Assembly (NCBI GenBank): GCA_023145215.1
Contig: JAGLED010000007.1
Location: 1-64,000, forward strand
Length of the DNA: 64,000 nucleotides
Direction: 5' to 3'
Source of the DNA: Rhodospirillales bacterium
Lineage (GTDB): Bacteria; Pseudomonadota; Alphaproteobacteria; Rhodospirillales; Casp-alpha2
Shown here: positions 1 to 64,000 of the stretch, one piece after another
Layout: every line of letters starts with the position of its first letter
How positions within the stretch are numbered: the stretch's first letter is position 1
The notes under the pieces: generated by a model
Databases searched by the model: none
Told to the model about the DNA's origin: nothing
The model's input: the letters and a program-made list of their open reading frames with translations, nothing else
Position numbers and translations under genes: made by a program

Positions 1-1187
<1,187 letters not shown>

Positions 1188-1204
1188 TTATTCCCGTGGA
1201 CCGG

Positions 1205-1492
1205 TTATTCGATCACGCCGAGAATGTCGGATTCCTTCATGATGATGAGGTCTTCACCATCGACTTTGACTTCGGTGCCGGACCACTTGCCGAAGAGGAT
1301 CTTGTCACCCTTCTTCACGTCCAGCTTGGTCACTTTGCCGTCGTCGGCCTTGTGGCCGGAGCCGACAGCGATCACTTTCCCTTCCATCGGTTTTTCCTGC
1401 GCGGTCTCGGGGATGATGATCCCGCCAGCGGTCTTTTGTTCGGATTCGACGCGGCGAACCAGAACACGGTCATGTAAAGGCCGGAATTTCAT
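1205..1492 (-). CDS. groES: Co-chaperonin GroES (10 kDa)
   Basis: GroES caps the GroEL ring. The 95-residue product starting [12 protein letters not shown] has the normal family length, with the mobile-loop region near residues 17-33 and the [12 protein letters not shown] segment after it. I chose the ATG at 1492 because a GGAGAG ribosome-binding site precedes it. An in-frame longer reading would run into the CIRCE element and the promoter, so it cannot be the true start. It is the first gene of the groESL operon, with groEL 56 bases downstream. Confidence 0.97.
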
Positions 1493-1541
1493 GGAATTGC
1501 TCTCCATAACATTTTGATAAATCTTAAATTTCAGTGATTGG

Positions 1542-1568
1542 TTAGCACTCTGCATGAGTGAGTGCCAG
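1542..1568 (-). promoter_or_regulatory. CIRCE element (HrcA operator) of groESL
   Basis: TTAGCACTC, nine bases, then GAGTGCCAG: the known CIRCE inverted repeat (TTAGCACTC-N9-GAGTGCTAA) with one perfect arm and two mismatches in the other. It lies just downstream of the -10 box and 50 bases before groES, the usual place for HrcA repression of groESL. No hrcA gene is in the window. Confidence 0.9.
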
Positions 1569-1569
1569 T

Positions 1570-1598
1570 GATGTAAGGGACATGCTGGGGGGTGTCAA
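1570..1598 (-). promoter_or_regulatory. Vegetative-type promoter of groESL
   Basis: Reading leftward, TTGACA (1598-1593), exactly 17 bases, then TACATC (1575-1570). This fits the sigma-70 consensus. The predicted start of transcription falls inside the CIRCE element, so HrcA would block RNA polymerase directly. Confidence 0.75.
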
Positions 1599-1630
1599 CC
1601 CTGCGGAGCGGATTTGCCGCCGTTGCGGTG

Positions 1631-2524
1631 TCAGCCGGCACCGTTAAAGACGATCTTGCCCATGCCGTCGGTGTTGTAACCGCCGAGTTCCCCGACACGT
1701 TTTTTAAAAGTGTCTGTTGCGCAGAACTCGAAAAACCGCTGCATCGGTTCCTCGAACCACGCGCGCCGGTCGACGAGCAGATCGAAGCGTTCGCGCATGA
1801 CCGGTACGAAGGACAGTCTATACTGCTTGGCGAGCGATTTGAGCCCCAATGTCACGTCGCCTGACCCGTCACTGACAGCGAGCGCTGCGTCGGTCTCGGT
1901 CCGCGCCACCGGCGTCATGTCGAGCGCCGCCTTATCGATTTTCTGTTCCTTGAGAAGGTATTCCAAAAGCCGCTGGCTGCCCGCCTCGGCTTGGCGCGGA
2001 ACAAGCCTCAGGTCCGTTACGCTATCGATCCCCGTAACCTTGCCGTCCAGTTCGGGACGGAAGATCAGGCCTCGCTCGCGCCAGATCCACTGGCTCAGCA
2101 CCACGGGCTTGTTTCGGAAGGCGGTTTTGACCGTCTCGATATTCCAGGTCTTGGTGTCAGGCTCGTAAACGTGCAATCCCGTCGCGATGCCGTCGCCATC
2201 GGCGAACCGCTCGATCCCGTCCATCGACCCATCGAAGAACATCGCCATTCCGGATTTGGATTCCCGAAGGGACCATTCGAGCAACGGATCGTGGCTGCCC
2301 AACATAACGTTGGGCCGGGTTTTCGAGTTGGGCGCATGGTCTAGCCCTGTGCTGCTCTCGTTCAACCAGCGATCGATAGCATCTCTCTGAAACAGGAGTT
2401 TCCCCAACGCGCGCGTGCAGGGAATCTCGTTGTTCGACGCCAGCTCGTAGACCTTACGCTCCTTGACCCGCAGTAGCGCGGCCAGTTCCTTCGCGGTCAG
2501 AAATTCCTGTTCTTCGTCGGACAT
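1631..2524 (-). CDS. HTH (excisionase-type) regulator with PBP-like ligand domain
   Basis: A 297-residue protein. Residues 8-55 form a MerR/excisionase-like helix-turn-helix (FLTAKELAALLRVKERKVYEL). Residues of roughly 85-285 resemble the periplasmic-binding-protein-like domain found in molybdate/tungstate-type regulators, with a DPLLEWSLRESKSGMA stretch near the domain start. No signal peptide or membrane segment is visible, so it should be cytoplasmic. I infer a one-component transcription regulator that senses a small ligand, probably an oxyanion, but the ligand is not readable from sequence. It sits alone between groES and the glycerol-phosphate operon, with short gaps on both sides. Confidence 0.75.
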   Translation of the reverse strand: MSDEEQEFLTAKELAALLRVKERKVYELASNNEIPCTRALGKLLFQRDAIDRWLNESSTGLDHAPNSKTRPNVMLGSHDPLLEWSLRESKSGMAMFFDGSMDGIERFADGDGIATGLHVYEPDTKTWNIETVKTAFRNKPVVLSQWIWRERGLIFRPELDGKVTGIDSVTDLRLVPRQAEAGSQRLLEYLLKEQKIDKAALDMTPVARTETDAALAVSDGSGDVTLGLKSLAKQYRLSFVPVMRERFDLLVDRRAWFEEPMQRFFEFCATDTFKKRVGELGGYNTDGMGKIVFNGAG

Positions 2525-2600
2525 ACGGTTGACGGCTCACGTTTCAGCTCGCCGCCAAGATATGCCGAATGTCCGAGGCTCGGCAACCATTCGGCGGGTT

Positions 2601-3455
2601 TCACCCCATCACCAGCAAGACCGGCTGGTGATCGGAAGCATCGGTCTCTTCGTTGACCTGCACGTCCTGAATACTTTGCGTGGGCATCCCCGCCACGAAA
2701 AAGAAATCCCGGCAGTGCGGTCCCTGCGGCCACTGCCTGCGGTCGAATATGCCGCACGTCGGCGCGTGCGGGCGATCCCCATGGCAGATACGCCATGCAT
2801 CCTGAAATCCGCACCCGCCTGCAATCGGCTCCGTGAGACAGCCGTAGACATCGTCGTCAGGGGCAGAATTGAAATCCCCGCACAATATCGCATCCACCGG
2901 GCGGGACGCAGCCGCGTAAGGCCCTTCCGGCGGGGCGAATGCCGCATACCCCTGATTTGCAGCGACCTCGGACTGGATGTCATGTAACCGCCGGGCCTGG
3001 GCCAGACGCTGTACTTCGGCATGATATTCGAGGTGTGTCGTCACAACCCTGACAGGCCCTGACGCCGCCTGCACAATAACTTCCAAGGCCTGTCTGGGCA
3101 TATGTTTGCATTCCGTTTGCGGGGCCGGTTGCGGCAGCTGATGGTTGAACACCTGCAAGACCGGCAGGCGCGATAAGATCATATTCCCAAATTGCCGGCG
3201 CGCGTCAGGATGATCTCCCAGACGGTCGATCGCCGCACCGAATTGCGGTTTATATTCGGGGAACAAAGCCGAGAGCGCCGCAACCTGATCCACCCCCTGC
3301 CCGCCATCCAACTCCGGATTGAATCGCGACACCTCCTGAAGGCAGATCACATCGACATCCGCCATGGTTCGGATCACATCGGCGATACGGACAAGGTCCA
3401 CCCGGCCATCGACGCCGAGCCCGCATTGGATGTTCCACGTCAGAACCTTTGTCAT
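2601..3455 (-). CDS. Endonuclease/exonuclease/phosphatase (EEP) family hydrolase
   Basis: A 284-residue enzyme of the EEP metal-dependent phosphoesterase fold. The family residues are present: N8 in TWNIQ, E41 in CLQEV, H141 in TTHLEYH, D194 and N196 in GDFNS, and D275-H276 in SDHQPV. It has no signal peptide, so it acts in the cytoplasm. Its start overlaps the stop of the HAD gene by four bases (ATGA), making it the last gene of the glycerol-3-phosphate operon. EEP members include DNA repair nucleases, inositol phosphatases and phosphodiesterases. In this setting a phosphodiesterase or phosphatase acting on imported glycerophospho-compounds is my inference. It would replace the GDPD enzyme UgpQ, which is absent here. 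Confidence 0.85.
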   Translation of the reverse strand: MTKVLTWNIQCGLGVDGRVDLVRIADVIRTMADVDVICLQEVSRFNPELDGGQGVDQVAALSALFPEYKPQFGAAIDRLGDHPDARRQFGNMILSRLPVLQVFNHQLPQPAPQTECKHMPRQALEVIVQAASGPVRVVTTHLEYHAEVQRLAQARRLHDIQSEVAANQGYAAFAPPEGPYAAASRPVDAILCGDFNSAPDDDVYGCLTEPIAGGCGFQDAWRICHGDRPHAPTCGIFDRRQWPQGPHCRDFFFVAGMPTQSIQDVQVNEETDASDHQPVLLVMG

Positions 3456-4261
3456 GCACCGGCCCCCGACCTGGCTGCGACCATCATCTCGGCAACCTCG
3501 GCGAAACCGTCACCGCCGAACCCATTGGTGACGTATTTGGGCGGGCTCGCAAGCCGGTCTTCGAATTCCCGGACGTTGGCGACGCCGACGGAATTCGAGA
3601 AGAAATCAAACATCGGGCCGTCGTTGGGCGAGTCACCTGTGAAGACGAACTCTGCCTCAAACGCATCCAGGTCGACGCCGAGGCAGTCGGTTGCGAACAA
3701 CTTCGTCATCGTCAGCTTGTCGTAGTTACCGAACCAGCCGTTGACGTGGATCGAGCTGACCTTGGCCGTCGCCCCGGCTTCGGTCAGAAGGGCCACGATC
3801 GCATCGATGCTCTCCGCACTCAGCGGCGGCACGTCCTCACAGAAATCGACGGCGAGGTCGGTTTCCCGGTAAAGTTGATCGGCGGAGATCGCCGCGCCCG
3901 GCACGGCCCTGACAATCTGTTCGCCCAGTTCCTTGAGCCGCCAGCGCTTCTCGTCGCGGACGTCATCCGGGTCGACATAGCGCCGGTCCATACGCCTGTT
4001 CGCGCGGTCGTAACGAAAATAGAACGCACCGTTCTCACCGACGACCCCGTCGACCGGCCACATCCGCGCGATATGGTCACACCAGCCCGCGGGCCGTCCC
4101 GTGATGGGGACGACGGCGACACCTGCGTTTTGCAAACGCTCCATTGCGCCATAGGCCCTGGCGGTCAGGCGGCCGTCGTTGGTTAACGTGTCGTCGATAT
4201 CGGTGAATACGCCCCTGACGGCTCTGAGGCGTTCTTCGGGAAACGAGGCAATCGGCTTCAT
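3452..4261 (-). CDS. HAD superfamily (class IIB, sucrose/mannosyl-phosphatase-like) phosphatase
   Basis: A 269-residue haloacid-dehalogenase hydrolase. The nucleophile motif DIDDT (D21, D23) lies near the N terminus, and motif IV appears as GDSPNDGPMF near residue 215. The cap region between them resembles that of Cof, sucrose-phosphate and mannosyl-3-phosphoglycerate phosphatases. The ATG at 4261 overlaps the glpD stop (ATGA), which fixes the start; a longer reading would run inside glpD. The 3' end overlaps the EEP gene the same way. A soluble phosphatase acting on a phosphorylated sugar or polyol is likely, but the substrate is unknown. Confidence 0.85.
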   Translation of the reverse strand: MKPIASFPEERLRAVRGVFTDIDDTLTNDGRLTARAYGAMERLQNAGVAVVPITGRPAGWCDHIARMWPVDGVVGENGAFYFRYDRANRRMDRRYVDPDDVRDEKRWRLKELGEQIVRAVPGAAISADQLYRETDLAVDFCEDVPPLSAESIDAIVALLTEAGATAKVSSIHVNGWFGNYDKLTMTKLFATDCLGVDLDAFEAEFVFTGDSPNDGPMFDFFSNSVGVANVREFEDRLASPPKYVTNGFGGDGFAEVAEMMVAARSGAGA

Positions 4262-5817
4262 AAGGCTTTTTCCGAGGGTGATATGACTGTGTTCTTGTGG
4301 CCGGGCCGCGCGTCGATCCAGCGCTGCAACGCGTCGGTCATGGCAGCTTCCCCATGCAGCCCCAGTTTGGTCCGGCGCCAGAGGATATCCTCCGCCGTTA
4401 CCGCCCATTCATTGTCGATTAGATAGAGAACCTCACGTTCGTAGAGACCGGCGCCGAAGTGGCGGCCAAGGTCTTCGATCCGCCGGGCCCCTTGCAGCAG
4501 CGCCGATGTGCGAGTGCCATAGGTATGCACGTAATGATGCCGCAAGTTATCTGAGAGCCAGGGATACTGTCCGGCCAGGGTTCGCGCGAATGCATCGATA
4601 TCGCCATCCGCCACGTCGCCACCCGGCAGCGGCGCCGACGCCGTCCAGGCATCGCCGTCTACGCCGAGCGTCGCAGCGATCTTTTCCACCGCTTGCTCTG
4701 CCAATTTCCGGTACGTGGTGATCTTGCCACCGAGGACCGAGAGAACCGGGGCGCCGGAAGCCGTCTTCCTCAGGTCCAGGCGATAGTCGCGTGTCACTTC
4801 CTTGGCATCGTCACCGCCACCGCCCAGCAAGGGCCGGACGCCCGAGAACGACCGTACGATTGCGTTCTTGGAAACCCGCTCATTGAAGAACCTGTTCGCG
4901 GTTTCGATCAGATAATCGATCTCGCGGTCGGACGCCCGAACATCGTCGAGGCTGCCGTCGAAATCCTCGTCGGTAGTCCCGATCATCGTGAAGTCGTGCT
5001 CATACGGAATGGCGAAGACAATACGTTTGTCCGGGTTTTGGAAGATATAGGCATCGTCGTGGTCGAACATTTTCGGCACGATGATATGACTGCCGCGCAC
5101 GAGACGAAGCGGTGTTGCGTGCGCCCCTTCGATCACATCGGTCAGGCATTTTTCCGCCCACGGGCCGGCGGCGTTGACGACGAGCCGCACGTTAACGTCG
5201 GCCTCATCGCCGGTGCGGCGATCCGCAAGCGTCGCCTGCCAGCCCGACCCCGTCGGCACGGCACGGACACATTCGGTCCGGGTCAGGATTTGCGCGCCAC
5301 GCGCCGAGGCATCGATGGCATTCAGCACCACCAGCCGCGCGTCGTCGACCCAACAGTCGGAATAATAGGCGGCTTTTGTCAGTTCCGGTTTGAGCGGCTT
5401 CCCCTGTGGAGAATTCTTCAACGAGATCGCACCCGATCCTGCCAGCCGCTTTCGCGCCCCCAGATGGTCGTAAAGAAACAACCCCAGCCGGATCAGCCAA
5501 GCCGGCCGGACGCCGGGCGACTGCGGCAGGATAAATCTCAACGGCCAGATGATATGCGGCGCATTTCCCAGCAGGACTTCGCGTTCCGAAAGCGCCGAGC
5601 GGACGAGGCCGAACTCGTAATGCTCAAGATAACGCAAACCGCCGTGAATGAGCTTGGTGCTCGCCGATGACGTCCCGCCTGCGAGATCGCCCTTCTCGCA
5701 CAAAACGACTTTCAGGCCACGACCGACCGCATCCCGCGCGATCCCGGCGCCGTTGATGCCGCCGCCGATCACCAGAACGTCGGCGTCGAACTCACTATCT
5801 GTTTTCTTCTCGTCCAT
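4258..5817 (-). CDS. glpD: Aerobic glycerol-3-phosphate dehydrogenase
   Basis: FAD enzyme that oxidises sn-glycerol 3-phosphate to dihydroxyacetone phosphate and passes electrons to quinone at the inner membrane. The 519-residue product starts MDEKKTDSEFDADVLVIGGG. The FAD-binding GGGINGAG is at residues 18-25, followed by the GGTSSAS and KLIHGGLRYLE stretches typical of GlpD, and a C-terminal DAO_C domain after about residue 390. The start at 5817 overlaps the ugpE stop by one base (TAATG). Co-transcription with a Ugp-type importer and a GlpR-type repressor supports the role: imported glycerol phosphate feeds straight into this step. Confidence 0.95.
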   Translation of the reverse strand: MDEKKTDSEFDADVLVIGGGINGAGIARDAVGRGLKVVLCEKGDLAGGTSSASTKLIHGGLRYLEHYEFGLVRSALSEREVLLGNAPHIIWPLRFILPQSPGVRPAWLIRLGLFLYDHLGARKRLAGSGAISLKNSPQGKPLKPELTKAAYYSDCWVDDARLVVLNAIDASARGAQILTRTECVRAVPTGSGWQATLADRRTGDEADVNVRLVVNAAGPWAEKCLTDVIEGAHATPLRLVRGSHIIVPKMFDHDDAYIFQNPDKRIVFAIPYEHDFTMIGTTDEDFDGSLDDVRASDREIDYLIETANRFFNERVSKNAIVRSFSGVRPLLGGGGDDAKEVTRDYRLDLRKTASGAPVLSVLGGKITTYRKLAEQAVEKIAATLGVDGDAWTASAPLPGGDVADGDIDAFARTLAGQYPWLSDNLRHHYVHTYGTRTSALLQGARRIEDLGRHFGAGLYEREVLYLIDNEWAVTAEDILWRRTKLGLHGEAAMTDALQRWIDARPGHKNTVISPSEKAL

Positions 5818-6644
5818 TACTTGATCCCCGCGTGCATGAACGACTGCACAAACTGGCGCTGGAACAGCAGGAACGCGATCAGCAGCGGCGCCACCGCCAA
5901 CAACGTTCCCGCCGTGATGATGGACCAGTCGACACCGGACTCGGGCGCGCCGAAGATCGCAAGACCGACGGTCAACGGCCGCGTCGATACCGAATTGGTG
6001 ATGACCAGCGGCCAAAGGAAGTTGTTCCAGTGATGGCTGACCGACACAAGGCCATAGGCGATATAGGTCGGCCGCGCCAGCGGAACGTAGACTTTCCAGA
6101 GAATCTGCAGGCGTGAGCATCCCTCGACACGGGCGGCGTCCTCCAACTCCTGCGGGATCGTCTTGAAGGTCTGACGCAACAGGAAAATACCGAACGCGCT
6201 CGCCATATAAGGAAGCCCAATACCGGTAATGGTGTCGACGAGATTGAGCTTGCTCATCGTCACGTAGTTCTCGACGATCAGTACCTCCGGCATGATCATC
6301 AACTGCAGCAGTACCATCACGAAGGCAATGTTCTTGCCCGGGAATTCGAACCGCGCGAAGGCGTAAGCAGCAAGCGTGCAAAGCACGAACTGCGCCGCCA
6401 GGATCATCGTCACCAGGATAAAGGTGTTCAGGAAATACCGCGCAAATGGCGCCTGGTTCCAGGCGGTCTTGAAATTGTCCAGCGTCAGCGGTGCGAAAAG
6501 TTCGAACGTGATCGCATATTCACGCGGATGAAACGCACTCCAGAACGCATAAAGAAGCGGCAGTATCCACAAAAGGGCCAGCGCCCAGGCACCCACGGTT
6601 TCCAGATAATAAGTCCATTGCCGGTGTTGATTGGGCGTACTCAT
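5817..6644 (-). CDS. ugpE: Ugp-type ABC importer, inner-membrane permease 2
   Basis: A 275-residue MalG/UgpE-family permease with six predicted membrane helices. The cytoplasmic EAA loop reads EDAARVEGCSRLQILWKVYV, which contacts the ATPase UgpC. The start overlaps the ugpA stop by four bases (ATGA), and the stop codon shares one base with the glpD start. Substrate is inferred from glpD and the GlpR-like repressor: glycerol 3-phosphate or a glycerophosphodiester. Other carbohydrate-uptake family 1 substrates cannot be excluded from the permease alone. Confidence 0.88.
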   Translation of the reverse strand: MSTPNQHRQWTYYLETVGAWALALLWILPLLYAFWSAFHPREYAITFELFAPLTLDNFKTAWNQAPFARYFLNTFILVTMILAAQFVLCTLAAYAFARFEFPGKNIAFVMVLLQLMIMPEVLIVENYVTMSKLNLVDTITGIGLPYMASAFGIFLLRQTFKTIPQELEDAARVEGCSRLQILWKVYVPLARPTYIAYGLVSVSHHWNNFLWPLVITNSVSTRPLTVGLAIFGAPESGVDWSIITAGTLLAVAPLLIAFLLFQRQFVQSFMHAGIK

Positions 6645-7522
6645 CTGTAGTGCACCCGTTTATCCAGAAAATAGAACTGCCCGACGGCAATCAGCGCCAG
6701 GGCCAGCAGCAATACAACGGTCAGCGTCGAAGCATAGGCCTGGTCGAGGAAGCTGAATGCAACCTCGTAGATATAATAGAGCAACAGCGAGCTCGCGTTG
6801 TCCGGCCCGCCCTTGGTCAGGATGAACAGGTGATCGACGAGCTTGAACGAGTTGATCACCGCGTTGATCAGCACGAACAATGTGGTCGGCATCAGAAGCG
6901 GGAACATGACGCGCCGGAAGTAATACCAGCGGCTGGCGCCTTCGAGACGCGCGGCTTCTTCGAGTTCCAGCGGCAGCGTCTGCAGCGCCGCCAGATAGAA
7001 GATCATGAAGAACCCGGCTTCCTTCCAGATCGTGATGGCGATGATGCAGCCGAGGACCGTGTCCGGATCGCCAAGCCAATTGTGGCTCGGCAGGCCGAAT
7101 ACCGCCGACACCTGATCGAGCAGGCCGATGTCCGGGGTATAGAAAAACAGCCAGATGTTGGCGACAGCGATCATCGGCAGGATCGTCGGCGTGAAGTATG
7201 CCATCCGGGTCAGCGACCGAAGCGGCAGTTTCCCGTTGACCCAGACCGCCATCAGGATCGCCAGCGCGATCGAAATCGGGATTGTGCCGACGGCGTACAT
7301 GATGTTGTTCCAGGCAACCTTCCAGAACACGTCATCGCCGAGCATGTATTCGAAGTTCTCGAAACCGACGAACTCGGACGGCTTGAGGGCCGTGCCTTGA
7401 GAAAAGAAACTTTTCGCCAGCGTCGCCACCGCAGGATAGTACGTGAACGCAATCAAAAAGATCGCCGCCGGCATCAGCAGCAACCACCCATATAGATAAG
7501 ATTGCGAAATCCGTCTGTTCAT
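6641..7522 (-). CDS. ugpA: Ugp-type ABC importer, inner-membrane permease 1
   Basis: A 293-residue MalF/UgpA-family permease. A first helix lies at residues 10-30, a periplasmic loop follows, then a five-helix core. The EAA loop reads LEEAARLEGASRWYYFRRVM near residues 185-204. It is coupled to ugpE by an ATGA overlap. It starts 93 bases after ugpB, and a strong hairpin with a T run lies in that gap. This suggests the binding protein is made in excess over the permeases, as is usual for ABC importers. Confidence 0.88.
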   Translation of the reverse strand: MNRRISQSYLYGWLLLMPAAIFLIAFTYYPAVATLAKSFFSQGTALKPSEFVGFENFEYMLGDDVFWKVAWNNIMYAVGTIPISIALAILMAVWVNGKLPLRSLTRMAYFTPTILPMIAVANIWLFFYTPDIGLLDQVSAVFGLPSHNWLGDPDTVLGCIIAITIWKEAGFFMIFYLAALQTLPLELEEAARLEGASRWYYFRRVMFPLLMPTTLFVLINAVINSFKLVDHLFILTKGGPDNASSLLLYYIYEVAFSFLDQAYASTLTVVLLLALALIAVGQFYFLDKRVHYR

Positions 7523-7552
7523 CCGGTGTACGCGCGCTCAAGTCTTCCAATC

Positions 7553-7600
7553 AAAAAAACGGACTGCCCGGGGACCCCCAAATGGGCAGCCCCCGGGACA
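7553..7600 (-). terminator. Hairpin plus T7 between ugpB and ugpA (attenuator/terminator)
   Basis: Reading leftward after the ugpB stop, CTGTCCCGGGG pairs with CCCCGGGCAG with one bulged T. A second short CCC/GGG stem lies inside the loop. TCCG and seven consecutive T residues (7559-7553) follow. It looks like a rho-independent terminator lying inside the operon, so partial read-through probably sets the ratio of binding protein to permease. Confidence 0.7.
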
Positions 7601-7615
7601 GTATAGGCTTAGTCG

Positions 7616-8905
7616 TCAGCGGTAACGCTTTAACAGACGGTCAGCCTGCTTCTGGGCATCGCCGAGCGCATCGGCCGGCGACTTGGAGCCGGTCAGCGCC
7701 GCCTGGATGGCGTCATCCAGGAGCTTGCGGACGCGGCCCGTCTGATACGTCGACAGTTCCGCCGTGGCGAATTCGAGCTGGTCGCGGGCAACCGCAGCCG
7801 GCGGGAATTCCTTCACGTAGGCTTTCAAAGCATCGGTTTCATAAGCATCCGGACGGGTCCCGAGGTAACCGGTCTTGATGCTCCATTCGGCGGTGCGCTC
7901 GGGCTGGGTCAGGAACTTGATCAGCTTGAGCGCGGCGGCTTTCTCTTCGTCGGTGCTCTTCTCGAAGATATAGAAATTACCGCCGCCGGTCGGCGTGCCG
8001 CGACGCTTCATGGCGGGCAGCATGGCGACCCCGAAGTCGAACTTGGCGTTGTTCTTGACGGTCGTCAGATTACCCGTCGAGTGCCACATGATCGCGGTTT
8101 TGCCTTCGAGGAAGTTCTGGCGCAGCGTGCCCCATTCGATGGTGCCGGACGGCATGACGCCGTGCTTCTCGCCCAGGTCCTTCCAATACTGCAGCGCTTC
8201 GACGGTCGCCGGCGCATCGAAGTACGTCTGGTTGCCGTCGCCGTTCATCAGGGTCTGGCCGTTCTGCATGGCAAGTGCGCCGAACATCCAGTACGGATAA
8301 CCCGTCGACGGGATCATCACGCCCCACTGATCGACATTTCCGCCCGACTTCTTGGTCAGCTTCTTGCCCATGGAGACAAGCTCTTCCCAGGTTGCCGGCG
8401 GCTGTTCCGGATCGAGACCGGCCGCACGGAACGCGTCCTTGTTATAGTACATGACGATCGTCGAGCGCTGGAACGGGATCCCCCAGGTCTTGCCCTGGGT
8501 TTTGCCGTTCTCCATCAGCGCCGGGTAAAACTTGTCCAGCCACGCCTTGTCTTCGTCGCTCTTGACGACGTCGTCAAAGGCGACGATCGCGCCCTGTTCG
8601 ATCAGTTCGTAGATATCGATCGAGAACATGACCGACGTCTGTGCCGGCTCACCGCTCTTGAGCGCTGCCAGCGCCTTGATGCGGGCATCGTTGTAGTTAC
8701 CGGCATAGATCGCGTTGACCTTGATGTCCGGGTTTTCCTTTTCGAAATCCGCGACAAGGCCGTCGACGATTTTGGTCAGCGCGCCGCCGACCGCGACCGG
8801 ATAGTACATGGTGAGTTCAATCGCCGAGGCGGTCGACGTCAGGCCGAGGCTCAACGCCGCGGCCAAAGCCAGTTGCCCGGCCCTGCGTTTCAGTTTGGTA
8901 AGCAT
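7616..8905 (-). CDS. ugpB: Ugp-type periplasmic solute-binding protein
   Basis: A 429-residue extracellular solute-binding protein, family 1. A Sec signal peptide occupies about residues 1-28 (MLTKLKRRAGQLALAAALSL, then cleavage after ASA). The segment YYNKDAFRAAGLDPEQPP is close to the same place in E. coli UgpB, which is my main reason for the symbol. The ATG at 8905 follows GGAGGAG, so the longer in-frame reading is rejected. It lies 94 bases after ugpC. The order ATPase, binding protein, permeases is unusual compared with E. coli ugpBAECQ, and no ugpQ is present. Confidence 0.85.
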   Translation of the reverse strand: MLTKLKRRAGQLALAAALSLGLTSTASAIELTMYYPVAVGGALTKIVDGLVADFEKENPDIKVNAIYAGNYNDARIKALAALKSGEPAQTSVMFSIDIYELIEQGAIVAFDDVVKSDEDKAWLDKFYPALMENGKTQGKTWGIPFQRSTIVMYYNKDAFRAAGLDPEQPPATWEELVSMGKKLTKKSGGNVDQWGVMIPSTGYPYWMFGALAMQNGQTLMNGDGNQTYFDAPATVEALQYWKDLGEKHGVMPSGTIEWGTLRQNFLEGKTAIMWHSTGNLTTVKNNAKFDFGVAMLPAMKRRGTPTGGGNFYIFEKSTDEEKAAALKLIKFLTQPERTAEWSIKTGYLGTRPDAYETDALKAYVKEFPPAAVARDQLEFATAELSTYQTGRVRKLLDDAIQAALTGSKSPADALGDAQKQADRLLKRYR

Positions 8906-8999
8906 CCCTTGCTCCTCCGTTATCCGGGTCCACCGGACATCCGGCGGCCCTCCCTGCCCCGCGCCCGGCTTCCCCGGCGCAGGCGTTGCGCATCCGGCT

Positions 9000-10067
9000 T
9001 CAGATCGGCAAAGGCCGGACGTTGTCGTCACGCCGGCCATTGCCGGCATCGAATACGTGAACGTTCTTCGTGTCCCAGGTGACCCGGGCTTTGACCGGCT
9101 CGGGGACGCGGACGTGACCTGGCGCCTGTACGAGAATGTTCTGATCCCCGACGCGCGCGGCGACGATGGTTTCCGAACCGAGATAATCAGCGGAAACCAG
9201 TTCAACCTCGATCCCTCCGGTGTCGGTAATTTCCATGTGCTCAGGGCGAATGCCGAACAGGCAGGCGCCGTTGGCCCCCTCCAGAACCGCCTTCCCGCCT
9301 GCGCCGTCGATGGCGGCGCCGTCGTCGACAGAAACGGTCTTCAACAGGTTCATCGGCGGGGTGCCGATAAACGACGCGGCGAAGGCCGTGGCCGGCCTGT
9401 CGTAAAGAACGTCGGGGGCACCCTCCTGTTCGATCTTCCCGTCATTCAACAGGATCACCTTGTCCCCCATGCTCATCGCTTCGGCCTGATCGTGGGTCAC
9501 GTAGATCACGGTCATTCCAAGGCGTTGCTGCAGGGCGCGGATTTCGATCCGCATCTCCTGGCGTAGCTTGGCGTCGAGGTTCGAAAGCGGTTCGTCCATC
9601 AGGCAGATCGGATTTTCGGCGATGATCGCGCGGGCCAGCGCCACACGCTGTCGCTGCCCCCCGGATAGTTGCGAGGGTTTGCGGTCGAGAAGGCCTGAAA
9701 GGCCGACAATCTCGGCCACCTTGCCAAGACGCGTCGCCATTTCGGCCGGAGGCGTCTTGCGGACCTTGAGCCCGAAAAGAATATTTTCTTCGACGTTCAG
9801 ATGCGGGAACAGCGCGTAGGACTGAAACACCATCGAAAGCTTGCGCTCCGCCGCCGGTGTCGAAGTCATATCGTTGCCGCCGATGGTCAGCACACCCTCG
9901 CTGACATCTTCCAGACCGGCGATCATGCGAAGCGTGGTCGATTTGCCGCAACCGGACGGTCCAAGAAGGATCGCGAACGTGCCTTCGTCAACGCGGAACG
10001 AGACGTCGTCGACGCCGATGGCTTCGCCCCAGCGTTTGGTAATACCGCTCAGCTCGATGGTCGACAT
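9000..10067 (-). CDS. ugpC: Ugp/Mal-type ABC importer ATPase
   Basis: A 355-residue ATPase of the MalK/UgpC group. Walker [10 protein letters not shown] is at residues 36-44, the signature LSGGQ at 134-138, Walker B LMDEP at 156-160, and the switch histidine in VTHDQ. A C-terminal TOBE domain follows residue 240. It drives the UgpAE permease. It is the first gene of the leftward glycerol-phosphate operon, about 100 bases downstream of a promoter that contains an inverted-repeat operator. Confidence 0.92.
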   Translation of the reverse strand: MSTIELSGITKRWGEAIGVDDVSFRVDEGTFAILLGPSGCGKSTTLRMIAGLEDVSEGVLTIGGNDMTSTPAAERKLSMVFQSYALFPHLNVEENILFGLKVRKTPPAEMATRLGKVAEIVGLSGLLDRKPSQLSGGQRQRVALARAIIAENPICLMDEPLSNLDAKLRQEMRIEIRALQQRLGMTVIYVTHDQAEAMSMGDKVILLNDGKIEQEGAPDVLYDRPATAFAASFIGTPPMNLLKTVSVDDGAAIDGAGGKAVLEGANGACLFGIRPEHMEITDTGGIEVELVSADYLGSETIVAARVGDQNILVQAPGHVRVPEPVKARVTWDTKNVHVFDAGNGRRDDNVRPLPI

Positions 10068-10165
10068 AAACAGGTATGCCTTCGCTTAACTTCGACGTTT
10101 CCACAGGCCGTTTCGAGACGGCGCGTTATTGGTACCCGTGATATGGGTCCCTTATATGACTCGAA

Positions 10166-10194
10166 AATGTAAGTTTTCTTACACAGACTGTCAA
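10166..10194 (-). promoter_or_regulatory. Promoter of the ugp-glpD operon with overlapping GlpR-type operator
   Basis: Reading leftward, TTGACA (10194-10189), 17 bases, TACATT (10171-10166). The spacer and -10 region hold a perfect inverted repeat, TGTAAG-TTTT-CTTACA (10168-10183). A closely related repeat lies in front of the adjacent repressor gene. Binding there would cover the -10 box, giving simple repression. Confidence 0.75.
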
Positions 10195-10222
10195 TTTATA
10201 TACATTCTGTGGATAAGGCGGC

Positions 10223-11038
10223 TTACCCGGCGCTTTTGAGGGGCTTCTCGGTAGCGTCGTCATGCGCCACGAACAGGTCGCAGCCGCTTTCGTCGATGAC
10301 GCGTTTCAGGCCAGCCGGCGGGTCCCGGTCGGTGAACAGGGCATCGATATCGGAAACGTGCGCGAAGGGCATCATCGCATCGGTATTGAACTTGGAATGA
10401 TCGATGCCGACGAACTTGACCTTTGAGATTTCAAGCGCCGCGCGGGAGGCCTGGGCATCACGATAGTGATAGTCGAGCAGTTGGCCGTCCTCGGTAAGTG
10501 AGCCGATCCCGAAGATCCCGTATCCGACCCGAAAATTGCGAATGAATTCCGTTGTCGATTCGCCGGTGATGGCACGATCCCGGTTTCGGACCAGGCCCCC
10601 CGTGAGAATGATTTCAAAGTCGGTATGCTCGCAAAGCGTTGATACGACCCCGATGTGGTTGGTGATGATACGCAAGCCCTCGTGGCCGATCAGCGCATCC
10701 GCGACCGCCTCCATCGTCGTCCCGATATCGATAAAAACGGATGCGCCATTGGGGATTTGCTTGGCGATTTCCCGCCCGATCAGGGCTTTCTCGGCGGCGT
10801 TGCGGATTTTCCGGTTGGAGTAGGCGAGAGTGTCGGTTCCCGGCGGCAGCCCCGCCCCGCCATGGTGGCGCTGCACGAGATTCTGCTCCGCAAGGAAGAT
10901 GATGTCGCGCCGGACCGTCTGTTGAGAGACGCCGAAACGTTCCGCCAGCATGTCGATGGAGACATACCCGCGATCACGGACGAGGCCGACGATTTCCTGC
11001 TGCCGGTCGCTGATACCGGATCGCGTGATCTCTGCCAC
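10223..11038 (-). CDS. glpR: DeoR/GlpR-family transcriptional repressor
   Basis: A 271-residue DeoR-family protein. A winged helix-turn-helix lies at about residues 10-65 (ERFGVSQQTVRRDI). The sugar-phosphate sensing domain follows, with IDIGTT near residue 108 and a GIDHSKF motif near 220. It starts with GTG at 11038, preceded by AGGTGAGG at good spacing. It should bind a phosphorylated sugar or polyol, most likely glycerol 3-phosphate given glpD. A TGTAAR-N4-YTTACA repeat lies upstream of both this gene and the operon it precedes, so it probably represses both. The name GlpR rests on context. Confidence 0.85.
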   Translation of the reverse strand: MAEITRSGISDRQQEIVGLVRDRGYVSIDMLAERFGVSQQTVRRDIIFLAEQNLVQRHHGGAGLPPGTDTLAYSNRKIRNAAEKALIGREIAKQIPNGASVFIDIGTTMEAVADALIGHEGLRIITNHIGVVSTLCEHTDFEIILTGGLVRNRDRAITGESTTEFIRNFRVGYGIFGIGSLTEDGQLLDYHYRDAQASRAALEISKVKFVGIDHSKFNTDAMMPFAHVSDIDALFTDRDPPAGLKRVIDESGCDLFVAHDDATEKPLKSAG

Positions 11039-11095
11039 CGAAGCCTCACCTGTTCAGATTACCCGTCAGCGCAGGATAAAGAGCACGATTTCGAA

Positions 11096-11111
11096 TGTAA
11101 ATTAGTTTACA
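11096..11111. promoter_or_regulatory. Candidate GlpR operator in front of the repressor gene
   Basis: Perfect inverted repeat TGTAAA-TTAG-TTTACA, preceded by TCGAA. It matches the repeat in the ugp promoter (TCGAAAA-TGTAAG-TTTT-CTTACA) in both arms, spacer length and left flank. It lies 58 bases upstream of the GTG start, consistent with autoregulation. A possible -10 (TACATT) overlaps the left arm, as it does in the operon promoter. Confidence 0.7.
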
Positions 11112-11145
11112 AAAGCTTCATCATTCGACAGAAAAGCGTCACCGG

Positions 11146-12798
11146 CTATGTACGATTGCCGAGACCGGGATAGGCCCGCAACTGCGAGCCCCGCCAAAAT
11201 AGCACCCGGTAATCCCGGAACCGGAATGCCGCAAGCGGTGTGGCGCCTTCCGGAAAGTCGGGCATCTCGTCGAGATAGTAATACGCAACGACCACCGCGT
11301 CGGGATGCCGGGCGATATAGCTTTCGGTGAATTCCCGCTTCAGGCCGAGTTCCGCCATCGGCGTCGTCAGCCGGCCCAGGAACTGATATTGCCCGTGATA
11401 GGCGCCGAAATTCGCCAGCGGCTTGCCGTTGTCTTCGTATGCCTTCAATTCGCGTGCGATCGGCCTGAGGTCGTAGGCCACCGCCAGCGAATCCCGCGCC
11501 GCCAGATGGACGACAGCAACCAGAACCGACATCGAAACGGCAAGTGCGGCAACGCCCCGGCCGACGTCCCGGCGCGCCCAAAACCAGCATGCGCCGGCAG
11601 CGAGGATCAGCAGCCAGCCCCAGTGCGTATCGAGCCGGTGAAACCATACCGGCGCATCGAAGAAGGCAGGGTCGTCCGGCAGCAACAGCGTTGCGCCACC
11701 GAGCACCGCAAAAAATAGGGCCGCGATCAGGCCGTCGAACCGCCGCCCCTCCATATCCGCTGTTTTAGCCAGCAGGTACGCGAACAACAGCGCGAACGCC
11801 GGAAATTCCGGCAGCAAATAATGCAGCTGCTTTCCCGAAATCAGCGAGAACGTGACGAACGCCGGCACCACCCAGGCCACCAGCAACCCGAGACCGCCGT
11901 CCTGAAGCACCCTCGAAACGCGGCACGCACGCCACAGCCTGGGCCAAACCGGCCAGGGCAGCAGCAGCGGCAACAGGAGCGCCGCATACCACCAGAACGG
12001 CCGTGCATGATCGAAGCTTTCGACGATTCGGCCCGCCGATTGTCCCCAGAAGATCATGTTGCGGTATTCCTCGCCGCCCCGGATGCCCGCCGGGATCGCC
12101 CACAAAAGCGCGATCGCGGCACCGATCAGGACGCTCAGCAGCAACCTGAAATACCAGCCCTTCCACGACACCAGCGGCCGGTCCGGCCCGCTTGGGAGCG
12201 CCCGCCCCCACCACGGCGCCAGCAAGGCGACCGGCAGGATATGCAACAGGATCGCCGGCCCCTTGGCGAGCACGCCGATTCCGATCGCGAGCGCGGCAAT
12301 CATCCACCCACCGAGCGCACCGGTCCGCCATGCGGAAACGACCCCGCCAATGCCGGCGATCGTGCATGTCGCCAACATCATGTCGAACATGGTCAGAGTC
12401 TGGAAAACTGTCCAGAACGCAGAGCCCGCGAGGATCGTCGGCGCCAGACGCGCCACGGCCGCCTCGCCCGGCCAGATCAGACGAGACAACCACCCTGTCC
12501 AGAACATCGCAATCAACGCGAACAACGGTGCGACCAAGCGGGGCCACCAGTCGTTAACCCCGAAGACGGACCAGCCCGCCGTCATCAACCAGAATAGCAG
12601 CGGCGGCTTATGGTGGTAGGGCTCCCCGTTAAGATGCGGCACGAGAAAATCGCCCCTGAGCCACATTTCCCAGGCGACGGAGAGATATCGTGTTTCATCG
12701 ACCGGCAACGGCGGGCGCAAGGTAACTGCCGCCACAACCGTAATCAGCCAGCAAATCGCCCAAATGGGGATCCGGCCCGGCACGTCGATATGCTTCAT
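11146..12798 (-). CDS. GT39/ArnT-like membrane glycosyltransferase
   Basis: A 550-residue polytopic protein with 11-12 hydrophobic helices. The first periplasmic loop has the catalytic-type acidic pair in PVDETRYLSVAWEMW (D34, E35) and the HHKPPLLFW segment, both typical of the ArnT/PMT family, which uses polyprenyl-phosphate sugars as donors. It likely transfers a sugar to lipid A, another glycolipid or a protein at the periplasmic face. Its ATG overlaps the stop of the VTT gene (ATGA), and that gene overlaps the GT2 gene likewise, so the three act together. Neither donor nor acceptor can be read from sequence. Confidence 0.85.
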   Translation of the reverse strand: MKHIDVPGRIPIWAICWLITVVAAVTLRPPLPVDETRYLSVAWEMWLRGDFLVPHLNGEPYHHKPPLLFWLMTAGWSVFGVNDWWPRLVAPLFALIAMFWTGWLSRLIWPGEAAVARLAPTILAGSAFWTVFQTLTMFDMMLATCTIAGIGGVVSAWRTGALGGWMIAALAIGIGVLAKGPAILLHILPVALLAPWWGRALPSGPDRPLVSWKGWYFRLLLSVLIGAAIALLWAIPAGIRGGEEYRNMIFWGQSAGRIVESFDHARPFWWYAALLLPLLLPWPVWPRLWRACRVSRVLQDGGLGLLVAWVVPAFVTFSLISGKQLHYLLPEFPAFALLFAYLLAKTADMEGRRFDGLIAALFFAVLGGATLLLPDDPAFFDAPVWFHRLDTHWGWLLILAAGACWFWARRDVGRGVAALAVSMSVLVAVVHLAARDSLAVAYDLRPIARELKAYEDNGKPLANFGAYHGQYQFLGRLTTPMAELGLKREFTESYIARHPDAVVVAYYYLDEMPDFPEGATPLAAFRFRDYRVLFWRGSQLRAYPGLGNRT

Positions 12799-13505
12799 TC
12801 CTTCGCCGCCTCGCTGGCACCTACGTCGCCAGCATCGACCACACCGGCGTTGAGCAGCTTATGACTATCGCGATAACGGCGGTAGAGCCATACCCCAAGC
12901 GCCCCGGAAGCGGCGAACAGCACCACGCTGACGACGAGCCGCGCACCGGGCTCGACCGCAAACCCGGAACCGACCAGCGCGAAAATCAGCATCTGCGGAA
13001 TATAACCGATGGCCGAACCGGCGATGAACGGCGTGACGTGTGCGCGCGATACGCCAGCCAGCATATTGGTAAGCACGTTGGAACCGATCGGCAGGAATCG
13101 GATCAGGAGCGTCGTCGTGAAGGTATTCTCGCTCAGAAACGCGTCCATGCGTTTGAGCTTGTCGGGAAACTTGTGCGCGACCAGATCACGCGCAAGGAAG
13201 CGGGCGACCAGGAAAGTCGTCAGGCAGCCGAGCGCCGCGGCGGCCACGCTGATCAACGTACCGAAGGCAATATCAAAGGCGTACCCCGCCATGAAGGCGA
13301 CCGCCTGGCGCGGCAACCCGACCGCCGTGAACAGCGCGCCCGCCGCCAGAAAGATCAACTCGCCCTTAATGCCCTCGCCACGCACATAGGTATCGATCCA
13401 GCCTTCGTCGAGAACACTCCCCAAAGGGGTCAGCTTGATCGCCGCGCCGACCCCGATCAGCAACGCAAACAAAAGGATGGAGCGGATAACAATGCGTGGC
13501 GTCAT
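12795..13505 (-). CDS. TVP38/TMEM64 (VTT domain) membrane protein
   Basis: A 236-residue inner-membrane protein of the TVP38/DedA superfamily, with a first helix at 6-24 and the VTT domain over about residues 60-200. The family motif appears as FTAVGLPRQAVAFMAGY and the conserved RFLPIGSN segment lies near residue 138. Some VTT/DedA relatives are known to move phospholipids or undecaprenyl phosphate across membranes. Sandwiched by four-base overlaps between a GT2 and an ArnT-like enzyme, it could flip the lipid-linked sugar. That role is inference. Confidence 0.85.
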   Translation of the reverse strand: MTPRIVIRSILLFALLIGVGAAIKLTPLGSVLDEGWIDTYVRGEGIKGELIFLAAGALFTAVGLPRQAVAFMAGYAFDIAFGTLISVAAAALGCLTTFLVARFLARDLVAHKFPDKLKRMDAFLSENTFTTTLLIRFLPIGSNVLTNMLAGVSRAHVTPFIAGSAIGYIPQMLIFALVGSGFAVEPGARLVVSVVLFAASGALGVWLYRRYRDSHKLLNAGVVDAGDVGASEAAKE

Positions 13506-14299
13506 TGCGTCTCTTGACCGTCGTCGGCGACAACCCGGACGCGGTTCGGCCTGCGGTTAAGCCACATCACACCGATCAGGTCGACGATTCCGACCCAGAG
13601 CCGGTTGAAGAGCCCGTATTTGGAGGTTCCCCGTTCGCGCGGCCGGTGATTGACCTGAACGGAGACAACACGACCGCCGGCGCGGATCGTCAGCGCGGGC
13701 ATGAAACGATGCATATGATCGAACCCGGGAAACGCCAGGAACATCGTGCGCGGAAACACCTTGAGACCGCACCCCGTATCCGGCGTCGCGTCGCCGAGCA
13801 GCGTACCGCGCACGGCGTTGGCGACCTTAGACGAGATTCGCTTCAACCAAGTATCTTTGCGCTTGGCCCGCCATCCCGCGATCATCAAAAGCGCATCCGC
13901 CGAGCCGCCCTCCTCCCCGAAGCGCTTGAGCAGCGCCGGAATATCCGCTGGATCATTCTGCCCGTCGCCGTCGAGCGTCGCAATCAATGGTGCCGCGGCA
14001 TGACGGACGCCGGTCTGGATCGCCTGCGACTGCCCAAAGCAACCGTCATGACGAACAATGCGCAGCATCGGAAACTCGGCCTTGGCTTCGGCAAGCCTTG
14101 CCACCGTTCCGTCTGTCGATCCGTCGTCGACATAGACGATTTCGAAACGGCACACGCCGTCGAGCGCGGCCGATATTTCACGGATCAGGGGCAAGACGTT
14201 ATCCGCCTCGTCCTTGACCGGCACGACGACCGAAATATCGACCAGAGAGATTTCCCGACCGGCTTCACCCATGCCCGCGCGGTCTCCTCGAAAAAGCAT
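13502..14299 (-). CDS. GT2 glycosyltransferase, DPM1/ArnC-like
   Basis: A 265-residue family 2 glycosyltransferase. The nucleotide-sugar motifs are YVDDGSTDGT near residues 56-65 and the metal-binding DGDGQNDP (D110, D112) segment. The C-terminal part RERGTSKYGLFNRLWVG is typical of dolichyl/polyprenyl-phosphate sugar synthases. No strong C-terminal membrane helices follow, so it is a short form. ATG codons at 14299 and 14272 are both possible starts. It probably makes a polyprenyl-phosphate sugar that the ArnT-like enzyme two genes downstream uses. Confidence 0.82.
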   Translation of the reverse strand: MLFRGDRAGMGEAGREISLVDISVVVPVKDEADNVLPLIREISAALDGVCRFEIVYVDDGSTDGTVARLAEAKAEFPMLRIVRHDGCFGQSQAIQTGVRHAAAPLIATLDGDGQNDPADIPALLKRFGEEGGSADALLMIAGWRAKRKDTWLKRISSKVANAVRGTLLGDATPDTGCGLKVFPRTMFLAFPGFDHMHRFMPALTIRAGGRVVSVQVNHRPRERGTSKYGLFNRLWVGIVDLIGVMWLNRRPNRVRVVADDGQETQ

Positions 14300-14377
14300 A
14301 CGTTTTGGGTGCTGCGCTTTTACAACGCCCGCACCCGATGGGCCAACAAAAACAGGGATTTGGCGGAGAAATTTCGG

Positions 14378-15175
14378 TCATTCCACGCGAAGTCGATCGA
14401 GCCGCAGCCGCTGACGGGTATCGGTCAACCGCCGGAGACCGATCATCACCGCACAAAATACGCCAAGCGCCGTTCCTCCGCCGATCAGGAACATCACCAA
14501 AAGCTGATATTTGACGGCCTCGACCGGATCGACGCCGGCCAGAATCTGACCGGTCATCATACCCGGCAACGACACCAATCCTGCCGCCGCCATACCGTTG
14601 ACGGTCGGAATCAATCCCGCACGCATGGCGCTTTTGAGAGGTTCCTGCATCGCCTCGCGGAAAGTGTGGCCAAGCGCAAGGCGGGCCTCGATCCGGGCCC
14701 GTCCGTTATCCGCTTCGGCCAGTAACCGGTCCAGGGCAAGGCTGACCCCGGTCATGGTGTTGCCGAGAATCATACCTAGGATCGGAATCGCGTAACGGGG
14801 GTCGTACCAGGGATCGGCATGGAATTGCGTCGCCAGCGCGAAAATCGTCACGATCGCCGCCGCCATCAGCATCGACGTGGTGCCGAGCCCGTATCCCCAA
14901 AACCCGATGAACGACCGGTCCTGCCGCGCCATCGCCTCGCGGCCGGCGAAACCGACCATGGCGAGGCCGACCAGGAGCGTCAGCCAAGGCGAGACCGTGT
15001 GGAACAATGCCTTCAGCACCAGTCCGACCAACGTCAACTGAACGACCATGCGGGTCGCGGCCACCAACAGACGCTTCGCCGTTCCAAGCCGGTAATAGAT
15101 CGAAAGCCCGGCGTTCACCGTCAAAAGCGAGGCGGCGAGCGCGATGTCCAGATAGCTGAGCTCGATATAGTTCAT
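14378..15175 (-). CDS. fetB: FetB-type (UPF0014) ABC permease
   Basis: A 265-residue protein with seven predicted membrane helices. It matches the UPF0014/FetB family by segments such as NAGLSIYYRLG, PILGMILGNTMTG and SLPGMMTGQILAG. In E. coli FetAB exports iron and protects from oxidative stress. The ATG overlaps the ATPase gene stop (ATGA), as in E. coli fetAB. The metal specificity here is assumed by family. Confidence 0.85.
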   Translation of the reverse strand: MNYIELSYLDIALAASLLTVNAGLSIYYRLGTAKRLLVAATRMVVQLTLVGLVLKALFHTVSPWLTLLVGLAMVGFAGREAMARQDRSFIGFWGYGLGTTSMLMAAAIVTIFALATQFHADPWYDPRYAIPILGMILGNTMTGVSLALDRLLAEADNGRARIEARLALGHTFREAMQEPLKSAMRAGLIPTVNGMAAAGLVSLPGMMTGQILAGVDPVEAVKYQLLVMFLIGGGTALGVFCAVMIGLRRLTDTRQRLRLDRLRVE

Positions 15176-15768
15176 GACGCTTCCTCGCTGAGGACGCCAT
15201 CCTGCATGCGGAAGCGGCGTTTGGACATGCGCGCCGCCTGACCGGCGTCATGGGTCACCATGACGATGATAATTCCGCCGTTGATCTTTTCATGGAGCAA
15301 ACTTTCGACCTTGGCCGTGGCTTCCGGGTCGAGCGCCGAGGTCGGCTCGTCCAACAGCAACACGCGCGGCGACTGCACCATGGCGCGAAGCAACGCGAGG
15401 CGCTGACGCTCGCCGGTCGAAAGGCGGCTAACCGGCCAGGACATCACGTCACCATGAAATCCGAGCCGCACCAGATAGCCCGCGGCGATGTCGGGATATT
15501 CGAAGTGATCGCCTACTTTGTCCGTCCACCAGCCGCTGTCCGCCGCGACATATGTGACCCGGCGGCGCCAGTCGTTGGCCGCCATGGCCGAGCGCTCCGT
15601 GCCGTCGAGCGAGACCCGGCCGCTGCACGGATCCAGATCGGCAATCGCCCGGAGCAACAGCGACTTCCCCGACCCGGATGCACCGCGGATCGCAACGCAA
15701 ATACCGGCCGGCACTTCCAGGCTGACCGGCTTGAGAACGGCACGCGACAGGTGTTCGATCTTCAACAT
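15172..15768 (-). CDS. fetA: FetA-type ABC transporter ATPase
   Basis: A short, single-domain ATPase of 198 residues. Walker A is GASGSGKS (29-36), the signature is LSTGERQ and Walker B is LLLDEP. The length and the overlap with the UPF0014 permease gene fit FetA/YbbL. It pairs with the downstream permease to export iron or a related metal. It is divergent from the thioesterase gene at 15850, leaving an 81-base shared upstream region in which I see no certain promoter. Confidence 0.85.
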   Translation of the reverse strand: MLKIEHLSRAVLKPVSLEVPAGICVAIRGASGSGKSLLLRAIADLDPCSGRVSLDGTERSAMAANDWRRRVTYVAADSGWWTDKVGDHFEYPDIAAGYLVRLGFHGDVMSWPVSRLSTGERQRLALLRAMVQSPRVLLLDEPTSALDPEATAKVESLLHEKINGGIIIVMVTHDAGQAARMSKRRFRMQDGVLSEEAS

Positions 15769-15849
15769 GCCCTATGGTGGCCGAGCCCGGGTACGTCGAC
15801 AAGCGCGCCGTGATCGGCTAACAGAAGAAAACCGGCAAGAGGAAAGCTA

Positions 15850-16335
15850 ATGTCCGAAATCTCCCCCTCCCGGCTCTGGGAAGAAACCGTTTCCCCCGAA
15901 TGGGTGGATTACAACGGCCACATGAATGTCGCCTATTACGTCCTGATCTTCGATCACGCGACGGACGCATTCCTTATGCACATCGGCATGGACAAAGCAC
16001 TCCGGCTCGAAACCGGCAGCTCGGTTTTCGTCGCCGAAGCCCACATTACGTATGACAACGAGGTGATGGAGGGCGAAACGGTCTACGTCACCTCGCAGGT
16101 TCTGGACCACGACGAAAAGCGGCTGCATCTCTTCCACACCATGTACAATGCGAAAGACGATAGCCTGTGCGCGACAAACGAGTTGATGATCCTTCAGGTC
16201 AATTTGAACACCCGGAAAGTCGGCCCCTTCATCGATCACGTGCAAACGCGGATCGGAGAGATATATAAAGAGCACCAAACCCTCGCGGCGCCGGACAAGA
16301 AGGGCCGCGTGATCGGTATTCGCCGCAAATCATAG
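15850..16335 (+). CDS. Hotdog-fold acyl-CoA thioesterase
   Basis: A 161-residue single hotdog-fold protein of the 4-hydroxybenzoyl-CoA thioesterase type. The signature segment WVDYNGHMNVAYY holds the usual catalytic Asp (D20) and nearby His (H24). Length and the FIDHV segment resemble thioesterases next to carnitine/betaine catabolism genes, but no such genes are nearby. AGAGGAAAGCTA precedes the ATG. It sits 24 bases upstream of phoR in the same direction, and probably shares a transcript with it by position only. The acyl substrate is unknown. Confidence 0.8.
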   Translation: MSEISPSRLWEETVSPEWVDYNGHMNVAYYVLIFDHATDAFLMHIGMDKALRLETGSSVFVAEAHITYDNEVMEGETVYVTSQVLDHDEKRLHLFHTMYNAKDDSLCATNELMILQVNLNTRKVGPFIDHVQTRIGEIYKEHQTLAAPDKKGRVIGIRRKS

Positions 16336-16359
16336 ACGGCGCAACGGACGGAACCGCAA

Positions 16360-17439
16360 ATGGCGCTGATCTCGCAGGAAGTCTTCGACCGCATCCCCAC
16401 GGCGGTGATCGTCGTCGACGACAAGCGCCGCATCCTCCAGGCTAACAAGGCGGCGCTGGAACTGGTCGGCATCAATGCGCCGGGGCGCGACCTCGCACTG
16501 AACCTCCGTCATCCGAGCGTGCTCGACGGCCTCGACCGTGTCCTGAAGGGCGCGCCGGAAGCGGAAGGCGAATACACTTTACCGGTCCCCGTCTCGCGCA
16601 GCATGTCGTACCGGATCGAACGCCTGCCGAATGCTCCCCTCGACGACAGCGCCGTCGCGACGTTGGTCCTGAACGACATCACGTCCGCCAAGAAAGCCGA
16701 GGAAATGCGCGCCGACTTCGTCGCCAACGTGTCGCACGAACTGCGCTCGCCGTTGACGGCCCTCATCGGGTTCATCGAAACGCTGCGTGGCCCGGCGAGC
16801 GACGATATCGAAGCCCGCAGCCGGTTTCTCGACATTATGTACCGGGAATCCCAGCGCATGGCGCGTCTGATCGACGACCTGTTGTCGCTGACCCGGGTCG
16901 AGATCAACGAACACGTCCCGCCGCGGCACGCGGTCGATGTGACGCGATCGATCAATAACGTGATCGAGGCCCTGGAGCCGCAGGCCTCGGCGAGAGGCAT
17001 CACCTTCAACGTCGATTGCGCGCCGGACCTGCCGAAAGCGATCGCGGATTCGGATCAGTTGCATCAGGTTTTTCGAAATCTGATCGAAAACGCGATCAAA
17101 TACGGCGGAAAAGACAATGCCATCGATATCAAGCTGCAAAGCGCGGAACGGATTCCGGGCACGGCAAGGCCGGGCGTTTCCATTGCCATCTCCGATCACG
17201 GTCAGGGTATCGCCAAGGAATTGATCCCCAGACTGACGGAGCGTTTCTTTCGCGTCGATGAAGCGCGCTCCAGCGCCGGCGACAACAGCATCGGCTCGAC
17301 CGGCCTCGGATTGGCGATTGTCAAACATATCGTCAGCCGTCACCGCGGCCATCTCGCAGTTGCGAGCACAATCGGCAAAGGCAGCACTTTCACGGTCTAC
17401 ATTCCGACCGGATTACAGCCCAGAACTGAACGAATCTGA
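16360..17439 (+). CDS. phoR: Phosphate regulon sensor histidine kinase PhoR (no membrane anchor)
   Basis: A 359-residue kinase that should phosphorylate PhoB when phosphate is scarce. A PAS domain occupies residues 5-110, a HisKA domain contains the phospho-accepting H126 in NVSHELRSPL, and a HATPase domain follows (NLIENAIKYGG, the GQGI box, GSTGLGLAI). Most PhoR proteins start with one or two membrane helices. Here the PAS domain begins at residue 5 with no hydrophobic helix. An in-frame stop (that of the upstream thioesterase gene) lies 24 bases before the ATG, so no longer reading is possible. It precedes the pst operon and has PhoU and PhoB nearby. Confidence 0.9.
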   Translation: MALISQEVFDRIPTAVIVVDDKRRILQANKAALELVGINAPGRDLALNLRHPSVLDGLDRVLKGAPEAEGEYTLPVPVSRSMSYRIERLPNAPLDDSAVATLVLNDITSAKKAEEMRADFVANVSHELRSPLTALIGFIETLRGPASDDIEARSRFLDIMYRESQRMARLIDDLLSLTRVEINEHVPPRHAVDVTRSINNVIEALEPQASARGITFNVDCAPDLPKAIADSDQLHQVFRNLIENAIKYGGKDNAIDIKLQSAERIPGTARPGVSIAISDHGQGIAKELIPRLTERFFRVDEARSSAGDNSIGSTGLGLAIVKHIVSRHRGHLAVASTIGKGSTFTVYIPTGLQPRTERI

Positions 17440-17485
17440 CCGGCTCTGACCGGTTCAAAACCTTATCCACAGCCAACCCCGGGTA

Positions 17486-17518
17486 TGTCATAAAACCGTA
17501 GCATTTCTGTCATATAAT
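17486..17518 (+). promoter_or_regulatory. Pho box and PhoB-dependent promoter of the pst operon
   Basis: Three 11-base-phased repeats start at 17486 (TGTCATAAAAC), 17497 (CGTAGCATTTC) and 17508 (TGTCATATAAT). The outer two match the PhoB half-site TGTCAT exactly and the middle one is degenerate. A perfect TATAAT -10 (17513-17518) overlaps the last repeat and no -35 is recognisable, as expected for PhoB-activated promoters. pstS starts 116 bases downstream. Confidence 0.88.
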
Positions 17519-17634
17519 GTAAGCGGTCGAAGCGTAGGTTCCGCCGCGAATGGTTGTCGAGATGGCGTTTTGACGCGTCCGACAACCGCTATCACGGAGT
17601 CCTCTCCGAAACGCACTATAGGCAGGAGTCAGCC

Positions 17635-18672
17635 ATGTATCGTAAGTTTCTCGGGATTGCCGTCGTTGCCGGTATCGCTATTGCCGGTTCCGCGGCCGAA
17701 GCCCGCGACCAAATCCGCATCGTCGGATCGTCGACCGTTTACCCGTTTGCGACCGTCGTCGCCGAGCAGTTCGGGAAAACCACCCAGTTCAAAACCCCGG
17801 TCATCGAAAGCACCGGTTCCGGCGGCGGCTTGAAGCTGTTCTGCGCCGGCGTCGGAGTCGAGCATCCGGACATCACCAACGCATCGCGCCGGATCAAGAA
17901 GTCGGAAGTCGAGAAGTGCGCCAAGAACGGCGTCACCGACATCACCGAAATCAAGATCGGTTATGACGGCATCGTTTTCGCCAACGCGAAATCCGCACCG
18001 CAGATGAAGCTCACCAAGCAGCAGATTTTCCTCGCGCTCGCCAAGAACATCCCCGATGGGAAAGGCGGTCTCAAGGAAAACGACAACATGACCTGGGCCG
18101 ACGTTGACGCGTCGCTGCCGGCCAAGAAAATCGAAGTTCTGGGCCCGCCGCCGACCTCCGGCACCCGTGACGCCTTCGCCGAACTGGCGCTTGAAGGCGG
18201 CTGCAAGACCTTCGACTTCATCAAAGCCATGAAGAAGTCCGATAAGAAGAAATACAAAGCCGTGTGTCACGGCATCCGTGAAGACGGCGCCTATGTCGAA
18301 GCCGGCGAAAACGACGTCCTGATCGTCCGCAAGCTGGAAGCCAACCCCGATGCATTCGGCGTGTTCGGTTTCTCGTTCCTCGATCAGAACGCCGACAAGG
18401 TGCAGGGTTCGCTTATCGGCGGCGTTGCCCCGGAATTCGAAACCATCGCTGACGGCTCCTATCCGGTGTCGCGTCCGCTGTACTTCTACGTGAAGGGCGC
18501 GCACGTCGGCAAAGTTCCGGGCATCAAGGAATATGTCACTGCGTTTACCGCCGAAAAGACCTTCGGTCCGGGCGGCATCCTCTCCGACAAGGGTCTGATC
18601 CCGATGCCGGATGCGGAGCGCAAGAAGTTCCAGAAAGACGGCGAGATGATGGCCAACAACATCTCGATGTAA
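17635..18672 (+). CDS. pstS: Periplasmic phosphate-binding protein PstS
   Basis: Binds inorganic phosphate in the periplasm and delivers it to PstCA. The 345-residue product has a Sec signal peptide (about residues 1-22, ending AEA), the phosphate-site segment GSSTVYP soon after, then SRRIKKSE and TSGTRDAF. It belongs to the subfamily whose mature protein begins DQIRIVGSST. The ATG at 17635 follows GGCAGGAG, while the longer in-frame reading has no such site. It is first in the pst-pho operon and is driven by the Pho box promoter. Confidence 0.95.
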   Translation: MYRKFLGIAVVAGIAIAGSAAEARDQIRIVGSSTVYPFATVVAEQFGKTTQFKTPVIESTGSGGGLKLFCAGVGVEHPDITNASRRIKKSEVEKCAKNGVTDITEIKIGYDGIVFANAKSAPQMKLTKQQIFLALAKNIPDGKGGLKENDNMTWADVDASLPAKKIEVLGPPPTSGTRDAFAELALEGGCKTFDFIKAMKKSDKKKYKAVCHGIREDGAYVEAGENDVLIVRKLEANPDAFGVFGFSFLDQNADKVQGSLIGGVAPEFETIADGSYPVSRPLYFYVKGAHVGKVPGIKEYVTAFTAEKTFGPGGILSDKGLIPMPDAERKKFQKDGEMMANNISM

Positions 18673-18679
18673 GGACAAC

Positions 18680-18707
18680 GGGTCCCCGGTTATTTCGCCG
18701 GGGACCC
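18680..18707 (+). terminator. Intercistronic hairpin between pstS and pstC
   Basis: A perfect 10-base-pair stem, GGGTCCCCGG / CCGGGGACCC, with an 8-base loop, begins 8 bases after the pstS stop. No long T run follows, so it is more likely an RNA-stabilising or partial-termination structure that keeps pstS mRNA more abundant than the pstCAB part. Confidence 0.65.
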
Positions 18708-18779
18708 CCTTCATCCCATTCGTTATTGAATATGCCAGACCAAAAACAACAGCTCAGCGTGCTTCGAGGAAAATAGAAA

Positions 18780-20162
18780 ATGTCATTCACCTTCGTTCTC
18801 GGCGCGCTCATCATCCTTACCGTCGGCGGCTTTTATCTCGGCCGCTCGCGCTCCTTGGCGAGCGCCGGGGGAACGGCGTCCCGGCTTCATTCACGGCCCC
18901 ACTATTACGGTTACTTCGTCGCGCTATGGTGCGGCATCCCGACATTGCTGATCCTGGGCGCGTGGACGGTATTCCAGACCCCGATCGTCGAGATGATCGT
19001 TCAGAGCAACCTGCCGGAACGTATGCTCGAAGGCGACCCGGCGCAGATGTCGCTGATCATGAACGACATCCGCAATCTGGCGTCCGGCAACATCACATCC
19101 GGCGAGATCACGCCCGCGGTCCAGGCGGCCGCCGATCAGTACGTCAGCCTTTTGCAGACGAGCGGCCTCGCCAAATTCGTCCTGATCCTCGTGATCGGCA
19201 TCGCCGCCATCGCCTATGCGCGCGGCAAGATCGACCCGTCTCTCAGGGCCCGAAATCAGGTCGAAAAGACGATGATGACGATCCTGATCGTCTGCTCGGT
19301 GATCGCGATCCTGACGACCATCGGCATCGTGATGTCGCTGGTCTTCGAATCCTACCGCTTCTTTGAAAAGGTCTCGCCAGTCGAGTTCCTGTTCGGCCTC
19401 GAATGGAGCCCGCAGACGGCATTGCGCTCCGACCAGGTCGGCGCCAGCGGCGCGTTCGGTGCGATCCCGCTTTTCGTCGGCACGCTTCTGATCTCGTTCG
19501 TCGCGATGTGCGTCGCCGGTCCGATCGGCCTGCTCTCCGCCATCTACATGGCCGAGTACGCCCCCTCGAAAGTACGCGGTGCGGTCAAGCCTTTGCTCGA
19601 AATCCTCGCCGGCATCCCGACGGTCGTTTACGGCTTCTTCGCCGCGCTCACCGTCGCGCCGTTCCTGCGCGACCAGGGCACCTTTCTGGGTCTCGATATT
19701 TCGTCCGAAAGTGCGCTCGCCGCGGGGCTGGTGATGGGCATCATGATCATCCCGTTCGTATCATCGCTTTCCGACGACGTGATCAACGCCGTGCCGCAGA
19801 GCCTGCGCGAAGGGTCGTATGGCCTGGGCGCCACCAAGTCCGAAACCATCAAACGGGTGATCTTGCCGGCCGCGCTTCCCGGTATCGTCGGCTCGTTCAT
19901 GCTCGCGATCTCCCGGGCCATCGGCGAAACCATGATCGTCGTCATGGCCGCCGGCCTCGGCGCCAACCTGACGGCCAACCCGCTGGAAGCGGTCACCACC
20001 GTGACCGTGCAAATCGTCACCCTTCTTGTGGGCGACCAGGAGTTCGACAGCGCCAAGACACTGGCCGCGTTCGCGCTGGGCCTGGTGCTGTTCTGTGTCA
20101 CCCTTTGCCTCAACATCATCGCCATGGCGGTGGTCAACAAGTACCGAGAGCAGTATGACTGA
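18780..20162 (+). CDS. pstC: Phosphate ABC permease PstC
   Basis: A 460-residue inner-membrane permease, longer than the roughly 320-residue E. coli PstC because of an N-terminal extension carrying two or three extra helices and a periplasmic segment. This is the usual form in alphaproteobacteria. The core shows GPIGLLSAIYMAEY, PTVVYGFFAA and the EAA-type loop SLREGSYGLGATKSET. It works with PstA and PstB to import phosphate. The stop overlaps the pstA start by eight bases. Confidence 0.93.
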   Translation: MSFTFVLGALIILTVGGFYLGRSRSLASAGGTASRLHSRPHYYGYFVALWCGIPTLLILGAWTVFQTPIVEMIVQSNLPERMLEGDPAQMSLIMNDIRNLASGNITSGEITPAVQAAADQYVSLLQTSGLAKFVLILVIGIAAIAYARGKIDPSLRARNQVEKTMMTILIVCSVIAILTTIGIVMSLVFESYRFFEKVSPVEFLFGLEWSPQTALRSDQVGASGAFGAIPLFVGTLLISFVAMCVAGPIGLLSAIYMAEYAPSKVRGAVKPLLEILAGIPTVVYGFFAALTVAPFLRDQGTFLGLDISSESALAAGLVMGIMIIPFVSSLSDDVINAVPQSLREGSYGLGATKSETIKRVILPAALPGIVGSFMLAISRAIGETMIVVMAAGLGANLTANPLEAVTTVTVQIVTLLVGDQEFDSAKTLAAFALGLVLFCVTLCLNIIAMAVVNKYREQYD

Positions 20163-21489
20163 TGCCGTTATGACAGATGTTCAAACGCCCGATCAGATGC
20201 GCCGCGACCGTGCGGCCCGCGCATCCGACGCTGTCCGCCGCAGCCTCAAGAAACGTTACGCCGCCGAAGCCCGGTTCCGCGCCTATGGGATCGGTGCCGT
20301 GGGCATTGCCATGGCGTTTATCGTCGTTCTTTTTGCGACGATCATTTCCAGCGGCCTGCCTGCCTTCACGCAAAGCGCGATCACGCTGAACGTCGAGTTG
20401 AAGCAGGACGTGATCGACCCTGAAGGGACACGCGACCAGTCCACGCTGATCAACGCCAATTACCGCAAGCTGGTGTTCGACACGCTTCTGGCGGAATTCC
20501 CCGACGTCACCAGCCGCCGAGACAAGCGTGCGCTGACGGCAATCCTCAGCTCCGGCGCCGCGTTCCAGGTCCAGCAACTGGTGACATCCGATCCGTCGCT
20601 GATCGGCCAGACCGTTGAACTGAGCTTGCCGGTCGCGGCCGATTTCGACCTCTACAACAAGGGCGTGATCAACAAAGGAACAGCCGAAAGCGACCGCCGC
20701 GTCTCGAACCAGCAGATGGCCTGGTTCGACACCCTCAAAGAACGCGGCATCGTCGAAAGCGAGCTCAACACGACTTTCTTCACCAACGCCGACTCCCGAG
20801 AACCGGAACTCGCCGGTATCCTGGGCGCCGCCATGGGGTCGTTGCTCACTATGCTGGTGACGTTGGCGCTGTCCTTTCCGATCGGGGTATGCGCCGCGGT
20901 CTATCTTGAGGAGTTCGCTCCCAAGAACCGCCTGACGCAGATTATCGAGGTCAACATCAACAACCTGGCCGCCGTACCGTCGATCGTATTCGGTCTTCTG
21001 GGCCTCGCGGTGTTCATCAACTTTTTCGGATTGCCGCGCTCGGCACCGCTGGTCGGCGGGATGGTCCTGGCACTGATGACGCTGCCCACCATCATCATCG
21101 CATCCCGCGCCGCATTGAAGGCGGTGCCGCCGTCGATCCGCGAAGCAGCGCTCGGCCTCGGTGCATCACGTATGCAGGTCGTCACCCACCATGTCCTTCC
21201 GCTGGCGATGCCGGGCATTATGACCGGCACCATCATCGGTATGGCGCAGGCACTCGGCGAAACGGCCCCGCTTCTGATGATCGGCATGGTCGCCTTTATC
21301 GTCGATATCCCGGGTGGGATCACGGACCCCGCAACGGTTCTGCCGGTGCAGGTCTACCTGTGGGCGGACAGCCCCGAGCGCGCCTTCGTCGCACGCACCT
21401 CGGCAGCGATCATGGTCCTGCTGACCTTCCTTATTTTCATGAACGCACTGGCCGTTTTGCTTCGCAAGAAATTCGAACGGCGCTGGTAG
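20155..21489 (+). CDS. pstA: Phosphate ABC permease PstA
   Basis: A 444-residue permease with a cytoplasmic N terminus, one helix at about 45-65 and an extended periplasmic segment (about 70-220, DUF3333-like). The core has the EAA loop SIREAALGLGASRMQVV and the ALGETAPLL segment. I chose the ATG at 20155, which overlaps the pstC stop by eight bases; a second ATG at 20170 is a possible alternative. It forms the channel with PstC. The extended periplasmic segment is normal for alphaproteobacteria. Confidence 0.92.
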   Translation: MTDAVMTDVQTPDQMRRDRAARASDAVRRSLKKRYAAEARFRAYGIGAVGIAMAFIVVLFATIISSGLPAFTQSAITLNVELKQDVIDPEGTRDQSTLINANYRKLVFDTLLAEFPDVTSRRDKRALTAILSSGAAFQVQQLVTSDPSLIGQTVELSLPVAADFDLYNKGVINKGTAESDRRVSNQQMAWFDTLKERGIVESELNTTFFTNADSREPELAGILGAAMGSLLTMLVTLALSFPIGVCAAVYLEEFAPKNRLTQIIEVNINNLAAVPSIVFGLLGLAVFINFFGLPRSAPLVGGMVLALMTLPTIIIASRAALKAVPPSIREAALGLGASRMQVVTHHVLPLAMPGIMTGTIIGMAQALGETAPLLMIGMVAFIVDIPGGITDPATVLPVQVYLWADSPERAFVARTSAAIMVLLTFLIFMNALAVLLRKKFERRW

Positions 21490-21501
21490 GAGAGACCCAT
21501 T

Positions 21502-22326
21502 ATGGGCGAAGTAGATATGAGCAATAAAGTTGAGGTCACGGCGCCGATGGCATCCGCCGATGCCGCACGCGAGACCAAATTCCACACCCGCGGCGTTCAG
21601 GTGTTCTACGGCGAAAAGCAGGCGCTGTTCGACGTCGATCTCGATATTTACGAGAACGAGGTAACCGCGCTTATCGGCCCGTCTGGCTGCGGCAAGTCGA
21701 CATACCTGCGGACCCTCAACCGCATGAACGACACCATCGATATCTGCCGCGTCAAAGGCAAGATCGAGCTCGACGGCACCGATGTCTATTCGGACAAGAT
21801 CGACGTCGTGCACCTGCGCGCACGGGTCGGCATGGTGTTCCAGAAGCCGAACCCCTTTCCCAAGTCGATCTACGAGAACATCGCTTACGGGCCGCGCATC
21901 CACGGCATCGCGACCGGCAAGGAAGAGATCGATCAGATTGTCGAGGAAAGCCTGATCAAGGCGAGCCTCTGGGAAGAGGTCAAGGACCGGCTCGACGAGC
22001 CCGGCACCGGCCTTTCCGGCGGCCAACAGCAGCGGCTCTGCATCGCGCGGGCCATCGCCGTTCAGCCGGAAGTCATCCTGATGGACGAGCCGTGCTCGGC
22101 CCTCGATCCGATCGCCACCGCGCGTATCGAGGAACTGATCGACGAGCTTCGCGACAACTTCACGATCGTGATCGTGACGCACTCCATGCAGCAGGCTGCG
22201 CGCGTATCGCAGCGGACGGCATTTTTCCATCTGGGCGACCTGGTCGAGGTCGGGGAAACCGGGAAGATTTTCACGACCCCGCAGGATCAACGTACCCAGG
22301 ATTACATCACCGGCAGGTTCGGTTAA
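21502..22326 (+). CDS. pstB: Phosphate ABC importer ATPase PstB
   Basis: A 274-residue ATPase. Walker [10 protein letters not shown] is at residues 59-67, the signature is LSGGQQQ and Walker B is ILMDEP, with the family marker [14 protein letters not shown]. It powers PstCA and, with PhoU, reports phosphate supply to PhoR. AGGAGAG precedes the ATG at 21502; a second in-frame ATG at codon 6 is less favoured. It lies 12 bases after pstA. Confidence 0.96.
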
Positions 22327-22341
22327 TCGGGAGCACCTATC

Positions 22342-23061
22342 ATGGTGAAAGATCACGACCACATCGTTTCCAAGTTCGACGAAGACCTGAACCAGCTCGA
22401 CAACCTGATCGCCGAGATGGGCGGGCTTGCAGAGCATCAGTTCGCCGACGCCATCAAGGCGCTCGTGAAGCGTGACGGCGAACTCGCCGAGAAAGTCATC
22501 CTCAGCGACAAGCGCATCGACGCGATCGAGGAAAACGTCGACCAGCACACGATCTCGATGCTGGCGCTCCGCCAACCGATGGCCGACGACCTACGCGTCG
22601 TCATCACGGCGCTCCGGATTGCCAGCGTCATCGAGCGGATCGGCGATTATTCCAAGAACATCGCCAAACGCACCGTCGCCATTACCCAGACCCCGCCGGT
22701 CGGCCCAAGCCGCACCATCGCGCGCATGGGGAACGTGGTGCAGGGCATGATCAACACCGTATTGGACGCCTACCTGCAACGTGACGCCGAACTGGCCGAA
22801 GACGTTAGGCTTCGCGACGAGGAAGTCGATGCGCTGCACACCAGCCTGTTCCGCGAGCTGCTTACGTATATGATGGAAGATCCGCGGAGCATTTCCGCCT
22901 GTGCGCACCTGCTGTTCGTCGCCAAGAACATCGAGCGCATCGGCGATCACGCGACGAATATCGCAGAACACGTTTACTTCCTCGTCCATGGGACATTGCC
23001 GGAAGACAACCGGCCCAAGGACGATCAATCGAGTTACACCGTCGTTGGCGGTGAAGACTGA
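22342..23061 (+). CDS. phoU: Phosphate signalling protein PhoU
   Basis: A 239-residue all-helical protein with two PhoU repeats (about 15-105 and 120-215), each with an E/D-rich metal-site helix such as RIGDYSKNIAKR and RIGDHATNIAEH. It restrains PhoR and the Pst transporter when phosphate is plentiful. It is placed between pstB and phoB, 15 bases from each. As PhoR here lacks a membrane anchor, PhoU may be the main link between PstB and the kinase, which is my inference. Confidence 0.95.
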   Translation: MVKDHDHIVSKFDEDLNQLDNLIAEMGGLAEHQFADAIKALVKRDGELAEKVILSDKRIDAIEENVDQHTISMLALRQPMADDLRVVITALRIASVIERIGDYSKNIAKRTVAITQTPPVGPSRTIARMGNVVQGMINTVLDAYLQRDAELAEDVRLRDEEVDALHTSLFRELLTYMMEDPRSISACAHLLFVAKNIERIGDHATNIAEHVYFLVHGTLPEDNRPKDDQSSYTVVGGED

Positions 23062-23076
23062 GGCTGAGACAACGCC

Positions 23077-23775
23077 ATGACTGAAACTTCACGTATTCTG
23101 ATCGTCGAGGACGACCCGTCCCTCGTTGAGTTGCTGCGTTACAACCTGGAGAATGAAGGGTTCGACGTCGCCGTCGCCCGGGACGGCGAAGCCGGCCTGG
23201 AAGCGGTCGATTCCGACATCCCCGATCTCGTGGTCCTCGACTGGATGCTGCCTAACGTATCCGGTATCGAGATTTGCCGCCAGTTGCGGCAGAAATCCGA
23301 AACCCGCGGCATGCCGGTCATCATGCTGACCGCCAAAGGCGAGGAAAACGACCGAATCCGCGGCCTCGAGACCGGCGCCGACGACTATATCGTCAAACCG
23401 TTCTCGCCGGCCGAACTGACGGCGCGCATCAAAGCGGTGCTGCGGCGCGCCCACCCGGAGCAGTCGGGTGAGGTGCTGTCGTACGCGGATATCGAAATGG
23501 ACATCACGTCGCACCGCGTCACACGAGGCGGCAAGGCGATCAAGCTGGGCCCGACAGAATTCCGCCTGCTGCGCTCGTTCCTCGAAAAGCCCGGCCGCGT
23601 GTTCTCGCGCGAACAGCTTCTGGACAAGGTATGGGGACGCGATATCTTCGTCGAACTGCGCACCGTCGACGTTCACATCCGCAGGCTGAGAAAGGCGCTC
23701 AACGCCGAATCGGATGCCGACTTGATTCGAACCGTGCGTTCGGCGGGCTATTCGCTCGACGCGGCCAAATACTGA
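23077..23775 (+). CDS. phoB: Phosphate regulon response regulator PhoB
   Basis: A 232-residue OmpR/PhoB-family regulator. The receiver domain (residues 6-120) has the acidic pocket E11, D12, D13, the phospho-acceptor D55 in VVLDWMLPN, and the switch lysine in IVKPF. The winged-helix DNA-binding domain (130-230) has the family FRLLRSFLEKPGRVFSREQL segment. It should bind the Pho box in front of pstS. It closes the pst-pho operon. Confidence 0.96.
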   Translation: MTETSRILIVEDDPSLVELLRYNLENEGFDVAVARDGEAGLEAVDSDIPDLVVLDWMLPNVSGIEICRQLRQKSETRGMPVIMLTAKGEENDRIRGLETGADDYIVKPFSPAELTARIKAVLRRAHPEQSGEVLSYADIEMDITSHRVTRGGKAIKLGPTEFRLLRSFLEKPGRVFSREQLLDKVWGRDIFVELRTVDVHIRRLRKALNAESDADLIRTVRSAGYSLDAAKY

Positions 23776-23864
23776 AGGACGGTTCACTCTCTGAAATTTG
23801 AACGGCATTATCCTTTTCTTTAAGGAATACAACCCTATGCTTCTCTTTGAAGCTGGGGGCAAGA

Positions 23865-25652
23865 ATGCCGCAATCTCGTTTGACGTTCGGACACATTCAG
23901 TCCGCGTTCCGAAAAACGATCCGCAACGAGCACTTGTTGCTTGTCGGACTTGGACTCGTCGTCGGCTGTATCGCCGGCGCCGCGGTCATCGTCTTTCGCG
24001 AAGCCATCGAACTGATCGAACTTTCCACCTTCGGCATCACCACCAACATGCTGGCGCGCTATGAGCTGACCGTCGCAAGCTGGAAAATGATCCTGATCCC
24101 CGCCGCGGGCGGACTGATCGTGGGACTGATCACATGGAAACTGATGCCCGGCGGGCAGCCCCAGGGTGTCGCCGACGTGGTCGAGGCATCCGCTATGCGC
24201 GCCGGTCAGATGTCGTCCCGGGTCGGCATCGTTTCGGCGTTGTGCAGCGCGATCTCGGTGGGTGCAGGCGCGTCGGTCGGCCGCGAAGGCCCGGCCGTCC
24301 ATCTGGGCGCCTCGCTCGCGGGCTGGATTGCGAGACGGCTCCACCTGTCGCGCTCGCTGTCCCGAACGCTTTTGGGCTGCGGCGTCGCCGCCGCCGTATC
24401 GGCCTCATTCAACGCCCCTATCGCCGGCGCGCTATTCGCGACCGAGGTTGTCGTCGGGCAATACGCGCTCAAGACCTTCGCGCCCATCGTCGTCGCCAGT
24501 GTTGCCGGAACCGCGCTGTCTCATATCCATTTCGGCGAGGTTTCGGCTTTTCTGCTGGGCGACAACTACATCGCCTCGTTCTGGGAATTCCCGGCGTTCA
24601 TCGGGCTCGGCATCGTCGCATCGGTCGCCGCCATCGTTATGATGCAGAGCATCTTCTGGGCGCAGGAGCTCTCGCCCAAAGTGAAACTGCCGGTTTGGGC
24701 CAAGCCGGCTTTGGCAGGTGCCATCGTCGGGACCATCGCGATCTGGCTGCCGCAGATCATGAGCGTCGGTTACGGGTTCGTGGAATGGTCGATCCTCGGC
24801 CAGTTTGACGTGAAACTTCTGATCGCCATCGGTATCGCGAAAATCTTCGCGACCGCGCTTTGTCTTGGGTTCGGGTTTTCGGGGGGCGTATTCTCGCCGG
24901 CCCTCGTATTGGGGGCCGCCGTCGGATCGAGCTACGGATTGATCGCGGCTGACGTGTTTCCGGCGCTGGCGTCAGGCGTCGGCGTTTATACCGTTGTGGG
25001 GATGGGCGCGGTCGCCGCCGCCGTACTCGGCGCGCCGATCTCGACCACGCTGATTATTTTCGAGATCACGGGCGACTATAAACTCTCGTTGGCCGTGATG
25101 CTGGCGATCGTCGTCTCGACGGAACTGACGCATCATTTGTTCGGCGCTTCGTTTTTTGCCGAGACCCTCAGGCGGCGTAACGTCGATCTGAGGGACGGTT
25201 TCGAAGCCGAAGTGCTGGATACGATCAAGGTGCGTCACATCCTGGATCACGGCACCAACGTCACCGCCGAGACGATTTCCATGGAAACACCCATCGCCGA
25301 AGTCCGCGAGAAGCTCAGCGCATCGACAACCGGAGAGCTGTTCGTCGTACAACCGACCGGCGAGCTTTATGGGACGATCACGCTCCAGGACTGCGGCGCG
25401 ACGCTTTTCGACAGCGAATGTAACGATCTTTTGCGCGCCGCCGACCTGGCACGCCTGCACCCGCCCATCCTGATCGAGGGCGACAACCTGGGCGCCGCGA
25501 TGCGGATCATGCGCGAATCGGGCGAGGATCACATCGCCGTGCTGCGCGACCCCCACACCAAGGTATTCACCGGCTGCGTACACCACCGCGACGTGATGAC
25601 GGCCTATAACCGCGCCCTGCTTAAGGTTCGCCACGACGAACACAATCAATAG
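23865..25652 (+). CDS. CLC-family chloride channel/antiporter with two CBS domains
   Basis: A 595-residue CLC protein. Membrane core about 20-430; two CBS domains about 460-590. The gating motif GREGPAVH keeps the external gating glutamate, and GGVFSPALV matches the second anion-site motif. After NAPIAGALF the protein reads ATEVV where E. coli ClC-ec1 has IIEEM. The residue aligned with proton-transfer Glu203 is therefore valine, as in CLC channels rather than exchangers. I chose the ATG at 23865 with GGGGGC before it, in place of a TTG 18 bases upstream. It follows phoB in the same direction, with 89 bases and no clear terminator between them. Confidence 0.88.
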   Translation: MPQSRLTFGHIQSAFRKTIRNEHLLLVGLGLVVGCIAGAAVIVFREAIELIELSTFGITTNMLARYELTVASWKMILIPAAGGLIVGLITWKLMPGGQPQGVADVVEASAMRAGQMSSRVGIVSALCSAISVGAGASVGREGPAVHLGASLAGWIARRLHLSRSLSRTLLGCGVAAAVSASFNAPIAGALFATEVVVGQYALKTFAPIVVASVAGTALSHIHFGEVSAFLLGDNYIASFWEFPAFIGLGIVASVAAIVMMQSIFWAQELSPKVKLPVWAKPALAGAIVGTIAIWLPQIMSVGYGFVEWSILGQFDVKLLIAIGIAKIFATALCLGFGFSGGVFSPALVLGAAVGSSYGLIAADVFPALASGVGVYTVVGMGAVAAAVLGAPISTTLIIFEITGDYKLSLAVMLAIVVSTELTHHLFGASFFAETLRRRNVDLRDGFEAEVLDTIKVRHILDHGTNVTAETISMETPIAEVREKLSASTTGELFVVQPTGELYGTITLQDCGATLFDSECNDLLRAADLARLHPPILIEGDNLGAAMRIMRESGEDHIAVLRDPHTKVFTGCVHHRDVMTAYNRALLKVRHDEHNQ

Positions 25653-25708
25653 GCCATTGTCTCCAAGCGAGCGGTTTTCAGACCCCCGTCACGTGTTATA
25701 ACCGGCGT

Positions 25709-27961
25709 ATGTCTGATCCCTTCGAACTCGACGACGAACCGCGTCCGGCACCTGCCGCACCCGTCCGCGCACCCGCCTATCTGGACGGGCTCAACGACAG
25801 CCAGCGCGAAGCCGTCGAAGCCGTCGAGGGGCCGGTGCTCGTGCTCGCGGGGGCCGGAACCGGCAAGACCCGCGTGCTGACCACCCGGCTCGCGCACATC
25901 CTGATGCAAAACCGCGCAGGACCCGGCGAGATACTCGCCGTCACCTTTACCAACAAAGCCGCCGGCGAGATGAAGGAACGCGTTTCCCAACTTGTCGGCC
26001 GACCAGTCGAGGGCTGGTGGGTCGGCACGTTCCACGCAATCGGCGCGCGGATCCTGCGCGCCAACGCGGAAGCCGTCGGATTGAGCCCGCAATTCACGAT
26101 CCTTGATGCCGACGATCAGGTGCGCCTGATCAAGCAGTTGATCGATGTCCACGAAATCGACGAAAAGCGCCTGCCCCCACGCAGCATCTCCGGAATCATA
26201 CAACGCTGGAAAGACCGGGGCTTCCTTCCGGAAAAGGTCCCAACCTCGGAAGCTGGCCAGGGCGACGGAAAAGTCCTCGACCTCTATAAGGATTATCAAC
26301 AGCGTCTTTCGACCCTGAATGCGGCGGACTTCGGCGATCTGCTGCTGTTATGTCTGAAGCTGTTTCAGGAGCAGCCCGAAGTGCTGAAGAACTATCAGCG
26401 CCGGTTCCGATACATTATGGTCGACGAGTATCAGGACACTAACGTGGCGCAGTACCTGTGGCTCAGGCTGTTGGCCCAGCAATACCGCAACATTTGCTGC
26501 GTCGGCGACGACGATCAGTCGATCTATTCCTGGCGCGGCGCCGAGGTCGGCAACATTCTCAGGTTCGAGGAAGATTTTCCGGGCGCACGCGTGGTGCGGC
26601 TGGAACGGAACTACCGCTCGACCCCGCATATCCTCGCCGCCGCCTCGGGTCTGATCACTTATAACGAGGGCCGCCTCGGCAAGACGCTCTGGACCGACGT
26701 CAACGACGGTGAAAAGATCCGCGTCCGCGGCGTCTGGGACGGCGAGGCGGAAGCGCGCCTCGTCGGCGATGAGATCGAGGCATATCAGAACAAAGGTGAG
26801 AAGCTGAGTGACATGGCGGTGCTGGTCCGCGCCGGCTTTCAGACGCGCGAGTTCGAAGAACGCATGATCACGCTCGGCATTCCCTACCGTGTGATTGGCG
26901 GCCCGCGGTTCTACGAACGCCAGGAAATCAGGGACGCCGTCGCTTATTTGAGGGTCATCGCCCAGCCCGACGACGACCTCGCGTTCGAGCGTATCGTCAA
27001 CGTGCCGACACGTGGCATCGGCAAGACGACCCTGCAGACCATCCACACCTATGCCCGCGCCGAACGGCTGTCGTTGACCCGCGCCATCGCCAAGTTGCTG
27101 GAAACCGACGAGTTGCGCCCGCAGGCCCGGAAGGCGCTCAGCGATCTGCTGGCGACGTTCGAGTTGTGGCGAGTGATGTCCGGGACAAAACCGCCGGCGG
27201 AACTCTGCAAACAGGTGCTGGAAGACAGCGGTTATGTCGATATGTGGAAAGCAAAGAAGGAACCCGATGCGCCGGGCCGGCTCGACAACCTGAAGGAACT
27301 CGTCGTCGCGCTCGAGGATTTCGAAACGCTAGGCTCGTTTCTGGAGCACGTCAGCCTGGTGATGGAAAACGAAGAGCGCAGCGACACCGAAAAAGTGAAC
27401 ATCATGACCCTGCACGGCGCCAAGGGCCTGGAGTTCGGGACCGTGTTCCTGCCGGGCTGGGAAGAAGGCCTGTTCCCCAACCAACGGTCGCTCGACGAAG
27501 GCGGACTGGCGTCATTGGAAGAAGAACGCCGCCTTGCGTATGTCGGCATTACGCGTGCCCGCAAGCACGCCATGATCTCGTTCGCCGCCAACCGCCGGGT
27601 TTACGGCCAGTGGCAAAGCGCCACGCCATCCCGCTTCGTCGACGAATTGCCGGCCGATCACATCGACGTTTTTTCCGAAAGTGGCGTTTATGCACGCCGT
27701 GACGCAGCGGCGGCGGAGATCGTCGATCCGTTCGCGGGAGCAGACGACGTGCCGCGGTCTCGCCGCCGCATGATCGAGGTCGACCGCGCCGCCACTTACA
27801 AACCGACCAGCAACGGCGCTGGCTTCAGCATCGGCGTCCGGGTATTCCACCAGAAATTCGGATATGGGAAAGTCACGTCCGTGGACGGTGACAAACTCGA
27901 CATCGATTTTGAAAAAGCAGGCCAGAAACGCGTCATGGCCAGCTTCGTTCTGCCTGCATGA
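25709..27961 (+). CDS. uvrD: UvrD/PcrA/Rep-family superfamily 1 DNA helicase
   Basis: A 750-residue 3'-5' helicase. Motif I is GAGTGKT (48-54), motif Ia FTNKAAGEM, motif II VDEYQDTN, motif III DDDQSIYSWRGA, motif IV RLERNYRS and motif VI AYVGITRA. The last 60 residues form the Tudor-like RNA-polymerase-binding end (GIRVFH-type: VRVFHQKFGYGKV), typical of UvrD/PcrA. It unwinds DNA in nucleotide excision and mismatch repair. The stop overlaps the prmA start by four bases (ATGA). Whether it is called UvrD or PcrA is a naming choice. Confidence 0.93.
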   Translation: MSDPFELDDEPRPAPAAPVRAPAYLDGLNDSQREAVEAVEGPVLVLAGAGTGKTRVLTTRLAHILMQNRAGPGEILAVTFTNKAAGEMKERVSQLVGRPVEGWWVGTFHAIGARILRANAEAVGLSPQFTILDADDQVRLIKQLIDVHEIDEKRLPPRSISGIIQRWKDRGFLPEKVPTSEAGQGDGKVLDLYKDYQQRLSTLNAADFGDLLLLCLKLFQEQPEVLKNYQRRFRYIMVDEYQDTNVAQYLWLRLLAQQYRNICCVGDDDQSIYSWRGAEVGNILRFEEDFPGARVVRLERNYRSTPHILAAASGLITYNEGRLGKTLWTDVNDGEKIRVRGVWDGEAEARLVGDEIEAYQNKGEKLSDMAVLVRAGFQTREFEERMITLGIPYRVIGGPRFYERQEIRDAVAYLRVIAQPDDDLAFERIVNVPTRGIGKTTLQTIHTYARAERLSLTRAIAKLLETDELRPQARKALSDLLATFELWRVMSGTKPPAELCKQVLEDSGYVDMWKAKKEPDAPGRLDNLKELVVALEDFETLGSFLEHVSLVMENEERSDTEKVNIMTLHGAKGLEFGTVFLPGWEEGLFPNQRSLDEGGLASLEEERRLAYVGITRARKHAMISFAANRRVYGQWQSATPSRFVDELPADHIDVFSESGVYARRDAAAAEIVDPFAGADDVPRSRRRMIEVDRAATYKPTSNGAGFSIGVRVFHQKFGYGKVTSVDGDKLDIDFEKAGQKRVMASFVLPA

Positions 27962-28869
27962 TGACCGCGCCCATCGCGCCGCAGCCGCTGTGGCGGCTGG
28001 AAGTCACCGTGCCGAAGCACGCCGTGGCGGCGTTCGAAGGTGTATTCGAGGGCGTCTCCGTCGCCGTCACATCGATGGGCGACGACGACATTCCGTGGCG
28101 GGTCGAAGGTTACACGGACTGTGAGCCCGACACGGCCGCGATCGAAGCCGGCCTCGCCCTCGCCGCCGACGCCACCGGGGTCGAAGTCCCGGCCCTCAGC
28201 ATCGAGTTCCTGACACCCAGGGACTGGCTTGCCGAGAACATGGCCACATTCGCACCGTTGCGGCTGGGACGTTTCTTCATCTACCCGAGCCATTACGACG
28301 GCCCGCGCCCGGCAGCCTGTATTCCGTTCCGGATCGATGCGGGGACGGCTTTCGGTTCCGGCACGCACCCGACCACGGGCACCTGCATGGCAGCGCTTGC
28401 GGACGTCGCGAAATCGCGAATTTCGGCAAATGCCCTGGATCTCGGCTGCGGGTCCGGCATTCTCTCGTTCGCGATCGCCAAGCTCTGGCCGGCGGAAGTT
28501 CTCGCCGTCGATATCGACCCGGAAGCCGTTCGGGTGACGCGTGCGAACACCCGCGACAATGGTCTGCGTCATCGCATCCAAACGATGGTGAGCAACGGTT
28601 ACACCAGCGATGCGGTGCGCGGCAGGGCGCCCTACGATCTGATCGTCGCCAATGTGCTGGCGCGCCCGCTCGTCGGCATGGTGCGGGATACGGCACGCAA
28701 TCTTACGCCCGGCGGCACCGTCGTGCTGTCCGGCCTTTTGAACCGGGACGCCCGCTGGGTGGCGTCGCGCCATCGCGCGGCAGGCCTTGTGTTCGAAAAA
28801 GAGTGGCGCCAGGACGGCTGGTCGACGCTGGTCATGCGCAAGCCGCCGAGGAGGCTGACGAGACCATGA
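27958..28869 (+). CDS. prmA: Ribosomal protein L11 methyltransferase
   Basis: A 303-residue SAM-dependent enzyme that methylates L11. The L11-binding N-terminal domain is residues 1-95; the methyltransferase domain has DLGCGSGILS as SAM motif I, preceded by the family segment GTAFGSGTHPTT. The catalytic-loop NVLARPL replaces the common NILA..L. It is translationally coupled to uvrD by ATGA and to the next membrane protein by ATGA. Confidence 0.93.
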   Translation: MMTAPIAPQPLWRLEVTVPKHAVAAFEGVFEGVSVAVTSMGDDDIPWRVEGYTDCEPDTAAIEAGLALAADATGVEVPALSIEFLTPRDWLAENMATFAPLRLGRFFIYPSHYDGPRPAACIPFRIDAGTAFGSGTHPTTGTCMAALADVAKSRISANALDLGCGSGILSFAIAKLWPAEVLAVDIDPEAVRVTRANTRDNGLRHRIQTMVSNGYTSDAVRGRAPYDLIVANVLARPLVGMVRDTARNLTPGGTVVLSGLLNRDARWVASRHRAAGLVFEKEWRQDGWSTLVMRKPPRRLTRP

Positions 28870-29264
28870 TCGATCAGGAACGCCGCCGCCGTCTCGTGCA
28901 TCTGCTGATGGGCATCAACGGCGCCGGCTTTGTACTGATCGGCACCCTGCTCGGTGGTGCGCCGGAACTCGGATACGTACCCTGGTACGGGATCGCCGGT
29001 GTGACGATGATGTTTCTGGGGATCGTCGTCCCATTTTACCGCGAGTTCATGTCGCTTAGGCACGGCTTCGAGGAAGTGGAGCGCGAGACCCTCAAGACCT
29101 TCAGACGAAGCCGCCAGCGCGAGATCGGTCACCAGACGGTCCTGGATGCCGGGTCGCGCCCGCAGCCGTTTGCACGGGTGCGCAGCCAGCCCCTGGTCAT
29201 CATCCTGATCACTGTGATCGCCTGGGGTCTTGCGACCGCCGAAGCCATCCGTTGGTTGACGTAA
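28866..29264 (+). CDS. Small membrane protein of unknown function
   Basis: A 132-residue protein with three predicted membrane helices at about 11-30, 40-58 and 108-128. A charged, partly coiled-coil cytoplasmic loop (EEVERETLKTFRRSRQRE) lies between the second and third. The ATG at 28866 overlaps the prmA stop (ATGA), so it is made with PrmA. I do not recognise a family and propose no function. It ends one base before the convergent photolyase gene. Confidence 0.7.
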   Translation: MIDQERRRRLVHLLMGINGAGFVLIGTLLGGAPELGYVPWYGIAGVTMMFLGIVVPFYREFMSLRHGFEEVERETLKTFRRSRQREIGHQTVLDAGSRPQPFARVRSQPLVIILITVIAWGLATAEAIRWLT

Positions 29265-29265
29265 A

Positions 29266-30711
29266 TCATGCGTCTACGTTGTCAGGAAGTGACTTGAAGG
29301 CGTCGAGGGCACGTTCCCTAGCTTTCTTGTGATCGACGACGGGCTTCGGATAGGTCTTTCCAAGCTCTATGCCGGCCTCTTTCAAGACGTCGTCCGGTGC
29401 TTCCCACGGGGCGAACAGGTATTTGTTCGGTAGTTTCGCGATCTCGGGGACATATGTGCGGACGTAATACCCGTCGGGATCGAACTTCGAGCCCTGCATG
29501 ATCGGATTGAATATCCGGAAATAGGGCGCTGCATCCGCACCGCAGCCCGCCACCCACTGCCAACTGAATGCGTTCACGGCCAGGTCTGCATCGACCAGCG
29601 TGTCCCAGAACCACGCTTCACCGGCCTGCCACGGCAGCAACAAATGCTTCACCAGAAAAGATGCGCTCACCATCCGGACGCGATTGTGCATATGCCCCGT
29701 CTGCCAAAGCTCCCGCATTCCCGCGTCGACCATGGGATACCCGGTCATCCCCTGCTGCCAACATTTCAACATCGCGTCGTCATCCGACCAGGGGAACGCC
29801 TTGAAGCGCGCGTACATCGGTTCTTCGGGCAGGTTCGGCAGGTGATAGGAAACGTGGTATGCGAACTCTCGCCACACGACTTCTTTTAGGAATTTTTCCG
29901 TTGCCGCCGACCAGCCGGCGGTCTTCACCGTTTCATGCCAGACCTGACGCGGGCCGATATCGCCGATGTGCAGGAACGGCGACAGATTTGACGTGACCGC
30001 GTCGGCGGGAAAGTCGCGGCGGTCCTTATAGGCATCCAGCCCGTCCTCCAGAAACTGGCGCAGGCGTGCCATCGCGCCTTCCTCACCCGGCGTCCAGCGG
30101 TCGCAAAGTCCCCCCGCCCAATCCGGTTGCGACGGCCGCAATCCCCAGTCGTCGAGGGCGTCGCTGGCAATATCGCCATCGGCCGCGATGATGCGATCAG
30201 GGGCCGGGACCGGCACTTCCGGGTCGCCCTTGTCACGGCACGCATGCCAGAACCGGGTATAGACCTTGTAGAAACCACCCTGCTTGGTTTCGATGGTCCA
30301 GGGTTCGAACAACAAGGACGCGTTGAAACTTTTCACCTCGCAGCCGGCTTCCCTCAGCGATTGCTTGATTTCCGTATCCCGCTGGATCGCGTACGGCTCG
30401 TAACAACGGTTCCAGTAAACGGCTCGGGCGCCGGTTTCCTCGACCACGCGCGACAATAATTCACCGGCCGAGCCTTGCCGCAAAACCAGGGGAGCACCTC
30501 GCTTTTCCAAGGCATCAGCCAACGCAGCCAGCGAATGATGCAGCCACCATCGCGCGGCGGCGCCCGGTTTCCAATCGCCCGGGGCCTCAGCATCAAGAAT
30601 ATAGACCGGCAAAACGGGGTGGCCGCTTGCCACGGCGGCGGCGAGGGCCGGGTTGTCGGCGACCCGAAGATCCTGTCTGAACCAGACGATAATCGGCTTG
30701 GTGTCGGTCAT
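29266..30711 (-). CDS. phrB: Deoxyribodipyrimidine photolyase (class I)
   Basis: A 481-residue light-driven flavoenzyme that reverses cyclobutane pyrimidine dimers. The N-terminal antenna domain starts IIVWFRQDLRVADNPAL. The FAD-binding C-terminal domain has EVVWREFAYH, the HNRVRMVSASFLVKHLL segment and the tryptophan-rich WQWVAGCGADAAPYFRIFNP stretch. Length and these motifs fit a class I CPD photolyase. It is convergent with the small membrane gene, one base apart. Confidence 0.94.
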   Translation of the reverse strand: MTDTKPIIVWFRQDLRVADNPALAAAVASGHPVLPVYILDAEAPGDWKPGAAARWWLHHSLAALADALEKRGAPLVLRQGSAGELLSRVVEETGARAVYWNRCYEPYAIQRDTEIKQSLREAGCEVKSFNASLLFEPWTIETKQGGFYKVYTRFWHACRDKGDPEVPVPAPDRIIAADGDIASDALDDWGLRPSQPDWAGGLCDRWTPGEEGAMARLRQFLEDGLDAYKDRRDFPADAVTSNLSPFLHIGDIGPRQVWHETVKTAGWSAATEKFLKEVVWREFAYHVSYHLPNLPEEPMYARFKAFPWSDDDAMLKCWQQGMTGYPMVDAGMRELWQTGHMHNRVRMVSASFLVKHLLLPWQAGEAWFWDTLVDADLAVNAFSWQWVAGCGADAAPYFRIFNPIMQGSKFDPDGYYVRTYVPEIAKLPNKYLFAPWEAPDDVLKEAGIELGKTYPKPVVDHKKARERALDAFKSLPDNVDA

Positions 30712-30789
30712 ATCTTCAGGGCGTGGCGCGCTTGCGTGGACATATAAACATTCTTACGGGGCGCGGCCTCGGCCGGATCAGATCGCGCC

Positions 30790-31062
30790 TCACTTATCGA
30801 CGCAGTCATACCCCCACATGGTCTTGTAGCCGACCGCGCCAAGCTTGACGTTGCCGCGCGCCACCGCCTTACGTCCATACTTCGCGCAATGGGCCTCGGC
30901 CATGTCCGTCGGCTCGGCAAAGCGGATAGTCTGGATCGTGATTGCGGTCGGCGACGCGGCGACGATGCTGTTTTTATCGTCGGTGCCGCACGCGCCCAAC
31001 GCCAGCGGCGCAAGAAGCGCCGCCGATAACATCACCGGGTACGTGATTGCCCTCCCAGACAT
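30790..31062 (-). CDS. Small putative lipoprotein
   Basis: A 90-residue protein with a lipoprotein signal (lipobox LALGAC, Cys at about 25) and a mature part of about 65 residues containing two more cysteines (AHCAKYGRKA and YDCVDK). Small lipoproteins with an xHCAKYGKxA segment are common in alphaproteobacteria and have no known role. It lies 78 bases upstream of phrB, same strand, and after the NIPSNAP gene. Confidence 0.72.
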   Translation of the reverse strand: MSGRAITYPVMLSAALLAPLALGACGTDDKNSIVAASPTAITIQTIRFAEPTDMAEAHCAKYGRKAVARGNVKLGAVGYKTMWGYDCVDK

Positions 31063-31106
31063 GAGAAGATTATTGCGGAATCAGACAGTTTTCCGCAAGG
31101 GAAGCG

Positions 31107-31436
31107 TTAGGCCGGCCATTTCGCATCGAAAAACGGCGCCGGCATCAGAATCTTGTTCTGCTGCTTTTCCAGGTAGCCCGCCTCGGCGCTGATCCTGAGG
31201 TAGTTCTGCCAGTCCGGATCCGCCTGCATCGCGGCGCGCTTCTTGGCGCGGTCGGCAGCGTCCTCGTAAACCCAGACATGGACGTAGCTGTTAGGATCGC
31301 CCGTTTCCGTCATCGCATACAGCAGCGGCTTGCCGAGGTTGCGGGTCTGCGGTTCCCAACCGTGTTCATGATAAAGCTCGAGGTGTTTCTTGATGGTGCC
31401 GGGACGGCAGGTATAGGTGCGATGGTCGTAGATCAT
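31107..31436 (-). CDS. NIPSNAP-family protein
   Basis: A 109-residue single-domain NIPSNAP protein (dimeric alpha-beta barrel fold). It starts MIYDHRTYTCRPGTIKKHL and has a conserved VHVWVYEDAADRAKKRAAM stretch. Bacterial members have no settled biochemical role; some sit in catabolic operons. It is divergent from the hydroxyacid dehydrogenase gene across 131 bases in which I see no clear regulatory site. Confidence 0.8.
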   Translation of the reverse strand: MIYDHRTYTCRPGTIKKHLELYHEHGWEPQTRNLGKPLLYAMTETGDPNSYVHVWVYEDAADRAKKRAAMQADPDWQNYLRISAEAGYLEKQQNKILMPAPFFDAKWPA

Positions 31437-31567
31437 GTTGGATGTCCTTTGTTGAAACGGAAACGAATGCCGGACGCGACGGTACGACGGGAATAAAAAG
31501 AGTCCAATGCTGGATTGCCCTTTGCCCCCTTCCTACATTTAATGCACCAAAGAGGGGATTAAAGACT

Positions 31568-32548
31568 ATGACTTCCAACGATACCGCATCCAGACATGTC
31601 GTCTTTCTTGATCGGGAAACACTTCCCGAACAGGTCACCGTTCGTCCGCCCGCCTTCGCGCACACGATGGACGCGTATCAACGCACCCGGCCGGACGAGG
31701 TCGTCGAGCGTGCCAAGGATGCGGAAATCGTCATCACCAACAAGGTACCGCTGCGCGCAGATACGATCGCGGCATTACCGAAGCTCAAGATGATCGCGGT
31801 CGCGGCCACCGGAACGGACATCATCGACCTTAAAGCCTGTAAAGAGCGCGGCATCGTCGTCTCCAACATCCGAGAATACGCCACCGCCACCGTGCCCGAG
31901 CACACCATGGGCCTGATTTTATCGCTCAGCCGTTCGATCCGCCCGTATCACAATTCGGTCGTCCAAGGACGCTGGAAGGAAGCGGACCAGTTCTGCTATT
32001 TCGACTATCCGATCTTCGATCTCAGGGGCAAGGTACTTGGTATCATCGGCGACGGTGTGCTGGGCAAGGCGGTCGCGAAGCTGGGCGAAGCGTTCGGGAT
32101 GGAGGTCCGTTTCTCGACGTACAAGGGCGTAGACGGCATGGGGCCGCTCTATACCCCGTTCGAACGTATCCTGTCGGAAAGCGATGTCATCACGCTCCAC
32201 TGCCCGCTCATGGACAGCACCCGCAATCTGCTGGGCGCGGCCGAATTCGACCAGATGAAGAAAAAGCCTCTGGTCATCAACTCGGCGCGCGGCGGGCTTG
32301 TCGACGAGCAGGCATTGGTCGCCGCCTTGAAGGCCGGCAAGATCGGCGGCGCCGCCTTCGACGTGGTGACGACGGAACCGATTCCGGACGGACATCCGTT
32401 CCTCGACATTATGGACGAGCCGAACTTCATCCTGACGCCGCACGTCGCATGGGCCAGCATCGAAGCCATTCAGGGCCTTGCCGATCAGATGGTCGACAAC
32501 ATCGATGCGTTCGTCGCGGGCAGTCCCAGGAATGTGGTCGGCGGCTAG
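31568..32548 (+). CDS. D-2-hydroxyacid dehydrogenase (glycerate dehydrogenase-like)
   Basis: A 326-residue NAD(P)-dependent dehydrogenase. The nucleotide motif is GIIGDGVLGKA near residue 150; catalytic residues appear as R in NSARGG, E in TTEPIP and H in TPHVAW. This layout fits hydroxypyruvate/glycerate dehydrogenases. I chose the ATG at 31568, which has AGAGGGG upstream and begins the conserved part; the longer reading from 31442 overlaps non-conserved sequence. Its TAG stop shares a CTAG with the convergent nitrilase gene. The exact substrate is not certain. Confidence 0.85.
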   Translation: MTSNDTASRHVVFLDRETLPEQVTVRPPAFAHTMDAYQRTRPDEVVERAKDAEIVITNKVPLRADTIAALPKLKMIAVAATGTDIIDLKACKERGIVVSNIREYATATVPEHTMGLILSLSRSIRPYHNSVVQGRWKEADQFCYFDYPIFDLRGKVLGIIGDGVLGKAVAKLGEAFGMEVRFSTYKGVDGMGPLYTPFERILSESDVITLHCPLMDSTRNLLGAAEFDQMKKKPLVINSARGGLVDEQALVAALKAGKIGGAAFDVVTTEPIPDGHPFLDIMDEPNFILTPHVAWASIEAIQGLADQMVDNIDAFVAGSPRNVVGG

Positions 32549-34098
32549 ACCGTAAACTTCTCCGTACCGTCGTCGTACTGGATCGTATAGAGATCCTTGC
32601 GGCGGTCGATCCAGTTGCGCACCGTGCCGAAATGCTTGTGATGCGGCAGCTTGTCCAGGTCGAGGTCGTGGATCAGCACCATTTCCGCGTTGGGCGTACA
32701 CTCCGCCGCGATCCCTTCGCGGTCGAAAGAAATATCAGACGGCGTGTAGATCCCTGACTGGGCGTAGTGGATCTCCGCCGTCGACACGTACGGCAGATTA
32801 CCGCACGCACCGGCAACCGCGACGTAGACGTGGTTCTCGATCGCGCGGGCATGGGCGCAGTAACTCACGCGCAAATGCCCCGAGCGCATGTCGGTGTTGT
32901 ATGGCACGAAGATGATGTTGGCACCCTTGTCGGCGGCGATCCGCGCTAACTCGGGGAATTCGATATCGTAGCAGATAAGGATCGCGATCTTGCCGCGGTC
33001 GGTATCGAAGACGTGCACCTTCTCGCCGCCGCTGACGCCCCACCATTTCACCTCGCTCGGCGTGATGTGGAGCTTGTATTGCTTCTCCAACGTACCGTCA
33101 CGGCGGAACAGGTAGGCGATGTTGTAAAGACGGTCGTCCTCAATCGCCAGATGCGATCCGCCGACGATGTTGACGTTGTAGCGGATCGCCAGTTCCGCGA
33201 ACATTTCCAGATACGGTTCCGTGAACTGGTCCAATGCCCGCGCCGCATCCTGCGGCTTGTCGGTGGTCATGATCGAGAAAAGCTGCGTCGTCAGAAGCTC
33301 CGGAAACACGCAGAAATCGGAATGGTATTCCGATGCGGTGCCGACGAAATGCTCGCACTGCTGCGCGAAGTCCTTGAAGCTCTCGACCTTGTGCATCTGG
33401 TACTGGACGACGCAAAGCCGTGCCGTGCCGGGATGGTTCTGGGCGCCTTCTTCCGGTCTGTAGTCCGGATTGCGCCAGATCATCAACACAGCGTTGCCGC
33501 AACTTTCCTCGTCCTCGGCAAGATAACCCTCGATCACACGGATGATCTCGAAGCCGTTGGACAGCTGTGCCACGAGAACCGGATCGTCGAGTTCGCGGGC
33601 GACGACTTTCTCGACATATTCCTCGGGCGTCAGTTCGTCGGCGTGCTGCTGGTAGCCCGGAATGCGGCCGCCGATGACAATCCCCTTCAGGTTCTTTTCG
33701 ACGACCAGTTCTTTTCTGGCTTCGTAAAGGCGTCTTGCCAGCTTGTAGCCCTGGTACTCGCGCGAAACCGCGATATCGATGCCGTACAGATACTCCCCAT
33801 CCTCGCGGTGGTTGCGGATGAAACCATCGTCGGTGACGGTATCGAAATCATGCGCACTCGACGCGACGTGTCCGGAAATCAGCAGCGATGAAGAGATCGC
33901 GACCAGCTTGCCCTCGACCTCGACGCCCATCTGACCTTCGGGGAACGAGCGAAGCTGGCTCAGGAACTGCGGCTTGCCCCACGGCTCAATGCTCTTGAAA
34001 ACATCCGTCTGCACCCTGAGAACGGCCGCATAGTCGGACACCCGCAGCGGCCGGACGACGACCTTGCGTTCGTATTTCTCAAGTTCGGAATCGTCCAT
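32545..34098 (-). CDS. GNAT-nitrilase fusion (carbon-nitrogen hydrolase)
   Basis: A 517-residue two-domain protein. Residues 13-200 are a GNAT acetyltransferase domain with the acetyl-CoA loop near REYQGYKLARRL (113-124). Residues 228-505 are a nitrilase-superfamily amidase domain with the full catalytic triad E267 (FPELL), K342 (KLHITPSE) and C376 (ICYDIEFPE). This fusion is a known nitrilase branch, but its substrate is not settled. Cytoplasmic. It is 74 bases downstream of pirin, same strand, and convergent with the dehydrogenase with overlapping stops. Confidence 0.87.
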   Translation of the reverse strand: MDDSELEKYERKVVVRPLRVSDYAAVLRVQTDVFKSIEPWGKPQFLSQLRSFPEGQMGVEVEGKLVAISSSLLISGHVASSAHDFDTVTDDGFIRNHREDGEYLYGIDIAVSREYQGYKLARRLYEARKELVVEKNLKGIVIGGRIPGYQQHADELTPEEYVEKVVARELDDPVLVAQLSNGFEIIRVIEGYLAEDEESCGNAVLMIWRNPDYRPEEGAQNHPGTARLCVVQYQMHKVESFKDFAQQCEHFVGTASEYHSDFCVFPELLTTQLFSIMTTDKPQDAARALDQFTEPYLEMFAELAIRYNVNIVGGSHLAIEDDRLYNIAYLFRRDGTLEKQYKLHITPSEVKWWGVSGGEKVHVFDTDRGKIAILICYDIEFPELARIAADKGANIIFVPYNTDMRSGHLRVSYCAHARAIENHVYVAVAGACGNLPYVSTAEIHYAQSGIYTPSDISFDREGIAAECTPNAEMVLIHDLDLDKLPHHKHFGTVRNWIDRRKDLYTIQYDDGTEKFTV

Positions 34099-34172
34099 TT
34101 TATTTCCGTTTCCCCAAGGGTAATCGATGTGGCGACCTTAACGAACGCACCCGGCCTTTCCAAGTGAGCGCG

Positions 34173-35042
34173 TCATTCGGGGAGCGGAATAAACTCGTCG
34201 TCGCCCGGCACCTTGGGGAACTTGCCGGCCTTCCAGTCCGCTTTCGCCTGCTCGAGCAGGTCCTTGTCGGAAGCGACGAAGTTCCACCAGATCGTCCTGG
34301 GCCCGTCCATCTTGGCACCTCCGCACAGCATGACACGGCTTTCCGCCGTCGAAACGACTTCCGGCTTCGAGCCAGGCGTCAGCACCGCCATGGTGTGTTC
34401 CTTGACCGTTGCGCCGTCGATCTCGAGGCCGCCGGAAACCACATAAAGGGCGCGTTCCTCGTGCTCGTCCGGGATCGCGATGCGGCAGCCTTCGCCCGCC
34501 TGGATGTCCATGTAGATCGTCGGCCAGAGCACATCCACGTCGGCGCGCTTGCCGAACGCTTCGCCGGCCAGGAGTTTCATGCAGACACCCCCCTCGTCGA
34601 ATTCGGGCAACGATTCCCTCGGGTGATGCTTGAAGTCAGGGTCGGTTTTCTCATGGGACTTCGGTAACGCGACCCAGGCCTGGATACCGTGAACCGTCGA
34701 CGCTTTTGCACGCTCTTCGTCCCCCGTGCGCTCGGAGTGGACGATGCCGTGGCCCGCCGTCATCCAGTTGACCGCGCCCGGGCGGATCGCCTGTTCGCAG
34801 CCCAGTGAATCCCGGTGAATGATCTCGCCCTCGAACAGGTACGTGACCGTCGCCAACCCGATATGCGGGTGTGGCCTGACATCGATCCCCTTGCCGGGCG
34901 GAAAATCGGCCGGGCCCATATGGTCAAAAAAGATGAACGGCCCAACCATCCGCTGCTTTGCGTAAGGAAGAACGCGGCGAACCTCGAAATCGCCAAGGTC
35001 TGTCGGGCGCGGTTCGATCATCAAGGAGATGGAATCCGGCAT
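34173..35042 (-). CDS. Pirin-family bicupin
   Basis: A 289-residue protein with two cupin domains. The N-terminal metal site is visible as HPHIGLATVTYLFEGEIIHRD, followed by the GHGIVHSE motif around residue 98. Pirins bind Fe or another metal; some act as quercetin dioxygenases and others as redox sensors. The ATG at 35042 begins MPDSISLMIEPRPTDLG. It is in the same direction as the GNAT-nitrilase gene. Confidence 0.88.
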   Translation of the reverse strand: MPDSISLMIEPRPTDLGDFEVRRVLPYAKQRMVGPFIFFDHMGPADFPPGKGIDVRPHPHIGLATVTYLFEGEIIHRDSLGCEQAIRPGAVNWMTAGHGIVHSERTGDEERAKASTVHGIQAWVALPKSHEKTDPDFKHHPRESLPEFDEGGVCMKLLAGEAFGKRADVDVLWPTIYMDIQAGEGCRIAIPDEHEERALYVVSGGLEIDGATVKEHTMAVLTPGSKPEVVSTAESRVMLCGGAKMDGPRTIWWNFVASDKDLLEQAKADWKAGKFPKVPGDDEFIPLPE

Positions 35043-35098
35043 GGTTGCCTCCGGTCAGTGGGAATATTTATTCAATACGGATCACTCACCTCTACAGA

Positions 35099-36742
35099 TT
35101 AGTCCGCCGCCCGAGATTTCAATGCCGGCACGATATCGAAGGCGATCGAAATGCGCCGCGTACGGCCCTTCAACGGGACAGTCCGGTGGTAAAAATGGCT
35201 CGGGAACAACAGCATCAATCCCGGCTCCGGACGGAAATAGGCCACGTGTGGATCATGTGCGGCATGAATGTCTTCAGGCGGGCGGCCGAATTCGATCCAG
35301 CCGCTACGGGCCGGATCGTCATCGCAAACACTGTCCGGCACCTCAACATAATAAACGCCCGACAGCCACGCCGAAGGGTGGATATGCGGCACCTGATGCC
35401 CGTCTTCATCCATCACCACACCCCAAACCGAAATCGCGGCATCCGCCGGGCATGCGTCCAGATAGGGATGTGCGGGCTCTCCCGCGAATTTACGTTTATA
35501 GGCGCGGAATCCGGCTTCGACCTGATCGCGGAACGCCGCCATCGGTCCCAACGGCGGGGTAAGGAGCTCACCCGAATGACGCCCCTTGCGGGTGGCATGT
35601 GCGGTGGGCGATGGCGTCAGTGTCGGATGATCCAGCAGATGCGCCGCCAGCGCTTCATTAAAACCGTCGGTATCTTTGAAACCCTCCGGTGGCTCGAGTC
35701 GCCTTTGCATAATGAAGCGCTGCGGATCGTCCAAATTCACGGCCTCGGCCTCACGTCCCGCGTCACGCAGCGCGAACGCCTTGAACGCGAGCGCAGCAGG
35801 ATGGGACGGGTTTCGGGCGAGAAAATCGTCGACGACCCGCAACGCCGCCTCGGGGTCATCGGCGGCCAGTTTCATATCCGCCAGGTTAATCGCCGCCTTG
35901 GCGAAGCCCGGATCGATATCCAGCGCACGACGATAGGCGCGCGCCGCTTCTGCCGTATCGCCAAGGGTGGTATAGACCTCCCCCAGATTGAGTGCCGCCG
36001 CCGCATGACCGGGCTCGAGAGCCAATGTCCTGCGATACCGCTTGAGCGCCGCGTTATGATCTCCCAAGGATTGCTGGGCAACGCCGATATTGAAATGCGC
36101 AGCGGCGAGTCCCGGATCGATCTCGGCCGCCCGCTCCCCAGCATCCCTCGCGGCGGCGTCGTCGCCCATGGCGCTCAACACCGCCGCCAGGTTCGTATGC
36201 GCAATCGGATCATTCATATGCAGGGCGATCCATGCCTCCAACTCTTCTTTCGCGGCGGAAAGATTGCCCGCGGCGCGCAGTGCCTCGGCACAACCGATGG
36301 CCGCCGCCGGATGTTCGGGATCGCGCGTCATCGCTTGCCGAAACCACCCTGTTGCTTCCGGATGACGGCCATGCTTCGCAAGCAACACGCCGGCGTTATA
36401 GGCAGGCTCGGCATACCCGGATGCAAGGTCATGGGCCGCCTCGTACGATTCAAGTGCCGCGTCCACATCGCCGGTGGCGGCCACGACATTGGCCAGGTTC
36501 ATACGGATTTCCGCGTCTTTCGGTGCGCGCGCCTTTGCTTCTTCGAGCAAGGCACGCGCCTCCTCCCGGTCGCCGCATTGAAACGTTGCAACCCCGGCAA
36601 GGTTGAGCACCGCCGCATCGCGTTTGCGCGCGGCCAACACATGCCGTGCGAGCGCCAGTGCATCCCGGGGACGCCCTTCATTCAGGGCATCGCGTACGCG
36701 CGCAAGCTTGATATCCGTTTTTCGGGGCCGCTGTTTTGCCAT
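35099..36742 (-). CDS. TPR protein with C-terminal 2OG-Fe(II) oxygenase domain
   Basis: A 547-residue soluble protein. About nine tetratricopeptide repeats fill residues 15-330. The C-terminal part is a 2-oxoglutarate/Fe(II) dioxygenase-type domain (PF13759-like) with a HIHPSAWLSGVYYVE strand, a later FPSHFYH and an RRISIAFD end, giving the His/His/Arg set expected for iron and 2OG. A peptidyl or small-molecule hydroxylase is likely. I chose the ATG at 36742; a GTG at 36763 is the other option. It is divergent from a TPR-methyltransferase with only 64 bases between. Confidence 0.82.
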   Translation of the reverse strand: MAKQRPRKTDIKLARVRDALNEGRPRDALALARHVLAARKRDAAVLNLAGVATFQCGDREEARALLEEAKARAPKDAEIRMNLANVVAATGDVDAALESYEAAHDLASGYAEPAYNAGVLLAKHGRHPEATGWFRQAMTRDPEHPAAAIGCAEALRAAGNLSAAKEELEAWIALHMNDPIAHTNLAAVLSAMGDDAAARDAGERAAEIDPGLAAAHFNIGVAQQSLGDHNAALKRYRRTLALEPGHAAAALNLGEVYTTLGDTAEAARAYRRALDIDPGFAKAAINLADMKLAADDPEAALRVVDDFLARNPSHPAALAFKAFALRDAGREAEAVNLDDPQRFIMQRRLEPPEGFKDTDGFNEALAAHLLDHPTLTPSPTAHATRKGRHSGELLTPPLGPMAAFRDQVEAGFRAYKRKFAGEPAHPYLDACPADAAISVWGVVMDEDGHQVPHIHPSAWLSGVYYVEVPDSVCDDDPARSGWIEFGRPPEDIHAAHDPHVAYFRPEPGLMLLFPSHFYHRTVPLKGRTRRISIAFDIVPALKSRAAD

Positions 36743-36806
36743 TTCCCAACAATCGGACGTCACACGGTCTCTCGCAAGTCCGCCGATCCGGGGATATAGT
36801 TCCCTT

Positions 36807-38228
36807 ATGACCGATCCGACGATGCCACCCGCGCTGGCCGACGCCCTCGCCCACCATCAGAAGGGCGATCTCGAAGCTGCGGAATCCGGATATCTCGCCG
36901 TCATCGACACCGACCCCGGCAACCCGGACGCCCATCACCTGCTATCGATCCTGCGGCTTCAACAAGGCCGCGCCGAAGAGGCGCTGCCACTCATCGACAA
37001 GGTCATCGCACTCGCCCCCGAAGCTGCCGACGCGTACGGTAACAAGGGCACGGCACTGCAAGCGCTGGAACGGTACGGCGAGGCCGCCTTCGCGTTCCGC
37101 ACCGCAATCGGCTACGCGCCCGATGCCGCCCATCATCACTACAACCTCGGCAACACGCTCCGCGCCGACGACGACAAGCCGGGCGCCGTCCGCGCCTATC
37201 GTGATGCGATCCGTTGTGCACCCGACCTGGTGCAGGCGCATTCCAATCTTGCGACCACGTTGTCCGAATTGGGGTTGTTCGACGAGGCCGTCGCGCACTG
37301 CAAGCTGGCCCTGAAGTATCAGCCGGGGTTCGCCGACGCGCATTACAATTTGGGAAACGCGCACCGGGAAGCGGGCCGTTACGACGCCGCCGTCGCCGCG
37401 TATAACGACGCACTCAAACACGACCCCGGTCACGCTGACGCATATTGCAATCTCGGCCTGACGGAAATGATCCGGCCGGGCCTCGACCAGGCCATCCGGA
37501 CCCTCGGCAAGGCCGTCGACATCAAGCCCGATCATGATATGGCACGGTTCTATCAGGCGGTGGCTACCGAGATGATCGGCGCCGACGCGACGAAACTGTT
37601 CAAAGCCCTGCCCGAAGACGACGCCGCCGTCGACGCTTGGCTCGACAGTTGGGATTACGTTAAAAGTCATTCCAATCTCAAAACCGAGATCATCCACTGC
37701 CCTTATGCGTTATTGAGCCTCGCTCTCGAGGCCGCATCGCTTGACGGACTGGTGCTGGAATTCGGCGTCCGCCACGGCCAATCGATCCGCCACATCGCCT
37801 CTGAGGCACGCCAGGATACGCACGGCTTCGATTCTTTTCATGGTTTGCCGTCTGCGTGGGGCGGCGAACCGGAGGGCGTCTATTCCACGGAGGGGCAACT
37901 GCCCGACGTCCCCGACAACGTGATCCTGCATGCGGGCCTGTTCGAGGACACGTTGCGCCCATTCCTGAAGGACCATCCGGGCGAGGTCCGGTTCTGCAAT
38001 GTCGACTGCGATATATACGGCTCCACCGTGACCGTCCTGGACGGCCTTGCTCCCCGGATAAAAGCGGGCAGCGTCCTGGTCTTCGACGAATACCTGATCA
38101 ATCCCACCTGGCGCGACGACGAGTACAAAGCGTTTCAGGAAGCGGTCGAAAAATACGGGTGGACGTACCGTTATCTCGCGTTCGGGATCGTCACCAAGCA
38201 AGCGGCGGTGATGATCGAGGACGATTAA
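36807..38228 (+). CDS. TPR protein with C-terminal class I methyltransferase (TylF-like)
   Basis: A 473-residue soluble protein. Six to seven TPR units cover about residues 10-250. The C-terminal domain (about 300-473) looks like the TylF/Methyltransf_24 group: EFGVRHGQSIRHI as the SAM site, FDSFHGLPS, and the acidic VDCDIY with FDEYLINP for metal/substrate. An O-methyltransferase is plausible; substrate unknown. The ATG at 36807 follows a TATAGT 12 bases earlier, which could be a -10 box, though I see no good -35. The stop shares TTAA with the convergent yjbQ. Confidence 0.8.
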   Translation: MTDPTMPPALADALAHHQKGDLEAAESGYLAVIDTDPGNPDAHHLLSILRLQQGRAEEALPLIDKVIALAPEAADAYGNKGTALQALERYGEAAFAFRTAIGYAPDAAHHHYNLGNTLRADDDKPGAVRAYRDAIRCAPDLVQAHSNLATTLSELGLFDEAVAHCKLALKYQPGFADAHYNLGNAHREAGRYDAAVAAYNDALKHDPGHADAYCNLGLTEMIRPGLDQAIRTLGKAVDIKPDHDMARFYQAVATEMIGADATKLFKALPEDDAAVDAWLDSWDYVKSHSNLKTEIIHCPYALLSLALEAASLDGLVLEFGVRHGQSIRHIASEARQDTHGFDSFHGLPSAWGGEPEGVYSTEGQLPDVPDNVILHAGLFEDTLRPFLKDHPGEVRFCNVDCDIYGSTVTVLDGLAPRIKAGSVLVFDEYLINPTWRDDEYKAFQEAVEKYGWTYRYLAFGIVTKQAAVMIEDD

Positions 38229-38644
38229 TCGCCCGAGAGATGCAACACGATGTTCCGCCGGTGCGGACGCGCCCGGTGTTCGAACAAATAAATTCCCTGC
38301 CACGTTCCCAGAACGGGACGGCCGTCCGTTACCGGTATCGAAAGCGATACGTCCGTCAACGCGCTCCGGATATGTGCGGGCATGTCGTCCGGCCCTTCGG
38401 CGGTATGGCGGTAAAGCGACGGATCTTCCGAGACAAGCCGCTTGAAGAATACGTTCAGGTCATGGATCACATCCGGATCGGCGTTTTCCTGGATCGTCAG
38501 AGACGCCGATGTATGACGGCAATAAACGGTCAAGAGCCCGTTTGCGATCCCGCTTTCCAAACAGAACGCGACCGCGTCGCTGGTCACTTCATAGAGCCCC
38601 TGCCCCCTTGTCGCGACTTCCAGCTGGGTTTGTGCGTGCGCCAT
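38225..38644 (-). CDS. yjbQ: YjbQ/UPF0047 family protein
   Basis: A 139-residue protein of the UPF0047 fold. The family segment CRHTSASLTIQENADPDV lies at about residues 42-59, with GTWQGIYLFEHR near the C terminus. Members have been reported with weak thiamine-phosphate synthase activity; the physiological role is unclear. It starts with ATG at 38644 and its TAA overlaps the stop of the convergent methyltransferase gene. Confidence 0.9.
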   Translation of the reverse strand: MAHAQTQLEVATRGQGLYEVTSDAVAFCLESGIANGLLTVYCRHTSASLTIQENADPDVIHDLNVFFKRLVSEDPSLYRHTAEGPDDMPAHIRSALTDVSLSIPVTDGRPVLGTWQGIYLFEHRARPHRRNIVLHLSGD

Positions 38645-38693
38645 GCTTTCCTGTTAGCATCCTCATGGACGTTTGCAAACGAGAGCCAAGCTT

Positions 38694-39140
38694 ATGCGCA
38701 TCCGACAGGGCCCCCTGCCCGGCAGTGCCGCCGACGATATCACCCGTGGTGTCGTGCGGCTGATGACGGACATGGGATTTGCGCCGCTCCTGGAATTCCG
38801 TCTCACCAACAAGCGCCGCGTCGACGTGGCGGCGCTGGACCGGGACGGCAAGTTCGTCGTCATCGAGGTTAAAAGCTCCCTCGCCGACTACCGCGCGGAT
38901 TCCAAGTGGAAGGAATATCTCCCCTACTGCGACTATTTCTATTTCGCCGTGAACCCGGAATTTCCGCAGGATCGCCTACCCAGCGACGTCGGCCTGATCG
39001 TCGCCGACGGGTACGGCGCCGCAATCCTCAGACCGGCCGAGGAATTCGCCATGAACGGCAACCGTCGGCGCACACAGACCTTGCGTTTCGCGCGCACCGG
39101 GGCAAACCGCCTCGCCGGCAGGGGCGACCCGGCGGTCTGA
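38694..39140 (+). CDS. mmcB: MmcB-family DNA repair protein
   Basis: A 148-residue putative nuclease with the PD-(D/E)xK core visible as VDVAALDRDGKFVVIEVKSS. It is placed in the MmcB family, first linked to DNA damage repair in Caulobacter, where it is SOS-induced, and largely confined to alphaproteobacteria. The ATG at 38694 is chosen over a TTG 21 bases upstream. I see no LexA box in the 49 bases between it and yjbQ. Convergent with the metalloprotease gene, three bases apart. Confidence 0.85.
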   Translation: MRIRQGPLPGSAADDITRGVVRLMTDMGFAPLLEFRLTNKRRVDVAALDRDGKFVVIEVKSSLADYRADSKWKEYLPYCDYFYFAVNPEFPQDRLPSDVGLIVADGYGAAILRPAEEFAMNGNRRRTQTLRFARTGANRLAGRGDPAV

Positions 39141-39143
39141 CAA

Positions 39144-39854
39144 TCAACCGATACGATGCAAGTGCTGACCGTAGGCGTTGAGCCAGGCTTCGGCTTGCTC
39201 TTCGTAGGGAGTCAGTTGCTGAACCAGCGCGTGAAAGCGCGGGCCGTGGTTGCGCTCGACGATATGCGCGACCTCGTGGGCGACGATGAACTCGAACACG
39301 AAACGCGGCGCCAGGATCATTCGCCATGAAAAATTGAGCGAGCCGTCATGCGCGCACGATCCCCAACGCGACGTGGTATCGCGCACCGTGATGCGGCCCA
39401 CCTTCACGCCCAGTTCATCCGCTTTCACCGCCGCGAGATCGGCAAGCTTCGCCTTCGCCTCTTTCTTCAGCCAATCCAGCAGGCGGCGCGGCAGGTGGTC
39501 GAGATCGCCGGAGACGCATACCCGGCCATCTTCGATCCAGACACCCCGCCTTGCATCGGGGCGATGTTCGATCATGTGGTCTTCCCCCAGGATCGGGATC
39601 GTGCGCCCGGGCTCGAACGGAATGCGGTCCGGCAGTTTATCGAGACGCCGCCTCAACCACGCGTGCTGGCTTTCGAGGAATCCGAGCGCTTCAGCCTCGG
39701 ACGCATACCAAGGCAGCGTCAACGCAACGCCGTCGGTCTTGGGATCGACGCGTAGGATAATGCGCCGGGCCTGCCGGTTCCGTTTGAGCAGAACCGGCAC
39801 GGCGCGGCCGTCAAGATCGAAGCTGAGTTCCTTGCGTGTGCGGCGCGCCGCCAC
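39144..39854 (-). CDS. YgjP-like (M48/DUF45) metallopeptidase
   Basis: A 236-residue protein with the zinc-site motif HEVAH (in FIVAHEVAHIVERNHGP) and a third zinc ligand His in the following GPRFHAL segment. This is the YgjP/SprT-like family of soluble zinc peptidases. The start is GTG at 39854, eight bases downstream of the DHDPS-family gene. Substrate unknown; I infer cytoplasmic location since no signal or helix is seen. Confidence 0.82.
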   Translation of the reverse strand: MAARRTRKELSFDLDGRAVPVLLKRNRQARRIILRVDPKTDGVALTLPWYASEAEALGFLESQHAWLRRRLDKLPDRIPFEPGRTIPILGEDHMIEHRPDARRGVWIEDGRVCVSGDLDHLPRRLLDWLKKEAKAKLADLAAVKADELGVKVGRITVRDTTSRWGSCAHDGSLNFSWRMILAPRFVFEFIVAHEVAHIVERNHGPRFHALVQQLTPYEEQAEAWLNAYGQHLHRIG

Positions 39855-39862
39855 GGGACCCG

Positions 39863-40789
39863 TCAGGCCGCGGCCGGGATCGGCGTGCCGACGGCGTCGA
39901 ACGCGTCGAACAACTTCTTCCGGTCGGCATCGCTAAGCGGCACGAACGGCGGGCGCAGGTTTTCCCAGCCGGCCTGACCGGTATTACGTGCGGTCAGCGC
40001 CTTGAGGGCCGGCGGCAGCGGATAGCCGGCGACGGCCTTGCGCATCGCGCTCAGCGTCTCATGATTGGCTTCCACTTCCGGCGTGTCGCCGTTGGCGACC
40101 CAGCCGTTGTAGACCGCGCCATTAAGGAACGACGACACGTTGGCGACCGCGGTGATGCAGCCGGCCCCGCCCTTGCGCAGCAGCGGCAGCATCAGTTCGT
40201 CGGCGCCCGAAAACACGGCGAAACCCGGGAACTTCTCGGCGGCGCCCGCCATGTTATCGAACACGCCCGAGCTGTCCTTCATCCCGACCACGGTCTTCGG
40301 ATACGCCTTCAAAAGCATTTCGATCAGGCCGTAGGTGATGGGCACACCCGACATTTGCGGGAAGTGATAGAGAAAAATCTTGAGATCGTCGTCGGCGATC
40401 CCGTCGATGACCTGGGAGAACGCATCGAACAGGCCCTGATCGGACATGTTCTTATAATAGAACGGCGGCAGCATCAGCACGCCCTTGGCACCCGCCCCCA
40501 TCGCCGCCTTGGTCAACGCGATGGTGTCGACCGCCGCACAACAGCCCGTTCCCGGCATCATCACGTCGCCGGGAATGCCGCGTTCGACCAGTCCCTCGAT
40601 GATCGCGATTCTTTCCTTAAGACCGAAGGAGTTGGCTTCGCCCGTGGTGCCCAGAACGGCAAGACCGTCGCAACCGTTGGCCAGAAGCCACTTGCCGTGA
40701 GCGGCGGTCAAATCCAGATCGGGCGACAGGTCATCTTTCACGGCGGTGACGACGGCGCTGAAGACGCCTTTATAAGGTGAATGGCTCAA
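39863..40789 (-). CDS. DHDPS/NAL-family aldolase (lyase)
   Basis: A 308-residue TIM-barrel enzyme. The pyruvate-binding GTTGE is at 47-51, the catalytic Tyr at Y141 (FLYHFP) and the Schiff-base lysine at K171 (GMKDSSG). Whether it makes dihydrodipicolinate or splits a sugar acid cannot be told; the GTGCC loop and lack of lysine-biosynthesis neighbours favour a catabolic or other aldolase. The start is TTG at 40789, supported by a perfect GGAGG eight bases upstream; no ATG is available in the conserved N-terminal part. Confidence 0.85.
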   Translation of the reverse strand: MSHSPYKGVFSAVVTAVKDDLSPDLDLTAAHGKWLLANGCDGLAVLGTTGEANSFGLKERIAIIEGLVERGIPGDVMMPGTGCCAAVDTIALTKAAMGAGAKGVLMLPPFYYKNMSDQGLFDAFSQVIDGIADDDLKIFLYHFPQMSGVPITYGLIEMLLKAYPKTVVGMKDSSGVFDNMAGAAEKFPGFAVFSGADELMLPLLRKGGAGCITAVANVSSFLNGAVYNGWVANGDTPEVEANHETLSAMRKAVAGYPLPPALKALTARNTGQAGWENLRPPFVPLSDADRKKLFDAFDAVGTPIPAAA

Positions 40790-40841
40790 CGTTTATTCCT
40801 CCATCGGGTTCTTACGTTTGTTGTTCATGGTTTACCCGGAC

Positions 40842-41306
40842 CTACTTGGGCCAGTCTACCACATAATCCTCGAGATCCTCGACATCGCGCTCGGACACGA
40901 TCCGTCCGAATACGGATATCCCGGCTTCGATCACGGTATCCGTCGTGCCGGACACCAAGGGGTGCCACCAGTTCAGGTCCTTCCCCTCGGCGAGCCTGCG
41001 GTAAGCGCAGGATTTGGGAAGCCACGGAATCTGGCCGACATTCTGCGGGGTCAAGCGGCGGCAATCGGGGACAAACCGCTGGCGGTCCTCGTAACTGGTG
41101 CAGCGGCAGGTATCGAGATCCAAGAGCCGACAGGACACGTTGGTGTACAAAATCTCGCCGGTGTCCTCGTGCTCGAGCTTGTTGAGACAGCACTTGCCGC
41201 ATCCGTCACAGAGCGACTCCCACTCCGGGCCGGTCATTTCGTGGAGCGCCTTGCGCTTCCAGAACGGCAGCTCGCCCTTGTCCTTCTTTTTCTTCAAACC
41301 GAACAT
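40842..41306 (-). CDS. YcgN-family (UPF0260) cysteine-cluster protein
   Basis: A 154-residue YcgN-type protein with a cysteine cluster (CDGCGKCC near residues 33-40, then [11 protein letters not shown] and the later DCRRL and SCAYR). These residues probably bind zinc or an Fe-S cluster. The ATG at 41306 ([16 protein letters not shown]) is chosen; a longer reading would overlap the cobB end. It lies 13 bases after cobB, so it may be transcribed with the sco-cobB genes. No function is established for the family. Confidence 0.85.
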
Positions 41307-41319
41307 GTCTCTCCCGCTC

Positions 41320-42687
41320 TCACACCGCGTCGGCGCGTTCAAGGTCGATCAGATGAATGAACGAACCGACTACACGCCGATCAGCAAGACCGGTCTCACC
41401 CAGTTCCCGGCCGCTCGCATCCTCGGCACGAAACAGCGGCAGGCCCGGGCCTTCCTCGATCACCGTCGCAAAATGGAATTCGTGGCCGCGAAACCGGGTG
41501 CGCGCGCCGCCGAGCGGACCGGCCTTCGCCAGGGTGATCCGGCGATAGCCGATGTGCAAACGCCTTGTCGCGAAACTCGTCTCCAGCGGCAACAGGCCCG
41601 CCATCGGATGACGGCGCCCGTCAGCATCCGTCAATCCCTGACCGAGCACCATGTAGCCGCCGCATTCGCCAAAGATCGGCTTCGATGCATCCGCGGCCTG
41701 CTGCAGCCCATCCATGAAATCCCAGTTCGCCGAAATCCTGCCGGCGTGCAGTTCCGGATAGCCGCCCGGCAGATAGATCGCGTCCGCCTTCGGATCCGGC
41801 GCTTCATTGGTCAGCGGCGAAAAGAAACTGAGTTCCGATCCGGCGGCGCGCCAGCCTTCCAGCAGGGCCGGGTAGGCGAACGCGAACGCATCGTCGCGGG
41901 CAATGGCGATTTTTTGACCGAGCGGCGGAATCAACAGCGGCGCATCCGATTTCGGTCGCACCGGCCAGGGCCGCATCGCGCGACGGAGGGCCGCGATATC
42001 GAGGTGTTCGCCGACCCAGTCGGCGGCCTTGTCGAGAAACGTCTCCAGATTTCGATGCTCACGGGCCTGCACGAGGCCCAGGTGGCGCGACGGCAGCTCC
42101 AGGGCGTCATTACGGGGTAACGCGCCGAAAATCTCCAGATCGGGCGCGATCTTCTTCATTGCCTCTTTCAGGATTTCGACATGCCGGGCGCCGCCGACCC
42201 GATTGAAGATCACCCCCGCAACATCGACGCCCGGCCTGTGTTCCGCAAATCCCTTCGCCAGCACGGCGGCGCTCGCCGCCTGTTTCGATGCATCGATCAC
42301 CAGCACCACCGGCCAACCGGTAATTTCCGCGAGCGCGGCGGTCGAACCGTCGTGCCTGTCATCCGAGTGCACGGCGCCGTCGAACAGCCCCATGACCCCT
42401 TCGCAGATGATATCGTCGGCCTTTGCCGCCATGTCGCCTGCCAGCTCGGCCAGCGTTTCTTCGCGCATTGCCCAGGGATCGAGATTGCGGCACGGCCGGT
42501 TGGTCGCGGCGGTATGAAAAGCGGGATCGATATAATCGGGGCCGGTCTTGGCGGAGATCACGTCGATCCCCGTTTCACGCAAGTGACGAAGCAAACCGAG
42601 GGTAATCAGGGTCTTGCCGGCACCCGATGAGGGCGCGGCAATGATCAGCCCGCTGCCGGGAACGCCCGATAGGCGGCGCGCCGTCAC
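41320..42687 (-). CDS. cobB: Cobyrinate/hydrogenobyrinate a,c-diamide synthase CobB/CbiA
   Basis: A 455-residue ATP- and glutamine-dependent amidase that amidates carboxylates a and c of the corrin ring. The P-loop is SSGAGKT at about residues 20-26, and the glutamine amidotransferase domain carries the nucleophile in [10 protein letters not shown] near residue 340 and a final FIHLI histidine. The start is GTG at 42687, which overlaps the sco stop as GTGA; no in-frame ATG precedes the P-loop without running into sco. CobB (late) and CbiA (early) cannot be told apart by eye. Confidence 0.93.
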
Positions 42688-43400
42688 AGAAGCTGTCCGA
42701 TCCTCTCGGCCATCGCCTTCGGGTCTGTTCCGTGCGAAAAATGCGTCACCAGTTTCCCGTCCGGCCCCATCAGGTAGATGATCGAGGTGTGATCGACGAG
42801 GTAATCCTGCGGGTCCTCGCCCGCCGGATCGTTCTTGCGGTAATAGACCCGGTATTCGCGCGCGACCGCCTTGATCTGCTCTTCGGTCCCCGTCAGACCG
42901 ACCGTACGCGGATGGAAGAACGAAACGTACTCGGCCAGATGATCGGGCGTATCCCGCGCCGGGTCGACGGAAATAAAGACAGGCACGATTTTCTCGGCCT
43001 TCTCTTCGCCCAGCATATCCAGCACTGCCGCCATGTCGCTCAGCGCGGTCGGACAAACATCGGGACAGTAGGTGTAACCGAAGAACACCATCATGTACTT
43101 ACCGAGGAAGTCTTTTTCGGTGACCGTCTTGCCCTTTTGGTTGACGAGCGTGAACGGTCCGCCGACGCTGGGGCCGCTGTCGGACGACGAACTGCCGGCG
43201 GACTCTGAGCCGCGTTTCGCAAAATATTCGGTGCCGGCGAGTACGATCACGAAGGCAACGATCACGATCCCGACAAGCAGGACCAGCAACTTGCCACCGG
43301 ACGATTTCTTCTTTTTCGGCGCCGCCGCTTCGCCCTCGACCGGGTCGAGCACGTTCGGCGTCTCCGGCGTCTCGTCCGCGTCTTTCTTGTCGTCAGACAT
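42684..43400 (-). CDS. Sco1/SenC-type copper chaperone
   Basis: A 238-residue membrane-anchored thioredoxin-fold protein for copper delivery to cytochrome oxidase. A lysine-rich cytoplasmic start is followed by one helix (about 37-58). The copper ligands are CPDVC (near residues 110-114) and the distal His in LVDHTSI. The ATG at 43400 (MSDDKKDADE) is used in place of a TTG upstream. Its end overlaps the GTG start of cobB by four bases, an odd pairing of copper and corrin genes. Confidence 0.9.
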   Translation of the reverse strand: MSDDKKDADETPETPNVLDPVEGEAAAPKKKKSSGGKLLVLLVGIVIVAFVIVLAGTEYFAKRGSESAGSSSSDSGPSVGGPFTLVNQKGKTVTEKDFLGKYMMVFFGYTYCPDVCPTALSDMAAVLDMLGEEKAEKIVPVFISVDPARDTPDHLAEYVSFFHPRTVGLTGTEEQIKAVAREYRVYYRKNDPAGEDPQDYLVDHTSIIYLMGPDGKLVTHFSHGTDPKAMAERIGQLL

Positions 43401-43517
43401 TTCCCATCCAATCGCTTTGATCGCGCCCGCCAATCATACGAGGATGCGGCGTTTCATCAAGCCCGCTAACGCTTTCCGGGCGTTGGCGCGGCGCCCCGAT
43501 AGGCCTAAACTCCGCCG

Positions 43518-44627
43518 ATGACTTCGCAATCACCGGCACGCAAACCCGATGGCGAACTACGCCGCGGCTGGACCACCGGCACCTGCGCCGCCGCGGGGGC
43601 CGCGGCCGCGTTCAGGGCGCTCCTGACCGGGGAAACCCAACGCACCGTGACGGTCCGTCTGCCCAAGGGGGAGGCGCCGACGTTCGAGCTAAATTGCTGC
43701 GAAAAGACCTCCGACGGCTGGCGCGCCGGGGTGATCAAGGACGCGGGCGACGATCCCGACGTGACCCACGGCGCGGAAATCATTTCATCAGTCAGAATAC
43801 TCAATGACGATGACGGCATCCGGTTCAAAGCCGGTGACGGCGTCGGCACGGTCACGTTACCCGGTCTGCCTGTACCCGTGGGCGAGCCGGCGATCAACCC
43901 GGGGCCCCGCGTCATTATTTCGGATGCCCTGCAAGCCGTCGCCGACGAACTGGACGCGCCTTGCAATGTTGAAGTCACCGTCTCGATCCCGGGTGGCGAA
44001 AAGATCGCGGAAAAGACCATGAACCCCCGGCTCGGTATCAAGGGCGGGTTGAGCGTGCTCGGCACGACCGGGATCGTCATTCCGTTCTCGTGCGCTTCCT
44101 GGATCAACTCCATCCACCGGGGGATCGACGTCGCCAGGCTACAAGGCATCGAACACCTGATCGCCGCCACCGGATCCACATCGGAAGCGTCCGCCATGCG
44201 CGAACATCCTGAACTCCCCGAACAGGCCTTCATCGACATGGGCGATTTCGCGGGCGGACTGCTGAAATACCTGCGCCGCCACCCGGCCCCCCGCCTGACA
44301 TTGGTCGGCGGCGTCGCCAAGCTCGCCAAGTTGGCGCAGGGCCATCTTGATTTGCACTCCAAACGCTCGTCCGTCGATATGGAGAAACTCGCCGACGTCG
44401 CCGCCCATTTCGGCGCGGATAACGCACTCATGTCCAAAATCCGCTCCGCCAACACGGCGATGGAAGCGTTCGAGCATTGCCGGGACGCCGATATTTCGCT
44501 GGCCGACGCGATCGCGCGACAGGCCCGGGAAACGGCGATGGCATCCCTCGCCGGCGAGACCGAGGTCGATGTCATCGTCTACGACAGAACCGGCAATCGG
44601 GTCGGCACGAGTGACCATGACCGATAA
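43518..44627 (+). CDS. cbiD: Cobalt-precorrin-5B C1-methyltransferase CbiD
   Basis: A 369-residue CbiD that methylates C-1 of the corrin ring. The family opening RRGWTTGTCAAAGAAAAF is at residues 15-32. The segments DAGDDPDVTHGAEI and LGTTGIVIPFS are also typical. CbiD is a marker of the early-cobalt (anaerobic) route but also occurs in some late-cobalt clusters that lack CobF. The 117-base region between it and the divergent sco gene should hold its promoter. It overlaps cobK by 11 bases. Confidence 0.95.
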   Translation: MTSQSPARKPDGELRRGWTTGTCAAAGAAAAFRALLTGETQRTVTVRLPKGEAPTFELNCCEKTSDGWRAGVIKDAGDDPDVTHGAEIISSVRILNDDDGIRFKAGDGVGTVTLPGLPVPVGEPAINPGPRVIISDALQAVADELDAPCNVEVTVSIPGGEKIAEKTMNPRLGIKGGLSVLGTTGIVIPFSCASWINSIHRGIDVARLQGIEHLIAATGSTSEASAMREHPELPEQAFIDMGDFAGGLLKYLRRHPAPRLTLVGGVAKLAKLAQGHLDLHSKRSSVDMEKLADVAAHFGADNALMSKIRSANTAMEAFEHCRDADISLADAIARQARETAMASLAGETEVDVIVYDRTGNRVGTSDHDR

Positions 44628-45369
44628 GACCGTCGTCATATTGGGGGGCACCGCCGACGCGCGAAAGCTCGCCGATAGTCTCGTCGAGAGCCGCGGCGAT
44701 CGCATCCGCGTCATCACGTCGCTGGCCGGCCGGACGAAGAATCCGAAACTGCCGAAAGGCGAGATCCGCGACGGCGGCTTCGGGGGCGCGGAGGGACTGG
44801 CGACGTATCTAAGTGAGACCGGCTGCGATCTTTTGATCGATGCGACGCATCCGTATGCCGCGCAGATCAGCCGTCACGCCGCCGAAGCGGCGAAAGCCGC
44901 GAACGTACCACGCCTGTTATTAAACCGCCCGGCCTGGGAAGAGCAGGATGGTGACAACTGGACGCACGTCCCGGATATCCAATCGGCCGCCGACCGAATC
45001 ACCAGGTACTCGCAGGCCTGCCTGATCACCACCGGCGTCAATGACCTCGCCGCATTCGCCGGGATCGTGACGACCAAAATGTTCGTCCGTCTGATCGAAA
45101 AACCTGAAAATCTGCCGCTCGACCACGCCGAAATCGTGATCGGGTCGCCACCCTACAAAACCGGCGACGAGATCGCGTTGATGCAGATGCTCGGTATCGA
45201 TCTGATGATCACGAAGAACGCCGGCGGAACTGGAACCTACGCGAAGATCGAGGCCGCACGTACGCTCGGGATCGACGTGATCATGATCGACCGTCCGGCC
45301 CTACCCGAGAGCGATACTGTCGATAGCGTCGAAGGCGCACTAGCGCGCACCCTGGAAAATCTGGATTAA
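44617..45369 (+). CDS. cobK: Precorrin-6A reductase CobK/CbiJ
   Basis: A 250-residue NAD(P)H-dependent reductase of the macrocycle. The opening is VVILGGTADARKLA, followed by DATHPYAAQIS and the C-terminal TKNAGGTGTYAKIEAA. The ATG at 44617 lies inside the end of cbiD (11-base overlap), fixing the start. Cobalt-free or cobalt-bound substrate use (CobK or CbiJ) is not decided by sequence. Its TAA stop overlaps the convergent Fe-S gene at TTAA. Confidence 0.94.
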   Translation: MTDKTVVILGGTADARKLADSLVESRGDRIRVITSLAGRTKNPKLPKGEIRDGGFGGAEGLATYLSETGCDLLIDATHPYAAQISRHAAEAAKAANVPRLLLNRPAWEEQDGDNWTHVPDIQSAADRITRYSQACLITTGVNDLAAFAGIVTTKMFVRLIEKPENLPLDHAEIVIGSPPYKTGDEIALMQMLGIDLMITKNAGGTGTYAKIEAARTLGIDVIMIDRPALPESDTVDSVEGALARTLENLD

Positions 45370-46706
45370 TCGGCGACGTTCGGGTGCCGCTCGCGGTCCC
45401 GCGGCAGGAACTGCTCCGACAGCATGAATGTCATCACCGCGTCACGCGCCTCGTCGAGGCTCATGCCATGTTCGGCGATGGTATCGGCGGCATCGGCGAC
45501 GATGGCGTCGACGTCCTGCATCCCCTTGAGGCGCTTGAACAGATCGTCACGGCGGATCCCCATACTCTCGCCGATCAGATCCATGTAGTTGACGATCTCG
45601 AACGGCCATGCAGCTTCATGGGAAGAGATTTCCCGGTGATCCGCGTGAAATACGCTACAAAGCGCCGTCACCCCGGCTGCCTCGGCCTTCTTAAGCACCC
45701 GGGCGATAGACGATTCACGATATTCCGGCATGGTTTCCAATGCCGACATCTGGTAGCCGGCCTGATCGATCTCCAAATCCACAAACTCGAGGCCCGGAAT
45801 CGCTTTCAAGAGCTTCTGCACGGCCTCGGTCACGCCGCGCGATCCGGGAAATTCAAACAGTGCGACTTTCTTGTTCACGGGCCGCATCATCAGACGCTTC
45901 ATGTCGTCGAAGCGCCGGGCCATGTAGACCGGGAACATGTTGATGTCGAACAACGGCTCCCCCGGCGGCGACACGGACGGCAAGGCGATCTCGCCGAACT
46001 GGATCTGGCAGGTCGGGCACCACGCCAGCACTTCCGACGCGCCGGTTTCGTGGAATCGCTGGATCGTCGTCAAAGCCTGACGGCCCGCGTTCTCGGTATC
46101 GCCGGGCCGGAACTGCAATACGCCACAACAATTGCCGGGCCCGCCGTAAACTTCATAAGTCGCGCCCAGCTTGTCGAGCACGTCGAGGCACATCAGCCCG
46201 ATATGCGGCGTCTTCAAAAGATTGCAGCCGGTGTAGAAAACGAGGTCGGGGGCTTGGGCGGGTTTGGCCCGTTTCGCCGGCGGGTTGAGCCTGGCCAACA
46301 CATCCACCGGCATCTGCAACCGGGACAGCATCCGCACCCCCTGGCTCATGGCCTGGAATTTCTCCCGCCCTTCGGCCTTCCGCATCTCCGGCGCATTCAG
46401 TTCGTTCAGGCGCCGGCGCGCCATCGTCAGCATGAAACGCGGATTGATCCCTTCCGGACACGCGTCGATACAACGCCCGGTGCCGCAGCATTTGCGCGCC
46501 CAGATCTCGGCTTCCGGCGTGTGCGTTTCACCCTTGAGAATATCGATGACACCGCCCGCGAGTGCCTCCGGCGCGCTGTCGCCGATGCCGGCGATGGCCG
46601 GCGTCGGGCAAACCTCGGCGCACTTCCCACAGACCGTACACGCATCGACGATACCGTCGATGCGGCGGTCCAGATCGGCGATGAAGCTCTCGGCGGTTGC
46701 GCGCAT
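45366..46706 (-). CDS. HdrC/HdrB-like iron-sulfur protein in the corrin cluster
   Basis: A 446-residue soluble Fe-S protein. C23, C26, C29 and C33 form a standard [4Fe-4S] motif (CTVCGKCAEVCP). A second set reads CCGTGRCIDACP (C73, C74, C79, C83), with an altered order. The first CCG domain has C161, then C193-C194, then C230 and C233. That fits CX31-39CCX35-36CXXC, the special cluster motif of heterodisulfide reductase HdrB. The second CCG domain is degenerate (only C350). GGGAGAG precedes the ATG. It follows cobM by 90 bases on the same strand. I infer a redox role in corrin synthesis or cobalt reduction; function unproven. Confidence 0.8.
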   Translation of the reverse strand: MRATAESFIADLDRRIDGIVDACTVCGKCAEVCPTPAIAGIGDSAPEALAGGVIDILKGETHTPEAEIWARKCCGTGRCIDACPEGINPRFMLTMARRRLNELNAPEMRKAEGREKFQAMSQGVRMLSRLQMPVDVLARLNPPAKRAKPAQAPDLVFYTGCNLLKTPHIGLMCLDVLDKLGATYEVYGGPGNCCGVLQFRPGDTENAGRQALTTIQRFHETGASEVLAWCPTCQIQFGEIALPSVSPPGEPLFDINMFPVYMARRFDDMKRLMMRPVNKKVALFEFPGSRGVTEAVQKLLKAIPGLEFVDLEIDQAGYQMSALETMPEYRESSIARVLKKAEAAGVTALCSVFHADHREISSHEAAWPFEIVNYMDLIGESMGIRRDDLFKRLKGMQDVDAIVADAADTIAEHGMSLDEARDAVMTFMLSEQFLPRDRERHPNVAD

Positions 46707-46796
46707 GGCTCTCTCCCGTATCCGCTCACGCTATGGCGCGATCCGAATCCGGTCAATCAAGGCATTGTCACGGCAACATTGTTTGGGATTTTGGGA

Positions 46797-47558
46797 TCAA
46801 CCGGCCTTGGGCCTGAGCACGTGATGGTGGTCTTCGGCGTAGAGCCGCGAGTCCTCGAACGTTTCGGGACCGAGTACGCGCCCCACCATGATTAACGCCG
46901 TCCGCGTGATCCCCGCCGCTTTCACCTTATCGCGAATATCGCCGAGCGTGCCTTCGATGAATAGTTCGTCGGGCCAGCTCACCCGATAGGCGACGACGAC
47001 GGGGCAGTCGGCACCGTAATAAGGGATAAGCGTCCGTTGCACGTGCGCCAGATTGTTGACGGACAGGTGGATCGCCAGCGTCGCACCGCTTTTTCCCAGC
47101 GTCTCCAGGTCCTCACCGTCGGGCATGGACGAAGACCGCACGGCGGTTCTGGTCAGGATCACCGTCTGCGCAACGTCCGGCAGCGTCAGCTCTTTCTTCA
47201 ACGCCGCCGACGCCGCGGCATAGGCCGACACCCCCGGTGTCACGTCGTAATCGATACCGAGGTCGTCGAGGCGCCGCATCTGTTCGGCGATCGCACCGTA
47301 AAGTGACGGATCGCCGGAATGCACACGGGCGACATCTTTCCCGGCGGCGTGCGCCTTGCGTATTTCCTCGATGATCTGCTCCAGATGCATCGGTGCCGTG
47401 TCCATGACCAGCGCGTCCGTCGGCGCCTCGGCGATGATCGCCTCAGGCACCAGCGAGCCTGCATAGAGCACCACGGGGGCGGACTGAATAAGCTTCAGCC
47501 CGCGCACCGTGATCAGGTCCGCAGCGCCCGGACCGGCACCGATGAAATGAACGGTCAT
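46797..47558 (-). CDS. cobM: Precorrin-4 / cobalt-precorrin-4 C11-methyltransferase
   Basis: A 253-residue SAM-dependent tetrapyrrole methylase. It starts VHFIGAGPGAADLITVRG and has the RVHSGDPSLYGAI motif and the VTPGVSAYAAASAAL segment of CobM/CbiF. It methylates C-11 of the ring-contracted intermediate. Its start overlaps the stop of the upstream LPPGL protein by four bases (ATGA), so the two are translationally coupled. Confidence 0.95.
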   Translation of the reverse strand: MTVHFIGAGPGAADLITVRGLKLIQSAPVVLYAGSLVPEAIIAEAPTDALVMDTAPMHLEQIIEEIRKAHAAGKDVARVHSGDPSLYGAIAEQMRRLDDLGIDYDVTPGVSAYAAASAALKKELTLPDVAQTVILTRTAVRSSSMPDGEDLETLGKSGATLAIHLSVNNLAHVQRTLIPYYGADCPVVVAYRVSWPDELFIEGTLGDIRDKVKAAGITRTALIMVGRVLGPETFEDSRLYAEDHHHVLRPKAG

Positions 47559-48052
47559 TGGTTTCTGATCACCCCTTCGAGCACGTCGAGGATCAGCTCC
47601 GTTCCTTTCTGCACCAGCACCACATCGTCGTCGACGATCACACGTTCGGTATTCTTGGGCGCTTTACCGAGCTTGTCTTCAAGATCCGGCGGCAGGTCAC
47701 CCTTCATCAAGCCCGGCGGCAAACGGTTGCCGCGTTTTGCCAGACCCGGCGGCAATTGATCGCGTTTCGCGAGGCCGGGCGGCAGTCCGTTGCCGCGCCC
47801 CTTGCCTTTCGCGCCCTTGTTCTTGTGCTTTTCCTTCTTGCCACCCTTGCTGTCATCGTCGTCGTCAGCCTTGGCGCCGGGAACCTTGTCGTAATATTCC
47901 TTGATGATACGCTTCTCGGCTTCCTTGAAGACGATATCGGCCATGTCGCCGAGCACACGCTCGGCGGTCGAACCCTGCGAAGGCGGGGTCGATTGCGCCT
48001 CGGCCTGGACGGTCGCGAAGACGGCAATCAGTGCGACGATAAAAAATCTCAT
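47555..48052 (-). CDS. Secreted LPPGL-repeat protein of unknown function
   Basis: A 165-residue protein with a Sec signal peptide (residues 1-20, cleavage near AEA-QST). After a helical part comes a charged linker (DDDDDSKGGKKEKHKNK), then four tandem LPPGLAKR-like units (90-97, 100-107, 111-117 and a degenerate LPPDL at 120-124), and a short hydrophobic end. LPPG(L/I)-type repeats occur in several proteobacterial envelope proteins without a settled role. It lies between cbiG-cobJ (15 bases) and cobM (ATGA overlap), inside the corrin operon. AGAGGAAACAC precedes the ATG. Confidence 0.75.
   Translation of the reverse strand: MRFFIVALIAVFATVQAEAQSTPPSQGSTAERVLGDMADIVFKEAEKRIIKEYYDKVPGAKADDDDDSKGGKKEKHKNKGAKGKGRGNGLPPGLAKRDQLPPGLAKRGNRLPPGLMKGDLPPDLEDKLGKAPKNTERVIVDDDVVLVQKGTELILDVLEGVIRNQ
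47681..47785 (-). repeat. Tandem LPPGL-coding repeat
   Basis: About 30-base units encoding LPPGLAKR twice, then LPPGLMK and LPPDL. Units 1 and 2 are near identical in protein; DNA identity is lower. The array falls wholly in the secreted-protein gene and keeps frame. Confidence 0.7.
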
Positions 48053-48067
48053 GTGTTTCCTCTTAAA

Positions 48068-49870
48068 CTAACCGCCGGCATGCTTGGCCGCATAGCCACG
48101 CGGCGTGTAGACCCATTCCCGCATCCCCCGTCGGATATGCCGGGTCGCGCTGGAACCGATCAGCACCAGCGTCAACATGTCCACCATATCAACTTCCAAC
48201 GCCGAAAGTGTGATTACCTGCACATTTTCCCCCTCCCGACCAAGATTTCTGGCCAATATAACCGGCACATCCCCCGGCCTGTGGTTGAGGAGAATATCCT
48301 TTGCAGCTGCGAGTTGCGTTCTCCTGCGTTTCGACACCGGATTGTAAAACGCGACCGTGAAGTCGCCCTTGGCGGCGGCTTCGATGCGCTGTTCGATCAC
48401 GTCCCACGGCGTCAACAAATCCGAAAGCGAGATCAGCGCAAAATCATGGCCCAGCGGCGCGCCGATCCTGGCCGCCGCAGCCTGCACCGCGGAGATCCCC
48501 GGACTGACCCGAATATCAATACGGTTGAAGGCGGGATCGTCATCCCGGTCGAGCACTTCGAACGCCAGCGCGGCCATCGCGTAGATCCCCGCGTCACCCG
48601 AACTGACAAGCGCCACGTCACGGCCCTCGGCGGCAAGCTCGATGGAACGCCTGACCCGCGCCTCTTCTTCGGACAGTTCCGACATATGCCGTTGTTTGTC
48701 CGATATCGCATCGTCAAGAAGATCGAGATAAAGACCGTAACCGACGACATCGGTGGCCCCTGTCAGCCAGCTGCTGACTTCGGGTGTGCGCCACGACGCC
48801 TGGCCGGGCCCAATGCCGACGATGGAAAGACGTCCCCGCGCCCGTCCAAGGCGTTCCGGATCCACCGGTCGGGCGGCGCGGGCAATGGCGCAGGTCGCGC
48901 GTGCCGACTTCCTTTTCGGGACAATCAGTTCACCGTCAGCACCGACAGCGGCAAGCGCGGCCCCTTCCGCAACACCATGACACCCGACTTCGGCGAAGAC
49001 GATGTCGGACGGATTCTTAAGACGCGGCGTTTCCCGCTCTAAACGGGCCGCATCGAAGAACCGTACCGGCACCTCCAGATCTTCGGCCAACGACAGCACG
49101 GCGGGTTCGTCGGATTTGAGATCGATGGAAACGACACAGGCGACGGCTTCCGCTACCAGCCCGGCGTTATCGAGCGTTTCGCGCACCAGTTCAGCCACCT
49201 CGGAAGGATCGCAATCCCGCTCGCAACCGATGCCGATGCACAGAATCTGCGGATGGATCACGAACGTCCCGTCATCGGACACCCCGTCGGTGACGCGGAT
49301 CACTCTGTCCGCATCGACTGAAACGTTAGGCGCGTTCAACCATTCGGGGGCAGGCAGATGCGCATCGCGGTCAATGCGCACCGGATCGCCGTTCAGCATC
49401 GCCGCCATGAGAGGTTTCGCCGCCGACGCGTCCTTGATGCGCCAGCCGGCCGGCGGATCGTCGAGCGCAAACCCGAGCGAAAGGTCACCCGCCGTCGTCA
49501 CCGCCGCGTCGATACCGAGCACCGCTGCGAGGACGCGCGCGATCCCGTTCGCGCCCTTGTGCCCACCCAACACCGGAACCACCGCGGATCCGTCTTCGGC
49601 AACCGCGATCACCGGCGGCTCATCGTTCTTGTCGGCCAGCAGCGGCGCCACGGCACGCATCAGAATGCCTGCGGCACAAATCCCGATCACCGGCATACCG
49701 TCTCCGAACAGGACCGCGATATGCTGAAGCGTGTCGGCAAAGGACACGTCAGGCGCGTTTGTCCGCCCTTGCAGGCCGTGAACGTCCCCACCGGTCGCGG
49801 CCGCCAGTCTGCGCGCCAGGGCTTCGCCGTTCCGGTTAAGAACGACATAGACGGGGTGTTTCGTGCTCAT
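48068..49870 (-). CDS. cobJ: CbiG-CobJ fusion: cobalt-precorrin-5A hydrolase / C17-methyltransferase
   Basis: A 600-residue bifunctional enzyme. Residues 1-335 are a full CbiG (N-terminal, mid and CobE-like C-terminal parts; VIGICAAGILMRA, GCERDCDPSE and EVGCHGVAEGAAL are visible). Residues 347-600 are the CobJ/CbiH methylase (SIVGIGPGQ, SSGDAGIYAMA, SPGISAVQAAAARIGAPLGHDF). CobJ/CbiH methylates C-17 with ring contraction; CbiG then opens the lactone and removes acetaldehyde. A CbiG unit points to early-cobalt chemistry. No ferredoxin domain is attached. The start overlaps cobI (ATGA). Confidence 0.92.
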   Translation of the reverse strand: MSTKHPVYVVLNRNGEALARRLAAATGGDVHGLQGRTNAPDVSFADTLQHIAVLFGDGMPVIGICAAGILMRAVAPLLADKNDEPPVIAVAEDGSAVVPVLGGHKGANGIARVLAAVLGIDAAVTTAGDLSLGFALDDPPAGWRIKDASAAKPLMAAMLNGDPVRIDRDAHLPAPEWLNAPNVSVDADRVIRVTDGVSDDGTFVIHPQILCIGIGCERDCDPSEVAELVRETLDNAGLVAEAVACVVSIDLKSDEPAVLSLAEDLEVPVRFFDAARLERETPRLKNPSDIVFAEVGCHGVAEGAALAAVGADGELIVPKRKSARATCAIARAARPVDPERLGRARGRLSIVGIGPGQASWRTPEVSSWLTGATDVVGYGLYLDLLDDAISDKQRHMSELSEEEARVRRSIELAAEGRDVALVSSGDAGIYAMAALAFEVLDRDDDPAFNRIDIRVSPGISAVQAAAARIGAPLGHDFALISLSDLLTPWDVIEQRIEAAAKGDFTVAFYNPVSKRRRTQLAAAKDILLNHRPGDVPVILARNLGREGENVQVITLSALEVDMVDMLTLVLIGSSATRHIRRGMREWVYTPRGYAAKHAGG

Positions 49871-50574
49871 GCATCCACCGCTTCGGCGCGGCGCGCCAAT
49901 ATCATTGAGAAATAAGGGGCGCGTTCGGTTTTAAGTTCCGTCAGCGGCAACACCCGTTCACCGGCGAGCGTCGCGCGCTCGACATAGACCGCCGTCTCGA
50001 GCCGGCCCAGTTTCCCGAGCACCGCGCGCACCTTGTCCAGATGCCGGCCGACCTTCATGATCGCAACCGCATCGGCGATAGCGATACGGGCTTCCAGTTC
50101 GGCTTCATCGAGCGGCGCGGGGACGATGGTCAGCACCTGGTTTCTGGACACCAATGGCTGGCCCGCACGCGCCGCACACGCGCCCAGCGACGACACCCCC
50201 GGCACGACCTCGCTTTCGAAATCCGCCGCCAGCCTGCCGAACAGATACATGAACGAGCCATAGAGGAACGGATCGCCCTCGCACAATACAGCGACGCTGC
50301 GCCCGGCGTTCAGGTGATCCGCGATCTCGACGGCATAGCGGTCGTAAACGTCGTTGGCCGGAAACTGACCCGGGATCATCGGCGTTTCGATGACGATCTC
50401 GGTCTTGCCGTCCGGAATGTGCGGACCGGCGATCATGCGCGCCATGCTTTCGGTGCCGTCGGCGGGCGCCGGATAGGCGATCACGTCGGCTTCGGCGATC
50501 AGGCGCACGGCCTTCAATGTAAGCAGTTCCGGATCACCAGGACCGACCCCAATTCCGTAAAGCCGCCCGCTCAT
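49867..50574 (-). CDS. cobI: Precorrin-2 / cobalt-precorrin-2 C20-methyltransferase
   Basis: A 235-residue tetrapyrrole methylase. It starts LYGIGVGPGDPELLTLKAVR and has the VLCEGDPFLYGSF motif and VPGVSSLGACAARAG, as in CobI/CbiL. It adds the C-20 methyl group, the first step committed to cobalamin. The ATG at 50574 overlaps the cobL stop (ATGA), which I prefer over an upstream ATG at 50592. The stop overlaps the cbiG-cobJ start likewise. Confidence 0.95.
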   Translation of the reverse strand: MSGRLYGIGVGPGDPELLTLKAVRLIAEADVIAYPAPADGTESMARMIAGPHIPDGKTEIVIETPMIPGQFPANDVYDRYAVEIADHLNAGRSVAVLCEGDPFLYGSFMYLFGRLAADFESEVVPGVSSLGACAARAGQPLVSRNQVLTIVPAPLDEAELEARIAIADAVAIMKVGRHLDKVRAVLGKLGRLETAVYVERATLAGERVLPLTELKTERAPYFSMILARRAEAVDA

Positions 50575-51794
50575 GATCTCGTTACCCGCCACTGCAGAAC
50601 ATCGATCGCAGGCTTCATCGCCGTCAGACGCCCCACGGGCGCGGCTTGGGCAATCCCGATCCGCACCAGTTCCCCGCCCAGTACGCGCAGTGCCGTCATC
50701 AGATGCCCCTGTGCTTCGATCGACACCGCATTGGCGACCAGCCGGCCGCCCGGCTTCAGCGCATCAAAAGCGGTCGCAATCACATCCGTGTCTTCCGAGA
50801 TCCCCCCGCCGATGAAAATCGCATCCGGGGCGTTGGTGATTTCAGACGGCGCGTCCGGGAACACGCCCTCGACGATCTCCAGTTCCGGCACGCCGAGATT
50901 TTCGGCGTTGATTCGAATGCGCTTGAGACGTTCCGGATCACGTTCGATCGCGACCGCGCGTGCCGCAGGTTCGGCGCGCAGCCATTCGATGGCGATGGTG
51001 CCGTTGCCGGCCCCCACATCCCATAACACCTCGCCCGGTTTCGGCGCCAACGCCGCCAGCGTCACCGCGCGAACGTCCCTTTTTGTGATGGTGCCGTCAT
51101 GATCGAAGGCGTCGTCAGGCAGACCCGGTGCGCGGGACAGTGCCGTGACCCCGTCGTCCGCGACACAGGTGATCGCGACGGTATTCAGATTGTCGAATTC
51201 CCGTTCAAAGCCATCATCTGCAATGCTGTCGGTCCGCGTTTCCTTGTCCCCGCCGATCCGTTCCAACACGGTCATTGGGCTCCGCCCGTAGCCCATGTCT
51301 TTAAGCGCCTCGGCGATGTCGGCGGGCGACGACCCGTTGCGGCTCAGGATCATTAATTTTATCCCCGGCTGGATCGAGCGCCGGAGCGCCCCGAAGGGCT
51401 GCGCATGCACACTAACGGTGCGCAGCAGCGGGTCAGACAGCGCCCAACCCATGCGCGCCGCCGCCAAAGAAAACGCCCCCGGGTGCGGCATGACGCGGAC
51501 GGCATCGGCACCCAGCACATCGATCATGCGGATGGCGATCCCGTGGCATAAAGGCTCGCCGCTCGCCAACACGCAAACGGTCTCCGACGTCGCCGCAGCG
51601 CCGAGCTTCGAAATATCGCCGACGAGATCCTTGCTCCAGGGGCGTCGCTCTCGGGTGTCGTCTTCCGGCAGCATTGACAGGTGGCGCTTGGCGCCGGCGA
51701 TCACCGTCGCAGTGTCCAGAATGTCGCGCGCGGCCTGCGACAGCCCGGCAAGCCCGTCCTCACCGATTCCGATGACCGTAACGACGCCGCTCAT
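50571..51794 (-). CDS. cobL: Precorrin-6Y C5,15-methyltransferase (decarboxylating)
   Basis: A 407-residue fusion of CbiE (1-205) and CbiT (235-407). The N-terminal methylase shows VTVIGIGEDGLAGL and VLASGEPLCHGI; the C-terminal one has the SAM motif DVGAGNGTIAIEW (259-271). It methylates C-5 and C-15 and decarboxylates the C-12 acetate. Both ends overlap the neighbours cobH and cobI as ATGA. Confidence 0.95.
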   Translation of the reverse strand: MSGVVTVIGIGEDGLAGLSQAARDILDTATVIAGAKRHLSMLPEDDTRERRPWSKDLVGDISKLGAAATSETVCVLASGEPLCHGIAIRMIDVLGADAVRVMPHPGAFSLAAARMGWALSDPLLRTVSVHAQPFGALRRSIQPGIKLMILSRNGSSPADIAEALKDMGYGRSPMTVLERIGGDKETRTDSIADDGFEREFDNLNTVAITCVADDGVTALSRAPGLPDDAFDHDGTITKRDVRAVTLAALAPKPGEVLWDVGAGNGTIAIEWLRAEPAARAVAIERDPERLKRIRINAENLGVPELEIVEGVFPDAPSEITNAPDAIFIGGGISEDTDVIATAFDALKPGGRLVANAVSIEAQGHLMTALRVLGGELVRIGIAQAAPVGRLTAMKPAIDVLQWRVTRS

Positions 51795-52414
51795 GACAGC
51801 CCCCCGGCGAGCGCGTTAACGGCAGCCGACGCGATGGCGCTGCCGCCAACGCGGCCTTTGAGAGTAATGTACTCAATCCCCAGCGCATTTGCCGCCAGCG
51901 CGTCCTTGGACTCCGCCGCGCCCACGAAACCGACCGGAAAACCCAGCACCACGGCCGGTTTCGGCGCACCGTCCTCGATCATCTCCAACAACCTGAACAA
52001 TGCCGTCGGCGCATTCCCGATGGCGACCACGGCACCGTCCAGACGAGGCAGCCAACGCGCGACGGCAGCGGCCGAGCGTGTCGTCCGGTCATGTTGCGCA
52101 TCGTCCGCGACACCCTCGTCGTCGAGGGTGCAGATAATCTCGTTACTCGAGAGGTGCCGGCGAATGATCCCCGCCGCGACCATGTTCGCATCGACGAAGA
52201 TCGGCGCACCGCTTTTCAACGCGCCTCGCCCTGCCGACACCGCGCCGTCCGTGTAGGCGATGTCGTCCGCGATCCGGGGAATGCCACAGGCATGGATCAG
52301 CCGAACAACGACTTCGGCCACGTCCTCCGGGAACCGGTCGAGCGCCGCTTCGGCGCGCACGGTCGCGAAGGATTTCGCGTAGATCGCTGCGGGATCTTTG
52401 AGGTATTCGACCAT
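51791..52414 (-). CDS. cobH: Precorrin-8X / cobalt-precorrin-8 methylmutase
   Basis: A 207-residue enzyme that moves a methyl group from C-11 to C-12 to give the (hydrogeno)byrinate skeleton. The catalytic histidine is H41 in RLIHACG. The segments APIFVDANMVAAGI and GFPVGFVGAAESK are family hallmarks. It starts with ATG at 52414, 18 bases after cbiX, and is coupled to cobL. Confidence 0.96.
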   Translation of the reverse strand: MVEYLKDPAAIYAKSFATVRAEAALDRFPEDVAEVVVRLIHACGIPRIADDIAYTDGAVSAGRGALKSGAPIFVDANMVAAGIIRRHLSSNEIICTLDDEGVADDAQHDRTTRSAAAVARWLPRLDGAVVAIGNAPTALFRLLEMIEDGAPKPAVVLGFPVGFVGAAESKDALAANALGIEYITLKGRVGGSAIASAAVNALAGGLS

Positions 52415-52432
52415 GATCTCGGCCCGGCGGTT

Positions 52433-53497
52433 TCAGGATTTGGCGTCGGAGCCGTCGCCATGATCGTGCGTATGCGCGTGACCGTGATCGTGCGTATGCG
52501 CGTGACCATGATCATGGTGGTGGTGATGGCCGTGATCGTGGTCATGATGATGATGGTCGTGCTTATGACCGTGACCGCGCCCCAAAAAGACGCCCCGGTC
52601 TTCGGCGTTTACCTCGACGCCCGCCCCGACCACGTGATGGTGGTGACCGACCTGGGCCATGCCCTGCTCGTCCTCGAAACCCAGGACCTGTTCGCGGTAC
52701 TTGCAGAGCTGACAGTTCATGGCGTTCGATTCGCCGCCGTCGAGGGCCTGGTGGAACCGTTCCACAAACGTGTTGATGACATGGTCCTGGTCGTTGAGAT
52801 AACCCGCCTTGACGAATTCCACATCCGGATATTTTTCGGCAGCCTCGTCGACCCATTTGAAGATGCGGCGCACCAGAATCCCGGTGAACAGGAAGTACGG
52901 AAACACCACGATCCGCTTGTAGCCGAGTTTCACCGCGCGATCGAGGCCCGCATCGACAAGCGGGAACGCCACACCGGAGAAACTGACCTCCGCCCAGCCG
53001 ACGCCGATGCCTTCCCACAGCATGCGCGCGACCTTGGATATATTGGAGTTCGCATCCGGGTCGTTGGTACCGCGCCCGACCACCATCAAAAGCGTATCGC
53101 TGACATCGACATCGCCCGATGCCGCATCGATCGCTTCGCGCACCCGCGCCTCGGCGGCCTTCAGCATCTTTGGATCGATGGCGAGGTCACGGCCGAAAAT
53201 CACTTCGATGCCGGGATTTTCGGCTGCAAACGTGTTGATCTCGGAGGGAAGGTCGTTCTTCACGTGGCCCGCGGCGAACAGCATGCCCGGCAGGCAAATA
53301 ATCTTCTTGGCGCCGCGTGCTTTCAACTTTTCGAGTCCCGTACGGATGACCGGTTCGGCGAATTCGAGGAATCCGCTTTCGATGTCGTGTCCGGGGAGTT
53401 TTTGCTTGAGCCTGACGGAGAGTTGATTGAACTCGTCGACGGCGGCTTTGTCGCGGCTGCCGTGGCCGCAAATCATGACGGCAGCTTGATCTGTCAT
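52433..53497 (-). CDS. cbiX: CbiX-type sirohydrochlorin cobaltochelatase with His-rich tail
   Basis: A 354-residue long-form CbiX that inserts Co(II) into sirohydrochlorin. Residues 1-250 hold two half-domains. The N-terminal one keeps both metal-site histidines (H12 in CGHGSR, H78 in AGHVKND), and the second half lacks them. A CQLC motif (C262, C265) recalls the Fe-S motif of Bacillus megaterium CbiX. The end carries an HHHH cluster (285-288), then 23 histidines between 309 and 346 in DHGH/AHTH units. The tail likely stores or buffers cobalt. It is the first gene of the leftward corrin operon cbiX-cobH-cobL-cobI-cbiGcobJ. Confidence 0.9.
   Translation of the reverse strand: MTDQAAVMICGHGSRDKAAVDEFNQLSVRLKQKLPGHDIESGFLEFAEPVIRTGLEKLKARGAKKIICLPGMLFAAGHVKNDLPSEINTFAAENPGIEVIFGRDLAIDPKMLKAAEARVREAIDAASGDVDVSDTLLMVVGRGTNDPDANSNISKVARMLWEGIGVGWAEVSFSGVAFPLVDAGLDRAVKLGYKRIVVFPYFLFTGILVRRIFKWVDEAAEKYPDVEFVKAGYLNDQDHVINTFVERFHQALDGGESNAMNCQLCKYREQVLGFEDEQGMAQVGHHHHVVGAGVEVNAEDRGVFLGRGHGHKHDHHHHDHDHGHHHHHDHGHAHTHDHGHAHTHDHGDGSDAKS
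52459..52506 (-). repeat. 24-base tandem repeat in the CbiX His tail
   Basis: Two copies of a 24-base unit (52459-52482 and 52483-52506) differing at one position, encoding two DHGHAHTH octads. Related but more diverged CAC/CAT-rich repeats continue to about 52570. Likely grown by slippage, so tail length may vary between strains. Confidence 0.75.
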
Positions 53498-53632
53498 TGC
53501 CTGGTCCTTGCCTTCGTGCGTTTAAGGGCTGGTCATTGCCTCCGGCCCCGATCGAGCACGGACTATGACAGAATTGGCCGCCCCCTGAAAGTCACGGAGC
53601 GACAAAAACTGGCCCGGGATAACGGAATCGGA

Positions 53633-54712
53633 TCAGGCCGCGCTTTCGGTCCGGCTGGGCGGCAATGAGGCGGCGCGCTCCTCGTATTCCTTGGCCTCCT
53701 CGCCCCGCCCCAGCGAACGCAAGACGGACGCATAGTTCTTGAGGCCCGTCACCAAAGACGGATGACCGGGATCGAACGTGCGTTCCTTGATCGAAAGTGC
53801 GCGCTTCAATAACGGTTCCGCCGCCTGCAGGTTGCCCTGTTTCTTGTACAGAAGCGCCAGGTTGTTGAGGTCGGTGGCGACGCTCGGGTGATCGTAACCG
53901 AGGACGCGTTCGTCGATCATCAAGGCGCGTCGGTAAAGGGGCTCCGCCTGTTCGTAACGCGCTTTCGCATAGTGGATGAGTGCCAGATTATTGAGCGATG
54001 TCGCGACATCCGGATGGTCGTTGCCGAGCGTCTTTTCCAGCAATCGGAGCCCGCGTGTAAACGCCTTCACGGCATTGTCGTGATCGCCGCTCTGGTAGCA
54101 CGCGGTACCCAGTTTATTGAGCACCTCGGCACGGCGTTCGTCGGCGGTGGGCGGCAGTTCGTCCACGGCTTGCTCATACAACTCGCGCGCATTTTCGGGT
54201 GCGATCAGCACCATATAAAGATCGGCAGCGATGATCTTGGCGGTCGCCCCGGCCTGCAGCATCTTTGCGGCACGGTCCTTGAGACGCCGGCCTTCCTCGC
54301 CCTCGCGAACGCCCAGTTTTTCGGTCAGCGTGATGGCCTTGTCGAACTCGCCCGCTTCCAAAGCGGCCAGTGCCTGACGCTGCGAATCGGCTAGCCCTTC
54401 GCCGACCGGCAGCAAATCGCGGAGTTTTCTGTGAATGACGTTGTATTCGCTCGCGAACTCACGGAGCCTGGTATCCTGCTCCTTGGCGCCGACGCCCTTG
54501 GCCCGCAGCATTTCCTGCAAGGCCTTGAAGGCCGGGTTTTCGCGGCCGATCGGGGTGTCGATGCGGTCTTCCAAGCCCGGTTCATGGCGTGGCTCGCCAT
54601 CGCCGCGGCCACGCGCCACCCACATGCCGACAAACGCGCCGACGACGGCGGCGATTCCGGCGGCAAGGGCGATGCCCGCCCACTGCGGCAATTCGGCGAA
54701 TGACAGTTCCAC
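53633..54712 (-). CDS. Membrane-anchored TPR protein
   Basis: A 359-residue protein with one N-terminal helix (about 12-33) and a soluble part. Residues 195-345 hold four to five TPR_12/kinesin-light-chain-type repeats (for example HPDVATSLNNLALIHYAKARY). The start is GTG at 54712 with AAGGA seven bases upstream. It is in the same direction as cbiX, 135 bases upstream of it. It has no known link to corrin synthesis; I infer an adaptor role only from TPR architecture. Confidence 0.8.
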   Translation of the reverse strand: MELSFAELPQWAGIALAAGIAAVVGAFVGMWVARGRGDGEPRHEPGLEDRIDTPIGRENPAFKALQEMLRAKGVGAKEQDTRLREFASEYNVIHRKLRDLLPVGEGLADSQRQALAALEAGEFDKAITLTEKLGVREGEEGRRLKDRAAKMLQAGATAKIIAADLYMVLIAPENARELYEQAVDELPPTADERRAEVLNKLGTACYQSGDHDNAVKAFTRGLRLLEKTLGNDHPDVATSLNNLALIHYAKARYEQAEPLYRRALMIDERVLGYDHPSVATDLNNLALLYKKQGNLQAAEPLLKRALSIKERTFDPGHPSLVTGLKNYASVLRSLGRGEEAKEYEERAASLPPSRTESAA

Positions 54713-54818
54713 GCTTGCTTCCTTCGGGCCGTTCCGGCTCTGGATGCAAAGAATCGGCTAAAAACGCTTCATTATCAACCATATCCCAATATCCGGCACC
54801 GGTTCCGTTGACGTTCCG

Positions 54819-55847
54819 ATGCGGGTGTCGTCAACTTCCGCCATGGTCACGTTAGGTTTCGCCGGTGCCGCTGCACCCTTCGATCCGCTGATACTGCTCA
54901 TCATCGCGATGGGCATAGAAGCCTATATCGGCGAAGCCCGGTTCATCTTCAGCCGCGTCAAGCACCCGGTGGCGATCCTCGGCGCGATGATCGGTTTCTT
55001 CGACGACAAGCTGAACCGGCCCAAACGCTCGCAGGTCGACCGCGCCGTCAGGGGGACGTTCGTCGTCATCTTCATGGTGTCGTTTGCCGCCGCCGTCGGC
55101 ATCGGTGTGATGTGGCTGACGCTTCACTTCACGTGGGGCTGGGTGCTGGAATGCGCGTTGCTGGTGACCCTTCTCGCGGGCCGTGGCCTCTACGATGCCG
55201 TTGCGCGTGTCGCCAAGGGGCTGGAAATCGGCGGCCTGGAGGGTGGGCGCGAAGCGGTCAGGCACATCGTCGGCCGCGATCCGAAGAGCCTCGATGCCCC
55301 CGGCATTGCGCGCGCCGCCGTCGAGAGCCTGGCGGAGAACTTCTCCGACGCGGTCGCGGCGCCCGTCTTCTGGTACGTGCTGCTCGGCTTCCCGGGGATC
55401 CTCGTTTATAAAACCGTCAACACCATGGACAGCATGATCGGCCACAAAACGCCCCTGCATCAGGCGTTCGGCTTCACCGCCGCCAGGCTGGACGACGCCT
55501 TGAACGCGATCCCGGCAAGACTGTCGGCGTTGATTTTCGCCGCGGCCGCATTGTTCGTGCCCACCGCGAACCCATCCGCCGCGATCAAGACGGCGATGCG
55601 CGACGCGAAAAAACATCGCTCTTTCAACGCCGGTTGGCCGGAAGCGGCAATGGCGGGGGCGCTCGGCATCGCACTGGCGGGACCGCGCACCTATGGGGGT
55701 GAGCGGGTCGACGACCACTGGATGGGAGATGGCCGCGCGCGGCTCAGTCACAAGGACATCCAGCGCGCGCTATATCTGTACGGGGTCGCCTGCCTGATCA
55801 CGGGAGGCATCGTCGGCGCGATTGCGGCGCTCAGACTACACCTCTGA
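54819..55847 (+). CDS. cobD: Adenosylcobinamide-phosphate synthase CobD/CbiB
   Basis: A 342-residue inner-membrane protein with four to five helices that attaches the aminopropanol (phosphate) arm to adenosylcobyrate. Family segments: KHPVAILGAMIGFFDDKLNR, RHIVGRDPKSLD, ESLAENFSDAVAAPVFWY, KTVNTMDSMIGHK and HRSFNAGWPEAAMAGALG. Start is ATG at 54819 or 54843; neither has a strong ribosome-binding site. It is the only rightward gene in this stretch and ends with no gap against convergent cobQ. Confidence 0.95.
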   Translation: MRVSSTSAMVTLGFAGAAAPFDPLILLIIAMGIEAYIGEARFIFSRVKHPVAILGAMIGFFDDKLNRPKRSQVDRAVRGTFVVIFMVSFAAAVGIGVMWLTLHFTWGWVLECALLVTLLAGRGLYDAVARVAKGLEIGGLEGGREAVRHIVGRDPKSLDAPGIARAAVESLAENFSDAVAAPVFWYVLLGFPGILVYKTVNTMDSMIGHKTPLHQAFGFTAARLDDALNAIPARLSALIFAAAALFVPTANPSAAIKTAMRDAKKHRSFNAGWPEAAMAGALGIALAGPRTYGGERVDDHWMGDGRARLSHKDIQRALYLYGVACLITGGIVGAIAALRLHL

Positions 55848-57332
55848 TCAGCGGGCCAGCGCCAGCAGCCCGTCCAAGTCCATATGCTTTTCCAGATGCG
55901 CCGCAAGGCCGTCGAGCGCCGCGTCCACCCGCCCCGCGTAATCGATCTCGGACGCACGTCCGTCGCGCAACCTGTTCAGGAACGCATGACGGAAACCGTC
56001 GGCGGCGAAAATTCCGTGCAGGTAGCCCGCCATCACCCGGCCGTCCTTAGAAACGGCGCCGTCGGTGCGCCCACCCTCAAGCGTCAGCCAGGGGCGCGCC
56101 GTGTCGGGCCCGGTGGTGCGGCCCATGTGCATTTCGTAACCCCGCACGTCCGCACCCGTCAGCATCTCTTTCCCCGTCACCTCGACCAGCGACTTGTCGC
56201 CGCCGATGACGGTTTCGACATCGAGCAGACCCAGGCCTTCAAGCGTTTCCGGCGCCCCCTCGATCCCGTCCGGATCGGCGAGCGTACGACCCAGAATCTG
56301 ATAGCCGCCGCATAAGCCGACGACGAGCCCGCCGCGCCGGTGATGCGCCGCGATGTCGGTATCCCAGCCCGCGTCCCTGAGCGCCTTCAGATCGCCGAGC
56401 GTCGCCTTGGAGCCGGCCAGAAGGACCACGTCCGCGTCACCCGGCAGGGCATCCCCCATCTCGATGATGTCGACACGGACATCGGGTTCGGCGGCGAGCG
56501 GGTCCAAGTCGTCGAAGTTGGAAATCCGGGGCAGACGCGGCACGGCGATGACGATGTCTTTTTTATCCCCATCGATCTCCCGCTTGTCCAACGCCATCGC
56601 GTCTTCCTTCGGCAAAGCGCGGGCGTCGGCGAAATAGGGGACGAGGCCGAATGACTTAAGCCCTGTCTTTTCGGTGATGATCTTCATGCCGTCGTCGAAC
56701 AGCGACGCATCGCCCCGGAACTTGTTGATAACGAAACCGGCCAGGTGCTTTCTATCAGCGTCCGAAATCACGGTGTACGTGCCGACGATCTGCGCGATGA
56801 CCCCACCCCGGTCGATGTCACCGACGAGGATCACCGGAATATTCGCGGCTTCGGCGAAGCCCATGTTGGCGATGTCAGCGTCGCGCAGGTTCACTTCCGC
56901 CGGGCTGCCCGCGCCCTCAACCAAGACAAGGTCGGCACCGTCGCCGTTGATATCGAAGCTTTCCAGCACGTCTTTCAGCAGCTTCGGCTTCATCTGATAA
57001 TAGTCGCGCGCCTTGGCATTCCCCGCGACCCGGCCCTGCACCACCACCTGCGCACCTATATCGGACTGCGGCTTCAGCAGCACCGGGTTCATGTGCACGG
57101 TCAAAGGCTGGCGCGCCGCCAGCGCCTGCAGCGCCTGAGCGCGGCCGATCTCGCCCCCGTCCGACGTGACGGCGGCGTTATTCGACATGTTCTGAGGCTT
57201 GAAGGGCCGAACCGCCATGCCCCGGTTCGCATATGCGCGGCAAAGGCCCGCAACCAGCAAGGACTTGCCGACGTCGGAGCCGGTGCCCTGAAACATCAGG
57301 GCCGGCGTGCGGACATCCGTCGCCTTACTCAA
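55848..57332 (-). CDS. cobQ: Cobyric acid synthase
   Basis: A 494-residue glutamine- and ATP-dependent amidase that amidates the b, d, e and g carboxylates. The N-terminal [13 protein letters not shown]-loop, [16 protein letters not shown], the amidotransferase motif [10 protein letters not shown] and the C-terminal YLHGIF histidine are all present. The start is TTG at 57332, overlapping the SYLF gene stop (TTGA). A shorter form from the internal ATG at 57296 would begin right at the P-loop and looks too short. Confidence 0.94.
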
Positions 57333-58033
57333 TACTTGGCGAGGACGGCAGCCAGCCTGTCGGCGCGGGCCATCCGGTTGGCGGGATCGGTCACGATCTC
57401 GCGGGGTGTCTTACCCTGACCATAGACCGCTTCGTTGATGTCCTGACGCCGCGCCATCACCGCACCCTCGACACTCGCGCCCGCGAACGCCCCGACCTTG
57501 GAGTTGGCGAACGCCAGCACATCGGCGCCGAGATTGGTGGTCGTCGACGCTTCGGCACCGAGGCCGTAGAACCCCGCCGTCACGCCGGCGTCCGCGCCGA
57601 TCTTGGCCTGGTCCTTGAGAATCGCTTCGAGCGCGCCCTTGTTGCGGATCACGAGGATCACTTCCGTGCTCTGCGCGCCGAACTGAATGCCGAAGCTGCC
57701 GGCACCCAGCGTGTAGAAAGCGGGTGCGCTCCACCCGCCATCAGGGGTGCGCGCCATCAATAGACCGTTGCCCCCCTCGCCACCGACGAAGAACCCCGCC
57801 TTGAGGATGCTCGGGAAGATCGCGATGGCGACTGAATCCGGCAGATACTTGGAAAACCGCTGCAGGCCCTTCAAAGTCTGGAAACGCTCGACCGTGGCGA
57901 CCGCACTGTCGACCATGTGTTCGGCCTTGAGAACGGGCGACTCTTCGTACTCGGTGCATCCGGCGACGCTGCCGAGCGCCACCATGGCGGCGGCGGTGGA
58001 CAGGAAACGGCGGCGCGAAAGTCGGGCAAGCAT
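57329..58033 (-). CDS. SYLF/Ysc84-domain lipoprotein
   Basis: A 234-residue protein. The N terminus [16 protein letters not shown] has a twin-arginine-like RRR-F-L motif and a lipobox ending in C26 (SVAGC). The mature part is a SYLF domain (about 70-230: [34 protein letters not shown]), a lipid-binding fold. The ATG at 58033 has GAGGAG seven bases upstream; longer readings from a TTG at 58048 or ATG at 58039 fit it less well. It lies between cobO (11 bases) and cobQ (overlap). It has no known role in corrin synthesis. Confidence 0.85.
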
Positions 58034-58044
58034 GCGCATTCTCC

Positions 58045-58671
58045 TCAAAATTCGATACCGACCTGCGCTTTGACGCCGGAACGGAACGGGTGTTTGACCT
58101 GCGTCATTTCCGTGACCAGATCGGCGATCTCGATCAATTCGTCTTTGGCGTTCCGGCCCGTCACCGCGACATGCAGCAGTTCGGGCTTGTTCTGCAGCGT
58201 TTCGATCACTTCATCGAGCGGCAGATTTTCATAGCGCAGCACGATATTCAGTTCATCCAGGATGACCATCTTGTACGATGGATCGTTAATCATTTCTTTC
58301 GCCGCCTCCCATGCCTGTCTGGCGGCGGAGATATCGCGCTCGCGGTCCTGGGTTTCCCATGAAAACCCTTCGCCCATCGCCTTCATCACGCAGAGATCGG
58401 GAAAGTGTTCGAGCACCTTGCGCTCACCGGTTTCCCATTTGCCCTTCACGAACTGAACGAGACCGACCTTCATGCCGTTGCCGATGGCACGAACCGCAAG
58501 GCCCATTGCTGCCGTCGACTTTCCCTTGCCCTTGCCGGTGTGGATGATGATCAGGCCCTTCTCGATCGTCTTGGTGGCGAGAATCTTGTCGCGCGCGGCT
58601 TTTTTCTTCGCCATCTTCTCGGCGTGGCGCGCGTTCAGTTCTTCTTCGGTCATATTGTCTTTATCCGTCAT
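58045..58671 (-). CDS. cobO: Cob(I)yrinic acid a,c-diamide adenosyltransferase CobO
   Basis: A 208-residue CobO/BtuR/CobA-type enzyme that transfers the adenosyl group from ATP to Co(I). The P-loop GKGKGKST is at 46-53; other markers are GLVQFVKGKWETGERK and the ILDELNIVLRY segment. The ATG at 58671 has GGGAGGGACGG upstream and is chosen over a GTG at 58692. The gene is 30 bases after cobN. Confidence 0.95.
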   Translation of the reverse strand: MTDKDNMTEEELNARHAEKMAKKKAARDKILATKTIEKGLIIIHTGKGKGKSTAAMGLAVRAIGNGMKVGLVQFVKGKWETGERKVLEHFPDLCVMKAMGEGFSWETQDRERDISAARQAWEAAKEMINDPSYKMVILDELNIVLRYENLPLDEVIETLQNKPELLHVAVTGRNAKDELIEIADLVTEMTQVKHPFRSGVKAQVGIEF

Positions 58672-58701
58672 CGTTCCGTCCCTCCCCGGCACGCTATCAT
58701 A

Positions 58702-61700
58702 CTATACCGCTTCCGCCCGGCCCAGACGCTGCAAGACATCGCGCGTCGAATTCAAGCGCGGTGTCCAGAGACCGCGATCCTGCGCCTCGATCAGGCGCTG
58801 GGCAATATCGCGTAGCGCATCCGGATTGGCGTCTTCCAGAAAGCCCCGCACATCGTCGTCGTCCAGATACGCCTGGAACACGAGATCGAAGTGATGATCC
58901 TTGACCGCCCCCGTCGTCGCAGCGAACGCAAACATGTAATCGACCGTCGCCGCCATCTCGAACGCGCCTTTGTAGCCGTGGCGTTTGACCCCCTCGATCC
59001 ACTTCGGATTGACGACCCGGGCACGGACCACGCGCGCGATCTCGTCTTCCAGCGGCCGGACGACGGGGCGTTCAGGTCTTGAATGATCGTTGTGATAAAC
59101 CGCCGGGCGTTCACCCCGGTATTCGTTGACGGCCGCCGTCATGCCGCCTTCGAACTGGTAATAATCATCCGAATCCAGCAGGTCGTGTTCGCGGTTGTCC
59201 TGGTTATGGACGACCGCCTGCACGCGCTTGAGCCTGTCGACGAACAGGTTGTGCTCCGCCGCCCCCTCCGAGCCACCGCCGTACGCATACCCGCCCCATG
59301 CGACGTAGGCATTGGCCAGGTCCGATTCGGTCTGCCAGCCCTTCTCGTCGATCAGCGCCTGCAGGCCCGCGCCATAAGCGCCGGGCTTCGAGCCGAAGAC
59401 GCGGTAACCGGCACGCCGCTGAGCGTCTTTTTGATCGACCCCTTTATTCACCAAGCGTTCGGTTTCAGCCCGGACACGCGACGCAATCGGATTCATTTCC
59501 TCCGGTTCGTCGAGATCGGCAACGGCGCGCACCGCGCTGTCGAACAGGTCGATCAGCGCCGGAAACGCGTCCCTGAAGAACCCGGAAATCCTGAGCGTTA
59601 CATCGACGCGCGGCCGGTCGAGGATATCAAGCGGCAACACTTCGAACCCGACGACGCGTCTCGATGCGCCGTCCCATGTCGGGCGCACGCCCATCAACGC
59701 CAACGCCTGTGCGATATCGTCGCCGCCCGTGCGCATGTTTGACGTGCCCCAGGCCGACAACGCCATCACCGTCGGCCATTCACCGTGACCCTGCATATAG
59801 CGTTCGATCAACAATGATGCCGAGCGCCACCCGAGCGTCGACGCCGCCGGTGTCGGCACGGTGCGGGTGTCGACGGAATAGAAATTGCGGCCGGTCGGCA
59901 AGACATCGGGCCGCCCCCGCGTCGGCGCGCCGGAAGGCCCGGGATCCACGAACCTGCCGTCGAGTGCGGTGAGCATGCCGTTGATTTCAGCATCGCCCGA
60001 TGCCGCGACGCGGGGACGCAAGTCTTCTTCGAGCCACTTCATCACCGCCGCCGTCCGCGTTCGCTTCTGGTTGACGGCGAGGTCCCAGCTCACGTGCGCG
60101 TGGGCAAGCAACTCCACACGCTCGACCGTATCGCCCGCTGTCCGCCACGGGTCGTCGCTGATCGCGGCAAGCACCGGTGGTCGCTTGCCGGTCCACTCAG
60201 CCGCCATGTCGCAGTCGAGGGGATCGAAATCCAACCCGAAGTCGGCGGCGATAGCCCGGTGAAGGGATGCGTCCGCACCCTCGCCCGCACCGCGCGGCAC
60301 ACGTACCAACGCCACCAGCAGATCGGTGAGCAAGCGCCCGCGCGGGCTTTCACCGAACACGTGAAGGCCGTCCCTGATCTGCAGTTCTTTCAATTCGCAC
60401 AAATAACCGTCGAGCTTGGCGAGCGCGTCGTCTTCGGATTCGTCGACGGCGATGCCGATATCCTCGTCCAGTCCGGTCGCGCGGCAGAGGGTCAGGATCT
60501 CTTCCGTCAAAACCCGGATACGCCTCGGATCGACACCGGCGGCCTCGTAATATTCATCGACGAGTTGTTCCAGGTCCTTCAGGGGGCCATAGCTTTCCGC
60601 GCGTGTCAGCGGTGGCGTCAGATGATCGATGATGACCGCGCTCGTGCGGCGTTTGGCCTGCGTGCCCTCGCCCGGATCATTGACAATGAACGGATAAATG
60701 TGCGGCATCGCCCCCAACGCCGCTTCCGGAAAGCAGTCTTCGGAAAGGGCCAAGGCCTTGCCGGGCAGCCATTCCAGGTTGCCATGCTTGCCCATGTGGC
60801 AGACGGCGTCGGCGCGAAAGCCGCGTTCCAACCACGCATAGAACGCAAGATAACCGTGCGGCGGTATCAGCGCCGGGTCGTGGTAGCTCTGAACCGGGTC
60901 GATGTTGTAGCCGCGCGCCGGTTGAAGGCCGATCACCACATTGCCGCATCGATAAGCCGAGATCGCAAAGGTGCCGCAATCCACATCGCCTTCTCTATAG
61001 AAAGGATCCGTCTCCGGTGCGCCCCAGCGTTCCAGCACCTGTTCGCGGACGTTCGCGGGCAGCGCACCGAACCAGATCTGGTAGTCGGCAAGCGAGAGCG
61101 ACTCCGTCACCGTTCGACTCGCGAGATTCTTGAAGTCATTGGTCGGGCCTTTTTTAAGGCGGTCGATCAACGCCGCGCCGTCGGCGGGCGCGTCCGTGAC
61201 CCTGTAGCCCGCACCCTCAAGCGCCTTCAACACACGAACAGTCCCCGCCGGCGTGTCCAGGCCGACACCGTTCCCGAGCCGGGCGTCCTTGTTCGGATAA
61301 TTGGCGAGCACGAGGGCGACGCGGCGCTCGTTCGCCGGGGTATTCCGCAGCTTCGCCCAGTTGGCCGCTAACCGCGCAACGAAGTCGAGCCGGTCCGGCA
61401 CCGGCTCGTAGGTGACGATATCGCTTTCCGTCGCCTCGTCGCGGCGCGCCCTTCCCTTGAACGACACGGCGCGGGTAAAGATGCGGCCGTCGACTTCTGG
61501 GAGCGCCACGTTCATAGCGATGTCGCGGGCGGAAAGGCCACGCGTACCGCTTTCCCAGCCCTCACGATTGCCGCCCGAGAAGACGACCTGCAACACCGGA
61601 CAGCCGCTTTTATCGAGCGGCCCGGACGTAAAATCCTTGCCCGGCGCGGACACCGCGAATCCGGTCGCGTTCAACACCACGTCCGGAGCAGCATCTTCAT

Positions 61701-62469
61701 AGAGCGCAGTGATGGTGTCGGCGGACACCGGATCCTTGAGGCTTTGGGCGAAGACCGGCAGCGGATTGAGCCCCGCGGCGTCAAGCGCCGCGATCATCCG
61801 GTCGACGGCGGCGAGGTTCCCGGCCTGCACCAGGGCACGATAAAACACCAGCGAGGCCACCGGGCGGCCCTGTTCCCATTGCCGCCGCACGTCATTCATC
61901 GACGGCGCCTCGATCCCGGGCCAGTAAATCCCGGCACGCAGCAACGTCGCTGGCTCGCGCCAGTCCACGTCCCTGCCCGTCAGCGCCGCCGCATATAACA
62001 GAAGATTGCGGCTGTTGGCCGGTCCGCCATGCACGCCGTATTGCCAGAGTCGGTGCTGCGCCTCCGCATCCAAAGTCGAGAACCCGGCGAGTTCCGGGTC
62101 CGGCTGGTCGTCGCCCGGTAAAACGGCAAGAGCGATCCCCGAAGACCGGCATGTCTCAGCGATCTGTTCGATCCCGTACGACCAGTAGCCGTAACCGCCC
62201 AATATCCGGATCACCACCAGTTTGGCGTGGCGCACGATCTCGTCGGCGTAAAGATCGACCGACATGTTATGGCCGAGTTGCATCAGATTCGCGAGACGAA
62301 GCGTCGGCACCTCGTAACCTGCGTCGATGAGATCGCGCCGGGCATCGGCAAGCAGGGCCAGTTCGGTATCGGCGGCGGAGAGATACACCACCTCACCCGG
62401 TGTCTGCCCGAGGTCGACGGCTTCTTCGCCGTCGGTGATGGCACCCGGTTGTGCGGCTAGAAGATGCAT
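58702..62469 (-). CDS. cobN: Cobaltochelatase subunit CobN
   Basis: A 1255-residue large subunit of the ATP-dependent late cobalt chelatase, related to ChlH/BchH and acting with CobS and CobT on hydrogenobyrinate a,c-diamide. Length fits the roughly 1275-residue reference. Family markers include LRIL GGYGYWSYG near the N terminus, AVCHMGKHGNLEWLPGK mid-way and GEWPTVMALSAWGTSNMRTGGDDIAQ in the C-terminal half. It is preceded by cobW, the usual pair. CobS and CobT are not in the window. An early-insertion CbiX lies nearby in the same cluster. Confidence 0.95.
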   Translation of the reverse strand: MHLLAAQPGAITDGEEAVDLGQTPGEVVYLSAADTELALLADARRDLIDAGYEVPTLRLANLMQLGHNMSVDLYADEIVRHAKLVVIRILGGYGYWSYGIEQIAETCRSSGIALAVLPGDDQPDPELAGFSTLDAEAQHRLWQYGVHGGPANSRNLLLYAAALTGRDVDWREPATLLRAGIYWPGIEAPSMNDVRRQWEQGRPVASLVFYRALVQAGNLAAVDRMIAALDAAGLNPLPVFAQSLKDPVSADTITALYEDAAPDVVLNATGFAVSAPGKDFTSGPLDKSGCPVLQVVFSGGNREGWESGTRGLSARDIAMNVALPEVDGRIFTRAVSFKGRARRDEATESDIVTYEPVPDRLDFVARLAANWAKLRNTPANERRVALVLANYPNKDARLGNGVGLDTPAGTVRVLKALEGAGYRVTDAPADGAALIDRLKKGPTNDFKNLASRTVTESLSLADYQIWFGALPANVREQVLERWGAPETDPFYREGDVDCGTFAISAYRCGNVVIGLQPARGYNIDPVQSYHDPALIPPHGYLAFYAWLERGFRADAVCHMGKHGNLEWLPGKALALSEDCFPEAALGAMPHIYPFIVNDPGEGTQAKRRTSAVIIDHLTPPLTRAESYGPLKDLEQLVDEYYEAAGVDPRRIRVLTEEILTLCRATGLDEDIGIAVDESEDDALAKLDGYLCELKELQIRDGLHVFGESPRGRLLTDLLVALVRVPRGAGEGADASLHRAIAADFGLDFDPLDCDMAAEWTGKRPPVLAAISDDPWRTAGDTVERVELLAHAHVSWDLAVNQKRTRTAAVMKWLEEDLRPRVAASGDAEINGMLTALDGRFVDPGPSGAPTRGRPDVLPTGRNFYSVDTRTVPTPAASTLGWRSASLLIERYMQGHGEWPTVMALSAWGTSNMRTGGDDIAQALALMGVRPTWDGASRRVVGFEVLPLDILDRPRVDVTLRISGFFRDAFPALIDLFDSAVRAVADLDEPEEMNPIASRVRAETERLVNKGVDQKDAQRRAGYRVFGSKPGAYGAGLQALIDEKGWQTESDLANAYVAWGGYAYGGGSEGAAEHNLFVDRLKRVQAVVHNQDNREHDLLDSDDYYQFEGGMTAAVNEYRGERPAVYHNDHSRPERPVVRPLEDEIARVVRARVVNPKWIEGVKRHGYKGAFEMAATVDYMFAFAATTGAVKDHHFDLVFQAYLDDDDVRGFLEDANPDALRDIAQRLIEAQDRGLWTPRLNSTRDVLQRLGRAEAV

Positions 62470-62521
62470 TCGCGTTCCGTCCGTGGCCCGCGCCGGGGGT
62501 CCGGCCGCGGGTAACTAACGA

Positions 62522-63550
62522 TCAGGCCGCTCCCTTGAGTTCGGAAGCGATCGCCTCTCTATTCAATCCCGTCAGTCCGATCACGACGAGTTCGCTTCGG
62601 CGTGTCTCGCCGTCCTGCCAGGGGCGGTCGAAGTACCGTTCAACCCTGGGGCCGACCGCCTGAATGACATGGCGCATCGGCTTGCCCGGCACGTTGACGA
62701 AGCCCTTGATGCGAAGAATGTCGTGTGCGGTCGTCGCCGCCTTGATGCGGGCTTCGAGCGCGCCCGGATCGTCGATGTCGCCGAGCGGCACCTGGAAGCT
62801 CTCGAAATCGTCATGATCGTGATCGTCGTCTTCATCATGGTGCGACGGGCGCTGATCGAGATCGTCCTCGACCGCCGCCGACATCGCCAGCAACACGCCG
62901 AGATCGATATTCCCCTTCACCGTCTCGACGACCTTCACGCCGGGGCGAATTTCCTTGCCGAGTACAGCTCTTACGACGGATTTGTCGTCGTTCGTCATCA
63001 GATCAGATTTGTTCAGCAGCACGAGATCGGCGCAGAGGAGTTGATCCTCGAACACTTCCTCCAGCGGCGAATGATGATCGAGATTGTCGTCGGCTTCACG
63101 CGCCGCCTGAACCTTATCCGGGTCGTCCGCGAAACGGCCGTCGCGAACGGCGGGCGCGTCGACAACGGCGACGACGCCGTCCACAGTGACCCGCGAGCGG
63201 ACTTCCGGCCAGTTAAAAGCCTTCACCAGCGGTTTCGGCAAAGCCAGCCCCGAGGTTTCGATGACGATGTGATCGGGCGGCGTTTCGCGGCGCAGCAGCT
63301 TTTCCATGGTCGGCAGGAAATCGTCGGCGACGGTGCAGCAGATGCAGCCGTTGGCAAGTTCCATCACGTCGTCTTCGGCGCAGCCTTCGAAGCCGCAGCC
63401 GTTGATCACTTCACGATCGACACCGATGTCGCCGAACTCGTTGATGATCAGGGCGATCCGCTTGCCGTTCGCATTCGACAGGATATGCCGGATCAGCGTC
63501 GTCTTGCCGGCGCCCAGAAATCCGGTGATCACAGTCGCGGGAATCTTCAT
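62522..63550 (-). CDS. cobW: CobW-type GTPase metallochaperone
   Basis: A 342-residue G3E GTPase thought to deliver cobalt to CobN. Walker A is GFLGAGKTT (10-18), the metal-binding CICC motif is at C69-C72, and NKSDL serves as the base-recognition motif. A His/Asp-rich stretch (HHDEDDDHDHDD) lies near residue 240 and a CobW_C domain follows (about 250-340). The start overlaps the stop of cobP (ATGA); cobN follows after 52 bases. Confidence 0.94.
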   Translation of the reverse strand: MKIPATVITGFLGAGKTTLIRHILSNANGKRIALIINEFGDIGVDREVINGCGFEGCAEDDVMELANGCICCTVADDFLPTMEKLLRRETPPDHIVIETSGLALPKPLVKAFNWPEVRSRVTVDGVVAVVDAPAVRDGRFADDPDKVQAAREADDNLDHHSPLEEVFEDQLLCADLVLLNKSDLMTNDDKSVVRAVLGKEIRPGVKVVETVKGNIDLGVLLAMSAAVEDDLDQRPSHHDEDDDHDHDDFESFQVPLGDIDDPGALEARIKAATTAHDILRIKGFVNVPGKPMRHVIQAVGPRVERYFDRPWQDGETRRSELVVIGLTGLNREAIASELKGAA

Positions 63551-64000
63551 GTCGTTACGTCCTTCATTGTCATCGGCAATCCGGCGGCAACGAACACCAC
63601 CCGGTCGGCAATCTTCGCAATCCGCTGGTGGGTATTGCCTGCATGATCGCGGAATTGTCGCGCCATTGCGTTCTCCGGCACAATCCCGAGACCGACCTCG
63701 TTGGACACGAACACGACGCGCACGTCAAGGCTTGGCAATGCGGCCGTCAGCATCGACACCTCGCGCTCGATGTCGCGTTCCGCCATCATCAGGTTCGTGA
63801 CCCAGAGCGTCAGGCAATCGACCAAGACCGCCTTGCCGCGGCAGTTCCTGGAGGTCAACGCGCCGACCAGATCGGTCGGTGCCTCGATGGTCTGCCATTT
63901 ATCGCCGCGCCGCTGGCGGTGTTTTTCGATTCGCACCGTCATTTCGCTGTCCCAGGCTTCGGCAGTGGCGATATAGATGCCGCCGCCCTCGGCTTCGACA
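63547..64000 (-). CDS. cobP: Adenosylcobinamide kinase/guanylyltransferase CobP (5' end outside window)
   Basis: The C-terminal 150 residues of a CobP/CobU enzyme that phosphorylates adenosylcobinamide and adds GMP. Visible segments are GGIYIATAEAWDSEM, RIEKHRQRRGDKW, the LVDCLTLWVTNL motif and FVSNEVGLGIVPENA. The open frame runs through the right edge, and the N-terminal P-loop (GGARSGKS type) is outside. An internal ATG at 63942 is not the start. It is coupled to cobW by an ATGA overlap. Confidence 0.93.
   Translation of the reverse strand, partial: VEAEGGGIYIATAEAWDSEMTVRIEKHRQRRGDKWQTIEAPTDLVGALTSRNCRGKAVLVDCLTLWVTNLMMAERDIEREVSMLTAALPSLDVRVVFVSNEVGLGIVPENAMARQFRDHAGNTHQRIAKIADRVVFVAAGLPMTMKDVTT

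Follow-up and report, generated by a model that had tools for sequence, protein, structure and literature searches.

A cobalamin cluster with an early-type CbiX and a late-type CobN: the usual gene content in a sample of Rhodospirillales and a possible second role for CobN

Cobalt chelatases have already been described as not exclusive to one route of B12 synthesis (Shelton et al., PMC6461909). For genomes with both chelatase types, the part of that survey drawn on here gives no breakdown per order and no analysis of gene order or of an exchange with CobG/CobZ (PMC6461909). The closest described early-side enzymes are (i) the cobaltochelatase of the B. megaterium type, which has two lobes, a histidine pair in the N-terminal lobe, an MxCxxC motif, and a His-rich tail (PMC7689651); and (ii) Paracoccus CbiX, of the same class II family as the CbiX described below, with catalytic histidines in the C-terminal lobe and a solved chain of 231 residues (PMC4063343). 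On the late side, the closest is the CobNST-CobW system. In Sphingomonas haloaromaticamans, CobN, CobW, and CobO are kept together with B12 transport genes, and the corrin-ring genes are said to be absent; the excerpts of this account used here contain no proposal of metal-free corrin salvage (PMC6970198).

The stretch of DNA analyzed here, referred to as the window, comprises 64,000 nucleotides of a Rhodospirillales genome. Its cluster genes were identified with HMMs (Table 1). As stated in a preliminary description, CbiX, a CbiG-CobJ fusion, CbiD, a complete CobN, and CobW were found in a single cluster, alongside CobO, CobP, CobQ, and a gene labeled CobB (CobO, CobQ, CobP, CbiA, and CbiB all scored above cut-off). 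The last of these genes is present but is better named CbiA/CobB, because the family leaves the substrates undistinguished. The CbiG_N, CbiG_C, and TP_methylase domains occur together in one protein, whose CobJ domain reached 303 bits with TIGR01466 (cut-off 246). A stand-alone CobE was not seen in the window, as also stated earlier; its counterpart is presumably the C-terminal half of CbiG. The cobalt-early set (CbiX/CbiK, CbiG, CbiD, and the shared ring enzymes) is complete within the window, and every step that leads from sirohydrochlorin to cobyrinate diamide in the early route is covered by a cluster gene. CobS (624.3 bits) and CobT (831.5 bits), both above cut-off, are adjacent on contig C14, outside the cluster; together with the full-length CobN, all parts of CobNST are present in the genome. 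An Rfam scan of the window returned nothing at gathering score, riboswitches included. The reading frame of CobP/CobU continues on contig C50 to about position 64158.

Table 1. Genes of the cobalamin cluster, with window positions, strand, and supporting model matches
Feature	Position	Strand	Evidence
CbiA/CobB, (hydrogeno)cobyrinate a,c-diamide synthase	41320..42651 (start approximate)	-	NF002204 496 bits, cut-off 254
CbiD, C1 methyltransferase	43518..44627	+	TIGR00312 422.3 bits, cut-off 200
CobK/CbiJ, (cobalt-)precorrin-6A reductase	44617..45369	+	NF005968 285 bits, cut-off 231
4Fe-4S plus CCG-domain protein, probable passenger	45366..46706	-	PF02754 above cut-off
CobM/CbiF, C11 methyltransferase	46797..47558	-	TIGR01465 322 bits, cut-off 260
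CbiG (full length) fused to CobJ/CbiH, 600 aa	48068..49870	-	PF11760, PF01890, PF00590; TIGR01466
CobI/CbiL, C20 methyltransferase	49867..50592	-	TIGR01467 227.5 bits, cut-off 163
CobL (CbiE-CbiT fusion)	50571..51794	-	TIGR02467 and TIGR02469 above cut-off
CobH/CbiC, methylmutase	51791..52414	-	NF006136 299.5 bits, cut-off 276
CbiX long form	52433..53497	-	PF01903 twice
CbiB, adenosylcobinamide-phosphate synthase	54819..55847	+	TIGR00380 184 bits, cut-off 166
CobQ, cobyric acid synthase	55848..57332	-	NF001989 623 bits, cut-off 273
CobO, corrinoid adenosyltransferase	58045..58692	-	NF004637 282.5 bits, cut-off 185
CobN, class I cobaltochelatase large subunit	58702..62469	-	TIGR02257 1689.6 bits, cut-off 822
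CobW, cobalt metallochaperone GTPase	62522..63550	-	TIGR02475 536.6 bits, cut-off 332
CobP/CobU	63547..63999, cut by window end	-	NF004469 179.9 bits, cut-off 161

Co-occurrence was tabulated over 150 genomes of the order, with the 123 CobH-positive genomes taken as ring makers and genomes not listed by a search counted as negative. CbiX matches were considered strong at E-values below 1e-20, a threshold chosen afterwards, from a break in the values between about 1e-23 and 4e-15. CobN and a strong CbiX match occurred together in 115 of the 150 genomes, and the full mixed set in 98 (71 if all 37 genomes matching the CobZ model are counted as late). The mixture read from the window alone is real, but carrying two chelatases is typical of the genomes sampled from the order and not an oddity.

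The reported absence of CobG, CobZ, and CobF from the window was confirmed, and none of them exceeded its cut-off in the window's own genome (65.8% complete). CobG and CobF gave no match above cut-off in three congeners (98–99% complete), and CobG stayed below cut-off throughout the genus genomes searched. The CobZ cut-off was passed in 37 of the 150 genomes, including each of the three congeners (about 562 bits). In a tree that combined 13 of the proteins with four annotated TcuA and contained no characterized CobZ, those of the congeners grouped with TcuA (support 100/100), and a clade with four cob-linked CobZ was separate from the TcuA side (96/98). The 24 proteins beyond those in the tree were counted as not CobZ; most of them scored above 530 bits, as on the TcuA side, unlike the partial match of G067 (426.7 bits). 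Genomic context of the congener gene was determined for G027 only. According to the preliminary description, CobST together with CobG or CobZ and CobF elsewhere, plus a CbiX that does not chelate cobalt, would point to an ordinary late-cobalt pathway. CobST do exist elsewhere in the genome, but neither CobG or a cob-type CobZ for ring oxidation nor CobF was found in the genus, the window's own genome being incomplete. Across the order, CbiD was absent from all seven CobF-positive genomes, and seven CobH-positive genomes lacked both.

To explain the mixture, an oxygen-dependent switch between full early and full late routes in this organism had been suggested. Both chelatases are intact and constrained, and two sets of ring genes do exist in the order, since G107 and G130 have a second set with CobZ. 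In the genus, however, the nearly complete congeners have the CobG, CobF, and TcuA-like profile given above, and oxygen switching is not supported because no late-route ring enzyme was recognized. We consider it unlikely.

The window CbiX (354 residues) contains the PF01903 domain twice, and none of the NCBIfam models for CbiX reached its cut-off on this protein. Its N-terminal lobe carries His12 and His78, and the motif MNCQLC from residue 260 is followed by 27 histidines. Among 80 related proteins, the histidine pair was found in 77 by pattern and in the other three by eye, the MxCxxC motif in all 80, and at least 10 histidines beyond the motif in 79. In these features and in its location among ring genes, the protein resembles the B. 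megaterium type; unlike that type, it shares its cluster with CobN and occurs in an alphaproteobacterium, and its preference for cobalt is putative. The histidine pair is not decisive alone, because solved sirohydrochlorin ferrochelatases align at the same N-lobe histidines. Such ferrochelatase chains (Bacillus SirB) are the best matches to the window CbiX among solved structures.

This kinship would be consistent with a CbiX that makes sirohaem, as shown for the Paracoccus protein by Bali et al., who in the sections used here extend the role to alphaproteobacteria (PMC4063343); B12 would then be made by an ordinary late-cobalt pathway. Such a role appears very unlikely for the window CbiX, given that its N-lobe pair, motif, and tail are as in the B. 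megaterium cobaltochelatase (PMC7689651), and that the C-lobe histidine pair of the Paracoccus type was not found in it. Furthermore, a separate chelatase of 248–257 aa with the Paracoccus histidine pattern was detected in three congeners, and the copy in G046 had a Paracoccus sirohaem chelatase as its best match. Paracoccus CbiX thus resembles this other chelatase of the congeners. The lack of recognized CobG, CobF, and cob-type CobZ in the genus also argues against an ordinary late pathway.

CbiX was followed by CobH in 74 of 80 related loci. Its dN/dS was 0.042–0.080 over six genus pairs, so that few cluster genes are under stronger constraint; the corresponding values for CobN were 0.062–0.135. 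These values indicate purifying selection on both chelatase genes, so the earlier idea that one chelatase is vestigial is not supported. A strong CbiX was missing from 7 of the 123 CobH-positive genomes. CobG or a CobZ-clade protein was present in six of these seven, compared with 6 of the 116 genomes that have a strong CbiX (Fisher p = 1.5e-6, uncorrected for relatedness among genomes). Counting only cob-linked CobZ gave 4/7 (p = 7e-4), and taking all 37 CobZ-model genomes as late gave 6/7 vs 34/116 (p = 0.005). Because genomes without a strong CbiX mostly carry CobG or a CobZ-clade protein, CbiX is probably the working early chelatase. It is not always tied to ring genes, as a strong CbiX match occurred in G007 and G092, where both CobH and CobN were missing.

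Both catalytic histidines have been lost from the CbiX-like protein that occupies the same position in one genome (G131, 86% complete). CbiG, CbiD, and CobN are present there, and neither CobG nor CobZ exceeded its cut-off; this genome may depend on CobN alone for cobalt insertion, and it speaks for late insertion. In such a pathway, the ring enzymes, including CbiG and CbiD, would act on metal-free precorrins, some other oxidant would replace CobG/CobZ, and CobNST would be the main chelatase. CobN was matched in 122 of the 123 ring makers (119 above cut-off, three partial), a distribution equally compatible with a required and with an accessory step. Also in favor, G091 and G115 have CbiD, CbiG, and a CobZ-clade protein without a strong CbiX, suggesting a possible function of CbiD and CbiG in late routes as well. 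The CobZ-model proteins of both genomes fall inside the cob-linked clade, and no cob gene was found beside them. Late insertion nevertheless seems rather unlikely to us, considering the strong constraint on CbiX and its absence mostly where CobG or CobZ is present. Nor is the 4Fe-4S/CCG protein a conserved replacement, as it was found in only 1 of 80 related stretches (41 with full flanks).

The preliminary description was silent on this 4Fe-4S/CCG protein and on the other passenger genes within the cluster. Some match to the protein was found in 88 of the 150 genomes, with 15 strong matches (E at most 4.4e-76) besides its own genome. In the stretches around all 15 strong and two weaker matches, the gene was inside a cob cluster in three congeners; the other 12 strong and two weaker stretches contained no cluster gene except TPR-like matches. 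Considered as a possible new stand-in for CobG/CobZ, the gene was outside the cob cluster in these stretches from beyond the genus, and it was rejected as a general B12 enzyme.

With a full CobN, an adjoining CobW, and CobS/CobT elsewhere in the genome, the late components conform to the known CobNST-CobW system. They differ from it in occurring in a genus without recognized CobG, CobF, or cob-type CobZ to supply the known substrate. CobN was followed by CobO in 14 of 15 related loci. Of 20 genomes that lack CobN, 18 have CobT, so the presence of CobST is a poor indicator of chelation. CobN was also present in five genomes without CobH, CbiD, and CbiG_N; three further CobH-negative genomes with CobN and CbiD (G086, G117, and G136), probably fragmentary, were left out of this ring-less group. 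In G040, G056, G081, and G108, an intact CobN lies in a CobP-CobW-CobN-CobO-CobQ-CbiB block and ring genes are absent, with a CobN dN/dS of about 0.14–0.19 among the four (ratios of rounded values). These loci resemble the B12 locus described for Sphingomonas haloaromaticamans, a different lineage (PMC6970198). Near the block, a DMB phosphoribosyltransferase is encoded in both G040 and G108. G040 also has a BtuC-like permease (below cut-off) there, and G108 has CobS synthase, CobD, and an ABC ATPase of the corrinoid/haem type (below cut-off). CobZ-model matches above cut-off occurred in three of the five ring-less genomes; that of G081, the sole one placed, is on the TcuA side.

CobN could be a relic of a former late route, retained by chance. 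The late ring enzymes are unrecognized in the genus, some partial pathways have been suggested to be in the process of loss (Shelton et al., PMC6461909, in the part consulted), and the partial CobN match of G065 contains a stop. This seems quite unlikely, however, as the CobN reading frame is uninterrupted and under constraint in four genomes of the genus as well as in the four ring-less genomes, and CobN is matched in nearly every ring maker. A different reaction, e.g. metal removal, is suggested by HmuS, a CobN homolog that takes iron out of haem (PMC12583661). We regard it as highly improbable: the score of the window CobN is double the CobN cut-off, and its neighbors are CobW and CobO, whereas HmuS is described, in the portion of the source used, as membrane-anchored and located in haem operons (PMC12583661).

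Of the three readings offered previously, a second role for CobN has the best support, because CobN is retained where the ring genes searched for are missing. Based on gene content, gene order, selection, and co-occurrence across genomes, we propose, at slightly less than an even chance, cobalt-early ring synthesis via CbiX with CobNST as a second entry for metal-free corrins. The substrates named here are inferred, and metal-free corrins would have to reach CobN in vivo. The long form of CbiX would insert cobalt into sirohydrochlorin, a step predicted from sequence. CobI, CbiG-CobJ, CobM, CbiD, CobK, CobL, CobH, and CbiA would then complete the synthesis of cobyrinate a,c-diamide. CobN, with CobST and CobW, would insert cobalt into a metal-free corrin, putatively hydrogenobyrinate a,c-diamide or close relatives. 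This corrin may be imported, or may be spilled if the ring enzymes operate in the absence of cobalt. CobO, CobQ, CbiB, and CobP would carry either product onward. More tentatively, CobNST-CobW could be a salvage chelatase in these alphaproteobacteria, acting on metal-free corrins from neighbors or from the cell's own spill. Metal-free corrin salvage was not found as a described process in the literature searched.

The labels 'aerobic' and 'anaerobic' for B12 genomes are often taken from the chelatase type. With both chelatases in 115 of 150 genomes of one order, such a label fails here, and the question is sharpened of why a late chelatase is kept where late ring enzymes go unrecognized. If the salvage proposal is true, metal-free corrins would be a traded B12 precursor, and the ring-less genomes with CobN would be hydrogenobyrinate salvagers beside the known cobinamide salvagers. 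The proposal singles out metal-free corrins as nutrients that may be exchanged.

The window spans bases 1-64000 of a contig of 87,209 bases in a draft genome of 2.30 Mb that is 65.8% complete. From about 41.3 kb to the window end, genes for CbiA, CbiD, CobK, a 4Fe-4S/CCG-domain protein, CobM, a CbiG-CobJ fusion, CobI, CobL and CobH are followed by those for CbiX, CbiB, CobQ, CobO, CobN, CobW and most of CobP. Matches to Pfam or NCBIfam models place the B12 genes above curated cut-offs, so the mixed early/late cobalt gene cluster of the preliminary description is real. Farther along the contig, frames resembling a phosphatase, cobalamin synthase CobS and the DMB transferase CobT were labeled by eye. 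The chelatase subunits CobS (624.3 bits) and CobT (831.5 bits), for which a search of the full genome had been proposed, were both found, adjacent on another contig (C14). Cluster and gene order were identical in three sampled genomes of the same genus (congeners), i.e. in all four genomes of the genus including its own. Beyond the genus, 12 genomes with strong matches encode the 4Fe-4S/CCG protein away from the cob cluster.

Proteins of cob clusters in the window and in genome G131 of the order sample (stretch L089)
Feature	Position	Strand	Occurrence
4Fe-4S/CCG-domain protein	45366-46706	-	inside cob cluster in 4 genus genomes
Ysc84-domain lipoprotein	57329-58048	-	11 of 41 full-flank related cob loci
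Presumably SCO1-like protein	42684-43433	-	9 of 41 full-flank related cob loci; no NCBIfam match
TPR protein	53633-54712	-	2 of 41 full-flank related cob loci
G131 CbiX-like protein	L089:13479-14354	-	in mixed cob cluster; MNCxxC motif kept

For every early-route step between sirohydrochlorin and cobyrinate diamide, the cluster supplies an enzyme. Late-route counterparts (cobG, cobF and cobZ) were sought in the three congeners, which are 98-99% complete. For CobG, the best matches (128.9-135.5 bits) fell below the cut-off of 234.8 and corresponded to frames of 557 aa, which we take to be sulphite reductases; for CobF, only weak matches were obtained. The CobZ model did match (about 562 bits), but these proteins grouped with TcuA in a tree of 17 proteins, apart from a clade that includes the four cob-linked CobZ. 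In this tree, which contained no characterized CobZ, the clade was named by gene linkage; two of the TcuA references adjoin tricarboxylate transporter genes. In G027, one of the congeners, the match is flanked by FMN-oxidoreductase genes; in all three, a TcuB-like frame follows it, as judged by eye.

Our sample comprised 150 genomes of the order, including the window's own. CobF and CbiD were mutually exclusive, CbiD being absent from all seven CobF genomes. Seven CobH-positive genomes (G006, G012, G045, G049, G072, G082 and G121) had neither; the C1 methylation step there either has no assigned enzyme or lost its gene in assembly. Strong CbiX was present in 116 of the 123 CobH genomes. CobG or a CobZ-clade protein occurred in six of the seven CobH genomes without strong CbiX (spanning five genera) versus 6 of the 116 with it, a comparison uncorrected for kinship; this pattern would be predicted were CbiX a working enzyme and an alternative to CobG/CobZ. 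The seventh genome, G131, has CobN, CbiG and CbiD, no CobG or CobZ over cut-off, and a CbiX-like protein lacking both catalytic histidines, a loss that favors late insertion there. Taken on its own, it is likely that CbiX inserts cobalt early during ring synthesis.

The CbiX of the window shares N-lobe histidines, an MxCxxC motif and a His tail with Bacillus megaterium CbiX, as described in an excerpt of PMC7689651. Among the best 80 of 372 loci from a GTDB contig scan with this CbiX, both histidine motifs were found in 77 by pattern and in the remaining three by eye, the cysteine motif in all 80, and at least 10 His after the motif in 79. Its closest matches among solved structures are chains of sirohydrochlorin ferrochelatases, so the fold alone leaves the metal unfixed. 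All three congeners encode a second, shorter chelatase; no such copy was found in the window's own genome (65.8% complete). In G046, the best solved match of this second enzyme was Paracoccus CbiX, whose His127 and His187, important residues according to part of PMC4063343, align to histidines. With a second, Paracoccus-like chelatase present, the cluster CbiX would be free for cobalt.

The gene mix in the window is the usual content for its order. CobN was matched in 130 of the 150 genomes (126 over cut-off), strong CbiX in 118, CobH in 123, CbiD in 112 and CbiG_N in 114; over cut-off, CobG, CobF and CobZ reached 8, 7 and 37. CobN and strong CbiX co-occurred in 115 genomes, and the full set (CobH, CbiX, CobN, CbiD, CbiG) in 102, of which 98 were without CobG, CobF and clade CobZ (71 if all over-cut-off CobZ matches are counted). 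In the eight single-contig genomes of the sample, CbiX and CobN lay less than 10 kb apart in two and hundreds of kb or more in six. Together, counts and distances indicate a common gene mix that is arranged in several ways, among them the single cluster. The best 80 of the 372 scanned loci included Magnetovibrio, Thalassospira, Terasakiella, Telmatospirillum, Rhodospira, Stappia, Pseudovibrio and Cohaesibacter; CobN was inside the fetched stretch at 15 of them, and at 9 of the 41 with full flanks. Shelton et al. (PMC6461909) had already stated that neither pathway has exclusive use of its chelatase.

An oxygen-dependent switch between routes, as previously considered, should be sought outside the window's genus, in two genomes with two ring sets. 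G107, which matches Insolitispirillum peregrinum DSM 11589 (NZ_FTOA01000002.1, same cluster), combines a mixed CbiX-CobN cluster with a second set containing CobH, CobI, CbiG, CobK and CobZ (stretches L077 and L092). In G130, a set of this second kind includes CobF and CobZ; a strong CbiX and another CbiG lie at other places in that genome.

A vestigial chelatase, also suggested earlier, is not supported by dN/dS (Nei-Gojobori) in six genus pairs: CobN, at 0.062-0.135, is not decaying, and CbiX gave 0.042-0.080. The other proposal, a second role for CobN, fared better. Eight sample genomes have CobN without CobH; three carry CbiD and look fragmentary. In the other five (G040, G056, G065, G081 and G108), CobH, CbiD and CbiG_N were not found, nor CobF or CobG over cut-off; CobZ-model matches exceeded the cut-off in three, that of G081 falling on the TcuA side of the tree. 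In four of the five (94-99% complete), the CobN frame runs uninterrupted along its full length. The CobP-CobW-CobN-CobO-CobQ-CbiB block is kept, in the window's order, in G040, G056, G081 and G108 (stretches L208-L211). Neighbors were typed in two of these genomes: G040 has a DMB phosphoribosyltransferase and a permease resembling BtuC (below cut-off), and G108 has the same transferase together with CobS synthase, CobD and an ABC ATPase of the corrinoid/haem type (below cut-off). Because the known product of CobN joins the pathway at CobO and CobQ, we infer a block that processes metal-free corrin taken up from outside. A similar gene set without ring genes has been published for Sphingomonas haloaromaticamans (excerpt of PMC6970198).

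Three observations count against a clean split of CbiX and CobN roles: (i) CobN of G065 is partial, with a stop inside the match; (ii) G007 and G092 have strong CbiX matches without CobH or CobN, in short frames (260 and 299 aa) that may represent another chelatase type; and (iii) chelatase-type CobT was matched in 18 of the 20 CobN-negative genomes (14 over cut-off), so in this order CobST may also do something else. Salvage or rescue by CobNST is the leading hypothesis.
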